The notes under the pieces were generated by a model. That model worked only from the letters and a program-made list of their open reading frames with translations, ran no database searches and was not told the DNA's origin. A DNA stretch of 64,000 bases from Pratylenchus scribneri (lineage: Eukaryota; Nematoda; Chromadorea; Rhabditida; Pratylenchidae). Position 1 is the stretch's first letter; each line of letters begins with the position of its first letter. Positions 1 through 64,000 of the stretch are shown piece after piece. The position numbers and the translations under genes are program-made. The stretch covers positions 310,001 through 374,000 of the forward strand of contig JAQSEB010000060.1 of the NCBI GenBank assembly GCA_030063045.1. Direction: 5' to 3'.

Positions 1-100
1 TTTAATCGTATTATGCGTATTATGGCCTGTAATTCCCTTTATTAATCTTAATCTTTTAATCAGTTTTTCACATTTTTTTACATTTATATTCATATCATAA

Positions 101-3044
101 TGTATTTTAGTTGTACTAATCGCGAGCATAAAATCTATTGTGTCCATTGTGAGAAACCTATATATAGAACAAAAAATATAGTTGATCAAGCCAGAAAACT
201 AGAATGTGGACACTGGCTTCATTGGAAATGTATTGACGAGGAAATGTAAAAAATATATTCAATTTTACTTAATTTTTATTCTTTTACCATTAGTTTGCCA
301 AATTTTTATCATGAAATGTTCTGCAAATATTGTTCTGATGAGGTTTGTATTAATTGTGGAAAAGATGTCAGACCGCTTAATGCTTTATCAACATTCGGCC
401 CTACCAGTGATCCCGTGAAGGAACCCCCTGAAACATTGACTCTTTGGTGCAAACATAAAATTTGTCTAGATTGTTTGGAAATAATGTAAGTTATTATCGT
501 TTTTTTCATAAATATTTATATAAATTTTTCTATTATAATATATAATTTACCAAGCTATATAGGAAATAAGTTGACAAAATAATGTATTTGTTTAGATATC
601 CCTAAATTTTTTTATCTTTAAAAATTTATTAAATAATAATTAAAAGAAAATTTATTGTATTTTTATTTAATTTTATATTCAGGCCACCGTCGATAAAGCA
701 AAATAAAAGATGCCCCAAATGTCCTTGCAGATTCCATTTTGAACCAAAAAAGTAAATTTATAACAATGGATCCGCGTAATAATATTTTTAATTGCCTAAT
801 ATTAATTTTTTACACGTAAAAATATTTAAATATTTTTGCAGATTTATAGGCTTCAATGTGTATAAAATTTAGATGATTTCTTAAATCAAAACAATTATTC
901 AGTTTCTTAATGCCAATAATTACGTTTTTAAATTATTTTTTAAATAATTTTAGCATGAAATATTGGCATTTTACTTCTCAATTGGAGTCTTCACCAAAGA
1001 CAAGAATTGATGAAATGGAAAGGTAATTGATTTTTAAATGAATAAGCTCCAACACTTTATCATTCAAATATTGAGCTATTTCTATAACTTATCGGTATTG
1101 AGTCGATTATGTTTATCTATTTGAAATGTAGTCACTTTATTATCTTAGGAAATTAATTTTGTTTAAATTGGTTCAGAAAGATGGAATTATTTTTAATAAA
1201 AATATCAATTAAATTCACCGTTATTCTTGATTAGTGAATTTTTATTTGATTTAGCGTATAACTACATCTCTGAAGCAATTTAAATAAAATTAATAATATT
1301 CGAAAAAAATTTGTAATTGCTCTATAATTTGATATAAAATTAGTTTGATTATTTATTATAAATGGAGCCAATTTGGTCCAGCGAAAAGTTGGAACCTATT
1401 CCCCTTTTAAATCGAATATTCAAATAAAATCTCTCATCGTTCAAAATGATTTAATCTTTTATATCTTTTTCCAGTTCCTCTCAATCAATTTCAAGTCCAC
1501 GATGTATTCATTGTCAAAAATTGGCAAATAAAAAATTGGCTTGCGGCCATTTCCTCTGTGGACTTTGTTATGTTTATAAAGGGCAATATGATTGGGTGAT
1601 GTATGTTTAATTTTATATTAATTGTCAGAATTTAAATATTTTATTGAGATTAGAAAGGAAAAAATTTTCAATTAATAATAAAATATGTTGAAAATCTATG
1701 TTATCAGAGGCTATATAGATTAAATAAAAATGGTAAAAAATGATATTTGAATTTTTTTAATTAATATTACCTAAGTATAAAATGGATAGATTCGATAAAA
1801 AATATTGTAAATATTAAGAGATTTTTAACTTAAAAATAATAATAAAAGTATGAATTGTTCAAAATTAAATGGAAAGATCTCTAAAATATAAATTAAGTTT
1901 ATAAATAGTTTTAACGATTTTTAGTTCTCCGGACCGTGATTTGGATTTTTGCCGATATTGCTGTAAAGAATATTGTGTTGAATGTGGGGGACATTTTCAA
2001 TCGGCTTATCCTACTGAATTTTCTCCAACGGCAACTATTGAAAACAATAAAAGGATTCCGCCCTATAATATAGAATTTGGATGTGGCCATTTCATGCACT
2101 CTAAATGTCAAGTGAAAATAAAAGATTTATTTAATTACGAAATTTCGTGAGTATTTAAAATATACATAAATAGTAATTTTAATTTACTTAAAAATATTTT
2201 TTGTAGTTGAAATTCGTCTATTTAATATTTATTAATTAGGAATAAAATTTTTCTATATATTAGTCAAAAAAATAATCCTTAAATTTTAAAAAATGGTTTT
2301 TTGATTTTAACTCTAAATTTTTGGAATAAAATTTTTCCATATATTAATTAAAAATTCTTTCAATTTAAAAAAAGGGTTTTTGATTTTACTTTAAATTTTT
2401 AAAAATTTACAGACTTTTTAAATTTTCTAAGAAACTTTAAAAAATTGTTAATTATACAGCTCTATGGATAAATGCCGATTTTGCCTTGGAAATAATGACT
2501 TTAATACAATACCACGAAGGTGTAGTTTATTATTTTAGCATTATTTTTAAATGATTTTAAGTATTTATGAAATTTTTTGTTCCATGCCAAATGATGTTGA
2601 AATTAAAATTCCTAAGGAGTTTAAAAGGTTAATTTAGAAATTATGAAAATTAATTTAAGAATTTTTAATAATAAGTTGCCCTTGGGCCCATCGAATTGGA
2701 GAAAAATATTGCCATAACTGTAGTGAAAAAATAATTTGTGCTCAATGTGATGAAGTAATTATAAATAAATGGTGTCATGAAAAAGATACATTTGGATGGC
2801 CTCACAACAATGAGAAATGTGGTTGTGATTTTCACCGTTGGTGCCTTCAAGAATGGTGCTTTTATAGAACATTTTTTTCTCTTTTTTGAATAATATTTTT
2901 AGTAATGAAATTGGTCGGAAAACTGCCAATGCTGTTTCATGCAAAAAATGTAAAAGAAGGATAATGCCTGATAAGGCTACAATCATCGAAAATGCAAAAG
3001 CTGATATTCAAAAATGGAAGGAAATAAATTTAGGAAAGGAATAA
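101..3044 (+). CDS. Multi-RING-like zinc-binding protein, 11 exons
   Basis: Eleven exons read in one continuous frame with GT-AG introns: 101-245, 294-485, 683-751, 842-859, 954-1022, 1475-1600, 1925-2146, 2460-2519, 2562-2627, 2676-2855, 2903-3044. The product is a string of Cys/His modules with RING/PHD-like spacing, for example CVHCEKP...ECGHWLHWKC, CKYCSDEVCINC...CKHKICLDC, CIHCQK...CGHFLCGLC, CRYCCKEYCVEC...CGHFMHSKC, and CHNCSEKIICAQC...CDFHRWC, ending in CKKCKRR and a lysine-rich tail. The repeated 'CGHF.....C' cores are typical of RING fingers, so E3 ubiquitin ligase-type activity or zinc-mediated protein binding is likely; the ligase role is inference. No signal peptide or membrane segment is visible. 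The start is the first ATG in frame, but an exon left of the window cannot be excluded. The preserved frame across ten introns argues that it is functional. Confidence 0.75.
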
Positions 3045-3275
3045 ATATAAAATCTGATTAAAATATCTTTGATTTTGGAAGAGGTATTCAAATATTTTAT
3101 TCATTTCAATATATTTCCTTACTTTGAAATCAACTGAAAATATATTTCATCATAATTTTTTCTTCTTATATTGTTATCATTTAATTAATTTCATCAATGT
3201 ATTGATTTATAATTTGCATTTTTTCACTTATTTTTTGTTGTTAAAATTTAAAACTAATATTATTTGCAATTAAAT
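3045..3275. other. AT-rich 3' flank, nothing recognised
   Basis: Low-complexity AT-rich sequence downstream of the RING-like gene. No coding frame or structured element was seen before the GC-rich hairpin element begins. Confidence 0.5.
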
Positions 3276-3527
3276 CTTGAGCCCCGAAGGGGCGAATATA
3301 CTTAGGTTTCCCAATCGATGGCGGTTTGCTTGGGACGAGGCTGAGCTCGCGGAGGCCGCGAAGCGGCCGAAGCGAGCGAAGCCGAGTCCCAAGCAAATTG
3401 ACAACGCAACATGCATAGATTAAATTTTAAATTTCCCTAATCGCATAACTTCCAATAAATTCCTTTTAAACACAAATTCAAGCGCGGAAGTTGTACGCGG
3501 TTTGCGAGCCCGCTTGCGGGCTAGTTA
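3276..3527 (+). repeat. GC-rich hairpin element, Helitron-like 3' end (copy 1)
   Basis: It starts near a small hairpin (gccccgaaggggc) and contains a ~75-bp near-perfect palindrome at about 3325-3395, centred on ggccgcgaagcggcc. It ends with gcccgcttgcgggctag, a short hairpin followed at once by CTAG and then T. A hairpin followed by CTRR and a T target is the classic Helitron 3' end, although here the spacing is very short. The same palindrome and the identical terminal hairpin recur at 6868-7114. No protein is encoded, so if it is mobile it is non-autonomous. Confidence 0.5.
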
Positions 3528-3529
3528 TA

Positions 3530-4625
3530 TGTATATAAAAAAATGAGGGGGGATGTATACACATCAAAGTGAAAATGAGTTTGGGCTGGGTTTTTAGGGC
3601 TAGAGAACGGTTTAAAATAACAATGATCTCCTAGCGGACAACTTTGGGTATCGATTTTGGGTGCCCGACCAACCGGTTTAAAAACCGGTTTCGAGAGTGG
3701 CCAAGTCGAGAGTTTGCTCGGGTTTGAAATTTTCCCCAGGAATTTGATGTTTTTATGGGTAATTGAGCATGGCGAATTTTTTGGAAAAAAAATTTTTTTC
3801 ATACGGTCATTTTCGGCATTGGCACAGTGCCAACATAAAAATTAGGGGGGTTGGAGCTTTGAAATCAAATTTGAGATTTTGCCGGAGGTTTAGGCTTTAG
3901 TGTATGGTATCGTTCGAAAGCTGATCTCCTAGGGAATTCAGGAAAAATTTTGGTTCGGACTTTTTTCCCCTCATTCTCGAGATATAAGTCGAGAAAAAAA
4001 TAAATGGCCAAATTTGGCCACTTTTTTGGCCATAAAATTTTCCCGCGCGAGTTTTGTGCCAAATCGCTTAGATATTTTGTAGCCACTGTAAAAATGCGTC
4101 GAATGAGCTATCACACGCCAAATTTGGTTAATTTCGAAGGGAGTTATGGCAAAATCGTATCTACAGCCAATACAGGTGCTTTTAGGCTCGCAGCGCAAAC
4201 CGTTGTTGGTAAACAAAGTGGGGCGAAAGTGTTTTTAGGCGTAGAAAATTCGGGGAAAAATTATAAAAAAAAGATCTCGCCGAAAGGTCCAAGCGTTCAA
4301 AAGTTATGCCGGTTTAAATGGTTCAAAATTTAGAATTTTTTTCGCGCATGCAAGTAAAATTTTTTCCTACGGTTTTTTAGGACACCGAATTTAGTCTTAT
4401 TTGATAGAGCTGAACCAGAGCTTTAAAATGACATATGGTTTGTGGGGGTTTGGACCAGCGGTTTCGGAGTTAAACCGGTTTAAGTGGGTCGGATTTGGGT
4501 GAAAACCGCCTTTAGCGTAGGGGGTTAAAATCGATTTTTTATGAGGTCGTGGGTTCGAATCCCAGTAATGGCAAATGATTTATAATGATAAAATATGATA
4601 ATATAAATCATTCTGAACCGGTTTT
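3530..4625 (+). repeat. ~1.1-kb AACCGGTTT-rich repeat, copy 1
   Basis: Begins with aaaaaaatgaggggggat and contains repeated AAACCGGTTT palindromes and 'gatctcct' motifs. It ends with a tRNA-like A/B-box region followed by gtttataatgat-type sequence. The same order of landmarks is found at 4965-6075. Open frames inside are short and not conserved between the two copies, so it is read as a non-coding interspersed repeat, possibly a tRNA-derived SINE-like family. Confidence 0.55.
4508..4573 (+). repeat. tRNA-like segment with pol III A and B boxes
   Basis: An A-box-like tagcgtagggggtta lies near the 5' end, a B box ggttcgaatcc at about 4552-4562, and the 3' end aatggca can pair with the 5' gcctt. 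The acceptor and anticodon stems are imperfect, so this is a tRNA-derived repeat tail rather than a functional tRNA. Confidence 0.4.
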
Positions 4626-4742
4626 AAACCATTTAAACCGGTTTAATAATTTTTAAAATTTCCAATATTTTCCATTTTCCATAAATAAATATTTGAATAT
4701 AGGGTAATCGATGATGCTGAGCATGAATTTGATATCCATTTT

Positions 4743-4821
4743 CGCTTTTGATGATTTAGTCCAATGGTTTGACTCTAGATTTATAATTTTGAGGTCGAAG
4801 GTTCAATTCCTACCAGCGGCA
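4743..4821 (+). repeat. Degenerate tRNA-like segment
   Basis: Contains an A-box-like tttagtccaatggttt, a possible anticodon arm, and a B-box-like ggttcaattcc at about 4800-4810, ending in cagcggca. It sits between the two ~1.1-kb repeat copies. It may be a tRNA pseudogene or another repeat tail; the acceptor stem is not convincing. Confidence 0.3.
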
Positions 4822-4964
4822 AATCATTTTTACACATCAATAATCCAATTTAAATACATATAAATGAAATATTAATGAATATAAAAAAATATTAAAATTC
4901 TTTTTTTTTCCATAAAATATTCCAATTTCCAAATAGTGAGTGCTGCATTACTCGACGGCTTTGT

Positions 4965-6075
4965 AAAAAAATGAGGGGGGATCCATGCATTTTCTGGGAA
5001 AACTTTTTTTTGTGCCAACCGATTTTGGCGCTTTTTGTTCAGGGAATATAATGATCTCCTGCCCAAGAGATTTGGCCAAAAATTTTTTCACTACCATACC
5101 CCCCGGCGATTTTAGACATTTTGCGTAGACATTTTGCAGACATTTTAGATATTTTGCTCTAATTCTGTTCTAATTGCTTCTTTTTGATCTAAAAATTAAA
5201 TGGGAGGTGTATTCCGGCTAGGAGCAGGCGTTTAAGTCAAAAAATTTTTCTGCGCGACTTCCGGTTTCAAGGCGCGAGCTCGAGAATCTCGAAATTTTTG
5301 AAAATTAATAACTCGCTCACCAGGTTTCGCTCAGGCATGAGGTTGGTATCATTGGATAGCTCTTTGAATGTAGTTACAGAATCAATGAACTCCGCCTGGG
5401 CGCGCCGCTTTCGCCGGATTTTATGGGTTTTAAACCGGTTTGAAAAACGGTTTGGTTAGGTAAAATTTTTTTCCTTGACGGTAAACTGGTGTGCGGCTTA
5501 GAGAAAGGGCACTTCTCCAGAGTGTCAGCTTTCGAATGGTATATCGCACTTGGCCAAAATTTACATTTAAAGGTTAGTTATGCTCTGGACAAAGTGACAT
5601 ATTTTTTAAGGAGAAAAATTTTTAATGGTTTCGGGTTCGATGCGCTTTACGCGCAAGGCTGCGTACTTTTGTTTTTTAGATATAGCATTAAAAGGCGAAT
5701 AAAATGAGCTTAAAAGCAAATTAAACAGTCCATGGGTTGCCAAGTTATGGTCACTCAAAATTGGATTTTTGGCATTTTTCTCGCGCAGCCGGGAAAAATT
5801 TTTTTCTTCGCAATTTTTTCACCATAAATTTAGGCTCATTTTAAAGAGCAGAATCAGGGCTTTAAAAATATATAATGTTTCTTGAGGTTTGGACCAATGG
5901 TTTGTGAATTATACCGGTTTAAACCAGTTGGATTTTGGTCAAATCCATGTTTAGCGTAGAGGGTAAAATTTGGTTTTTTACGGAGGTCGTGGGTTCGATT
6001 CCCTGTTGCTTAAAATTGTTTATAATGATGAAATATGATATTATAAAAGTTTTTGCCTAGATTAAATCTTCTTAA
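4965..6075 (+). repeat. ~1.1-kb AACCGGTTT-rich repeat, copy 2
   Basis: Diverged second copy of the family at 3530-4625. It has the same aaaaaaatgaggggggat start, the same 'tgatctcctgcc' region, recurring accggttt palindromes, and an end with a tRNA-like segment (A box tagcgtagagggta, B box ggttcgattcc at about 5992-6002) followed by gtttataatgatg. Head-to-tail placement of two copies suggests repeated insertion or tandem duplication. Confidence 0.5.
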
Positions 6076-6867
6076 ACCGGTTTAATAATTTTTTAAAATT
6101 TCTAAAATTGCATATTAAGCCGGTGACATAGCTAGACGAGTTGTATATGCTTTATAAATATATTCATTCGATCCGCCATAGTCGATTTAGTATATGAAAT
6201 TTCAATTTTTACTAATTTTGATTAATTTAAACAATAGTTTATAGGGTTTAAACATTTTGAACCAAAAATTTCAAGTGACCATATCTTTGGTATAAATGCT
6301 TCAAATAATTTGAAATTGAAATTTAGCCTACTAAATCGACCATGGCGATTCGATTGAGCTCTTTATCATATTATTTGGACGAAAAAATTTTTTGAAAAAT
6401 TTTTTAAGGGCCCTCACCCCTTTGGTCAAATTGCCAAATGAATTTTGAACCATATATTGATTATTTGTGTGGTTTTTAAATAATTTATTTTTCATTTTTA
6501 GTGGAGAATTTTATATAGAATTTTTTATAAATAAAATAAAAATTCCATAACCTAGCCCCTTAGAAATTTTTGAAAATTTTAGAAATGTTGAAATTTTTTT
6601 GAAAAACCCAGTTTTATGAGAGTTAACTTAAAAATTTTATTTTTAAAATATTTTTATAAAATTCTACATAAATTTCTGCATCGATATTACTTTATTTTAA
6701 ATTAAAATGTCCATTAATTACAAAGATACAAAATTTTAAAAATTATTTCAATTTTTCATTTCCAAATTTTTCAGCAATTTTGTTAGTGATGGCATTTTAT
6801 GTAAAAATGGTTATTAAACAGTGTTCCACAAATAAACCCCAGGTTACCCAAATAATCCCCCGGTCCC
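6076..6867. other. AT-rich intergenic stretch
   Basis: No credible coding frame on either strand. The sequence contains runs of aaattttt and a few partial copies of flanking repeat motifs. Nothing else recognised. Confidence 0.4.
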
Positions 6868-7114
6868 CATAATAAACTCGACGGCGGTTTGCTTGGGACG
6901 AGGCGGAGCGAGCGGAGGCCGCGAAGCGGCCGGAGCGAGCGTAGCCGAGTCCCAAGCGAATTGACGACGCAATAAGAGAAGATAACTTGCACATTTTTTC
7001 AAAAGGACTAGAGACAGCTTTTCAATGCGTCCTCATACACCTCAACAGTGTAACATTCCTCAACAGTGTAACATTTCGCAACAGTGTAACAGCGGGTAAA
7101 GAGCCCGCTTGCGG
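6868..7114 (+). repeat. GC-rich hairpin element, Helitron-like 3' end (copy 2)
   Basis: Shares with 3276-3527 the long palindrome centred on ggccgcgaagcggcc (about 6885-6955) and the identical terminal gagcccgcttgcgggctag followed by T. Between them are three direct copies of caacagtgtaacat (about 7042-7092), not present in copy 1. The two copies therefore share both ends of the structured region but differ in the middle, as non-autonomous elements often do. Confidence 0.5.
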
Positions 7115-7516
7115 GCTAGTTTTTCATTAATAAAAATAAATATTTAGAAATGTTAAAATTATTTAAAATAATTATTTATTATTCAATTTTAAACGACATT
7201 AGTAATTTTTAATTTGGATGAGAATTGAGAAGGTTAAAAACATTGGACATTGGATTGGAATGAAAAATTAGCAACAAAAATCAGATTAAAATAAATTTAG
7301 AATCTTTTATTTTTTATAAATTCATCAAAGGTACAAATGCTTATTGCTAATGAAATGAAGGTGAAAGATTGATTTAATATTTAATCGAAATATTGAAATT
7401 AAGCAGCAGATTGTAATGAATGATAAAAATCAAATGGAAGAAAATAAATTTAAAATTATAAACCAGCAAAATTTGTTTGATTTCTTCCAATTTTTTCCTT
7501 CTTTTTCATTTCCCAA
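7115..7516. other. AT-rich spacer downstream of SPRY gene A
   Basis: This is the 3' flank of the minus-strand gene at 7517-10219. No coding potential was seen. Confidence 0.4.
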
Positions 7517-10219
7517 TTATTGGAGCACACGTTCATATTTTTTGAATTGACAATTTTCCATGTCAAAATTGACACGGATTGAATCATCCTTATGAAATAA
7601 ACTGATAGCAGGAAAAAGTGGTAGATCGACAAATTTTGATGGCAATTCTACTTTCCCTGAATTAAAATAATTTAATGTATTTATTTTTTCACTTTCTGAA
7701 TTTTATTTTAAAATTTTCAATTTTATTTTTACCCAGCAAATGGCCATTCCACGTCGCAAAACATTCCATTTGCGAATTTGGCTTGTGGATTATGCCGATG
7801 CCAACAAAATTCCCTACAATACTGAAATATCCATTGACATTGGCATTTCCAAATTTGTAAAAAGTTCCATCAATTCTCATTCCTCCTTTTACACAAATTC
7901 CGATTGAATTTTTCTCATTTCCAAGCAATTTGCCTTCCAATGGAAATTGTTGGCCACAAAATCCAATGACAATGCCATCGACAATCCTAAATAATACATA
8001 AATAATTGATTTATTTGAATTTTCACTATTGGAATTTTTTGGCTTGAAAATATTTAAAAATCATTTTTGACCATTACTAAGAATTTTTTACTTATCATTT
8101 CGAAATAATTATAAAATATTTAGATTAATTTACCCAAATGATTTGAGAATATGCACTTCAAAATAGAAAACAATTCTTGGTTTACTGATACCAAACAAAT
8201 TAAATAATGGAATAGGCAAATTGGCTAGCACGGAATTCCATTCTAAAAATTATAAAAAAATTTTTGTTCCTATTTCTAGATTTATTTTTTAATTCTTTAC
8301 CATGAGGCCCAGAATGCTTTGCGATGAATCCTCCTTCTGAAATGGTTATTTTCGGTCCACAATTCGCCGCATTAAATTTGAATTTATTGGAATTATATTT
8401 GACCCATTCAACTCCGCCAATTTGTTCGACCATCTGAAATTCCAAATTTCGCGATATAAATTTTATTATTAGTATTTTTAAAAATTATTTTACTTTCTTT
8501 GAATATCGAAAATTCTGGCATGAATGCTAATAGACATAGCACAATTTTGGGAATTTATCAATTTTTTCCGAAATATTACTTAAGTCAAAAGAATAATATA
8601 AAAAAGGATGAGGAAAAATGAAATACCAAATAGGTACTTATCCAGTTTGTATCCCCTTTTTTCGAAAGTGCTTGATCCCCCCCCCCCCCTATGGTTTGTC
8701 GTATTTCGGGTTAGGGTCAATCAGGGCTGGGTTAGGGATAGGGTGGGGTAGGAATCATCTTACGTGTATCCTAAACCCAAACACTAACCCAAACCCTAAA
8801 ACCAAAGGGGGGACCAAGCACTTTCCAAAAAAGGGGATACAAACTGGATAAGTACCGAAAAATAAATATTTACAATACGCCTCATTTGGACGACTCCTCA
8901 ATTGGTCGACATTTTTTTGGCCGACAGTTCATTTCTCCGACATAGGAATTCAAGTTTTTTTCCAGTATGAATATATTGGAATTATTTTTATAATATATTT
9001 TTGTTCGAATGTTGTTCAGAAACGAATATAAATCTAAATCTTAGGGAAACAATTTAATAATACAAGTATATAAATTTTTGTATTTGCGTGCCAATTCAAA
9101 GACAGATTTAAGTCCGGCATTTGAAAAGAGTCGAATTTAGAGCCCCACAAAACTATTAACCAAATATATTTAATAAACATGAATTTCTGGGTCGGCCAAA
9201 TGAGCTGTAGACCAAATAAGGATTCGGCCAAATAATACTTCGGCAAAATATCTTCGATAAAATGATCGCCCGACCACCCTCCAAATATTTATTTTTTAAT
9301 GAATTCGTAAAAGTCGAAAAATTCAAAAAAAAAAAATAAATTTTGAATTTAATCTAATAATCTAATTTTATTTTACTATTTTTGAGATGATTCTGATAAA
9401 TAAATAATTTTAATGAAATTTTCATTAATTTTAATTCATTTTAAAATTACAAACTAATATTGACCAATTCTCCAATTTGCCCTTGCATTTCGCGAATCTT
9501 TTCTTTCAATTCGGCATTTTCTCCATTTAGTTCAACAAATTTCCCCTCCAATTCAGCATTCATCCCACTTAATTGCGCAATTAATTTGGACATTTCCCGC
9601 AATTTACTTCCATTTTCTTCCTTTAATTTTTCAAAGGTAAGATTCTCTTCATGATTAGCCGCTTTCAATCCTTCAATTGCCTTCTTCATTTCTTCCATTT
9701 CATCGCTTTTTTCTCCCTTTAATTTGTCAATTTCTTTGAACAATTTCCCAGCTGTTTCTTTCATTTCTTTATTTTCTGCTTTCAATTCTTTCAATTTATC
9801 CATTATTTTGGCCATTCCATTGGCATATTCCTTCTTCATTCCTTCAACTTCACACTCTTTTTCTGCATTTTTCTCTTTCATTCCATCGTTTGCCTTCTTT
9901 AATTCCTCAAAAGCCTTCATCATTTTGGCCATTTCATTCTTCAAGCCCTCATTTTCTTTCTTCAATTCGCCAAATTTTTCACCGATCTGTAAACCCATTT
10001 GCATCATCCCGGATTGATCTCCAACATTGGTTCCATTCACATTTTTCATAACAAAGTTCTATATTTAAAAATATGTAATTTTATACAAGAATTTACCACC
10101 AATTTGTGAATTTTTTCCACCATTTCCTTCAGGTCCATCCCAATGGCAGATGAGACATCCGAAAAATTGGATTCATTCAGCTCATCCTCAATCATAAATT
10201 CATTATTATTCAGATTCAT
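7517..10219 (-). CDS. Coiled-coil/SPRY-domain protein, paralogue A
   Basis: Six exons (minus strand): 10219-10097, 10058-9465, 8433-8301, 8242-8134, 7986-7733, 7656-7517. The first exon encodes an acidic 41-residue lead (MNLNNNEFMIEDELNESNF...). Exon 2 is a ~200-residue Lys/Glu-rich coiled coil (repeated ELKKENEGLK-type heptads). Exons 3-6 form a complete SPRY domain: VEWVKYNSN, IVFYFEVHIL, NSIGICVKGG, GNFVGIGIIH, MECFATWNGHLLG and LFPAISLFHKDDSIRVNF are SPRY/B30.2 landmarks. SPRY domains bind protein partners; large SPRY families in tylenchid nematodes include secreted effectors (SPRYSECs), but no signal peptide is seen here, so an intracellular role is equally likely. A palindromic MITE lies in the long intron (8434-9464). 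All junctions keep frame. Confidence 0.8.
8628..8857. repeat. Palindromic MITE with telomere-like core, in intron of gene A
   Basis: Inverted ends of about 45 bp: ggtacttatccagtttgtat at the left matches the reverse complement of atacaaactggataagtacc at the right, followed inward by cccctttttt and runs of C/G. The centre is rich in gggttaggg and ccctaaaccc-like units arranged as inverted arms. It encodes no protein and lies in the coiled-coil to SPRY intron. Confidence 0.65.
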
Positions 10220-10599
10220 TTTTTGTAGAATAATTTTTTTGAGAAATTTGAAAAAAGAACAATGAAAATTGTATATCTGAAATATTTTAAATTGATGGAA
10301 AAATGTACATTGAGCTAAGCCACAAAAGTTAAAATAAAGGCGAAAATTTTGCCAAAATTAAGAAAAATTTTTATTTTTCATATTCACAATCTGCTTTTTC
10401 TGTTAGTTTATGTTTAATAAGGTAAAGCAAAACAAAGAACAATAATAATTAAACTGGGAAATGAAAATAAGACAAGGGTTGAGATTCTCCTCTCATTTAT
10501 ATATCCACCTTCACAAAAAAATTGGGTTGAATAAATATAAATAGTCTACCAAGGAACACTCCACATCCACATCGACATTATACACCTGTGCATGTGCAC

Positions 10600-10690
10600 T
10601 GATATTTATTCGGGTCACAGATGGAATTGTGTTTGGGAAATTGCCTCGGGCTAAAATTTGAATATTTTATTAAGCTTGGAAGATGAATGG
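10600..10690. promoter_or_regulatory. Conserved upstream block of SPRY paralogues (gene A copy)
   Basis: The + strand core gggaaattgcctcgggctaa followed by aatttgaatattttattaa and a ttggaag...gaatgg motif occurs upstream of each SPRY paralogue: here ~400 bp upstream of the gene A start, and also near 16955-17060, 20966-21080, 43676-43720 and 47010-47110. Common descent with the genes explains it; conservation at similar spacing makes it a promoter candidate. Confidence 0.4.
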
Positions 10691-10702
10691 TAAAGTCGGT
10701 TG

Positions 10703-11075
10703 GGGTCATTTCCGTCTCGGCCATTTCCGTCTCAGCGATTTTGACGAACCATAGCTCAACAGCAAAATAACCAATCAAAATGATCTTACTTCTTATACCC
10801 ATAAGTATTAGCTATCTATTGGCATATTAATCATCCAAAACTATGATGTTCTGGCCAAGTTATAGCCATAAATACAAAAATAAAGGCGATATTTCCAAAT
10901 TTTTGCCCACAACTTGGCTTAAACTTTACATTTTTGGATGATCAATATATACATGGATAGCCAATAATTTTTGCTATTAAATGCACTTTAAATCATCTAA
11001 ATTGTTTAATTGAGTGGCGAGCTGTAGCTCATCAAAATTTCTGAGACGGAAATGACGAAACGGAAATGTCCCTTG
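10703..11075. repeat. MITE-like inverted repeat between SPRY genes A and B
   Basis: The left arm (tcatttccgtctcggccatttccgtctcagcgattttgacg, about 10706-10746) is matched by the reverse complement of the right arm near 11020-11070 (gagctgtagctcatcaaaatttctgagacggaaatgacg). A second inner pair involves 'ggatgat'/'atcatcc' near 10830 and 10935. It is non-coding and probably a MITE. Confidence 0.55.
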
Positions 11076-11343
11076 CCCTGGTAAAGTTCCAAGTATTCTT
11101 CAACTTCGAATATGATTAAATATTGGAACTTAAATTATAAAGAAAAAATCAGCAAATTTGTGAGAATTTTTATTCATGGACATCATAAATTGAAAATATT
11201 TTAGATTCATCAAAAGATTGCAATTTATTTAAATGAAGCGAAATAAGATTGTTTTAATATTTAAATGAAATATCGAAATTATGCAAGCAAAAAAGCATCT
11301 ATTATTTTTGATTCCTTCCCATTTTTTGCTTCTTCATTTCCCA

Positions 11344-14300
11344 TTATTGGAGGGCACTTTCAAATTCTTTGAATTTGCAATTTTCCTTGTCAAAATTTAC
11401 GCGAACCGATTCGCCGGCATAGTATAAATAGATAGCCGGATAAAGTTGGCAACTGGCAAATTTTGGCGGTATTTCAATCTTGCCTGAATTTAAATTATTT
11501 ATAATTCTTAATATTTTTAAATTTTAATTTTTTAAATATATTTTTTATCTAAAATTTTAAAATTATTCTTAAATTTTGAAAATATCTTTTTAACCCAGTA
11601 ATTCGCCATTGCAAGTGGCAAAGCATTCCATTTTTGAATTCGGGTAATAGATTAGCCCAATGCCAACCACATCCCCTTTCTTGAACCATTCAATGACATT
11701 TCCAAATTCCTTCAAGGATCCACCAATATATATTCCACCTTTGTGCCCAATTCCAATTGAATTTGCATTTACATCACCGAACCCTTTGCCTTCTATTTCT
11801 AATTGAAATTGTTGATCGCAAAATCCAATGCAGTTAGACCTGAAATAATTAAAAAAATATTAGTTAATTATTGATTATCAATAGAGAGCGGATTTATCTT
11901 AACATAAAATTAGTAAAATATTAATATAATTGGCAAAATATAGTCAAAATTATGAAGAAATTTAGTATCATAATTTTTTCAAAAATTTCATAAAATTTTT
12001 CTTTTTCTCACTAGCTAATATTTTACTAAATTTTTTGAAGTCAAAATTCCATTCAATAATTTCAGTAATGAAATTTCTTACAGTTATCAAAAAAAATAGT
12101 GAAAAATTTTTCAATTTTAGTAAAATTCCTCAAAAAAAAATTTCAAAATTTTGAAAAAAAAATATAAGAAAATTTCCAAAAATTAAATTTTAGTAAAATA
12201 TTAAAAAAATTATAATAATTTTTTAAAAATTCTAAAATTTAGTAAATTTTTCAAAAATCTTCAAAAAAATGTCTAATTATTTATATAAAATTTCTAAAAA
12301 TTCTAAAAATATTAACATAAATTTTGATAGAAAAAATGGCAAAATTTTGATATAAAAGTTCATTCAAATCGATAAAAATAAAATCATTAATAAAAAAAAT
12401 GTTTTTCATTGGTTTGAAGGTTTTTAAATTCCCAAAAAAATATTTATATCAATAAAAAAAAAATCCGGTTATTAATTATCTTACGGCTTATGAGAAAATT
12501 ATACTTTTTTTATTTTTTTTCCAATTCCAATTTTAATTATTTTAAAATTTTATAAAATAAAATTAATTTACCCATCTGGTTTGTTGACGATTTCCATTTC
12601 AAAGTAGAAAGCAAATGTCGGTTTTGTGATGATGCTTCTCAAATTTTCGAGTGTTTGAATCGGCCAATTAGCCCGAATGCATTTCCATGCTAAAAAATAA
12701 ATGAAATATTTTTAATGGTTTAATTTTTACTGTAATTTGGTCCAGAATGATTTTCTACAAGTCCACCCTCGGTTAATTTCTGTCCAAATTTTTTTGCACC
12801 AATTTTGAATGACTTCCAATCATATTTGACCCATTCAATTCCGTTAATTTGTTCGGTCAATTTTGCCATCTAAAATTTCACAAAAATTATATTTAATAAT
12901 TACATTTTTTTCATCAAAATAATGAAAAATTTTCAAAAAATGAGGAAAAATTATAGGCTGAATAGAAAATTTGAATCTATCTTTAATTCCATAGATTAGT
13001 ACAAAAATTGAACATTTTATTTGAAAGATGATTGAATTTGAAATATTTCACTTTTTGATTTTTTTGAATATCAAAAAATTTATTAATAGAAATTCCAATA
13101 GACTCTAATTTTGACTATTTTTGATTTTTTTCAAAAATTAATAAGTAAAAAATATAAAAAAGAACGAGGAAAAAATAAAAGAACTCGAATTCAAATTAGT
13201 AAACACATTTTTAGAAATGTTCAATTTTTAGTAAAAAAGGTTTCGTCTAAAAGGAAAATTTTTTTAATTTTTTAAATTAAATATCAGCCAGCTTAAAATT
13301 AACCAAAATGGCTTACCGACATTTGCAGACGAAATGGTCTGGTGCCGATAATGGCAAAGCTGCTGTGTCATTTGTTTATGGCATATTATTAAGCATAAAA
13401 TTAGCTACAAAATTATATCAAATATATTGGCCAATGTTTAATATTCATCGAGTTAGGGCCAAAAAACGGCCAAAAACATAATTTTAATTAAACAAACGGT
13501 TTTTTGGCCATAACTCGGTGAATATTCAACATAGGCCAATGCTTTTGATGTCATTTTGTAGCTAATTTTATGCCTAATAAAATGCTCTAAACAATTCAAC
13601 AACAGCTTTAACAACATCGGGAATCAGAATTTTTTTCCGCAATTGTCGTATAACTAGCTCAGGAGTTCGCCCTACGGGCGAACCCCTGAGCTAGGCAAAA
13701 TAATCTACAATAATCATGCTAAATATGCAAAAAGTTTTATTTTAATTCTGATTTTATTCTTATTCTGAATTTTAATTCTGATTTTTAATTCTGATTTTAT
13801 TCTTATTCTGATTTTTAATTCCGATTTTTCTTATTTTTAAATTCTGATTTTGTTACTTTCCTTGGGGGGGGGGGCAAGAAGATTATCAGCAGCAGGGGTT
13901 GCAAGACCTATAATTTATAATAGGATGATTAAGAAGATGATGATGGTCTTCTTCGTATCATCATTATCCTCATCTTCAACATCTTGTTCATCTTCATCAT
14001 TATTATCATCTTCATTATCTTCACCCTCATCATCATCTCATCTTCATCATCTTCATCCTCATTCTACATCTTAATCATCCTCTTCTTCATCTTCATCATC
14101 ATCCTCATCATTTACTTCTTCATCATCATCCTCATCTTCATCTTCAGCGTCCTCATCATCATTATCGTCATCATCTCATCATCTTCATCTTAATCATCCT
14201 CTCATCTTCATCACCCTCTCATTCTCGTCTTCATCATCATCATTATCCTCATCTTCTCATCATCTTCATCTCTCAACCCCATCTTCATCATCCTCACATC

Positions 14301-14582
14301 TCGACTTCATCATCATCATTATCCTCATCTTCATTCTCGACTTCATCATCATCATTATGCTCATCTTCTCATCATCTTCATCTTCCTCTTAACCTCATCT
14401 TCATCACCCTCTCATTCTCGACTTCATCATCATCATTATGCTCATCTTCATCATCATCATTATCCTCATCTTCTCATCATCTTCATCTCTCAACCCCATC
14501 TTCATCATCCTCACATCTCGACTTCATCATCATCATTATCCTCATCTTCATGATCTTCTTCATCATCATCATTATCCTCATC

Positions 14583-14653
<71 letters not shown>

Positions 14654-16594
14654 TATCCTCATCTTCTCATCATCTTCATCTTCCTCTTAACCTCATCTTC
14701 ATCACCCTCTCATTCTCGACTTCATCATCATCTTTATCCTCATCTCATCATCTTGTTCATCTTCATTTTCATCATTATTATTATCTTCATCTTCATCCTC
14801 ATTATCATCTCATCTTCATCATCTTCATCATTATCCTCATCTTCATCATTTTCTTCATCTTCTTCATCATTATCCTCATCCTCTCACCCTCATCTTCATT
14901 CTCATCTTCATCATCTTAATTCTCATCTTCATCATCATCTTTATCCTCATAATCTTCATCATCATCCTCATCAGCCTCTTCACCATCCTCATCATCTTTC
15001 TCATCTTCATCATCATCTTCAAAATCATCATAATCCTTATCTTCATCTTCCTATCATTCAAATCTTCATCATCATCATTATCCTCATCTTCACCATCTTC
15101 TTCAACCTCATCCTCATCATCTTCTCCATCATCTTCATCATCTTAATCATCCTATTATATATTATAGGTCTTGTCGCCCCGCCCCGAAAAAACAGGATGC
15201 ATCAATATTCGTTCCTTTTTGCATAAATAAATCATTTTAAAAATTGAGAAAAGTTAATTGATTAGATGCTTTATTGCTATGCATGAATACTAATTTATCT
15301 GTAAAATGCTTAATTTAACTTTTATTCAGAATAAAATTAGTGCTTTTTGCTTATTTTTAATATTGGAAATTTTTTGTAAAAATCATAGATTAGATAATGT
15401 CTAATCAAAAATCTAATGCCAAATTCGTGATCAGCGCCCCAAATTACCCTAAGAAAGTTGCATCCCGAAATAATAAAACAATTTTTAATTTGGGACCCCT
15501 TTTCTTTACATTTGCCTTTAAAAATACATAACGCCAAAGATAATTTAAACAATATTTTTTGGGGACAAATCAACAGAAAATTATATATAGGATTGATAAA
15601 TAAAAAATATAAAAAAGGGCGAGGTTAAATAAAATAAATTGAATCCAAATTAGAAATTGAATTTTTTGAATTTTTCTATTTTTCTATTAAAATGTCAACC
15701 TAAAATTGACTATATGTATTTACCTCCCCAATTTGGCCTTGCAATTCGCGCATATTTTCCTTCAATTTTTCTTCTTCCTCCTTCAGTCCAGCAATTTTCC
15801 CCTCCAATTCGACATGCTTCCCATCGATTCCATTCTTCAATCCATTGAATCCTGCCTCAAATTCTTCAATTTTACAGCTCTTTTCAAGAATTTTCCCTTC
15901 CAATTCGGCATTCTTCGCATTTATTTTTGCAATTAATTTGGCCATTTCCCTCAATTTGGCTCCATTTTCTTCCTTCAATTCCTCAAATGCGCGATTCTCT
16001 TCCGAATTTGCCACTTTCAATTCTCCAATTTCTTTTTTCATTCCTTCTATTTCATAGCTCTTTTCTTCATTTTCATCTTTTAATCCAAAAGCCATATCAA
16101 TCATTTGGATAACGATTCCATTTGTCCTTTTTAATTCCTCAAATGCCTGCACAATTTTGGCCATTCCGTTGGCATTTTCCTCCTTTATTTCTTCCATTTC
16201 TTTGTCTTTTTCTGCATTTTCTGCCTTCAATTCATCGTTTTTCTTCTTTAATTCCTCCAATTCTTTCATTATTTTGGTCATTCCATCTTTCAATTCCACA
16301 TTTTCCTTGTTTATTCCATCCATTTTTAATTCCATTTTGCCAAATTTCTCGCCCATTTGCCAAATCATTTGCATCATCCCGAATTGATCTTCATTGCTTG
16401 AGCTCTTTGAATTCTTCATTGGCAAATTCTAAATTTAAAATAATTATTAAATTTTGCTTTCAAAAATTTACCTCCAATTTTCGTATTTTTTCGACCATTT
16501 CCTTCGGGTCCATTCCAATAGCAGACGAAGAGTCCGTAAAATCGGATTCATTCAGCTCATCTTCAACAATAAATCCAATAGTATTTTGATCCAT
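11344..16594 (-). CDS. Coiled-coil/SPRY-domain protein, paralogue B, with very long intron
   Basis: Exon 1 is 16594-16472 (acidic lead MDQNTIGFIVEDELNESDF), exon 2 is 16428-15724 (about 235 residues of coiled coil). After a ~2.85-kb intron the SPRY exons begin at 12869 (MAKLTEQINGIEWVKYDW) and continue at about 12690, 11840 and 11480, ending at the stop at 11344-11346. SPRY landmarks include TFAFYFEMEI, NSIGIGHKGG, GDVVGIGLIY, MECFATCNGELLG and LYPAIYLYYAGESVRVNF. The long intron replaces the ~1-kb intron seen in gene A and holds a MITE, a palindrome and a large simple-repeat element. Linking the coiled-coil and SPRY exons into one gene is inferred from the identical arrangement of genes A, C and E. 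The element-laden intron could alternatively have split the locus. Confidence 0.65.
13325..13640. repeat. Long palindromic MITE in intron of gene B
   Basis: The two halves are inverted copies: aatattcatcgagttagggcc near 13440 pairs with ggccataactcggtgaatatt near 13510, and outer motifs (gcataaaattagctacaaaat at ~13394, attttgtagctaattttatgc at ~13552) pair as well. It is non-coding; such a palindrome would fold into a long hairpin. Confidence 0.65.
13652..13698. repeat. Compact palindrome (hairpin)
   Basis: ctagctcaggagttcgccc, then ta, then cgggcgaacccctgagctag forms an almost perfect inverted repeat. It resembles the short hairpins ending in CTAG at 3527 and 7114 and could be a mobile-element terminus. 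Confidence 0.5.
13860..15195. repeat. TIR-bounded element filled with a ~1.2-kb (TCA/TTC)n simple repeat
   Basis: From about 13925 to 15155 the sequence is almost entirely interrupted tca/ttc/tcc units, including ~25 consecutive tca triplets around 14584-14652 and recurring higher-order blocks such as ctcattctcgacttcatcatc. The array is bracketed by inverted arms: caagacctataatttataat at about 13902 and its reverse complement near 15140-15175, next to G-rich (left) and C-rich (right) tracts. Long open frames inside (Ser/His/Ile repeats) are artefacts of the triplet repeat. Confidence 0.7.
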
Positions 16595-18277
16595 TTTTGT
16601 AGAATATTTTTTGAAGAATTCAATGAAAAAGAAAATTGTTAATATGGAATATTCTGAATTGATAAAAAATGCAAAATAAAATAATAAGCCTCGAAATTTA
16701 AAAAAAAACGCTAAAAATTGAGACAGTGAGGAAAAAATTTATTTCTCCATAAGCAAATTTTAAGCATCTTTTTTTGATTATGTTTTTAATCAAGTCAAAC
16801 AGCAAAGAATAATTTGCGAAATGAAAATGAGTTTTGGGTGAATTTTTTTTCCTTTTTTAATGTCCAGTGTCCACGTTCATCGGCGACAGTGTTGGATTTG
16901 TATAGGTAAAGTTTACCATACCCCCACTATCAATGCTCACACTGACATATTTAGGGTCACAGATGGAATTGTGGCTTGGGAAATTGCCTCAGGGTAAAAT
17001 TTGAATATTTTATTAAAGCTTGGAAGGTGAATGGAGTGAACTTTGTACTTTTTTGATTGATGATGAACAAATAAAAATTACTTTATTCACTCCTCTCACA
17101 ATTCCCTCTGAATTAGTACTGATGCTGACCAATGCAAGGTCTGGGCATTTTGCTTCGAGTATATTTTTTGAAAAAGAAATAATGGACCCGATGATAAAGA
17201 TAATGGAATTGAACTAATATGAAGATTGCCTCGAGGAATTTTTTTGATTTTCCATAAGACTATGATTTCACGAGTCAAATAATATTTAAAAATATTTTTT
17301 CCGAAATTTTTAATAAGATCTCTCCTCCCCCATTAATATTGTCGAGTTGACTGAGGCAAAGATAAAAATACTTTAATTCTTCTATTATATTAGGAAGCGA
17401 AATAAAACACAAAAGTGGGAATTTGTTGTTAATTTAATAATTTAATTTATTTTCTTTCTTTATATACCCTTAAGAAATCGCCACAATAGACAATACACAT
17501 TTATTCCAATTTCATCTTTTAAATATTATTTATTTATTTACGATCAATAAATAAATTAAATTATTCTTGCAATGTTTTTCATGATGATAAATTATTTTGG
17601 CATATTGATAGTATTTTTTAAATGATTTATGTTTTAGTAAATACTTATATTTATTTAAATATTTTTTTTGGACAAGGCATTGAATTAATTTTTTCCAATT
17701 ATTTCATACAAAATTCAATTATTATAATTGTCAAAATTCCAAAGGCAATTTTCACCAATTTAATTTAATTCAAATCCTACTATTTAATTAATTAATTTTA
17801 ATATTTCCTAATATCTAGATTTATTTGCCAAATTAATAATGCCTCTGTTTTTACAAATTTCTATTCATTTAAAAAAAAAATATTTGAAATATTGAAATTA
17901 TTTAAAATATTCAATTAACGATATTTAAATAGTATGAAATTTTGAATTTGGATGAGAATTGGAAAAAGCGAAGATAAATAAAACATTAAATTATGAAAAA
18001 TTAACAAATCCGAGAGAATTTTTCTGGTCAGAATAAACCATATTTTGCTTCTGATGAGTGTTGCTTGAATGTTTTTAATCAACCAAATATTAAAGATTAT
18101 TTAAATTTAAATGAAATGAATGTGGAAGATTGATTTTAATATTTAGATAAAGTGTCGAAATTATGCAAATTGATAAATGAAGATTTTTCAAATAGAGAAA
18201 ATTTAATAATTAATAAATCATTAAAATGTGTTCGATATTTGAATCCTTCCCATTTTTGCTTTCCTCATCATTTCCCA
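16595..18277. other. Intergenic region between SPRY genes B and C
   Basis: It holds the shared upstream block of the SPRY family (16955-17060) about 400 bp before the gene B start. The remainder is very AT-rich. Small open frames near 17020-17217 and 18152-18361 overlap repeat-like or downstream SPRY sequence and have no recognisable domain. Confidence 0.45.
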
Positions 18278-20555
18278 TTATTGGAGGGCAATTTTAAAAT
18301 CCTTGAATTGGCATTTATCCGTATCAAAATTTGCACGAATTATGTTGTCAGTATGGTATAAACTGATAGCCGGGAAAAGTTGAATATCGACAAATTTTGG
18401 TGGGATTTCAGCTTTCCCTGAATTTAAATTATTTATATGTTCTTTAATTATGTATTTTTATTTTATTAAATTTACCCAAAAATTGTCCATTCCCGGTTCC
18501 AAAACATTCCATTTTCGAATTTGGATGATAAATTATTCCAAGGCCCATCACATCCCCTTCTTTGAAATCTCTATCTCCATTGACATTTCCCAAATTGATA
18601 AGGGTTCCATCAATCCAAATTGCTCCTTTTACATAAATTGAAAAAGAATTACGCGGACTTCCGAGGCAATGATCGGGCAATGGAATTTGTTTCTCACAAA
18701 ATCCAATGCCAATATTGTTCCTGTTCCTGAATAATACATTAATTATAATGGTCAATTAGAATTTTCAATGAATTTATTGCGCCTTGGTAATAAGAATATA
18801 AAAATCATTCTTGGCTTGTACAATTCTCGATACTAATGGAGTTTAGAGGATGGGTAGGAAAAATGAATGATTCTCCATATGGTTTGATCGTTAAAATCAT
18901 TTGAAATTCTCTTAAGAGATATGTGAATCATTATTATTAATCAAATCCCTGCCTACCCTAATGAAAATCATGGGGAACCATTCATTTTATCCTACCAATC
19001 TTCTAAACTCCATTGTATCTAATTCTCTAATAGTTAAGGAAGACTATTGTAATTGTAGTTTACCAATTTGTTTTGAGAATTTTCAATTCAAAGTAGTAGG
19101 CGATTGTCGGTTTATTGATCAACAAATTGTATGCTGGAATCGGCAATGTGGCAAGAGCAGTATTGTAATTGTTTCCTAAAAATAATTATTAAATAAAAAA
19201 AGGAAGATTTTTTAAAAAATTTACCTTCTGGGCCGGAATTCTTTACGACAAATCCTCCCCCGGAAATGGTTAATTTTGGTCCACAATGCGCCGAATCCAT
19301 TTTGTATGTATTCGAATTATATTTGACCCATTTAATCTCACCAATATATATGGTCAGATTGGCCATCTAAAATTTCACAGGAAAATATATTAATTAGTTA
19401 TCTCCAATTTTTCAAAATATTAAATTTAATAAAGTTGGTGTTGGTATTAATGAGTGCTGAATTAAAATCAAAATTCGAAAAAAAACAATTCAATATTTTT
19501 GCCTTATTTTAAATATCAAAAATTTGATGATAAGAAAAATAAGCGGAATTGAAAATTTTAGCCCAATCTTATGTTGATGCAGAGTAAGCCATCGTTGAAT
19601 ATTGATTCAACAAGAAAATATAAAAAAAGCACAGAGAAAAAATTTTTAGGGATTCGAAATAACTGATGGTGACCCAATTTGAGTAAAATGTTCAAATAAA
19701 TTTTTAAAAATTCTTATTATGACTAATTTTTACCTGTTCAATTCGCTTCTCTAATTCATGTGCCTTTTCCCTCGATATTTCTTTTTCTTCCTTCAATCTT
19801 GCAATTTGACCATCAATTTCGACATTCTTCCCATCGATTCCATTCTTCAATCCATTCAATGCTGCCCTCATTTCTTCCATTTCACGGGCATTCTTAACAA
19901 TTCTCTCTTCCAATTCGGCATTCTTCCCACCAATTTGCGCAATTAATTTGGACATTTCCCACAATTTTCGACCATTTTCTTCCTTCAATTCTTCAGTGGC
20001 ACGACTCACATTCTGCTGAACCATTTTCAATCCTTCAATTGACTTCTTCATTCTTTCCATTTCCTGACACTTTTCTATATCTCCTTTTTTCAATTTATCA
20101 TTTTCTTCAGCCAATTTCCCAACTATTTCCTTTAATTCCTCAAAAGTTTTCATCATTTTTCCAATTCCATCTGCATTTTCCTTCTTTATTTGATGGTAAT
20201 TTTCTACATTTTCAGCCTTCATTTCTTTATTTCCTTCTTTCAATCCCTCCAATTCCTTCAAAATTTTGGCCATTCCATCCTTCGAGCATTCATTTTCTTT
20301 CTTCAATTCACCAATTTCTTTGCCCATTTGCCAACCAATTTGCATCATTTCCGCCCCATTGCTTAAGCCTTTTGCATTCTTCATTGTCATATTCTATATT
20401 TAAAATAATTTAAGTTTTTTTTTATCAAAATTTACCTCTAATTTTTGAATTTTCCCAACAATTTGTTTCATGTCAATTCCAATGGATGTAACCTCAGTAA
20501 AATCGGATTCATTCATTTCACCCTCAACAATAAATTCACTATTATTCGGATTCAT
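18278..20555 (-). CDS. Coiled-coil/SPRY-domain protein, paralogue C
   Basis: Minus-strand gene with the family layout: exon 1 from 20555 (acidic lead MNPNNSEFIVEGEMNESDF), exon 2 about 20396-19735 (some 220 residues of coiled coil), then SPRY exons near 19366-19223, 19175-19062, 18726-18478 and 18420-18278. Landmarks are IKWVKYNSN, TIAYYFELKIL, NSFSIYVKGA, GDVMGLGIIYH, MECFGTGNGQFLG and LFPAISLYHTDNIIRANF. No signal peptide. A palindromic MITE sits in the intron around 18836-19018. The gene is present again, apparently identical, at 49549-51826. Confidence 0.8.
18836..19018. repeat. MITE in intron of SPRY gene C
   Basis: Left arm aatggagtttagaggatggg at ~18836 pairs with a near-perfect reverse complement ending at ~19014 (aatcttctaaactccatt). 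About 45 bp per arm match imperfectly. The flanks are consistent with a short T/A-rich duplication. Non-coding. Confidence 0.65.
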
Positions 20556-21104
20556 TTTTTGTAAATATTTTTGTAGAAATTTGATGAAAATTTTGAGAAA
20601 ATTAGATATCTCTGGAATATTTTTAATTGATGAAAAAAATGCAAATTGGAATGAGTCGACTGAAAAAAAAAATAAAATGAAATCAAAGAAGGAGTATTTT
20701 GACAAAATTAAGAAAAAGTTCTGTTGTTGCAATTCGTAAATTCAAAATCAGCTTTTTGGATTTTGACTGAATTTTATACAGGCAAAAAGTAAAAAATAAT
20801 TACAATTTGGGAAATGAAGATGAGTAGAGGGTTGATTTTTCCATTCATTTATATATAGGCAAAATCTTCCATCTCCATCGATGACAGTTTTGGATTGAGT
20901 TTACTATACCAATGCCCACACCCACACTCTCCACATTCAACACTGACATATTTGGGATCATAGTTCATAGATGGAATTTTGGCTTGGGAAAATTGCCTGG
21001 AGCTAAAATTTGAATATTTTAATAAAGCTTGGAAAGTGGATGGAGATGGAGTGAACTTTGTGCTTTTTTGATTGATGATGTTGATGAATGATGAGTGAAT
21101 CCAT
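20556..21104. other. Upstream region of SPRY gene C
   Basis: It contains the shared upstream block (about 20966-21080) ~400-500 bp before the gene C start, and no credible gene. Sequence then passes directly into a truncated SPRY exon (copy D). Confidence 0.4.
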
Positions 21105-21201
21105 TGGCATTTCCGAATTTATGCAAGCATCCATCAATCTGCATTACTCCTTTTTGCCGAATTCCAATTGAATCAGTGTTCTCATTGCCAAGTCAATTGC
21201 C
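21105..21201 (-). pseudogene. SPRY paralogue D, 3' remnant left of the giant transposon
   Basis: On the minus strand this is the second half of the SPRY exon corresponding to gene A exon 5 (NTDSIGIRQKGVMQIDG...). It is cut on the right by the transposon at 21202 and on the left by fusion to unrelated upstream-block sequence, so the last SPRY exons are absent. Reading from the right half at 42593-42647, the frame meets a TGA at the insertion site where gene A has sense codons, suggesting it was already disabled before insertion. Confidence 0.75.
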
Positions 21202-21780
21202 ACGACTACATCACTATTAATGTAGCATTTTTACTTTTTCGTTATTTTGTTTCCCCTTTGCTAGCAGCGACTGCCTATTGGCCATTCCCGAGGCGAGCGG
21301 CCATTTTGCAGCGGGAGAGGGTCCGCCAGCCGCCGCCCTCGGCTCGCCGCCCCGGACTGATAAGAGGGAGAAAGGGAGGAAGGGGTAAAGGAGGAAGGAA
21401 GAAAGAAGGAAAAAGTTCGAAAATGCCTGAGGCAAAGTTCCAAACTTAAAACTTGGCATCCAATAACTTTTTACCCACTGAGCCATTTTTGCCCATCAAT
21501 ACCTTATTCTAAAGGTCTTTCACTGGAGAATCACACGGGCATTAATTTAAATTTAATTTAGAAAAAAATATATTTTTAAGGTTTTAGAAAGTTTAGGGAG
21601 GGAAATGAAAGGATAAATTAGTTTAAAAAAGTAAATTTACTCAATAAATAATAAAAATGAAATTTGAACCTTACGATTATTGATGCAGTAAACAAAAGTA
21701 CTTTCGATTTCTTCCTACCTTCCCCTTACCCACTGCCCCTGCACCCTCCCAGCCCCTTATCAGTTATTGACAACTGATTC
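21202..21780 (+). repeat. Left terminal inverted repeat of the giant transposon
   Basis: Matches the reverse complement of about 42009-42592. The outer ~200 bp are essentially identical and the inner part diverges by scattered substitutions and small indels. It contains a strikingly GC-rich island (about 21285-21360) followed by a purine-rich agggaggaagg tract, unlike the AT-rich surroundings. Open frames inside are mirrored in both ends and look incidental. Confidence 0.85.
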
Positions 21781-21957
21781 CCGAAATGGAAAATAAAAAG
21801 TAAAATGGGTGAAAATTAGGGGATTGTATAGTGAATAATTGAATCGGAATAAAACGCGTTATAAATTAAATAAATTTAAATATGGAATTTAGTAAAAAAA
21901 AAACTGGAATTTACTAAAAATATATAAATTTAGCTCAGTTGAAGAAAATATTTGTTA

Positions 21958-22451
21958 TCATTGGCTATATCTGCACCCTTCTCCTTCACATTTGCATTTT
22001 AAATTCTTCTTTGCTGACCACCAACCATCGCCATAGTCTATTGTAATCTCTTCGCTCTAAATTTATAATTTTATTCATTTCCCGAATTTATTTCTTCAAC
22101 CTTTTCTATTGGCCTCAAGGAAAAAAACAGAATATGGGGCATCTCGTCTACTGTCATTACTACTTCACTGAAGCAGTTGGGGTTGCAAGAATGATTGACG
22201 AAACGGGCTAAATTGCCCATACTGTAGGCATCGATAAAATATTTTTGTCCTTTCTAAATTTACGAATTTTATTTTATTAAAATAGCTAAATTTACAAAAG
22301 CAAATTCGAATATATATGAATCATTTTTTCCAACGTAATCCTTTTCCAACATTAACATACCGCTATATTCAAATAAAGCAGTATTAGTTTCAATTTTATT
22401 TAAAGTCCGCAGTCCCCATCCTTTGGGCCCATGGAATACGTGAAAGTTCAT
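21958..22451 (-). CDS. Compact SET-domain protein methyltransferase carried by the transposon
   Basis: Three exons on the minus strand (22451-22296, 22253-22101, 22056-21958) joined by 42- and 44-bp GT-AG introns give a 135-residue protein. It is essentially one SET domain: KGWGLRTLNKI near residues 10-20 (SAM-binding GxG strand), FEYSGML, FIDAYSMGNLARFVNHSCNPNC near 58-79 (the signature NHSCxPN pseudoknot), FFSLRPIEK, ITIDYGDGWW (catalytic Tyr region), then a short post-SET-like KCKCEGEGC. All family-defining residues are present. The enzyme class transfers methyl from S-adenosylmethionine to lysine, usually on histones; the substrate here is unknown. There is no pre-SET or targeting domain. 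An ORF extends upstream from a TTG, but the first ATG in frame begins just before the domain. Position 180 bp inside the left TIR makes it the outermost gene. Copy at 53229-53722. Confidence 0.85.
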
Positions 22452-23146
22452 ATTGGCACATTCCAAGATTTCATCCAAATTTTGAGATGTCAAAACAAAT
22501 TAGAAATGCGTTGATTATATTATCGAGAAAAATTAATATAAATTTAAATTCAAAAAAATTATAATAACTAAAACTATATAAAAATATGCAAATTGGCTAA
22601 TTTCTTAGAGATCGAAATATATTTTCTTTAGGAAAAAGAAATAAATTTATTTAATAAATGTTCTTAATTGTAACAAAATGAGAAGTTTTTTTGTTTTGTC
22701 AATTTCATATATTTTATATCATTCATTTTATATTAAAATGTTTTAAAGAAAAAAGTTTAACCAAAAGCTACTAGTTTTAATAGATTAAAAGATTATTTTG
22801 CCATTAACCAATTTACAAAATTTATGTTATTATATTTTTAAAATACCGAAATTTCTTCCCTCGATGTCAACATCTTCATCGCATTAGGATGAACTTCAAT
22901 GAAATTGATGTATTTAAATTTGAAACTTAAAAATTTAAAAAATTAAAAATTGTATTTTCATACTTTTTTTCCAAATCCAAGATGATTTGCGACATTTTAT
23001 TGTAATCAGGAAATAAAAAAAAAGAAAAAATTCGATTATCTTTTTCTTATCAATTATCATTCGACTCAATAAAATATCAATAAACATCGAGAATATTCAA
23101 ACAATATTTTCCTTCTAAACAACTCATTCACTCTACGACAAAAATT
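22452..23146. other. AT-rich spacer between SET gene and W-rich gene
   Basis: It separates two divergently transcribed genes and so probably includes both promoters. No coding frame recognised. Confidence 0.4.
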
Positions 23147-24046
23147 ATGACAACTCGCATGGAAGATTGGACAGAGGAGAATTCTGGATGGGCCAAACCG
23201 ACATCAGTCCACTCTGTACCAATCAAAGAGGAATTGGGCAAAACGCAACAAAATGGATGGACAGTAAATGCATCTGATGGATGCGATGATTTGGACTCAA
23301 ATGTGAAAGAGAAAAAATGGAACGATTTGGAGGAAGAGTACAAAATTCACAATAGCAGCTTCGATGCCCAAAAATGGGGGACCAAAATGGAAGGAACACC
23401 AAGACCCGATGATGGTCTCATTGGATATTGTGATGGAGGATGGGGCAATAATGATTGGACTATTGTAGGAGGAAAATGGTCGACAGGGAATGGCACAATT
23501 CTGGCTGTCAGTCACATTCTCGTTTGGTCCGTCCTCTCGCATGAACAAAACAATCCAACCTATATTATGGCAAATTTGATGGACGATGGAGATGATCCGC
23601 TGCAAAGTGGATATGGGGAATTGTCAATTTCATCTGTGATTCATCAAAAGGTTTTCAATATTAAATTGGAAATTTGCAATTTTAATTCAAAACATCTAAA
23701 AATAGTTTTTAGAATCCAAAAAAAATTTCCTAATCTTTGCTTATCTAAAAAATTATCTCCCCTTGGTGGGATTCAAACCCATTCTCTTCCCAAACTCAAC
23801 CACAAAAAAAAAATGATTTCTTATTAAAATATTATAATTCAGCTTGGAGCTGTCGCTGAACCCTCTGGCTGCTGTTTTTCCACCCGAATGCCAGCAAATA
23901 TTGTGCTCAATGAATTTTCCAATTTAGGGTCAATATATTAACCTTATTTTAATTAATTTTTTAAAATAAAATGCAGCTATCGTGCAATTGGAATGGTCAA
24001 CAAACGAACGGATGAAGTGCTTTGGACATTGGCAAAGAATAATTAA
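23147..24046 (+). CDS. Unrecognised Trp/Asp-rich protein, three exons, in transposon
   Basis: Exons 23147-23650, 23843-23928 and 23977-24046 join in frame to a 219-residue product. I do not recognise the family. The first ~100 residues are acidic and Trp-rich (MEDWTEENSGW, GYCDGGWGNNDW). The second part is more globular (IVGGKWSTGNGTILAVSHIL, YIMANLMDDGD, AIGMVNKRTDEVLWTLAKNN). No signal peptide or membrane helix. It starts with a good aaaattATG context and lies divergently to the SET gene. It could be a structural or accessory protein of the element; that is inference. Retention of frame over two introns supports function. A second copy is at 54418-55317. Confidence 0.6.
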
Positions 24047-24263
24047 TTTCAATAATTGATTTTGTTTAGTTTTGGAGGATTGATTATTTGAATTTAGATT
24101 TTTATATCATTTATTATTTATAATTAATTCAATTTCCATGATTAAAAACCTTATTTTGCATGACCATATTTAATTTTTTTGTATATAAATCTCTTGGCCA
24201 ATAAATTGGTCATTTTAGACTTATGCCAAATATACCTTTTAATAATTAAAATTTAACAAAAAA

Positions 24264-24422
24264 ATGGATTTTCCAGAGACCCATTTTGCACCAAATTGCC
24301 AACCAAAATTTGCCCTAAATTATCAAAATAAAATGCAATTGACATTTGAGGTGAAGGAGAAGAAGGGAAAACGGCAACCACCACCGTCCACAAGCATTCG
24401 TCCTCTGAGATATAACGAATGA
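24264..24422 (+). CDS. Possible 52-residue basic proline-rich peptide
   Basis: An aaaaaaATG start leads into a 52-codon frame (begins MDFPETHFAPNC, ends RPLRYNE) with a lysine-rich centre and PPPSTS. The opposite strand also carries a 72-residue open frame here (24253-24471). Which strand, if either, is coding cannot be settled from sequence alone. Confidence 0.25.
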   Translation: MDFPETHFAPNCQPKFALNYQNKMQLTFEVKEKKGKRQPPPSTSIRPLRYNE

Positions 24423-24639
24423 ATATATGATTTGAGGATGTACATTCTTCAAAATATCCCTGAGAATGCAATAAAATTACAAAACAATATTTAATAAAAA
24501 TTTATTATTCACATTATTTTTTATTACCTTTATTAATAGGCATTGATAAGATATTGGGGAAAAAAAAAGTTAACCACAAAAATAAATAAAAAATTTTCCT
24601 CTTGGTCATAAAACTCATTTTTCCCATTTTCCCATAAAT

Positions 24640-25170
24640 ATGATTGCTACCGAAGAACCCCCTCTTTACCATTCCCAAGAAATCTGGGATTTTGCATGTA
24701 AAATCCGGGATGAAAAAGATCTGAATGAATGGTGCCAACAAATGGGCGGAATGATTGTTGGCATGGAGGAAAAATTGACTCGACAATTTCAATGCCCTAA
24801 TAAAAAATGCCAATTCAAAGCAATTTTTCTCAAATCATGTTCAAATGTTTACACCATAAATAAACACAATCATCGAAATTATCGAATGAAAGAAATGGCC
24901 GAAAAATTGCTCGCCAAAGGAATTGGTGCTGTTGAAACAAGTCAACGAATGAAAGCGAAATTTGGCGATTCATCGCCCACAATTTGTACAATTTATAGAT
25001 GGAAAAAGGATTTTCATCAAAGACAAGCAAATTTTCATATCGTTTTAAAAATTTTATTCATTTTAAAGCGAGAGCATGAACAAAAAGGAAATGATTTGTT
25101 GGAGGAAAGTCACAGAAAGGCGAAAATACCGAGAAAATCATCGGATTGGCCTTCGAGCCCATTGCGGTGA
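24640..25170 (+). CDS. C4HH zinc-finger/helix-turn-helix-like protein in transposon
   Basis: A single-exon frame of 176 residues. Around residues 50-80 it has QFQCPNKKCQFKA...INKHNHR, a C-x4-C...H-x-H pattern of the WRKY/GCM/FLYWCH type of zinc finger common in transposase-derived DNA-binding proteins. It is followed by a predicted helical segment (MKEMAEKLLAKGIGAVETSQ, then PTICTIYRWKKDF) that looks like a helix-turn-helix. No catalytic transposase domain follows, so it may be a DNA-binding regulator or the N-terminus of a longer spliced gene (a GT donor overlaps its last codons). DNA binding is inference. Copy at 55911-56441. Confidence 0.5.
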   Translation: MIATEEPPLYHSQEIWDFACKIRDEKDLNEWCQQMGGMIVGMEEKLTRQFQCPNKKCQFKAIFLKSCSNVYTINKHNHRNYRMKEMAEKLLAKGIGAVETSQRMKAKFGDSSPTICTIYRWKKDFHQRQANFHIVLKILFILKREHEQKGNDLLEESHRKAKIPRKSSDWPSSPLR

Positions 25171-25284
25171 ATTTTAAGATTGCAAAATTTATTTAAATAT
25201 TTATTTACTTTTTAGTCGCTCAAATCGAGGCAAAACATTGCCCGCCTCAAATCGAGGCAAATCATTGCCCGACTCAAGCAAATT

Positions 25285-25700
25285 ACGGTGATTTTTATAG
25301 TCACATACGTTTTTTTTGCCTCTAATTCTTTATTTTTTATCCTCTAATTTTGCAAAAAAAAAATGTTTTTTTTGGATTAAATTTTGTCTGTCAAAAGCAT
25401 AAAATACCATTCGATAGCCCACAAAAAAAAGTTAATAAATGTAGTTAAGATCACTTAAATTGCTTAATTAACCACTTAGTTATGGCCAAAAAAAATCATT
25501 CCCACAAAAATGGCCATAACTCAGTAAATTTTTGACCAAGCCCCTTTCCCTAAAACATAATCCTATCCTAGCCTTAGACCTAGAATTCGTGCTAGCCCTA
25601 ACCCAACACTAACACTAACTCTAAAAGTTTCCAATAAAAAACAAAAATAGTCAAATTAGAGGTTAAAAAAATCAAATTAGAGGCAAAAAACTTTCCCTTA
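25285..25700. repeat. MITE-like inverted repeat with degenerate ccctaa units
   Basis: Inverted arms: ttttgcctctaattctttat at about 25315 and its approximate reverse complement (ttagaggttaaaaaaatc and aaattagaggcaaaaaactt) at about 25650-25695. The interior includes ggccataactcagtaaattt-type sequence, also seen in the MITE at 13325-13640, and a run of 'agcccta/ctaaccc' units. Just left of it, 'caaatcgaggcaaaacattgcccg' occurs twice in direct order. Non-coding. Copy at 56556-56971. Confidence 0.5.
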
Positions 25701-25744
25701 ATAGTCGCTCAATTCGCGTTCCAAAACCAATTTGCTGTTTAAAT

Positions 25745-27345
25745 CAGGGCTGCCATAATACCGGGGAAACCCGGCATTTCCCGGGTTTTTGATGTCCCGG
25801 CCGGGGTTTTGCCGGGGTTTTGAAAGTGCCGGGTTTTTTGCCGGGTTTTTCATATTTTGCCGGGTTTTGCCGTGTTTTTAAATTTTTTTAAATGATTGCC
25901 AAAAATTGAATATTTATCCAACATTTTCTAATCTCTCACTTCATATTTTTCTTTATTTTATCATCTATTTCTATATTTTAGCTATCTGTTCTATCAATCA
26001 CATAAAAATGGGAATTTCTTCCTGCTTGCTTATATAAATTAAATTTTTTGGGCAGAGGCAAATCGCAAATTAGAAAGCAAATAAATATTTACTTTAACTT
26101 ACTTAAATATTAATGTGAATTTTCTTAACTTTATCAATAAACATAAAGATCATCTATTGATTTTTGCAGAAAAATGGCGCAAAAACAATCAAATTTACTT
26201 AATTTCGTTCGGAATATTTCGATTTCAGCAACAAATTCTGAAAAAACAACTGAGCAAAATGAAGAAGAAGCGATTTCCGAGGCTGAAGAAGTGCAAGAAA
26301 TTGAAATGAACAGTGAAAATGACGATGTAAATAAATCACAAAAAGTTAGTAAAAAATTTTAAATATATTCAGAATAAATTTTTAGGATTTATCTCCACCA
26401 AAAAAGAGAAAGAAGTCGCATCGAAAACCCGGAAGTGGGTATTCAAAATTTTTACCAAGTTATGCTAATCCGGAAGAAACAATTGAAGCAAGCAAAAAAG
26501 GAAGCGGATTTTTTTATTGCAAAGCTTGTAACGCTGATTTAGCTTTAAACAAAAATGGTGATAAGTTTATCAAAGAACATTTGGCAACAAAAAAACACAA
26601 AGATCACATTTCTGATTTTCGAAAAAATCAGCCAATTAATCATTTCATCAAGAAAAGAACGGTTTATTTTGTTCATAAAAAATTAAAAATTAAAATAATT
26701 AAAGGAAGATGAAGAAAAAAGCATATTGCTAACAGAAATTTTGATGGCTTTCCATTCCGGCGCTCACAATTTTTCTATGCGATATTCAAACTGTACTAGT
26801 GAATTGCTTCCAAAATTGTTCAAACAAGCAGAGGATTTTGCAAGCGCGAGGACCAAAACAACCGCAATAATTAATGGTATAATTTTTACCAAATATTAAA
26901 ATTGAAAATAGTTATTTTAAGGAGTGATTTATCCGTTTTTGCAACAACGTTTTTTACAAGCAATAAATGAAAATGGCGGTTGGTTCTCCATAGGAATTGA
27001 TTCGACAGAAATGCAAAAAACACGATTCCATGCAATCGTGATAAGGTTTGATATCAAAATTTTAAAAATATATGTTTTTATTTAGATATTTTGATATTCA
27101 AAAAGGAACAAAACAACGTTTGCTAAAAATTGTGGATGAACCCAGCGAGAAAGCGGTTGATATGGCCAATTTTCTGAAGCAAATTTTGATTGAAAATGGG
27201 CTGGAATTGACAAAAATGGCGGCACTTACGGCCGATAATACAAATGCGAACTTTGGAGGAATCCAGCGGAGGGGGCAAAACAATTTGTTCTTTTTGTTAA
27301 AACAAGGTATTTTTAATAAAAATTATCTATTTTTGCTTTAAAAAA
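25745..27345 (+). mobile_element. 5' half of an hAT-type transposon nested in the giant element
   Basis: The left end begins cagggctgccataataccgg, the usual CAGGG start of hAT inverted repeats, and is followed by a remarkable ccggg/gggtttt-rich stretch to about 25880. The transposase frame follows, but the sequence passes into unrelated genes after ~27345 and no matching right inverted repeat (ggcagccctg) was found. The copy is therefore truncated at its 3' side. Confidence 0.7.
26174..27305 (+). pseudogene. hAT transposase, N-terminal part only
   Basis: Five exons join in frame: 26174-26344, 26386-26661, 26705-26876, 26922-27045, 27086-27305. After an acidic lead there is a BED/U1-like zinc finger (FYCKACNADL...EHLATKKHKDH), then the first part of the RNase H-like core with an Asp in GIDSTEMQKTRFHAIVI and a second in ALTADNTNANFGG. 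The rest of the catalytic domain and the C-terminal hAT dimerisation domain are missing. The intact splice sites and frame over five exons suggest a recent truncation. It lies in the same orientation as the zinc-finger gene upstream. Copy at 57445-58576. Confidence 0.75.
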
Positions 27346-27465
27346 TGTTAAGACAAATTGATTTTATGGAATTCATAATGTAATTTTCCCTCAAAAAATG
27401 TAATTTAAAATCGACTTTCAATCAACAAAAATTCGAAAATACATTTTTGCTTTCAGCATCTAATC

Positions 27466-28860
27466 TTATACAAAAATAGATAAATCAAAATAAAAATCTG
27501 CCATTACCGATAATAAAACAGTGGCAGTGGAAAATGTTGTTGTTGCTGAGTCAATCGATAATTCACATGATGAATTCCCATTATTATTTGCCGTGAACAA
27601 ATCGATTTTCAACCTCTCAATTTCACTTATTTTCAATTCCAATTCTGAACGAAGTGACGAGAGCTGGTCATTTTTTTGTTCAATTTCCTCAGACAATAAT
27701 TTCCTTTCTTTTTGAATTTTGGCATCGATTTGATCATTCGGCTCACATACTGTAAGTAATTTAGGGTAATTAATAAAAATGAACTTTTAGATCATATAAT
27801 TATGCATATTGATGTCTATTAAATCTATTATTAATTATAAAAATATTATTTTCACCCACCAATATGACCTTTTGTCAAATTGGTTTGGCCATTGAATTCA
27901 CCCAACAGATGGCCATTTTTCTCAACTAGGCCATTTCGATTTGCACTGGACACTTCCTCCTTCAATTTTCCAATTTTAGCTTCACATTCCATCTCATTTG
28001 CATTGGCCATTTCCTTCTTCATTTTTTCTATTTTCAACTCATATTCTTTCGCACATGCATTGGCCATTTCCTCCTTCATTTCCACAATTTTCACCTCACA
28101 TCCCTTATCATTTACGATGGCCATTTCCTCGCTTTTTCCATCCCTTTGGTCATTTGATGGCCTAACTGAAAGTGAATAAATTACAGAATGTTTATTAAAT
28201 AAGTAAAATAAAATACTTTCTTTTCTGATTATATATTACATAAGATTGAAGTCTAATTATTTTAATAAAATATTATATTTACAAACTAATATTTGCATTT
28301 GTCAAATTGTTTGAACCATTCAATTCGCCAAGCAAATGGCCATTTCTACAATATTGAGCATTTCGATTTGCACTGTCCACTTCCTCTTTCAATTTGCCAA
28401 TTTTAGCTTCACATTCCTTCTGATTTGAATTGGCCATTTCTTCCTTCATTTTTCCAATTTTCAACTCATATTCCTCTTTCATTTTGCCAATTTTCACTTC
28501 ACATTCTTCTTTCATTTTGCCAATTTTTACCTCAATTTCTTCTTTCATTTTACTAATTTCCGCTTCATATTTCTCATTGGTTTGCGCCAAAATTGATTGG
28601 TCCCCTAGGGGACCCTGTAAAAGTGAACAAAAATGGACAAAAAAATGAGTCGGGGAAAATAATACCCGATGGCAAAGACAAAGACTGGGTGTGAATGTGG
28701 ATGTGAAATTTGGGAGATGAGTAAAACATACGGTTGGTTTTTTGATTTTAATTGGGGCGTAGCAATGATCAGTGAGTTTAATTAACTCAATCTGATCATT
28801 GAAAATAAATGCGAATATTTGGAGGGGAAATAAGAGAAAAATGTGGATGAAAAGATTCAT
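27466..28860 (-). CDS. Predicted secreted coiled-coil protein carried by the transposon
   Basis: Four minus-strand exons, 28860-28732, 28614-28283, 28161-27860 and 27749-27466, join in frame to 348 residues. Exon 1 (43 residues, aaaaATG context) encodes a typical signal peptide (MNLFIHIFLLFPLQIFAFIF). Exons 2 and 3 are homologous tandem modules of charged heptads (KIGKMKEE-type repeats, CEAKIGKLKEEV.SANRN) each ending with NGHLLGE.NG..NLT. Exon 4 adds another coiled coil, a Ser/Thr/Asn-rich stretch and a hydrophobic end (TVLLSVMADFYFDLSIFV) that could be a GPI-type or membrane tail. Coiled-coil composition resembles the SPRY-associated coiled coils of the host cluster, so capture of a host segment is possible. 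I do not recognise a named family. Copy at 58737-60131. Confidence 0.7.
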
Positions 28861-30977
28861 TTTTAATAAATGAACATAAATATGCTTTATTCCCCTCTTT
28901 CCCCTCCATTAAGCCTCTACCAAGATCCCAATCCATCCTTTTCTTTGCCAAGTTTCCCGATAAGGAAGAGCTAAGGGTGGAGAGGAAACGGGATCAATAT
29001 TGTAGGAAAATGTAGAGCAGCAAGCCATATGAACCCTTGTGAAATAGGAAAATTATTCTCCTCGGCCGCAAGAATGTACCAAAGAAAAAACGAAATTGAT
29101 AAGAGAGAAAATATGTCAGTTATAAAATTGAATGGGGAAAAGATGGGGTTTGTGATTTTATGGTGAAGATGAGTCTAATTTAGAATAGAAATGGAAATAT
29201 ACATAAAAATCAAAAATTATTGTTTATTTGGTCAATATGAGGAACACAATTCCCAAAAAAAAGTGATGCCCCCTTGATATAACTTTTTCATTATTGGGCC
29301 AAGGTAATTATCAAATTTGTATGAATTTTGATATTCTGTATTTTATTAAAAAATATTCAAAATACATAATGGGATAGAACAGTTTTTATATCAAATATTT
29401 TATTAATTATCATAAAAAATGCCATTTTAATCATTAATTCATTCCCGTTTTTTCTTGCTTAACAAAACTTTTTGGCAACCTTCGACTTTATATTTGTGTA
29501 AATTCATTCGAAAGGCCAAATATATTCATTCATATCATCATATTGATCAAATAATCTGGAATTAATTTTCTTTTAATCCGATTAGAGAAATATGTTTAAT
29601 TTCACAAAAACTTTCAATTTAAAATAGTAATAAGATCATCAAAATGAGTTAAGGTAAAATGGAGTTATGAAGATTAAAATTATATTTCCCTCTAATTACT
29701 CAACTGTGGTGATTATGTCCTCCAAGGCATTTTTATTGTTTCTAATTATACATGAATATAATCGTTTGGACCGTATTCTCCCTTCATTAATAAAAAAAGA
29801 AAGCATTCAAGATATTTTAAATCTTACTTCACATAGCTAATTCTTTCTTTTGGACAAGTAATAAGGCCTTCATTATTCATACCTTTTTAAACGATTATAA
29901 TTCTTCAAAGGATTGATTTTTGATAGAGTGGAAAAATGCTCTATCTCTTGATAAAAATATTTTGTAAATCTTTTATATTAATAAATTATGGGATTTAAAG
30001 AAATTTGAAAAAGGGAAATTTGGAGATGGCATCATTCTTCACTTGAATGTTATTTCAATTTCATTTAAGTCTTAAAAATTTAATAAATACACCTTCAACA
30101 AATGCCTAAAATATAATTGAATTCATCAAATTGTGACCTAAATGCCGTTAATTATATGTCAAAAATCGACGGCAATGCAACTGAATTATTGATAATTTTA
30201 TAAATATTATTATTAGTTGAAATACAGGAATAAATTAAGAAAGGAGTAAATTAAATACGAATATTAAGAATATGAATGGCTATATTTAAATTTGGCATTT
30301 TGATTGGAATTAATTGAAGAAATGTGGATAATTCATTAATATGATATATTTATTTATTTATTTCTCTTGAATGGATTGGCCCATCAAATTTGTTACTGAA
30401 ATGCTCGTCCCGAGCACACTTCCTTCTCCCTCATTCTCTTGTTATTGCTATTAATGCTCATATTTGGACCCTCAAAATTGTATGATTTAGCATTGCCATA
30501 GAAGATCCCTTTTGGAAATTAATTTATTTTTGAAAGTTAGGTAAAGAAAAAACATAGGTATGCCTCAACTTGTCCCTGTTTATTATATCTCATCAAAAAA
30601 AACTGAAATAATTTTATAATCAAATTAAAGAGAAAGCTGTTGGCTATTTAAATTGGGTAATAATTGATGAATTTGAATCTAAAAACCAAATGATATTTAG
30701 TATGGATTAACGAAATTTTCATTGTTTTTTGAGTCAATTCTGAATCAATTAAAATAAAATTAATATCCTTTGTTAGCCAACATTTAATTATTTTATTTGA
30801 TACTAAAATATTCAATAGATAAGACCAATTAAATATAATAAACGACAACAAGTTGGTCAAATAGTGCTGTTTCCCTCTTTGGTTTTGAAAATGTAAAAAT
30901 CGGGAAAAATTTAAAAAAATGATGAATAGCTGAAAACCAAACAGATGGTCAAATTCTTCCACCAATCCCCCAAAAAT
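28861..30977. other. Long AT-rich region inside the transposon without recognised genes
   Basis: About 2.1 kb with scattered small frames (for example 30648-30965 minus) lacking domains, splice-supported extension or coding-like composition. The first ~150 bp are the likely promoter of the secreted coiled-coil gene. A diverged element gene with many tiny exons cannot be ruled out. Confidence 0.4.
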
Positions 30978-31363
30978 TTATGAATATTCATTGTTGAACG
31001 TAACTTTGCCGTAATTTTTGTCAAATGAATTTTCATTCAAATCTGCCCTCTCCTCAGCATCCTCCACCATATGCTGAATTTGTTTGTATTTTGTCAAATT
31101 CATTGAGGCAATTTGTTCCTAAAATTGTAATAAATTTTCACTTTATCCTCAAAATTGAATAAATTCATTGCCTCCTCAACTTACTCTACATATTTAGGCG
31201 AGCATCGGAAAATATAAAAACCATAATTATCCAGCCTTCCCTCTTCTTTTTCCTCACAACCATTTACCTTAAATCTTTTTCTGCACAGTCCGAAAAATTG
31301 ACTTTTTACTGATAAAGATAAGGATGTGGAATGGATGGCCCAAATAAAAAAAATTGTTCCCAA
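30978..31363 (-). pseudogene. Myosin/paramyosin tail-like fragment
   Basis: The 3' exon (31118-30978) encodes 46 residues containing NLTKYKQIQHMVEDAEERAD, closely matching the end of the muscle myosin heavy chain/paramyosin rod (...KYR..QHE.EDAEERAD...). The preceding open segment (31363-31190) can be spliced in frame but has no ATG and no myosin similarity; its hydrophobic N-terminus may be chance. I read it as a captured fragment of a host myosin-family gene. A short coiled-coil gene using it cannot be excluded. Copy at 62249-62634. Confidence 0.45.
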
Positions 31364-32596
31364 AAAAGGTAATCAATTCACCCCATTACTTTTTTCCCCT
31401 AATTTCCTTTTTTTTTTATAAATCCCAGTGGCCAAAAAAAAGTTTCGCGTAAATCAAGTTTTTTTTTGCCGGCTGCCCTTTGAGGGCAGCTTTTATTAAC
31501 GGCATAAATAAAACCTCGATTTTATTCTCGTATCCCCACTTTCCACATTTTAACAAAAATTTAATTAATTAAAATTTAATTTAGTCCGCAATTTTAATAA
31601 ATTGGATAGTATTTAATTTGGATAAAAATATTCCGTGTCGAAAAAATAATCATTTTATTTTAGGCCATATAACTTGGTCAAGTCAAACTTTTTTTAAGAC
31701 TCCTTACATACCTATCCTAGCCCTAGTCCAAGCCCTAATACATACTGGCCCTAAAAACCTAATCCCCAAACCCTAGTTTGTAAGTTATAAATCAAAAACA
31801 GTTTCCGGCATTTTATCATATTCGCCAAATGCAATTTTTTATTCGTAAATTTCCCCAAAATCCCCATTTTGCATAATCCAAAAGATCATAAATGCTTTAA
31901 ATTCCATTAACTTTTCCCAATCCCAAACATCCATATTTTCCATCACATCACAATCCTCATTTTTACCACATTTTCTAAACATGAATACTTTCTTTTATGG
32001 GATAAGAGAAAGGAAAATAATAAAATGAAAATTTGGACTAAAAAAAAAAGCCAAAAGGTAATGGCCTCAAAAATAAATTAAACTAGTTCACTCAAAATCT
32101 ATCCATGTTACCGGCTTTCCATAAAAATGTTATGGCAAAAGCATCCAAACTTGGTCATAACTAATGGTCCAGCTGTATTTTTTTGCCTTCTTTCCATCCT
32201 TTTTTTTTCGTACTACCCATTTTCTATTTTATTTTTCTCTAATTCAGCACGAAGAAATAGTCTCATCTCTCTCTCTTCAACTTAAGTCTCCTAATAAGTC
32301 AATATCGATTTTCTTTCATTATATATAGCCAGCGACGCAAATCAATTACATTTATCCCTTCCTCCCATCCCCACTCGGCAAGCACCCACAGTACAAAACA
32401 CAAATACAACACAAACTATAACAAACAAATATTTCTACTAAAATTATATTTTGAATAATTCAAAATAGGTTTATTTAATATTTGATTAAATCCTTAAAAA
32501 ATTAAAATCATAAATTAATTTTATAAATGTTCCAAACTTATTTCTTGAATTTCTTATTTTCTTTCCAATTTTCATCTTCTTCACTTCCCATTAACC
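31364..32596. other. Intergenic region with hairpin and ccctaa-like units
   Basis: Contains the hairpin gctgccctttgagggcagc at about 31479-31497, degenerate ccctaa/gccctag repeats at 31715-31785, and a TATA-like stretch with CA-rich sequence (about 32320-32430) that looks like a + strand promoter/5' UTR. No clear + strand gene follows it; the 68-residue frame at 32527-32733 is antisense to a supported exon. Confidence 0.4.
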
Positions 32597-33333
32597 TCAA
32601 TAGGGGCAAAATCTACAGTTCAAAGCCCTCCGTATCCGAGTGGAACGACGTATCTGAAATATTTTCAATTATTATCTATTATTTTTTCAAATTAATTTCT
32701 CTTAAATCTTTCATCATAATTAATGAATTTTAATTTACTTGAATAGGGTTCGGGTCACCGTCCAAAATTTGAAGCATTTGCCGATAGAGCCCCTCTGCTT
32801 GGGCAACAATTCGTGCTAAAAATAAATTCATTTCTCTTCTTTCACATAATAATTTTACTATTCAAATTAAATCTATACTTACCATCATTGCACCCACGTG
32901 CTCCAAAAAGAACAAAATGGCCCAATTGTGGTCTTTCTTCTAAAAATGGAGTAAAATAGAATTAATTATATAACAATTTACCGAATTTCACGAACAACAA
33001 ACTTCCTTTTATATTGCCTCCTTGAATTTCATCCCTTTTTGTTGTCACAATCACTGGATATTCCAATGCCGGAATTTGGGCAATGGTAATTTGGTTAATT
33101 CCGCAAATTTGCGAATAACTCTTTGACGATAAAATATGAAGTTGATCAACTTCAGCAATCCCAAAAGAATAATTGACCAATTCCACAAATGAATTTATAA
33201 GACGGGGATATTCAGTTCTTTTACTTAGGTAGAGTATGTTAGACATTTTATGATTCCGTATTTTGTTAGTATAATGGTGCCTTGTTTGGAGAGTGAAGCA
33301 GCCATTTTGAATAATTGGATAAAAATAACTCAT
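32597..33333 (-). CDS. Unrecognised ~180-residue protein, four exons, in transposon
   Basis: Starting at ATG 33333, four exons join cleanly: the long first exon (to about 32980), then segments encoding RPQLGHFVLFGARGCND, ARIVAQAEGLYRQMLQILDG and the basic C-terminus IRRSTRIRRALNCRFCPY. Every junction keeps frame at GT-AG sites. The body looks globular with beta-strand character (YPVIVTTKRDE, GSLLFVKFG). The Arg-rich tail suggests nucleic-acid binding. I do not recognise a family. It lies immediately downstream of the polymerase on the same strand. Because Polintons often keep structural genes near the polymerase, a diverged structural role is conceivable but unsupported. The start of its duplicate would lie beyond the window. 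Confidence 0.6.
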
Positions 33334-33355
33334 ACACTTTAAAAGAAAGAATGAT

Positions 33356-33538
33356 TTATGTACTCAATCTTGTCCTCTTCGATCCGCCCATTTTCCTTTC
33401 CCTCATCATTTCCCGCCAACTTTTTTTTTTCATATTACCCTTTTTAGGTCTATTTATGACCGATCCAATTTGTTCTTTCCACTGTTCACTCTTTTCTCCT
33501 AACAATATCATCATTTCGGAAGTCGTGTGCCATGACAT
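33356..33538 (-). CDS. Small basic 60-residue protein
   Basis: ATG at 33538 opens a 60-codon frame (MSWHTTSEMMILLGEKSEQW...) that is strongly basic in its second half (RPKKGNMKKKSWREMMRERK). The beginning is mildly reminiscent of Myb/SANT or MADF-type helices. It sits between the polymerase and the gene starting at 33333, 22 bp away and on the same strand. A longer overlapping frame on the opposite strand (33315-33614) is hydrophobic and less credible. Function unknown. Confidence 0.35.
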   Translation of the reverse strand: MSWHTTSEMMILLGEKSEQWKEQIGSVINRPKKGNMKKKSWREMMRERKMGGSKRTRLST

Positions 33539-33770
33539 TTTTTTTGCTTCCAATCTCTTTACTTTTCGTAATCAACTATCAACTAATTTATTGTTTTTTG
33601 TGAAGTGTGTCTAATGATAAAGGAAGGGAAAAATAATAAAGGGTTAGTTAATCGTACTTTATCTTTATATTATAATATGAATTTATAAAAATATAAAATG
33701 AAAGAAAGTTTAAAATAAAATATAAGGAAATATACATCAATGAAATATACAAATAAGGAAAATGAAAATA

Positions 33771-36700
33771 TCACTTTTCATATCGGGAATTCTCAAGTCT
33801 ATGAGCATTGTTAGGCTCATTCATCCAATTGTCATAATTCCCTCTATTCTTTGGGTCAGCATAATCTGACCATCCAAATGGGAGTACACGGCCATCGGGT
33901 CGGACCACTCCTTTGTTGATGATGGGCCGGGCCTTCTTGACAACTGGGACAGTGAAAATTTCACACTTCTTTGTGACTCGAAAGTTGTTATCCGGATAGT
34001 GGCATTCAATGGGTTGGACCTGCTCCCCTCTGAGATGGGCCATCAGTTGGGCCTTCATTGTCTCATGGTTCAGTTTATCGGCATTTTCACAGTCCAGAGT
34101 GAAGCCTATAAAGAAAAATTAGAGAATAAAAATTAAAATCTGATGACCTTTGGCCTTGGTTTCATATTCAATCTCTCCGCTGTTTTTATTGACCATTTTG
34201 AGGGAGTAGAGCTTTGGGGCCAGGCATATGTATTCCGTGATTATATGTTCCGGATATTGGTCTAGTAAAATCGATAATTAATTTTAAAACACCCTCTGAA
34301 ATTACCAGTTAATTCACCCAAGTGCCTCCCATCTTCAATTGGGTCGCCCAATTCCGTGTCATATTGGTAGAAAATGGAATCAGTGTCTAAGAATTTTGAT
34401 TTAACTAAATTTTTCTTAAAATTATCACCATAATAAAGAATACGGGCATCTGGTCGCTTCATGACCTTCTGCATTGCATCCAATAATTTGAGCCGTGCCA
34501 TGGATGTTGTCCTAAAATATGATTAGATAAAAATGCTAATTCAATTTACCACAAAGCCAAAATGAGATTTGAGCATCCGTGTTCGCGAACATACTCCTCT
34601 TTGGTTTTGTACACAATCATCCATATTTTCTCCGTCACTTGTTCGAAGCGTTCAATTTCGATCTTCTTGTCATTCAGATATTTTGCAATTGTGAGGTCGT
34701 CTCTTGCGTATACTGTCATCGAGAGACGATTTCGTAATGCAAAGCGACCCCAAAGGGAATTGAGAAGCCTAAAAATGAGATAAATAATCAACTTAAATAA
34801 TTTGAAATTACAATTTGGCAATGAATTTCAGTCCTGGGTTATTTTGGACATCTTCAATGGTAAATTCAATGCCGTATCGTTGCGCGGCCTCAAACACATA
34901 TTCAATTTTGGCATCTTCTTGTTGTTCCTCAGGGAGGGAAGTGATTGAAGAAGGCCATCCCTCAGCCTTATATTTTAGGCACATTATCGCTTGAATGTAG
35001 GGCTTGAAGAGGTCGCTGCTGTAATCCTTTGCAATGTCTTCGTCCCAAACATAAGATCGATAATGTTTGATGACCCGATATCTTGAATGTGAAAATTAAT
35101 AAATAAATAAAATATGAATTTATTTACCCTGCTTCCAAGGCTTTTTCCAATTCAGGCCTTGTGTAAGTTCCTTGATGCCCTCTTTCTTCATCTTCAAAAT
35201 GCGGGCAAGAATATCCCGGATCGTACAATCCATCTTTATTGGCCCGGGCACATGCCCTTTTAAAATAATATTTTTATTGAAAATTATCTTTTTATTACTT
35301 GCAAAGGCTAAAGAGCAATCGGATCTCCTTTCTTCCAACATAACGAATGGGCAGAACAGGAATATCCACATGACGAGGAGGCACAACAAAGACTTGTAAA
35401 AGCTGTTCGAAATAAGGGATGTCATCTGGCTTCGTCCAATTAACATAAATTGCAGCCCCTTCATTGACTTTGACCCATGGATGGCCAATTGGATATTCCG
35501 ATTCAAAATTGCTAAATATACAAATGTCCCTATTTAAATGATTATTTTAAAAACTTACACGGATGGATACAGGCTTTTGAAATCTTTCACTTTGATAGTG
35601 GTTTGTGGATGATCGGCATTTGCAAAAAGAATGGCCTCTCGGCTTTGATCAGCCGGGGCATTTGCAAATAACCATTCTGGGCCTGTGCGGCCCCCAACAA
35701 ATGCATCACTGAATCAGACTATTTCCAGAAAAAATTAATATGAATCTACCGCAATTTTATTGGGCCAGTATCCTCAAGATTGTCCATAAATGCTTCCATC
35801 TCTGGATTATCCTGCATTTCTCTTCGGATTCTAAAATAAATATAATAAATTATTTGGAAAGGATAGAATAAAAACTCACTGGCATTCCCATATGATCCAT
35901 AGATGCATAGTTTTCCGAATTTCCCGATGTTTTTCTAAATCCTTTTTCCAAATTTCTCCAACATTTTTGCGGCCCAAGAAGTGTTCTTCTCTTATGCCTT
36001 TATTGCAACGAGGGCATGCATGCCAGAAACTAAATAAGATTTTAAGCGAAATTCTAATCGACCTTACCATCCATTTATCTCTATTGCGATTGGCCCGCCA
36101 TCTTCCTCGTCTCTCTCAATGTAACCATCCAATTTCCACTATTTTTAATTATATTTAACATTATCCCATTTAAAATGACTGTACCTTTCCAATTTTCTTT
36201 TCGCCCTCAAAAGTGTCCGCATTCTGAATTTTGATATTCAAAGAATATTCCAGCCATTTGAGGTATTGTCGTGCCAATCCACTTGATCGATCACGTTTTT
36301 CATAGCCCATTTCTGGTGTTAGGGCCAATAAATTTTCGGGAACAAATGTGCGGAAAAATTTCATGGCACCACTCTATTTTATTATCAAAATATGTATAAA
36401 TAATCCAAATTAATTACGGAAAATGTAATGAAGCGGGTATTGTCCAACCCTGTGGCATGCATGAATATTTCCCGCATTTTGACAAAGCCATGGGCAAGAA
36501 TTTCCACAACGGATTTGCAATAGGCTGCCAATGCTTCATTTAATTCAAATCTAAAACAATTAGTATTGAAAATCATTTTAACTTTACCTTGTATTATAAT
36601 TGTTCTGATGCCATGCTTGAACTTTTTCAGCCTTCTTTCGCATCATTCCACGAATGCAATAGTAATCCAAACTGGGTAGATGGTCTTGTGCTGTGTTCAA

Positions 36701-39700
36701 ATTCTCCTCCTATAATTAACCAATTATTTTTTAGTACAAATATTACCTTATTAAATTTGTAGGGGAAATTTTCCTTCCCTTCTACCCCTGGAATTTCCAA
36801 TTTGAAGGTTGACACAAATGCCTCCAATTTAATTGGGATTAAATGATACCTTAAAATTTAAATATTTTTTTAAAATTTCCAAGTAACTTACGTGTCACGG
36901 AAAATTGTCGGTGTGACGACACCGCGACGCCGAACTTGAATTTGGTAAAATCGCTTTCCTTGCATAATCACTTTTGGGCAAAAGCCCATTTGAAAAAGTT
37001 CAAACATTGAAAAAACCTGAAAATTGATAATTAATTTTTTAAAATTATTTCTTACATGATCATATTTCTGGCCATAATGCGCATAGACGTAGGTCACAAT
37101 TTCCCTCTTATTTCGTCTTTCCAGTCTTTTCTTCTTTTTCTCTTCTTCTTCTGCGAATTTCCTTTTTATTTCCTCTTCTTTTCTGGCCTCTTGCTCATCC
37201 CATGGAATAATGCCTTGTGCCCTCATTCGTCCCTCAGATTGGACCCAGACTTTTTCAAGAATTTGCCGGTCGGTCATCGAGTTTGAAGAGCACGGTTGGT
37301 CCATTGATGGAGAATTTGATTGCTCAATTCGTTCAAAGAAGCCCGAATTCAAATAGGGATTTGGAGGCAAATCCTCATTTTCATCCATTTCAATATCATC
37401 GTCAATAAATTCCCTGTCAATTGTGGATTCTTCATCTTCATAGTCGGAATTTTCGGCTTCCTCTCCACTTTCATCGGCTTCAAAATCAATAAATTGATTG
37501 GATTGACGACGGCATTTATCCTTCTTGTTGGCATTCCTTCGAGCCATTGTTTTGGATTTGTGATTGTTTTTTGGTCCTAATAAGAAAATAATAAGTACTA
37601 GGCAAATTGGATTAGCTACCTTTCTTCTTTTCTGGATTCTTTTTCCAAAATTTGAGAAGCCATTGAACAAAATCCTTGATTGGCGTTGGAGTCACAAATT
37701 TGACAACAAAATCGGTCTTTGTAAAATCGCCCACACACCATGAGAAGGAACGATATTTGCCGCATATTTTGCAATCATTATCCAACTTTTTGTCCCAAAT
37801 TTTTTCCTTTAGGCACATTGTGCAGAAGACAATGGCCCAGATGAAATTGACCTAAAACCATTAAATAATTAATAAAAAAAACGATATTTACCTGATGCTT
37901 GAAACGGGCAATATTTGGCTCAGGTTTCAAATCTGTTGTTGTTTCCACATCATACATGACAAATCGGCGTTCCGGCCCTTCTTCATATTCAAATGGCTTT
38001 ATGAAGCAGGGACGAGGTCCGTGGTAGGCTAAATAAATTGTTTGTTAACTAATAAAAATAATTTACCTTTGCATCTTCGACAATGTCGATTCCCACATTT
38101 ATGTTTATTTCCATTCTTTTCTTGCTGTGAAACCACATATTTGTCTCCACATTCTATGCACAACACATGCTTCTTGCAGACACTTTTTGATTGCCCAAAT
38201 TGAGTGTTTCTTGTCCTCTTATGCTCATCGAAGCAATCTTGAGAGACGAATGTTTTGTGGCAATCAATGCACGAAATTGGGTCCATTCCATCGGGGCGGC
38301 ATCCTCCACTATGTTTAATTCCAACCTAAGAATAAATTAAATTAAATTTTTAATTGTATGCAGACTCGGGCACATTCCCGGCATTTGAAACCACAATTCC
38401 AATCATGTTGAAAGGCATCTGCGATAGGCATCAAGCACTAAAAAAAATTGATAAAGAAATTAAATATTAAAAATGACCCCAAAATCATAGATTTTCGATT
38501 CTCCAAGTAGTCGGCCGGGGTAGAATATTGGCTCGTAGTGGCCCCCATTTTCATTCTCTGTGTAGAGAACACAAAGCTCCTCTTGTTCATATTGTTCATT
38601 TTTGCTGGCCCAGAAGGGCTAAAAGAACATAAATAAATAATAAAGAAAAAGATTTACCTTCAATTCACCAATTTCCGGGAAAGCAAAAAGCCGAAATTGA
38701 TTTGGATGCTTTGCTTGATAATATTCCCAAATTTTTTCACCCCATTCTTCGACGGAATAAGTTCGCAAATTTCTTGGAATTCCACATTCAATCATTAAAG
38801 TGCGTATATCCTTGGATTGGCGTTTTTCGTTGTTCTTATATTTGTAAAATTGATCTCTTTTCATAATTGCACGGTGACGAAGAATCTCAAAACATCGGAA
38901 TAAGCAGTAATTATCGTTGTTTTCAATTTCCATTATAGCATCCAAATTAATGTTATGGCGAAATCTGATGGGCCCTCCTGTTCCCGGATGTCGTTTTTGC
39001 TTTTTCTTGCCCATGTTAAATAGTTGTTGGCGGCCTCCATTCCATAATTCAATCGCCAAAATATCGATCTCAAAGGATTGTAAAGTCAGCGAATCTTTGT
39101 GGTGTTTCAGCATTCCGGATTGGTCGATTTTGATGAACCAATTTAATAAGATATCGGTGATGTCGTTGTTGATTTCATGCACATGAAGATTTTTAGAGCT
39201 GTCCATCAATTCAGAGTTCAAACCCACAATATAATGCTGCGGCTTGAATCCTTTCTGGCGGACGGTATTTTGAAGGCAATCCACCATTTTGCTGAAAATT
39301 GCCTTAATCCGTTCTTCAGGGTAGTTAAATTGAAGTTGTTCAACCAAAATATTAAGAAGAAGGAAAATGCCTTTGATTCGGATAGCTGTAAATTTTTATT
39401 TTGCCATTTAATTCTCTTAAACCCACCTTTGTAGAATCGGCCTGCATTAGCTTCACCGATTGATAAGCATTCCCAGCCGGGGCCATCGAAATCTCGCGGG
39501 TCAAGCGGAGCATTCGCCGGGAATAGGCGACGTCTCGTTGCTTTTGCCCGATCCAGCTTTCGCCTGATTTTCCCATGCCCCACTTGAACATATTTTACCT
39601 GAAAAATTAATGCTAAATATTTTGTTCGAAATTTATTTTTTAATTTATTGATGAAATTTATCTGCAATATATTTCAAAATTTATATATATAAAAATTCAC

Positions 39701-39899
39701 TTACCTTCGAGGGCATTTTAGGCGTCGAAGGAGTTTCGTCATTTATAATTTCCAATTCCCCATTTTCATCATCCATATTCACATTTCGAGGTGTTAAAAC
39801 AGCTAAATCCATATCCACATTGCCATTTTGGGGAGTTAAAAACGAAGTATCCATGTCCACATTATCATTTTCAGGTGTTAAAACATTGTTTTCTTCCAT
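33771..39899 (-). CDS. Protein-primed family B DNA polymerase (Polinton/Maverick type)
   Basis: Roughly twenty exons on the minus strand, from ATG 39899 to the stop at 33771-33773. The N-terminal exon has three LTPxNxNVDMD repeats. Then come the Polinton-type N-terminal region (about 38658-39385), Cys-rich segments (FKCRECARVC; CIDCHKTF...CKKH.LCIECG), exonuclease motif YDVETT (~37945), an exonuclease-II-like AHYGQKYD (~37060), RDTYHLIPI, the polymerase motifs DFKSLYP (~35575), NSLWGRFALRN (~34740) and YYDTDSIFY, and a C-terminal APKLYSLKM region. The catalytic DTD motif is formed only after removal of a 42-bp intron (34387-34428) that can also be read through. A very acidic/charged ~190-residue exon (37060-37570) separates the two exonuclease motifs. 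All key catalytic acidic residues seen are intact. The enzyme would replicate the element using a protein primer. Confidence 0.9.
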
Positions 39900-40395
39900 T
39901 TTCAATTATTTTTGAAGATTTGAATAAATTATTTTCTAAAAATTAATACGTTTAAATTAAAGAACAAAAAACACCTAATTATGATATGGGTTATATTATT
40001 TATATAATTATTTATTATTTTTATTTAAATTGAAAATATTGCTTTAAATTAATTTAATCTCTTTAATTTCATCCAAATAAATTTCGTAATAAAATGATGA
40101 CTGACACTAAATCGTACAATTCATTCAAATGCATAAAAATGTATTCAATTCCCTATTTTAGCCGCCGGATTTTTTTTACAAGATCCCCGTTTTGTCTAAT
40201 ATCATTTTTTTGTTCCTTTTTTTCCGAAAACCACAATTTATCAATTCCGGCGGCGTGTTCCCAAAAGTGCAATGACCAAATTGCAGGGGGGGGGGTAGTT
40301 AAATGTAAAATGACGAATGGGTTTGTGAGGGCAATTGATAAGAGGGAGAGCACGGGTGAGGGGCATGGGGAGGGGTCCGTTCAACCCCTTACCAC

Positions 40396-40635
40396 CGATG
40401 ACGAAATCGGAGAAGCGTCGGTTTTTATCGATTGTTCGATGATGAAATCGGAGAAGCGTCGGTTTTTATCGATTGTTCGATGACGAAATTGACGTCGGTT
40501 TTTATCGATTGATTGTTCGATGACGAAATTGGCGTCGGTTTTTATCGATTGATTATTCGATGACGAAATTGGCGTCGGTTTTTATCGATTGATTGTTCGA
40601 TGACGAAATTGGCGTCGGTTTTTATCGATTGATTT
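40396..40635. repeat. ~51-bp tandem repeat array
   Basis: Five units of the type cgatgacgaaattggcgtcg followed by gtttttatcgattgattgtt. The first two have the variant gaaatcggagaagcgtcgg. The last three are nearly identical. They are the closest structured DNA upstream of the polymerase gene. Confidence 0.8.
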
Positions 40636-40784
40636 TTAAGTGACACATTCTTTTTAGGCAGTGTACAAAGTACAAACTACACCCATTTAGGGAAAAGGGT
40701 TATGATGAAATAAGAATGGAAGGGTTTAGGATGAATCATCCTTTATGTACAGTATGTCAATTTTCCTTTCCATTTTTTCTTTTC

Positions 40785-40905
40785 GTGATTGAGTACGGAG
40801 GGACTCCTCCATTCCTCTTTTAATTTCGATTGAGTACGAAGGGACTCCTCCATACCTCTGTTAATTTCGATTGAATACGAGGGGCCCTCCATTTCTTTCC
40901 TACTT
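40785..40905. repeat. Three ~50-bp repeats with palindromic cores
   Basis: Three diverging units of tttcgattgagtacgaaggg followed by actcctccat; each includes an inverted gagggactcctc-type core. A distinct array from the one at 40396-40635, although both contain cgattga. Confidence 0.65.
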
Positions 40906-41302
40906 TCGATTGAAAAATGCTTCGAAAGTGTATCATTGAAATGACTCATCTTTTTTTTTACTCATCTATTTTTAGAAACAATGTCCCCTCATTTGATTGA
41001 AATATGTGTCATCTATTATGAATCCATTAGATTAGGGATCGCATCACAATAAATATAATTTAATAGGTAAAGTAAAAGACAAATAGATAAAAGTATAAGG
41101 TTCACGTGACATGCACGTGTTTATCACGTGCATTAGTTAATTAAGACTCAAAAAATATTATAATGACAATTAAACCTAAAATCAAATATCAATCCAGTAT
41201 ATTCAATAATTGTTTTTTATTTTCGTAAAATTCAAAATTTTTAAAAATTAATTACATTCATTTAGAAAATTGGTTATTAAATATTATCATTAAATTGTAA
41301 TA

Positions 41303-41814
41303 ATGCTGACAAATTGCCCTGTTCAGATATATAATCCAGAAAATACACCTAAATATGTTAAAGAAGGTTTAATAAGCTTCTTATTTATGATCTTATTTCT
41401 CATACCAAGTAATGGCCGAATGCAATTTTAATGTTCTGGAAATGTATTTTTATGAGAAAGGAAAATGGGATGATCAACCATATATGAAAGAGATTTATCA
41501 ATTGGATGGCGGCCAAGTGGCCAAAAATAGCTATATGCCTATGAGTACTGGTATTCGGACTTATTTTTATGGATATGGAGAAACTCTTAAAGAAGTGGTC
41601 AAAGGTTATTCAAATACGTATTTGTTTATAAAAGAATTCTTCAGCATTAAAAAGGGAGAGGCATAAGAATTGTGGCAAAGTGATCAATTTCTGGTATAAG
41701 CCTGGACAACATATTCCTCATCAGAAAGAAATCTTTTTGGTAGGCGGGAAAGATGAAGAAGAAGAGAAGAATATTAGAATGGATATTGAATTGGAACAGG
41801 AATTTGATTATTGA
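41303..41814 (+). CDS. Unrecognised ~145-residue protein, three exons, in transposon
   Basis: ATG 41303 opens a short exon (MLTNCPVQIYNPENTPKYVKE). An intron of ~43 bp leads into VMAECNFNVLEMYFYEKGKW...YGYGETLKEVVK, and a 45-bp intron ending at 41643 joins ALKRERHKNCGKVINFWY...QEFDY with the stop at 41812-41814. Without the second intron the frame would end after 84 residues at 41666. The protein is aromatic-rich in the middle and acidic at the end (GGKDEEEEKNIRMDIELEQE). No family recognised. Three CACGTG sites lie ~170 bp upstream. It is the rightmost gene, just inside the right TIR. Confidence 0.5.
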
Positions 41815-42008
41815 ACAAAAGAATATACATATATTTTATCATACGTTTAAATTATTACAAAAATGATTAAATTAAATAAAAATTTTTCGGTTATCATTCT
41901 TTAACTTGATTATATTTTTATACTCATCTTTTTCTTTTTAATCCATCATCCTAATTTCCATTTTCACAATTCATAATTTTTCTTCAATCTTTTTAAATTC
42001 CAATTTAT

Positions 42009-42592
42009 TGAATCAATAGTTGATAAGGAATGGGTGCAACAAGGAAAGGGGGGCAGGGGTAAGGGGAGGGAAGGAGGAAATCAAATGTCCTTTTGTTTAT
42101 TGCATCAATAATCGTAAAATTCAAGTTTCATTTTTAATTATTTATTGAGTAAATTTACTCTTTTATTAAACTAATTTATTCTTTCATTTCCCTCCCTAAA
42201 CTTTCTAAAACCTTAAAAATATATTTTTTTCTAAATTAAATTTAAATTAATGCCCGCGTGATTCTCCAGTGAAAGACCTTTAGAATAAGGTATTGATGGG
42301 CAAAATTGGCCCAGTGGGCAAAAAGTTATAGAATGCCAAGTTTTAAGTTTTTGGAACTTTGCCTCGAGCATTTTTGAACTTTTTCCTCCCTTCTTCCTTC
42401 CTCCTTACCCCCTTCCTCCCTTTCTCCCTCTTATCAGTCCGGGGCGGCGAGCCGAGGGCGGCGGCTGGCGGACCCTCTCCCGCTGCAAAATGGCCGCTCG
42501 CCTCGGGAATGGCCAATAGGCAGTCGCTGCTAGCAAAGGGGAAACAAAATAACGAAAAAGTAAAAATGCTACATTAATAGTGATGTAGTCGT
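42009..42592 (-). repeat. Right terminal inverted repeat of the giant transposon
   Basis: Reverse complement of 21202-21780. It contains the same GC-rich island (about 42435-42510) and ends with gtgatgtagtcgt at 42592, followed by the ATTGCC duplication. Inner-part substitutions relative to the left repeat show the two have drifted since insertion. Confidence 0.85.
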
Positions 42593-43386
42593 ATTGCCTT
42601 CTAATGGAAAATGTTTTCCGCAAAATCCAATGACAATGCCAGCATTGCTAAAAACATTATTTTATTTATTTATCAATTTTTAACAAAAATAAATTAAATG
42701 TGAATTAGAGAGCTTCGATTTTCAATTTTTTTCGATCGATGTTTGATTTCGAGAAATATTTTGACGCAGCGAAATTTCGTTTTTCGATTTCAAAAAATTT
42801 TTTTGAGTCATCGAAGATATCCCACTGGTGTGAATTATTTTTATAAGTTAATTTTTAAGCAAAAATATTATATTTATAATTTCTAATATAAATCCAAATT
42901 AATTACCAATTTTGCTTGCTGATGAGAATTTCCATTTCAAAGTAGAATGCAATTGTCGATTTATTTTTTCTCCGAGAATTTAATCCCGGAATGGGCATAT
43001 TGGCAAGAACAATGTTTGTACCTTTAAAAATAATTTGATTTTTATTCCATTTTCCATTATTTTTACCATTTGGGCCAGAATGCTTGGCAATTAATTCTTT
43101 CCTGGAAATTGTTAATTTTGGCCCAAATTTCAAATGCGATTTATATTCATTGGAATTATATCTTGCCCATTGAATCCCATCAATTATTTTGGTCAAAAAT
43201 GGCAACTGAAATTTTGTTAGAATATTTATTATTTTACTTGAACTTTCCCTAATAAAAAATTGTTAAATTGATGTTGATTTGGGAATTGTAAAAAGGCACG
43301 AAATAAATAATACCAGACGAGACATCCGAAAAATCGGATTCATTCAGCTCATCCTCAATCATAAATGCACTATTATTTGGATCCAT
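42593..43386 (-). pseudogene. SPRY paralogue D, 5' part right of the transposon
   Basis: Minus-strand pieces in family order: an exon 1 remnant from 43386 (MDPNNSAFMIEDELNESDF), then directly SPRY exons 43207-43067 (IQWARYNSN...HSGPNG), 43022-42907 (IVLANMPIPG...IAFYFEMEIL) and 42647-42593 (AGIVIGFCGKHFPLEG), where the transposon begins. The entire coiled-coil exon is missing. Together with 21105-21201 this is one broken SPRY gene separated by 21.4 kb. Confidence 0.75.
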
Positions 43387-44779
43387 TTTTTGTAGAAATA
43401 CTATGAATATTGGTTATCTTTATCTCTGAATTGAAAGGAATTAGCTTCTCCATCGAATCATTAAATTGAAACTATAAGGGTTTAATTATCATCGGTTTTT
43501 AGTTAAATTTCACTAAATAGCAGAAAACCGGTTTGGAAAAAAATCTTAAAAGTGTTTTTCGAAGAAAAGCGCTAGTACCGAAAAATACATCAAATGAGAC
43601 AATGGTTGTTTTCTGCCTTGAATTGGATGGATAGAAGATGCCAACGCCCAAGGCCCAAATTGACATTTATGGATGGAATTATGGCTTGGGGAAAATTGCC
43701 TCGAGCTAAAATTGAATATTCTGCTAGAGTTAGGAACGCCGAAGGCGATGATGTCCTCATTCTCCTTCTGTTCCCTGCAGTGAATTTAATGTTGAGTGTT
43801 GACCAAGCCAAGCCTAGACTAGCATTCGCTTCGAGCATATTTTTGAAAAGACACAGACACAAACGTATTCAGTAAAGAATAATGGTTTAAAAACTTGGAC
43901 AGAAGGGAGAATTGCCTCGAAAACTTTTTAAAACCCATGAAGGCTATGATTTTACGGTAAAAAGTGTGCTTTTTTTGATGGATGATATAATGAATAAATA
44001 AAATAAAGTATATATTATAGTATTCTCTCTTGCCGGCCACAGAGGTGTATTCTGATTTCCATTTTGAATTTATTGTTTTTTTTTAAATCCCCACATGACG
44101 GAGGACGGACTCATTAATTTATGTTTTTTTTTTAAATTTGATGAGAGAATTGCCTCGAGGCTGAGCTAAAAGTGCCTCTCTGCTTTTTCCTTTTTATAAC
44201 ATAGAAATCGTCAATTGTCACAATTAATTTTCAAAAACTCTCAAATATATAGATAAAATAAAATAATTTTAAATCTTTATATTTGGTATTTGATTGCCTG
44301 AATTACTCCAACAGATAATTTTTTAAAATTTTGGATATTTTTAGTTTGATTGATTTTATTTTGCCGAAAAGACATTAAATTACTTAATTAATTTTTAACC
44401 AATTATGAAACAGCTTTGAAATATTTAGGTTAAAAGAATTCATTGAAAATTAAATTTTGAATTTGAATGAGAGCAAAAAATTGGACATTAAAATTAAATT
44501 AAATCGTAAAATTAGCAAATTCGAGAGAAATTTTCTGGTCAGAGTAAAACATTGTATTATTTTTCGATTGGGGAATATTTAAAAGGATATATGCTTATGA
44601 ATATGAAGTATGAACCTGAAGTGAAAGTAAAAATTGGTTTAATATTTAAATAAATTTTGAAATTAAACAAATTGTAATGAAAAGATGATAAAGAAGAAAT
44701 GGAAAATAAATTCAAGTCAAAAAAACCATCAAAATGTGATTGATTCTTTCTCATTTTTCGCTTTTCTGTTCATTTCCCA
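43387..44779. other. Intergenic region between SPRY copies D and E
   Basis: Contains a copy of the shared SPRY upstream block (43676-43720, ttggggaaaattgcctcgag) and fragments repeated elsewhere in the cluster. The open frames at 43590-43875 have no recognisable domain. The last part is the AT-rich 3' flank of gene E. Confidence 0.4.
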
Positions 44780-46690
44780 TTATTGAAGGACAGGTCCAAA
44801 TTCCTTGAATTGGCAATTTTCCTTCTCAAAATTCACACGGATTGAGTCGGTAGTATAGCCTAAGGTGATAGCAGGGAAAAGTGGTAAGTCTACAAATTTT
44901 GATGGCAATGCCGCTTTCACTGAATTAAAATAAACTTAATTTAATGTGGTATTCTTAAATTTATTTTAAAATTTTATTGTTAATTATTATTTTTACGCAG
45001 TAATTGGCCATTCCATGTTTCAAAACATTCCATTTTAGAATTTGGCTTGTGGATAATGCCAATGGCAACAAAATCCCCTGTACTGAAATATTCATCGACA
45101 TTTCCCAATTTGGTATCGATTCCATCAATTCGTATTTTTCCTTTTTTCCAAAAACTAATTGAATTGTTCCAATTTCCAAGAAATTTTTCTTCCAATGGAA
45201 ATTGTTGGGTGCAAAATCCAATGGCAATACTACAACCGCTGAATAATGCATAAATTATTGGTTAATTATTTATAATATTGTTTAGAAATTAAAATTAATT
45301 TTTATGTTTATTCTATCCGAATTTTTATTTTCTAGAGCAATAAATTTGTATTTACTAAAATAGTAAAATATTCACTTAAACACATTCGTAAGAATTTGCA
45401 CTTCGTAATAAAAGGCAATTATCGACTTATTGATGGCAGCACTTGAATTGAATGTTGGAATCGGCAAAGTGGCGAAAACAATGTTGTTTCCTTTAAAAAA
45501 TAATTAAATTAAAAATTTTTCCTTTTTTAATTTTTTTACGGTGTGGGCCAGAATGTTTTGCAACGAATCCTCCCTCTGAAATGGTTAATTTCGGTCCACA
45601 TTTGGCTGCATCCAATTTGAATGCCTTCCAATCATATTTGACCCATTCAACTCCGCCAATTTGTCCGGTCATCTGAAATTTCAATTTCTTAGGAGAATTC
45701 TTTTATTCGCATTTTCCCTCAAAAAGCGTTAATAATAAAAGAAAAATTTGCATTTTATAATTTAAGTTAATTTTTAAAATCAAAAAATATGTAGAAAAAA
45801 AATAATTTCGAAAAATTTTGCTTTAAATAACAAAAATCAAATCTGGCAGGAATGTCTATAGAGCATAAAATTTTTGGCAATTTATCAATTTTTTCCAAAA
45901 CATTGGTTAAGAAAATATAAAAAAAAAGTTTGTAAAAAATGAAAAAATATTTGTTAATGAACTCGTAAAATTCAAAAAATTTGAAATAAAATGTTATCTG
46001 TCTGGTAATTTAGTTATTTTATTTGTTTTTTTTAAATTTTTAAATAAATTTTCATTAATTTGAATTCATTTAAAATTGCAAATTAAAATTGACCAATTTT
46101 ACCTCTTCAATTTTTCTCTCCAATTCGGCCATCTTTTCCTTCATTTTTTCTTCTTCTTCCTTCAATCCGGTAATTTGACCTTCCAATTCGCTATTCTTCC
46201 CACCAAATTGCACAATTAATTTGGCCATTTCACTTAATTTGCATCCATTTTCTTCCTTCAATTCCTCAAATGCTTTCAACATTTTATCAATTCCATTGGC
46301 ATTTTCCTTCTTAATTCTTTCAATTTCGTTGTCTTTTTCTACTTTCACTCCCTCCAATTCCTTCATCATTTTTTCCATTGCATCCTTCATTTCACCATTT
46401 TCTTTGCCCATTGCCATCAAATCTTTCTTCAATTCGCCGAATTTTTCACCGATCTGTAGACCCATTTGTATTACTCCTGATTGGTCTCCATTGCTAGTTC
46501 CCATCGCATTTTTCTTGACCATGTCCTAAAATAAAAATAATTAAATGTTTTTTTTTTCAAAATTTACCTCCAATTTTTGAATTCTGTCGACAATTTGTTT
46601 CAGTTCCATTCCTCCCATGGATGAAACCGATGTAAAATCGGATTCATTCAACGCATCTTCAACAATAAATCCACTGTTATTTGGATCCAT
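44780..46690 (-). CDS. Coiled-coil/SPRY-domain protein, paralogue E
   Basis: Same six-exon plan: acidic exon 1 from 46690 (MDPNNSGFIVEDALNESDF), a shorter coiled coil (about 46525-46110, some 140 residues), then SPRY exons near 45671-45540, 45490-45380, 45240-44998 and 44920-44780. Landmarks: VEWVKYDWKAF, IIAFYYEVQIL, NSISFWKKGKIRIDG, GDFVAIGIIH, MECFETWNGQLL and LFPAITLGYTTDSIRVNF. The exon 5 donor is c|gtaaaa where the other copies have g|gtaaa, still a usable site. No MITE seen in its introns and no signal peptide. It is the most compact intact copy and lies just left of the duplication junction. Confidence 0.8.
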
Positions 46691-47590
46691 TTTTGATGAA
46701 ATTTTTTTAAAGAAATTTGAAGAAAAATTAGATATCTCTGGAATACTTTGAATTGATGAGAAAAATGCAAAGTGAAAGGAATCAAGCCTAAATAATAAAA
46801 TAAAAGCCAAAATTTTGAAAAATTAGTAAAGATTTATTGCCATTATACTCTGTTTAATAAGCCAAAGCAGCAAATCATAATTGAGGAATGAAAATAAGAC
46901 TATATGGTTGATTCTCTTTTCTTTATAAAGGCACACAACTTCACAAAAGTTGGATTGAAAATAAATAGTCTACCAATGCCCAGAGTCCGACTCCGAATTA
47001 TATTTGGAGTCATCTATGGAATTAGCTTGGGAAAATAGCTACGGGCTAAAATTCGAATATTTTGTTAGAGATATGAAAGTGAATGGGGTGAACTTTGTAC
47101 ATTTTTGAATGATGATTGATGATGAACAGATAATAAAAAGTCATTTTACTTTTTATCATTCACCCTCAGTGCCTGCTGAATGAGTGTTGACTGTTGACCG
47201 AAAATAGGACAATGGCACTGAAGTCGGCCGGACACAAAAATTATTCGTTTTAAATTTTATATGATATGAGAATTGTGTCTCGAGGACTTTTTGTACTCCA
47301 GTAAAAGGCTCTCTGCTCCATTTCTAGTGGAATAATATTTATAGATTGGCCATGGTACCCGATCGAGACCTCGGCCGAGACTCAGTCCAGTATCGGTCTC
47401 GGATCACGGAAAGTCTCGGCCGAGACCCACCGGTATCGATCCGATCTCAATAATAATTATTAAAAAATATTTTTATTTAATATTTTCTTCCGATTTTTTT
47501 TTGCGTTAAGAAAGATTTAAATTAATTTAAGCATTAATGGAAGGTTAAAGTTTTATTTTTTATTCAAAAAAAGTAAATTAAAATTGACAA
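46691..47590. other. Upstream region of gene E up to the duplication junction
   Basis: Holds the shared upstream block at about 47010-47110 and a GC-rich inverted-repeat patch at 47355-47450 (tctcggccgaga repeated). The tandem-duplication junction is at 47590/47591. Confidence 0.5.
47355..47450. repeat. GC-rich palindromic patch near the duplication junction
   Basis: Contains gagacctcggccgagactc and gtctcggccgagaccc, each centred on the palindrome tctcggccgaga, plus cggtatcgatccg. Its base composition contrasts with the AT-rich flanks. It lies ~140 bp left of the junction. Confidence 0.6.
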
Positions 47591-47865
47591 CCATTTTTAA
47601 TTCCATTTTGCCAAATTTCTCGCCCATTTGCCAAATCATTTGCATCATCCCGAATTGATCTTCATTGCTTGAGCTCTTTGAAATCTTCATTGGCAAATTC
47701 TAAATTTAAAATAATTATTAAATTTTGCTTTCAAAAATTTACCTCCAATTTTCGTATTTTTTCGACCATTTCCTTCGGGTCCATTCCAATAGCAGACGAA
47801 GAGTCCGTAAAATCGGATTCATTCAGCTCATCTTCAACAATAAATCCAATAGTATTTTGATCCAT
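47591..47865 (-). pseudogene. SPRY gene B, 5' fragment cut by the duplication junction
   Basis: Exon 1 (47865-47743) and the first 109 bases of exon 2 (47699-47591) of gene B are present, then the sequence changes to unrelated DNA. The copy lacks most of the coiled coil and the whole SPRY domain. It carries the one substitution seen (47683), which changes an Asn codon to Ile relative to gene B. Confidence 0.8.
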
Positions 47866-49548
47866 TTTTGTAGAATATTTTTTGAAGAATTCAATGAAAA
47901 AGAAAATTGTTAATATGGAATATTCTGAATTGATAAAAAATGCAAAATAAAATAATAAGCCTCGAAATTTAAAAAAAAACGCTAAAAATTGAGACAGTGA
48001 GGAAAAAATTTATTTCTCCATAAGCAAATTTTAAGCATCTTTTTTTGATTATGTTTTTAATCAAGTCAAACAGCAAAGAATAATTTGCGAAATGAAAATG
48101 AGTTTTGGGTGAATTTTTTTTCCTTTTTTAATGTCCAGTGTCCACGTTCATCGGCGACAGTGTTGGATTTGTATAGGTAAAGTTTACCATACCCCCACTA
48201 TCAATGCTCACACTGACATATTTAGGGTCACAGATGGAATTGTGGCTTGGGAAATTGCCTCAGGGTAAAATTTGAATATTTTATTAAAGCTTGGAAGGTG
48301 AATGGAGTGAACTTTGTACTTTTTTGATTGATGATGAACAAATAAAAATTACTTTATTCACTCCTCTCACAATTCCCTCTGAATTAGTACTGATGCTGAC
48401 CAATGCAAGGTCTGGGCATTTTGCTTCGAGTATATTTTTTGAAAAAGAAATAATGGACCCGATGATAAAGATAATGGAATTGAACTAATATGAAGATTGC
48501 CTCGAGGAATTTTTTTGATTTTCCATAAGACTATGATTTCACGAGTCAAATAATATTTAAAAATATTTTTTCCGAAATTTTTAATAAGATCTCTCCTCCC
48601 CCATTAATATTGTCGAGTTGACTGAGGCAAAGATAAAAATACTTTAATTCTTCTATTATATTAGGAAGCGAAATAAAACACAAAAGTGGGAATTTGTTGT
48701 TAATTTAATAATTTAATTTATTTTCTTTCTTTATATACCCTTAAGAAATCGCCACAATAGACAATACACATTTATTCCAATTTCATCTTTTAAATATTAT
48801 TTATTTATTTACGATCAATAAATAAATTAAATTATTCTTGCAATGTTTTTCATGATGATAAATTATTTTGGCATATTGATAGTATTTTTTAAATGATTTA
48901 TGTTTTAGTAAATACTTATATTTATTTAAATATTTTTTTTGGACAAGGCATTGAATTAATTTTTTCCAATTATTTCATACAAAATTCAATTATTATAATT
49001 GTCAAAATTCCAAAGGCAATTTTCACCAATTTAATTTAATTCAAATCCTACTATTTAATTAATTAATTTTAATATTTCCTAATATCTAGATTTATTTGCC
49101 AAATTAATAATGCCTCTGTTTTTACAAATTTCTATTCATTTAAAAAAAAAATATTTGAAATATTGAAATTATTTAAAATATTCAATTAACGATATTTAAA
49201 TAGTATGAAATTTTGAATTTGGATGAGAATTGGAAAAAGCGAAGATAAATAAAACATTAAATTATGAAAAATTAACAAATCCGAGAGAATTTTTCTGGTC
49301 AGAATAAACCATATTTTGCTTCTGATGAGTGTTGCTTGAATGTTTTTAATCAACCAAATATTAAAGATTATTTAAATTTAAATGAAATGAATGTGGAAGA
49401 TTGATTTTAATATTTAGATAAAGTGTCGAAATTATGCAAATTGATAAATGAAGATTTTTCAAATAGAGAAAATTTAATAATTAATAAATCATTAAAATGT
49501 GTTCGATATTTGAATCCTTCCCATTTTTGCTTTCCTCATCATTTCCCA

Positions 49549-51826
49549 TTATTGGAGGGCAATTTTAAAATCCTTGAATTGGCATTTATCCGTATCAAAA
49601 TTTGCACGAATTATGTTGTCAGTATGGTATAAACTGATAGCCGGGAAAAGTTGAATATCGACAAATTTTGGTGGGATTTCAGCTTTCCCTGAATTTAAAT
49701 TATTTATATGTTCTTTAATTATGTATTTTTATTTTATTAAATTTACCCAAAAATTGTCCATTCCCGGTTCCAAAACATTCCATTTTCGAATTTGGATGAT
49801 AAATTATTCCAAGGCCCATCACATCCCCTTCTTTGAAATCTCTATCTCCATTGACATTTCCCAAATTGATAAGGGTTCCATCAATCCAAATTGCTCCTTT
49901 TACATAAATTGAAAAAGAATTACGCGGACTTCCGAGGCAATGATCGGGCAATGGAATTTGTTTCTCACAAAATCCAATGCCAATATTGTTCCTGTTCCTG
50001 AATAATACATTAATTATAATGGTCAATTAGAATTTTCAATGAATTTATTGCGCCTTGGTAATAAGAATATAAAAATCATTCTTGGCTTGTACAATTCTCG
50101 ATACTAATGGAGTTTAGAGGATGGGTAGGAAAAATGAATGATTCTCCATATGGTTTGATCGTTAAAATCATTTGAAATTCTCTTAAGAGATATGTGAATC
50201 ATTATTATTAATCAAATCCCTGCCTACCCTAATGAAAATCATGGGGAACCATTCATTTTATCCTACCAATCTTCTAAACTCCATTGTATCTAATTCTCTA
50301 ATAGTTAAGGAAGACTATTGTAATTGTAGTTTACCAATTTGTTTTGAGAATTTTCAATTCAAAGTAGTAGGCGATTGTCGGTTTATTGATCAACAAATTG
50401 TATGCTGGAATCGGCAATGTGGCAAGAGCAGTATTGTAATTGTTTCCTAAAAATAATTATTAAATAAAAAAAGGAAGATTTTTTAAAAAATTTACCTTCT
50501 GGGCCGGAATTCTTTACGACAAATCCTCCCCCGGAAATGGTTAATTTTGGTCCACAATGCGCCGAATCCATTTTGTATGTATTCGAATTATATTTGACCC
50601 ATTTAATCTCACCAATATATATGGTCAGATTGGCCATCTAAAATTTCACAGGAAAATATATTAATTAGTTATCTCCAATTTTTCAAAATATTAAATTTAA
50701 TAAAGTTGGTGTTGGTATTAATGAGTGCTGAATTAAAATCAAAATTCGAAAAAAAACAATTCAATATTTTTGCCTTATTTTAAATATCAAAAATTTGATG
50801 ATAAGAAAAATAAGCGGAATTGAAAATTTTAGCCCAATCTTATGTTGATGCAGAGTAAGCCATCGTTGAATATTGATTCAACAAGAAAATATAAAAAAAG
50901 CACAGAGAAAAAATTTTTAGGGATTCGAAATAACTGATGGTGACCCAATTTGAGTAAAATGTTCAAATAAATTTTTAAAAATTCTTATTATGACTAATTT
51001 TTACCTGTTCAATTCGCTTCTCTAATTCATGTGCCTTTTCCCTCGATATTTCTTTTTCTTCCTTCAATCTTGCAATTTGACCATCAATTTCGACATTCTT
51101 CCCATCGATTCCATTCTTCAATCCATTCAATGCTGCCCTCATTTCTTCCATTTCACGGGCATTCTTAACAATTCTCTCTTCCAATTCGGCATTCTTCCCA
51201 CCAATTTGCGCAATTAATTTGGACATTTCCCACAATTTTCGACCATTTTCTTCCTTCAATTCTTCAGTGGCACGACTCACATTCTGCTGAACCATTTTCA
51301 ATCCTTCAATTGACTTCTTCATTCTTTCCATTTCCTGACACTTTTCTATATCTCCTTTTTTCAATTTATCATTTTCTTCAGCCAATTTCCCAACTATTTC
51401 CTTTAATTCCTCAAAAGTTTTCATCATTTTTCCAATTCCATCTGCATTTTCCTTCTTTATTTGATGGTAATTTTCTACATTTTCAGCCTTCATTTCTTTA
51501 TTTCCTTCTTTCAATCCCTCCAATTCCTTCAAAATTTTGGCCATTCCATCCTTCGAGCATTCATTTTCTTTCTTCAATTCACCAATTTCTTTGCCCATTT
51601 GCCAACCAATTTGCATCATTTCCGCCCCATTGCTTAAGCCTTTTGCATTCTTCATTGTCATATTCTATATTTAAAATAATTTAAGTTTTTTTTTATCAAA
51701 ATTTACCTCTAATTTTTGAATTTTCCCAACAATTTGTTTCATGTCAATTCCAATGGATGTAACCTCAGTAAAATCGGATTCATTCATTTCACCCTCAACA
51801 ATAAATTCACTATTATTCGGATTCAT
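49549..51826 (-). CDS. Coiled-coil/SPRY-domain protein, second copy of C
   Basis: Identical in every frame examined to the gene at 18278-20555, including the MITE in its intron (50107-50289). All exons are present, so if the duplication is real the locus has two intact copies. Confidence 0.8.
50107..50289. repeat. MITE, second copy
   Basis: Duplicate of 18836-19018, with the same imperfect inverted arms. Confidence 0.65.
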
Positions 51827-52375
51827 TTTTTGTAAATATTTTTGTAGAAATTTGATGAAAATTTTGAGAAAATTAGATATCTCTGGAATATTTTTAATTG
51901 ATGAAAAAAATGCAAATTGGAATGAGTCGACTGAAAAAAAAAATAAAATGAAATCAAAGAAGGAGTATTTTGACAAAATTAAGAAAAAGTTCTGTTGTTG
52001 CAATTCGTAAATTCAAAATCAGCTTTTTGGATTTTGACTGAATTTTATACAGGCAAAAAGTAAAAAATAATTACAATTTGGGAAATGAAGATGAGTAGAG
52101 GGTTGATTTTTCCATTCATTTATATATAGGCAAAATCTTCCATCTCCATCGATGACAGTTTTGGATTGAGTTTACTATACCAATGCCCACACCCACACTC
52201 TCCACATTCAACACTGACATATTTGGGATCATAGTTCATAGATGGAATTTTGGCTTGGGAAAATTGCCTGGAGCTAAAATTTGAATATTTTAATAAAGCT
52301 TGGAAAGTGGATGGAGATGGAGTGAACTTTGTGCTTTTTTGATTGATGATGTTGATGAATGATGAGTGAATCCAT

Positions 52376-52472
52376 TGGCATTTCCGAATTTATGCAAGCA
52401 TCCATCAATCTGCATTACTCCTTTTTGCCGAATTCCAATTGAATCAGTGTTCTCATTGCCAAGTCAATTGCC
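52376..52472 (-). pseudogene. SPRY paralogue D left remnant, second copy
   Basis: Duplicate of 21105-21201, ending at the ATTGCC (52467-52472) next to the second transposon copy. Confidence 0.75.
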
Positions 52473-53228
52473 ACGACTACATCACTATTAATGTAGCATT
52501 TTTACTTTTTCGTTATTTTGTTTCCCCTTTGCTAGCAGCGACTGCCTATTGGCCATTCCCGAGGCGAGCGGCCATTTTGCAGCGGGAGAGGGTCCGCCAG
52601 CCGCCGCCCTCGGCTCGCCGCCCCGGACTGATAAGAGGGAGAAAGGGAGGAAGGGGTAAAGGAGGAAGGAAGAAAGAAGGAAAAAGTTCGAAAATGCCTG
52701 AGGCAAAGTTCCAAACTTAAAACTTGGCATCCAATAACTTTTTACCCACTGAGCCATTTTTGCCCATCAATACCTTATTCTAAAGGTCTTTCACTGGAGA
52801 ATCACACGGGCATTAATTTAAATTTAATTTAGAAAAAAATATATTTTTAAGGTTTTAGAAAGTTTAGGGAGGGAAATGAAAGGATAAATTAGTTTAAAAA
52901 AGTAAATTTACTCAATAAATAATAAAAATGAAATTTGAACCTTACGATTATTGATGCAGTAAACAAAAGTACTTTCGATTTCTTCCTACCTTCCCCTTAC
53001 CCACTGCCCCTGCACCCTCCCAGCCCCTTATCAGTTATTGACAACTGATTCCCGAAATGGAAAATAAAAAGTAAAATGGGTGAAAATTAGGGGATTGTAT
53101 AGTGAATAATTGAATCGGAATAAAACGCGTTATAAATTAAATAAATTTAAATATGGAATTTAGTAAAAAAAAAACTGGAATTTACTAAAAATATATAAAT
53201 TTAGCTCAGTTGAAGAAAATATTTGTTA

Positions 53229-53722
53229 TCATTGGCTATATCTGCACCCTTCTCCTTCACATTTGCATTTTAAATTCTTCTTTGCTGACCACCAACCATC
53301 GCCATAGTCTATTGTAATCTCTTCGCTCTAAATTTATAATTTTATTCATTTCCCGAATTTATTTCTTCAACCTTTTCTATTGGCCTCAAGGAAAAAAACA
53401 GAATATGGGGCATCTCGTCTACTGTCATTACTACTTCACTGAAGCAGTTGGGGTTGCAAGAATGATTGACGAAACGGGCTAAATTGCCCATACTGTAGGC
53501 ATCGATAAAATATTTTTGTCCTTTCTAAATTTACGAATTTTATTTTATTAAAATAGCTAAATTTACAAAAGCAAATTCGAATATATATGAATCATTTTTT
53601 CCAACGTAATCCTTTTCCAACATTAACATACCGCTATATTCAAATAAAGCAGTATTAGTTTCAATTTTATTTAAAGTCCGCAGTCCCCATCCTTTGGGCC
53701 CATGGAATACGTGAAAGTTCAT
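53229..53722 (-). CDS. Compact SET-domain methyltransferase, second copy
   Basis: Exons 53722-53567, 53524-53372 and 53327-53229, identical to the gene at 21958-22451 with all SET signature residues retained. Confidence 0.85.
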
Positions 53723-54417
53723 ATTGGCACATTCCAAGATTTCATCCAAATTTTGAGATGTCAAAACAAATTAGAAATGCGTTGATTATATTATCGAGAA
53801 AAATTAATATAAATTTAAATTCAAAAAAATTATAATAACTAAAACTATATAAAAATATGCAAATTGGCTAATTTCTTAGAGATCGAAATATATTTTCTTT
53901 AGGAAAAAGAAATAAATTTATTTAATAAATGTTCTTAATTGTAACAAAATGAGAAGTTTTTTTGTTTTGTCAATTTCATATATTTTATATCATTCATTTT
54001 ATATTAAAATGTTTTAAAGAAAAAAGTTTAACCAAAAGCTACTAGTTTTAATAGATTAAAAGATTATTTTGCCATTAACCAATTTACAAAATTTATGTTA
54101 TTATATTTTTAAAATACCGAAATTTCTTCCCTCGATGTCAACATCTTCATCGCATTAGGATGAACTTCAATGAAATTGATGTATTTAAATTTGAAACTTA
54201 AAAATTTAAAAAATTAAAAATTGTATTTTCATACTTTTTTTCCAAATCCAAGATGATTTGCGACATTTTATTGTAATCAGGAAATAAAAAAAAAGAAAAA
54301 ATTCGATTATCTTTTTCTTATCAATTATCATTCGACTCAATAAAATATCAATAAACATCGAGAATATTCAAACAATATTTTCCTTCTAAACAACTCATTC
54401 ACTCTACGACAAAAATT

Positions 54418-55317
54418 ATGACAACTCGCATGGAAGATTGGACAGAGGAGAATTCTGGATGGGCCAAACCGACATCAGTCCACTCTGTACCAATCAAAGA
54501 GGAATTGGGCAAAACGCAACAAAATGGATGGACAGTAAATGCATCTGATGGATGCGATGATTTGGACTCAAATGTGAAAGAGAAAAAATGGAACGATTTG
54601 GAGGAAGAGTACAAAATTCACAATAGCAGCTTCGATGCCCAAAAATGGGGGACCAAAATGGAAGGAACACCAAGACCCGATGATGGTCTCATTGGATATT
54701 GTGATGGAGGATGGGGCAATAATGATTGGACTATTGTAGGAGGAAAATGGTCGACAGGGAATGGCACAATTCTGGCTGTCAGTCACATTCTCGTTTGGTC
54801 CGTCCTCTCGCATGAACAAAACAATCCAACCTATATTATGGCAAATTTGATGGACGATGGAGATGATCCGCTGCAAAGTGGATATGGGGAATTGTCAATT
54901 TCATCTGTGATTCATCAAAAGGTTTTCAATATTAAATTGGAAATTTGCAATTTTAATTCAAAACATCTAAAAATAGTTTTTAGAATCCAAAAAAAATTTC
55001 CTAATCTTTGCTTATCTAAAAAATTATCTCCCCTTGGTGGGATTCAAACCCATTCTCTTCCCAAACTCAACCACAAAAAAAAAATGATTTCTTATTAAAA
55101 TATTATAATTCAGCTTGGAGCTGTCGCTGAACCCTCTGGCTGCTGTTTTTCCACCCGAATGCCAGCAAATATTGTGCTCAATGAATTTTCCAATTTAGGG
55201 TCAATATATTAACCTTATTTTAATTAATTTTTTAAAATAAAATGCAGCTATCGTGCAATTGGAATGGTCAACAAACGAACGGATGAAGTGCTTTGGACAT
55301 TGGCAAAGAATAATTAA
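54418..55317 (+). CDS. Unrecognised Trp/Asp-rich protein, second copy
   Basis: Exons 54418-54921, 55114-55199 and 55248-55317; identical to 23147-24046. Confidence 0.6.
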
Positions 55318-55534
55318 TTTCAATAATTGATTTTGTTTAGTTTTGGAGGATTGATTATTTGAATTTAGATTTTTATATCATTTATTATTTATAATTAATT
55401 CAATTTCCATGATTAAAAACCTTATTTTGCATGACCATATTTAATTTTTTTGTATATAAATCTCTTGGCCAATAAATTGGTCATTTTAGACTTATGCCAA
55501 ATATACCTTTTAATAATTAAAATTTAACAAAAAA

Positions 55535-55693
55535 ATGGATTTTCCAGAGACCCATTTTGCACCAAATTGCCAACCAAAATTTGCCCTAAATTATCAAAAT
55601 AAAATGCAATTGACATTTGAGGTGAAGGAGAAGAAGGGAAAACGGCAACCACCACCGTCCACAAGCATTCGTCCTCTGAGATATAACGAATGA
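55535..55693 (+). CDS. Possible 52-residue peptide, second copy
   Basis: Duplicate of the weak frame at 24264-24422, with the same doubt about strand. Confidence 0.25.
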   Translation: MDFPETHFAPNCQPKFALNYQNKMQLTFEVKEKKGKRQPPPSTSIRPLRYNE

Positions 55694-55910
55694 ATATATG
55701 ATTTGAGGATGTACATTCTTCAAAATATCCCTGAGAATGCAATAAAATTACAAAACAATATTTAATAAAAATTTATTATTCACATTATTTTTTATTACCT
55801 TTATTAATAGGCATTGATAAGATATTGGGGAAAAAAAAAGTTAACCACAAAAATAAATAAAAAATTTTCCTCTTGGTCATAAAACTCATTTTTCCCATTT
55901 TCCCATAAAT

Positions 55911-56441
55911 ATGATTGCTACCGAAGAACCCCCTCTTTACCATTCCCAAGAAATCTGGGATTTTGCATGTAAAATCCGGGATGAAAAAGATCTGAATGAA
56001 TGGTGCCAACAAATGGGCGGAATGATTGTTGGCATGGAGGAAAAATTGACTCGACAATTTCAATGCCCTAATAAAAAATGCCAATTCAAAGCAATTTTTC
56101 TCAAATCATGTTCAAATGTTTACACCATAAATAAACACAATCATCGAAATTATCGAATGAAAGAAATGGCCGAAAAATTGCTCGCCAAAGGAATTGGTGC
56201 TGTTGAAACAAGTCAACGAATGAAAGCGAAATTTGGCGATTCATCGCCCACAATTTGTACAATTTATAGATGGAAAAAGGATTTTCATCAAAGACAAGCA
56301 AATTTTCATATCGTTTTAAAAATTTTATTCATTTTAAAGCGAGAGCATGAACAAAAAGGAAATGATTTGTTGGAGGAAAGTCACAGAAAGGCGAAAATAC
56401 CGAGAAAATCATCGGATTGGCCTTCGAGCCCATTGCGGTGA
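55911..56441 (+). CDS. C4HH zinc-finger/HTH-like protein, second copy
   Basis: Identical to 24640-25170. Confidence 0.5.
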   Translation: MIATEEPPLYHSQEIWDFACKIRDEKDLNEWCQQMGGMIVGMEEKLTRQFQCPNKKCQFKAIFLKSCSNVYTINKHNHRNYRMKEMAEKLLAKGIGAVETSQRMKAKFGDSSPTICTIYRWKKDFHQRQANFHIVLKILFILKREHEQKGNDLLEESHRKAKIPRKSSDWPSSPLR

Positions 56442-56555
56442 ATTTTAAGATTGCAAAATTTATTTAAATATTTATTTACTTTTTAGTCGCTCAAATCGAG
56501 GCAAAACATTGCCCGCCTCAAATCGAGGCAAATCATTGCCCGACTCAAGCAAATT

Positions 56556-56971
56556 ACGGTGATTTTTATAGTCACATACGTTTTTTTTGCCTCTAATTCT
56601 TTATTTTTTATCCTCTAATTTTGCAAAAAAAAAATGTTTTTTTTGGATTAAATTTTGTCTGTCAAAAGCATAAAATACCATTCGATAGCCCACAAAAAAA
56701 AGTTAATAAATGTAGTTAAGATCACTTAAATTGCTTAATTAACCACTTAGTTATGGCCAAAAAAAATCATTCCCACAAAAATGGCCATAACTCAGTAAAT
56801 TTTTGACCAAGCCCCTTTCCCTAAAACATAATCCTATCCTAGCCTTAGACCTAGAATTCGTGCTAGCCCTAACCCAACACTAACACTAACTCTAAAAGTT
56901 TCCAATAAAAAACAAAAATAGTCAAATTAGAGGTTAAAAAAATCAAATTAGAGGCAAAAAACTTTCCCTTA
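56556..56971. repeat. MITE-like inverted repeat, second copy
   Basis: Duplicate of 25285-25700. Confidence 0.5.
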
Positions 56972-57015
56972 ATAGTCGCTCAATTCGCGTTCCAAAACCA
57001 ATTTGCTGTTTAAAT

Positions 57016-58616
57016 CAGGGCTGCCATAATACCGGGGAAACCCGGCATTTCCCGGGTTTTTGATGTCCCGGCCGGGGTTTTGCCGGGGTTTTGAAAGTGC
57101 CGGGTTTTTTGCCGGGTTTTTCATATTTTGCCGGGTTTTGCCGTGTTTTTAAATTTTTTTAAATGATTGCCAAAAATTGAATATTTATCCAACATTTTCT
57201 AATCTCTCACTTCATATTTTTCTTTATTTTATCATCTATTTCTATATTTTAGCTATCTGTTCTATCAATCACATAAAAATGGGAATTTCTTCCTGCTTGC
57301 TTATATAAATTAAATTTTTTGGGCAGAGGCAAATCGCAAATTAGAAAGCAAATAAATATTTACTTTAACTTACTTAAATATTAATGTGAATTTTCTTAAC
57401 TTTATCAATAAACATAAAGATCATCTATTGATTTTTGCAGAAAAATGGCGCAAAAACAATCAAATTTACTTAATTTCGTTCGGAATATTTCGATTTCAGC
57501 AACAAATTCTGAAAAAACAACTGAGCAAAATGAAGAAGAAGCGATTTCCGAGGCTGAAGAAGTGCAAGAAATTGAAATGAACAGTGAAAATGACGATGTA
57601 AATAAATCACAAAAAGTTAGTAAAAAATTTTAAATATATTCAGAATAAATTTTTAGGATTTATCTCCACCAAAAAAGAGAAAGAAGTCGCATCGAAAACC
57701 CGGAAGTGGGTATTCAAAATTTTTACCAAGTTATGCTAATCCGGAAGAAACAATTGAAGCAAGCAAAAAAGGAAGCGGATTTTTTTATTGCAAAGCTTGT
57801 AACGCTGATTTAGCTTTAAACAAAAATGGTGATAAGTTTATCAAAGAACATTTGGCAACAAAAAAACACAAAGATCACATTTCTGATTTTCGAAAAAATC
57901 AGCCAATTAATCATTTCATCAAGAAAAGAACGGTTTATTTTGTTCATAAAAAATTAAAAATTAAAATAATTAAAGGAAGATGAAGAAAAAAGCATATTGC
58001 TAACAGAAATTTTGATGGCTTTCCATTCCGGCGCTCACAATTTTTCTATGCGATATTCAAACTGTACTAGTGAATTGCTTCCAAAATTGTTCAAACAAGC
58101 AGAGGATTTTGCAAGCGCGAGGACCAAAACAACCGCAATAATTAATGGTATAATTTTTACCAAATATTAAAATTGAAAATAGTTATTTTAAGGAGTGATT
58201 TATCCGTTTTTGCAACAACGTTTTTTACAAGCAATAAATGAAAATGGCGGTTGGTTCTCCATAGGAATTGATTCGACAGAAATGCAAAAAACACGATTCC
58301 ATGCAATCGTGATAAGGTTTGATATCAAAATTTTAAAAATATATGTTTTTATTTAGATATTTTGATATTCAAAAAGGAACAAAACAACGTTTGCTAAAAA
58401 TTGTGGATGAACCCAGCGAGAAAGCGGTTGATATGGCCAATTTTCTGAAGCAAATTTTGATTGAAAATGGGCTGGAATTGACAAAAATGGCGGCACTTAC
58501 GGCCGATAATACAAATGCGAACTTTGGAGGAATCCAGCGGAGGGGGCAAAACAATTTGTTCTTTTTGTTAAAACAAGGTATTTTTAATAAAAATTATCTA
58601 TTTTTGCTTTAAAAAA
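57016..58616 (+). mobile_element. Truncated hAT element, second copy
   Basis: Duplicate of 25745-27345, with the same transposase exons (57445-58576) and the same missing 3' half. Confidence 0.7.
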
Positions 58617-58736
58617 TGTTAAGACAAATTGATTTTATGGAATTCATAATGTAATTTTCCCTCAAAAAATGTAATTTAAAATCGACTTTCAATCAACAAA
58701 AATTCGAAAATACATTTTTGCTTTCAGCATCTAATC

Positions 58737-60131
58737 TTATACAAAAATAGATAAATCAAAATAAAAATCTGCCATTACCGATAATAAAACAGTGGCAGTG
58801 GAAAATGTTGTTGTTGCTGAGTCAATCGATAATTCACATGATGAATTCCCATTATTATTTGCCGTGAACAAATCGATTTTCAACCTCTCAATTTCACTTA
58901 TTTTCAATTCCAATTCTGAACGAAGTGACGAGAGCTGGTCATTTTTTTGTTCAATTTCCTCAGACAATAATTTCCTTTCTTTTTGAATTTTGGCATCGAT
59001 TTGATCATTCGGCTCACATACTGTAAGTAATTTAGGGTAATTAATAAAAATGAACTTTTAGATCATATAATTATGCATATTGATGTCTATTAAATCTATT
59101 ATTAATTATAAAAATATTATTTTCACCCACCAATATGACCTTTTGTCAAATTGGTTTGGCCATTGAATTCACCCAACAGATGGCCATTTTTCTCAACTAG
59201 GCCATTTCGATTTGCACTGGACACTTCCTCCTTCAATTTTCCAATTTTAGCTTCACATTCCATCTCATTTGCATTGGCCATTTCCTTCTTCATTTTTTCT
59301 ATTTTCAACTCATATTCTTTCGCACATGCATTGGCCATTTCCTCCTTCATTTCCACAATTTTCACCTCACATCCCTTATCATTTACGATGGCCATTTCCT
59401 CGCTTTTTCCATCCCTTTGGTCATTTGATGGCCTAACTGAAAGTGAATAAATTACAGAATGTTTATTAAATAAGTAAAATAAAATACTTTCTTTTCTGAT
59501 TATATATTACATAAGATTGAAGTCTAATTATTTTAATAAAATATTATATTTACAAACTAATATTTGCATTTGTCAAATTGTTTGAACCATTCAATTCGCC
59601 AAGCAAATGGCCATTTCTACAATATTGAGCATTTCGATTTGCACTGTCCACTTCCTCTTTCAATTTGCCAATTTTAGCTTCACATTCCTTCTGATTTGAA
59701 TTGGCCATTTCTTCCTTCATTTTTCCAATTTTCAACTCATATTCCTCTTTCATTTTGCCAATTTTCACTTCACATTCTTCTTTCATTTTGCCAATTTTTA
59801 CCTCAATTTCTTCTTTCATTTTACTAATTTCCGCTTCATATTTCTCATTGGTTTGCGCCAAAATTGATTGGTCCCCTAGGGGACCCTGTAAAAGTGAACA
59901 AAAATGGACAAAAAAATGAGTCGGGGAAAATAATACCCGATGGCAAAGACAAAGACTGGGTGTGAATGTGGATGTGAAATTTGGGAGATGAGTAAAACAT
60001 ACGGTTGGTTTTTTGATTTTAATTGGGGCGTAGCAATGATCAGTGAGTTTAATTAACTCAATCTGATCATTGAAAATAAATGCGAATATTTGGAGGGGAA
60101 ATAAGAGAAAAATGTGGATGAAAAGATTCAT
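58737..60131 (-). CDS. Predicted secreted coiled-coil protein, second copy
   Basis: Exons 60131-60003, 59885-59554, 59432-59131 and 59020-58737; identical to 27466-28860, including the signal peptide. Confidence 0.7.
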
Positions 60132-62248
60132 TTTTAATAAATGAACATAAATATGCTTTATTCCCCTCTTTCCCCTCCATTAAGCCTCTACCAAGATCCC
60201 AATCCATCCTTTTCTTTGCCAAGTTTCCCGATAAGGAAGAGCTAAGGGTGGAGAGGAAACGGGATCAATATTGTAGGAAAATGTAGAGCAGCAAGCCATA
60301 TGAACCCTTGTGAAATAGGAAAATTATTCTCCTCGGCCGCAAGAATGTACCAAAGAAAAAACGAAATTGATAAGAGAGAAAATATGTCAGTTATAAAATT
60401 GAATGGGGAAAAGATGGGGTTTGTGATTTTATGGTGAAGATGAGTCTAATTTAGAATAGAAATGGAAATATACATAAAAATCAAAAATTATTGTTTATTT
60501 GGTCAATATGAGGAACACAATTCCCAAAAAAAAGTGATGCCCCCTTGATATAACTTTTTCATTATTGGGCCAAGGTAATTATCAAATTTGTATGAATTTT
60601 GATATTCTGTATTTTATTAAAAAATATTCAAAATACATAATGGGATAGAACAGTTTTTATATCAAATATTTTATTAATTATCATAAAAAATGCCATTTTA
60701 ATCATTAATTCATTCCCGTTTTTTCTTGCTTAACAAAACTTTTTGGCAACCTTCGACTTTATATTTGTGTAAATTCATTCGAAAGGCCAAATATATTCAT
60801 TCATATCATCATATTGATCAAATAATCTGGAATTAATTTTCTTTTAATCCGATTAGAGAAATATGTTTAATTTCACAAAAACTTTCAATTTAAAATAGTA
60901 ATAAGATCATCAAAATGAGTTAAGGTAAAATGGAGTTATGAAGATTAAAATTATATTTCCCTCTAATTACTCAACTGTGGTGATTATGTCCTCCAAGGCA
61001 TTTTTATTGTTTCTAATTATACATGAATATAATCGTTTGGACCGTATTCTCCCTTCATTAATAAAAAAAGAAAGCATTCAAGATATTTTAAATCTTACTT
61101 CACATAGCTAATTCTTTCTTTTGGACAAGTAATAAGGCCTTCATTATTCATACCTTTTTAAACGATTATAATTCTTCAAAGGATTGATTTTTGATAGAGT
61201 GGAAAAATGCTCTATCTCTTGATAAAAATATTTTGTAAATCTTTTATATTAATAAATTATGGGATTTAAAGAAATTTGAAAAAGGGAAATTTGGAGATGG
61301 CATCATTCTTCACTTGAATGTTATTTCAATTTCATTTAAGTCTTAAAAATTTAATAAATACACCTTCAACAAATGCCTAAAATATAATTGAATTCATCAA
61401 ATTGTGACCTAAATGCCGTTAATTATATGTCAAAAATCGACGGCAATGCAACTGAATTATTGATAATTTTATAAATATTATTATTAGTTGAAATACAGGA
61501 ATAAATTAAGAAAGGAGTAAATTAAATACGAATATTAAGAATATGAATGGCTATATTTAAATTTGGCATTTTGATTGGAATTAATTGAAGAAATGTGGAT
61601 AATTCATTAATATGATATATTTATTTATTTATTTCTCTTGAATGGATTGGCCCATCAAATTTGTTACTGAAATGCTCGTCCCGAGCACACTTCCTTCTCC
61701 CTCATTCTCTTGTTATTGCTATTAATGCTCATATTTGGACCCTCAAAATTGTATGATTTAGCATTGCCATAGAAGATCCCTTTTGGAAATTAATTTATTT
61801 TTGAAAGTTAGGTAAAGAAAAAACATAGGTATGCCTCAACTTGTCCCTGTTTATTATATCTCATCAAAAAAAACTGAAATAATTTTATAATCAAATTAAA
61901 GAGAAAGCTGTTGGCTATTTAAATTGGGTAATAATTGATGAATTTGAATCTAAAAACCAAATGATATTTAGTATGGATTAACGAAATTTTCATTGTTTTT
62001 TGAGTCAATTCTGAATCAATTAAAATAAAATTAATATCCTTTGTTAGCCAACATTTAATTATTTTATTTGATACTAAAATATTCAATAGATAAGACCAAT
62101 TAAATATAATAAACGACAACAAGTTGGTCAAATAGTGCTGTTTCCCTCTTTGGTTTTGAAAATGTAAAAATCGGGAAAAATTTAAAAAAATGATGAATAG
62201 CTGAAAACCAAACAGATGGTCAAATTCTTCCACCAATCCCCCAAAAAT

Positions 62249-62634
62249 TTATGAATATTCATTGTTGAACGTAACTTTGCCGTAATTTTTGTCAAATGAA
62301 TTTTCATTCAAATCTGCCCTCTCCTCAGCATCCTCCACCATATGCTGAATTTGTTTGTATTTTGTCAAATTCATTGAGGCAATTTGTTCCTAAAATTGTA
62401 ATAAATTTTCACTTTATCCTCAAAATTGAATAAATTCATTGCCTCCTCAACTTACTCTACATATTTAGGCGAGCATCGGAAAATATAAAAACCATAATTA
62501 TCCAGCCTTCCCTCTTCTTTTTCCTCACAACCATTTACCTTAAATCTTTTTCTGCACAGTCCGAAAAATTGACTTTTTACTGATAAAGATAAGGATGTGG
62601 AATGGATGGCCCAAATAAAAAAAATTGTTCCCAA
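62249..62634 (-). pseudogene. Myosin tail-like fragment, second copy
   Basis: Duplicate of 30978-31363. Confidence 0.45.
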
Positions 62635-64000
62635 AAAAGGTAATCAATTCACCCCATTACTTTTTTCCCCTAATTTCCTTTTTTTTTTATAAATCCCAGT
62701 GGCCAAAAAAAAGTTTCGCGTAAATCAAGTTTTTTTTTGCCGGCTGCCCTTTGAGGGCAGCTTTTATTAACGGCATAAATAAAACCTCGATTTTATTCTC
62801 GTATCCCCACTTTCCACATTTTAACAAAAATTTAATTAATTAAAATTTAATTTAGTCCGCAATTTTAATAAATTGGATAGTATTTAATTTGGATAAAAAT
62901 ATTCCGTGTCGAAAAAATAATCATTTTATTTTAGGCCATATAACTTGGTCAAGTCAAACTTTTTTTAAGACTCCTTACATACCTATCCTAGCCCTAGTCC
63001 AAGCCCTAATACATACTGGCCCTAAAAACCTAATCCCCAAACCCTAGTTTGTAAGTTATAAATCAAAAACAGTTTCCGGCATTTTATCATATTCGCCAAA
63101 TGCAATTTTTTATTCGTAAATTTCCCCAAAATCCCCATTTTGCATAATCCAAAAGATCATAAATGCTTTAAATTCCATTAACTTTTCCCAATCCCAAACA
63201 TCCATATTTTCCATCACATCACAATCCTCATTTTTACCACATTTTCTAAACATGAATACTTTCTTTTATGGGATAAGAGAAAGGAAAATAATAAAATGAA
63301 AATTTGGACTAAAAAAAAAAGCCAAAAGGTAATGGCCTCAAAAATAAATTAAACTAGTTCACTCAAAATCTATCCATGTTACCGGCTTTCCATAAAAATG
63401 TTATGGCAAAAGCATCCAAACTTGGTCATAACTAATGGTCCAGCTGTATTTTTTTGCCTTCTTTCCATCCTTTTTTTTTCGTACTACCCATTTTCTATTT
63501 TATTTTTCTCTAATTCAGCACGAAGAAATAGTCTCATCTCTCTCTCTTCAACTTAAGTCTCCTAATAAGTCAATATCGATTTTCTTTCATTATATATAGC
63601 CAGCGACGCAAATCAATTACATTTATCCCTTCCTCCCATCCCCACTCGGCAAGCACCCACAGTACAAAACACAAATACAACACAAACTATAACAAACAAA
63701 TATTTCTACTAAAATTATATTTTGAATAATTCAAAATAGGTTTATTTAATATTTGATTAAATCCTTAAAAAATTAAAATCATAAATTAATTTTATAAATG
63801 TTCCAAACTTATTTCTTGAATTTCTTATTTTCTTTCCAATTTTCATCTTCTTCACTTCCCATTAACCTCAATAGGGGCAAAATCTACAGTTCAAAGCCCT
63901 CCGTATCCGAGTGGAACGACGTATCTGAAATATTTTCAATTATTATCTATTATTTTTTCAAATTAATTTCTCTTAAATCTTTCATCATAATTAATGAATT

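Follow-up and report, generated by a model that had tools for sequence, protein, structure and literature searches.

Maverick/Polinton elements are defined by long terminal inverted repeats (TIRs), a 6-bp target-site duplication (TSD) and a protein-primed family-B DNA polymerase (PolB), together with genes for a retroviral-type integrase, a capsid, an ATPase and a protease; the long TIRs and the 6-bp TSD are features of the family in nematodes as well. The nematode Mavericks studied by Widen in the Burga lab are, as summarized in a meeting report (PMC10680173), virus-like transposable elements that have a DNA polymerase and are reported to carry cargo genes. The element described here lies in a 64,000-nt stretch of the Pratylenchus scribneri genome (hereafter, the window), and is a Maverick/Polinton of an apparently intron-containing P. 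scribneri family, which entered an exon of a SPRY-like multigene cluster as a single unit. Compared with the nematode Mavericks as outlined in that report, it is alike in being a virus-like element with a DNA polymerase and cargo. It differs in that no integrase or capsid was found in it, its PolB gene is apparently split by introns, and its host-like DNA is a different set, namely a gene neighboring ribophorin II and a coiled-coil gene.

The boundaries of the element are sharply defined. The left TIR (21202..21739, plus strand) and the right TIR (42050..42592, minus strand) are 94.1% identical over the 544 bases aligned by blast, and agree in 519 of the 554 columns compared when aligned globally; the hexamer ATTGCC abuts their termini on both sides (21196..21201 and 42593..42598). 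The initial annotation had recognized these inverted repeats and put them at roughly 580 bp; the repeats stand, at a measured length of about 540 bp. That these ends exceed chance is indicated by five sister copies (C97, C41, C4, C72 and C79), which end in the same way and are each flanked by a perfect 6-bp duplication of their own; with the window element counted once, such a duplication is present in six of the seven two-ended structures of the family. A short TIR pair at C64 has no 6-bp duplication. The TIRs, the TSD, the polymerase described below and the duplications of the sister copies bear out the assignment to the Maverick/Polinton family.

The interrupted exon is represented by a left part (21099..21195) and a right part (42599..42652, end approximate), both on the minus strand and not joined. 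As had been proposed, the two parts become collinear with paralogues when rejoined: exactly for the cluster paralogue at 45090-45228, and within six bases for the others compared (window positions 7838, 11688 and 18576, and two in L011). A search for an uninterrupted site yielded C21b, a relative of the host gene on contig C21 with a single ATTGCC at the site, where the matches to the left and right flanks overlap by exactly these six bases, in agreement with the annotated ends and hexamer repeat. The left flank (21099-21201) is identical to C21b at 102 of 103 positions and to C21a at 101 of 103, and the right flank is 80-81% identical to both over 211 columns (58 of 60 at the start, by eye). 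In C21a, a second AATTGCC adds seven bases exactly at the insertion point; these fit an excision footprint (TSD, one TIR base, TSD) and equally a plain 7-bp slippage.

The interrupted gene had been described as a SPRY gene within a putative effector cluster. The interruption holds, and the gene is weakly SPRY-like: a four-exon profile gave only two hits against PDB, both weak (E 0.72 and 0.76) and both to 'truncated secreted SPRY domain-containing protein 15'. Across the whole genome, the Pfam SPRY profile gave 15 matches, none of them on the window's contig (C60), and none of the seven cluster exons scanned had a SPRY match. The effector label is not upheld, as the two exons that resemble first exons, which start MDPNNS and MDQNTI, have no obvious signal peptide by eye.

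The initial annotation did not include a 31,271-bp tandem duplication of the locus. The first copy (16320..47590) contains the whole element, and the second (47591..64000 in the window, continuing beyond it to about C60:388861) contains the left part of the element from 52473. Because the element and its flanks recur 31,271 bp downstream, the TIR at 52473 represents the same insertion, duplicated. The locus with its element may later have been tandemly duplicated, or the duplication may have been made by the assembly. That part of the arrangement, above all this duplication, is an artefact of low-input HiFi reads is a serious possibility, if somewhat short of an even one: the two copies have just three differences, and the P. 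scribneri assembly has a published mean read length of 7 kb and 41.4% duplicated BUSCOs. Such an artefact would concern the duplication only, and is compatible with the explanation that we favor below. The insertion itself looks real, because one and the same hexamer is duplicated at its two ends and the site is empty in C21b.

The right half of the element contains a putative PolB gene (33864..39395, minus strand), apparently intron-split, with the motifs DFKSLYPS, NSLWG and LDTDS. Taken alone, it scores below the cut-off against PF03175 (E 0.0044). Over residues 24-1313 of 1326 it aligns collinearly, at E down to 1.8e-55, with a frame from another family that is PF03175-positive, and this nearly whole-protein collinearity supports the annotated polymerase of the protein-primed type, as judged by sequence similarity. 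Thirteen segments, fixed by collinearity with the other-family PolB, give dN/dS values of 0.08-0.10 against all seven copies that aligned, compared with 0.94-1.77 for an antisense reading of the same segments as a control, and the low ratios indicate that PolB is evolving under constraint. The window's own branch has 21 silent and 11 replacement changes over 893 codons. Three of the 13 segments contain a total of seven stop codons, which could fall in unrecognized introns; the gene may or may not be intact. The ratio (0.07-0.11) and branch count obtained from 10 exons picked as open and conserved were set aside, as the absence of stops is built into that choice. Tandem repeats of about 40 bp (40396..40667, plus strand) and small open frames (41391..41811, plus strand), which recur, conserved, in other copies of the family (at 94% to 47% amino acid identity for the first frame), lie between the polymerase gene and the right TIR.

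Four of the sister elements (C41, C4, C72 and C79) are like the window element in their TIR termini, 6-bp TSD and PolB (79-92% nucleotide identity by piece), and have in common a 12-kb integrase/capsid module that the window element, as far as searched, does not have. C41 encodes an rve integrase (E 3.6e-11) and also shows a chromo domain just under the cut-off, weak matches to a DJR capsid (E 0.0034, with PH_trem scoring slightly better for that frame) and to an Ulp1/adenain-type protease (E about 0.02), and an ATPase identified by eye only. The integrase is seen in C41, C4, C79 and the hybrid C97, and was not found in C72. No counterpart of the module was found in the window at 21.8-33.6 kb: none of 60 C41 frames matched the left half below E 0.006, whereas 50 of the 60 match in C79 at 1e-10, which serves as a positive control. 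Capsid, ATPase and protease are thus without a counterpart in this search, and no integrase falls within the element among the 150 matches listed (of 378 candidates), down to 37% identity. Because the integrase was not found, we regard the window element as a derivative of the family and not a complete member, contrary to its original description as complete. Such searches could miss a capsid or integrase gene that is very divergent and split into short exons.

Two further copies, C175 and C205, are similar to the window element in the PolB half (79-95% nucleotide identity by piece, mostly 87-94%), and each of the three has a different left flank. C205 ends at a contig edge and C175 is rearranged, and neither informs on whether their lineage lacks an integrase.

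The place of the module is taken by about 12 kb of other DNA, host-gene-like segments included. One of these, with introns (23486..24404, plus strand), reaches into a ribophorin II exon. The gene to which its exons belong is found at C37 and C2, with FLYWCH/BED exons on one side and ribophorin II on the other; C1 and C76 are also host loci by DNA similarity, and the exons stand at dS 0.30-0.38 from all four. Replacement changes were rejected as a means of dating the capture, since about a third of them lie at an exon 5' edge of doubtful homology (by eye). One host-locus exon frame gave a best E of 0.11 against PDB, which is uninformative. A 194-aa open frame without a Pfam match over the cut-off (24586..25167, plus strand) is followed by a hAT-like transposon (25745..27354, plus strand; terminus CAGGGCTGCC, label by eye), which is 98-99% identical to copies at C42, C176, C93 and C13 and whose right end is missing. 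Coiled-coil gene fragments that make up an 81% repeat pair (27821..28908, minus strand) are related, at 38-44% amino acid identity, to a C19 frame. The neighboring SPRY/coiled-coil cluster was considered as the source of this cargo and is not supported, as the segment matched the C19 frame instead and no frame of at least 40 aa from window positions 1-21201 and 42593-47600 matched it at E 1e-3. Within 31204..32024, two segments (31204-31352 and 31846-32024) are common to C175 at 75-80% nucleotide identity and are unmatched in the full-module sister copies, and the stretch between them contains a repeat also found elsewhere. The left half also holds several short repeats.

The window copy is probably a non-autonomous, PolB-carrying Maverick, without the module and with this other DNA instead, for which an integrase would act in trans. 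PolB and the TIRs would copy the element by protein priming, an integrase made by a sister would insert it, and mosaics would form by recombination between elements, as C97 suggests. The seven PolB stops count against this reading. In addition, since the hAT-like insert is cut at 27354, some deletion hit the left half after its arrival, and part of the loss could have followed the insertion; beyond the tandem duplicate, no second copy of the entire left half is among the matches listed (best 40 of 601 and 40 of 959). These observations, the short repeats, and the stops if they lie outside introns, would fit an alternative in which a complete Maverick landed here, later lost its integrase/capsid half through deletion and nested insertions, and is now a decaying fossil. 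We consider this unlikely. The 31.2-32.0 kb part probably predates the insertion, because C175, an element located elsewhere, has segments of it too; the few replacement changes on the PolB branch leave little time to lose 12 kb and gain 12 kb; and the divergence of the host-gene-like exons from all four host loci also argues against it. It is very improbable that the left half is an unrecognized, highly divergent module of a different Maverick lineage and the element autonomous, since some of it has been assigned to host-like or transposon sequence and the 150 integrase matches listed, which reach down to 37% identity, include none in the element, despite the 194-aa frame, a 247-aa frame (partly host-like exon) also without a Pfam match over the cut-off, and a 133-aa frame weakly similar to C79 near its TIR (E 4e-7).

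If the copy is non-autonomous, it might belong to a PolB-only Maverick subfamily in P. scribneri, in which the virion and integrase module has given way to host genes and integration is borrowed from complete relatives; we find this possible, if on balance doubtful. Such an element would pay for its own copying and borrow integration, and perhaps packaging; it would then be a satellite of other members of its own transposon family, and would offer a way for host genes to be moved. Because its ends are exact, an empty site is known and sisters in the same genome have the module, the locus offers a direct look at the helper/satellite question in Mavericks, namely which genes an element must carry itself and which can be provided in trans. 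The hybrid C97, in which a class-A left end and module are joined to a class-B right end inside one TSD, suggests that mosaics arise by recombination between elements, and with the host-gene-like segments it informs how nematode Mavericks acquire cargo. The TIRs of C97 are only 79% identical, yet its TSD is perfect; TIRs therefore need not be equal at insertion, and the 6% difference between those of the window element was rejected as a clock.

The window spans C60:310001-374000. The window element, a Maverick/Polinton-like insertion, is bounded by TIRs at 21202-21739 (plus strand) and 42050-42592 (minus strand), which are 94.1% identical over 544 bases, and the hexamer ATTGCC adjoins the outer end of each. 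The initial annotation took these boundaries to be exact, and a TIR search of the genome (227,248,964 bp in 276 contigs) bears this out. The 581 bases from the element's left end gave 26 matches; the terminus ACGACTAC recurs in 15 of the 16 ends examined at other places (ACGACCAC in the remaining one), and five further two-ended copies, named here by contig, have a perfect 6-bp duplication (TCCAGT in C97, CATATT in C41, TAAATT in C4, CATTTG in C72 and GATATG in C79). Three other copies that were examined (C175, C205 and C260) have no usable end pair, and a 6-bp duplication is absent from a short TIR pair on C64. This pair consists of two short TIR ends with 16 bp between them (C64:1448552-1448786). 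By eye, its right flank reads as the left flank of C260 in reverse complement, so that C260 may be another version of the C64 locus.

The region 16320-47590, which holds the entire window element, repeats from 47591 on (unit of 31,271 bp), with three differences between the two copies (at 16412, 38238 and 45065); the TIR at 52473 is therefore assigned to the same insertion. For the P. scribneri assembly, reads averaging 7 kb and a BUSCO duplication of 41.4% are reported (PMC10138993), and with such values the duplication may be real or an assembly artefact.

The element was inserted as one unit with a 6-bp duplication. Its left and right flanks, queried separately, gave at least 61 and at least 66 matches (best 40 of 178 and best 40 of 366 candidates), and adjoin without the element at two places on C21 (C21a and C21b); neither place matches TIR bases 1-299. 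At C21b, the end of the left match and the start of the right match are the same six bases, ATTGCC, with identities of 102/103 for the left flank and 80% over 211 columns for the right. The initial annotation had suggested a look for empty SPRY alleles; C21b is an uninterrupted site with a single ATTGCC, and both C21 places are paralogous sites rather than proven alleles. C21a has seven extra bases at the insertion point, a second AATTGCC (positions 145-158 of C21:649700-650100), exactly at the element's place in C60, which may be an excision-like footprint or the result of slippage; the mechanism of Maverick excision was described as unknown in 2010 (excerpt of PMC2836005). The interrupted exon had been called SPRY, which the sequence supports weakly; among the matches listed, numerous relatives from its family lie on C60, C21, C194 and elsewhere.

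The first Pfam scan took 20 of the 70 stop-to-stop frames listed, and its sole PolB match, at 34549-34827, was weak (PF03175, E 0.0044, below the cut-off). A PF03175 profile search of the genome (E up to 10) gave at least 206 matches, several per frame (best 72 of 318 candidates), many within single frames of 800-1500 aa; one of 14 control genomes gave a match, below the cut-off. Three PF03175 frames were compared with the element, and all three are collinear with it along the minus strand, stray matches having E values no better than 0.05. The strongest is L056, a long frame of another family (1326 of 1392 residues compared), whose residues 24-1313 correspond to 39320 to 33903 with E values down to 1.8e-55. 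Motifs A, B and C of DNA polymerase B can be read in the window gene.

Constraint was measured on 13 PolB segments set by L056 collinearity. The dN/dS values are 0.080-0.096 against each of seven copies (2 to 13 segments per copy), versus 0.94-1.77 for the antisense control on the same segments; C260 has no PolB at the compared place. The window PolB has seven stops in three of the 13 segments (1125 codons), versus 34-83 in the other five frames, and the segments of other copies have 0-7. These three segments belong to the group whose aligned window sequence exceeds the matched part of L056 in length; introns crossed by the alignment may therefore hold the stops. Since C175, the window branch, counted at sites where C4 and C72 agree, carries 21 silent changes and 11 replacements over 893 codons; the latter amount to ∼0.5% per replacement site (11/2142), by a parsimony count that is an undercount. 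The insertion looks fairly recent even if all of these changes followed it.

Beyond PolB, C41, C4, C72, C79 and C97 have ∼12 kb in common (roughly 86-98% nucleotide identity; gapped in C72 and C97). Ten frames of this module in C41 were scanned with Pfam at E 0.01, giving an rve integrase (E 3.6e-11), a chromo domain (E 2.3e-4, below the cut-off) and, in one frame, a DJR-like capsid (E 0.0034) with a slightly better PH_trem match (E 0.0025), both below the cut-off. The other seven had no match at this threshold; one of them gave Peptidase_C48 and C5 at a looser one (E about 0.02) and, in the PDB, the cysteine protease S273R (E 0.18) alongside two unrelated chains. A putative ATPase was recognized by eye only. 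None of 60 C41 frames matches the left half of the window element below E 0.006, the one reaching this value being antisense to the integrase gene; as a positive control, 50 of the 60 match C79 at 1e-10.

Genome-wide, integrase gave at least 150 matches at E up to 1e-10 (best 150 of 378 candidates), which, with the PF03175 matches, indicate a heavy Maverick load. None of those listed is inside the window element, the C60 matches being outside it at 122624 and 676745, and none is in C72, so that this copy, of the module-bearing class A, seems to be without integrase too. Three integrase matches are spaced exactly 20,144 bp apart on C63, and three exactly 38,409 bp apart on C138; these may be head-to-tail Maverick arrays or assembly repeats.

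C97 (C97:2400-20090) combines a left end and module of class A with 2 kb on the right and a portion of PolB that are 89-93% identical to the window element. Its TIRs are only 79% identical to each other, yet its 6-bp duplication is perfect, and it was therefore probably inserted as a hybrid, class A on the left and class B (the window type) on the right. The class-B copies C175 and C205, whose content is seen only in part, are 99.9% identical in their overlap and have different left flanks, which suggests recent movement. In C175:543930-561000, PolB is broken by a 6.9-kb interruption, and a second same-orientation TIR is followed by a PolB piece, the apparent arrangement of a rearranged or nested class-B element. 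PolB is constrained across the family, and integrase is held by sister copies and was not found in the window element; we infer that the element would be copied by PolB via protein priming and inserted by integrase acting in trans, and that mosaics would arise by recombination between elements.

Maverick is among the widespread superfamilies in a plant-nematode TE survey (PMC11118728), 23 Maverick polymorphisms are reported for Meloidogyne incognita (PMC8288018), and nematode Mavericks are described with cargo genes and a putative fusogen in a meeting report (PMC10680173). The word “Maverick” is absent from the main text of the P. scribneri genome paper (PMC10138993), and such elements in Pratylenchus appear in no title or abstract start among the matches listed, a coverage mostly outside the subscription literature.

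The left half of the window element contains other DNA. The segment 23486-24404 resembles host loci on C37, C1, C2 and C76. In C37 and C2, where frames were scanned, FLYWCH and BED exons are followed by the host gene and then ribophorin II, and C1 and C76 match these over 1.4-1.6 kb. The segment's intron DNA is partly conserved, so it probably arrived as DNA rather than cDNA. Its divergence from the host loci (dS 0.30-0.38, dN 0.034-0.042), compared with that among the four (dS 0.10-0.25, dN 0.004-0.012), suggests that none of the four assembled loci was the donor, which may instead be a homologue now lost or absent from the assembly, or come from another lineage. Further along lie a hAT-like transposon lacking its right end (25745-27354) and, at 27.8-28.9 kb, a coiled-coil segment, present as a repeat, with a related frame on C19. 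Outside C60, 31204-31352 and 31846-32024 match only C175 (best 40 of 959 candidates), where the counterpart of the latter comes directly after the end of PolB; neither matches class-A stretches. Other left-half stretches match short repeats at 65-84%. A 133-aa frame (32965-33363) is weakly similar to C79 near its TIR, and small conserved open frames at 41391-41811 (plus strand), near the TIR here, occur in other family copies and are located mid-element in class A.
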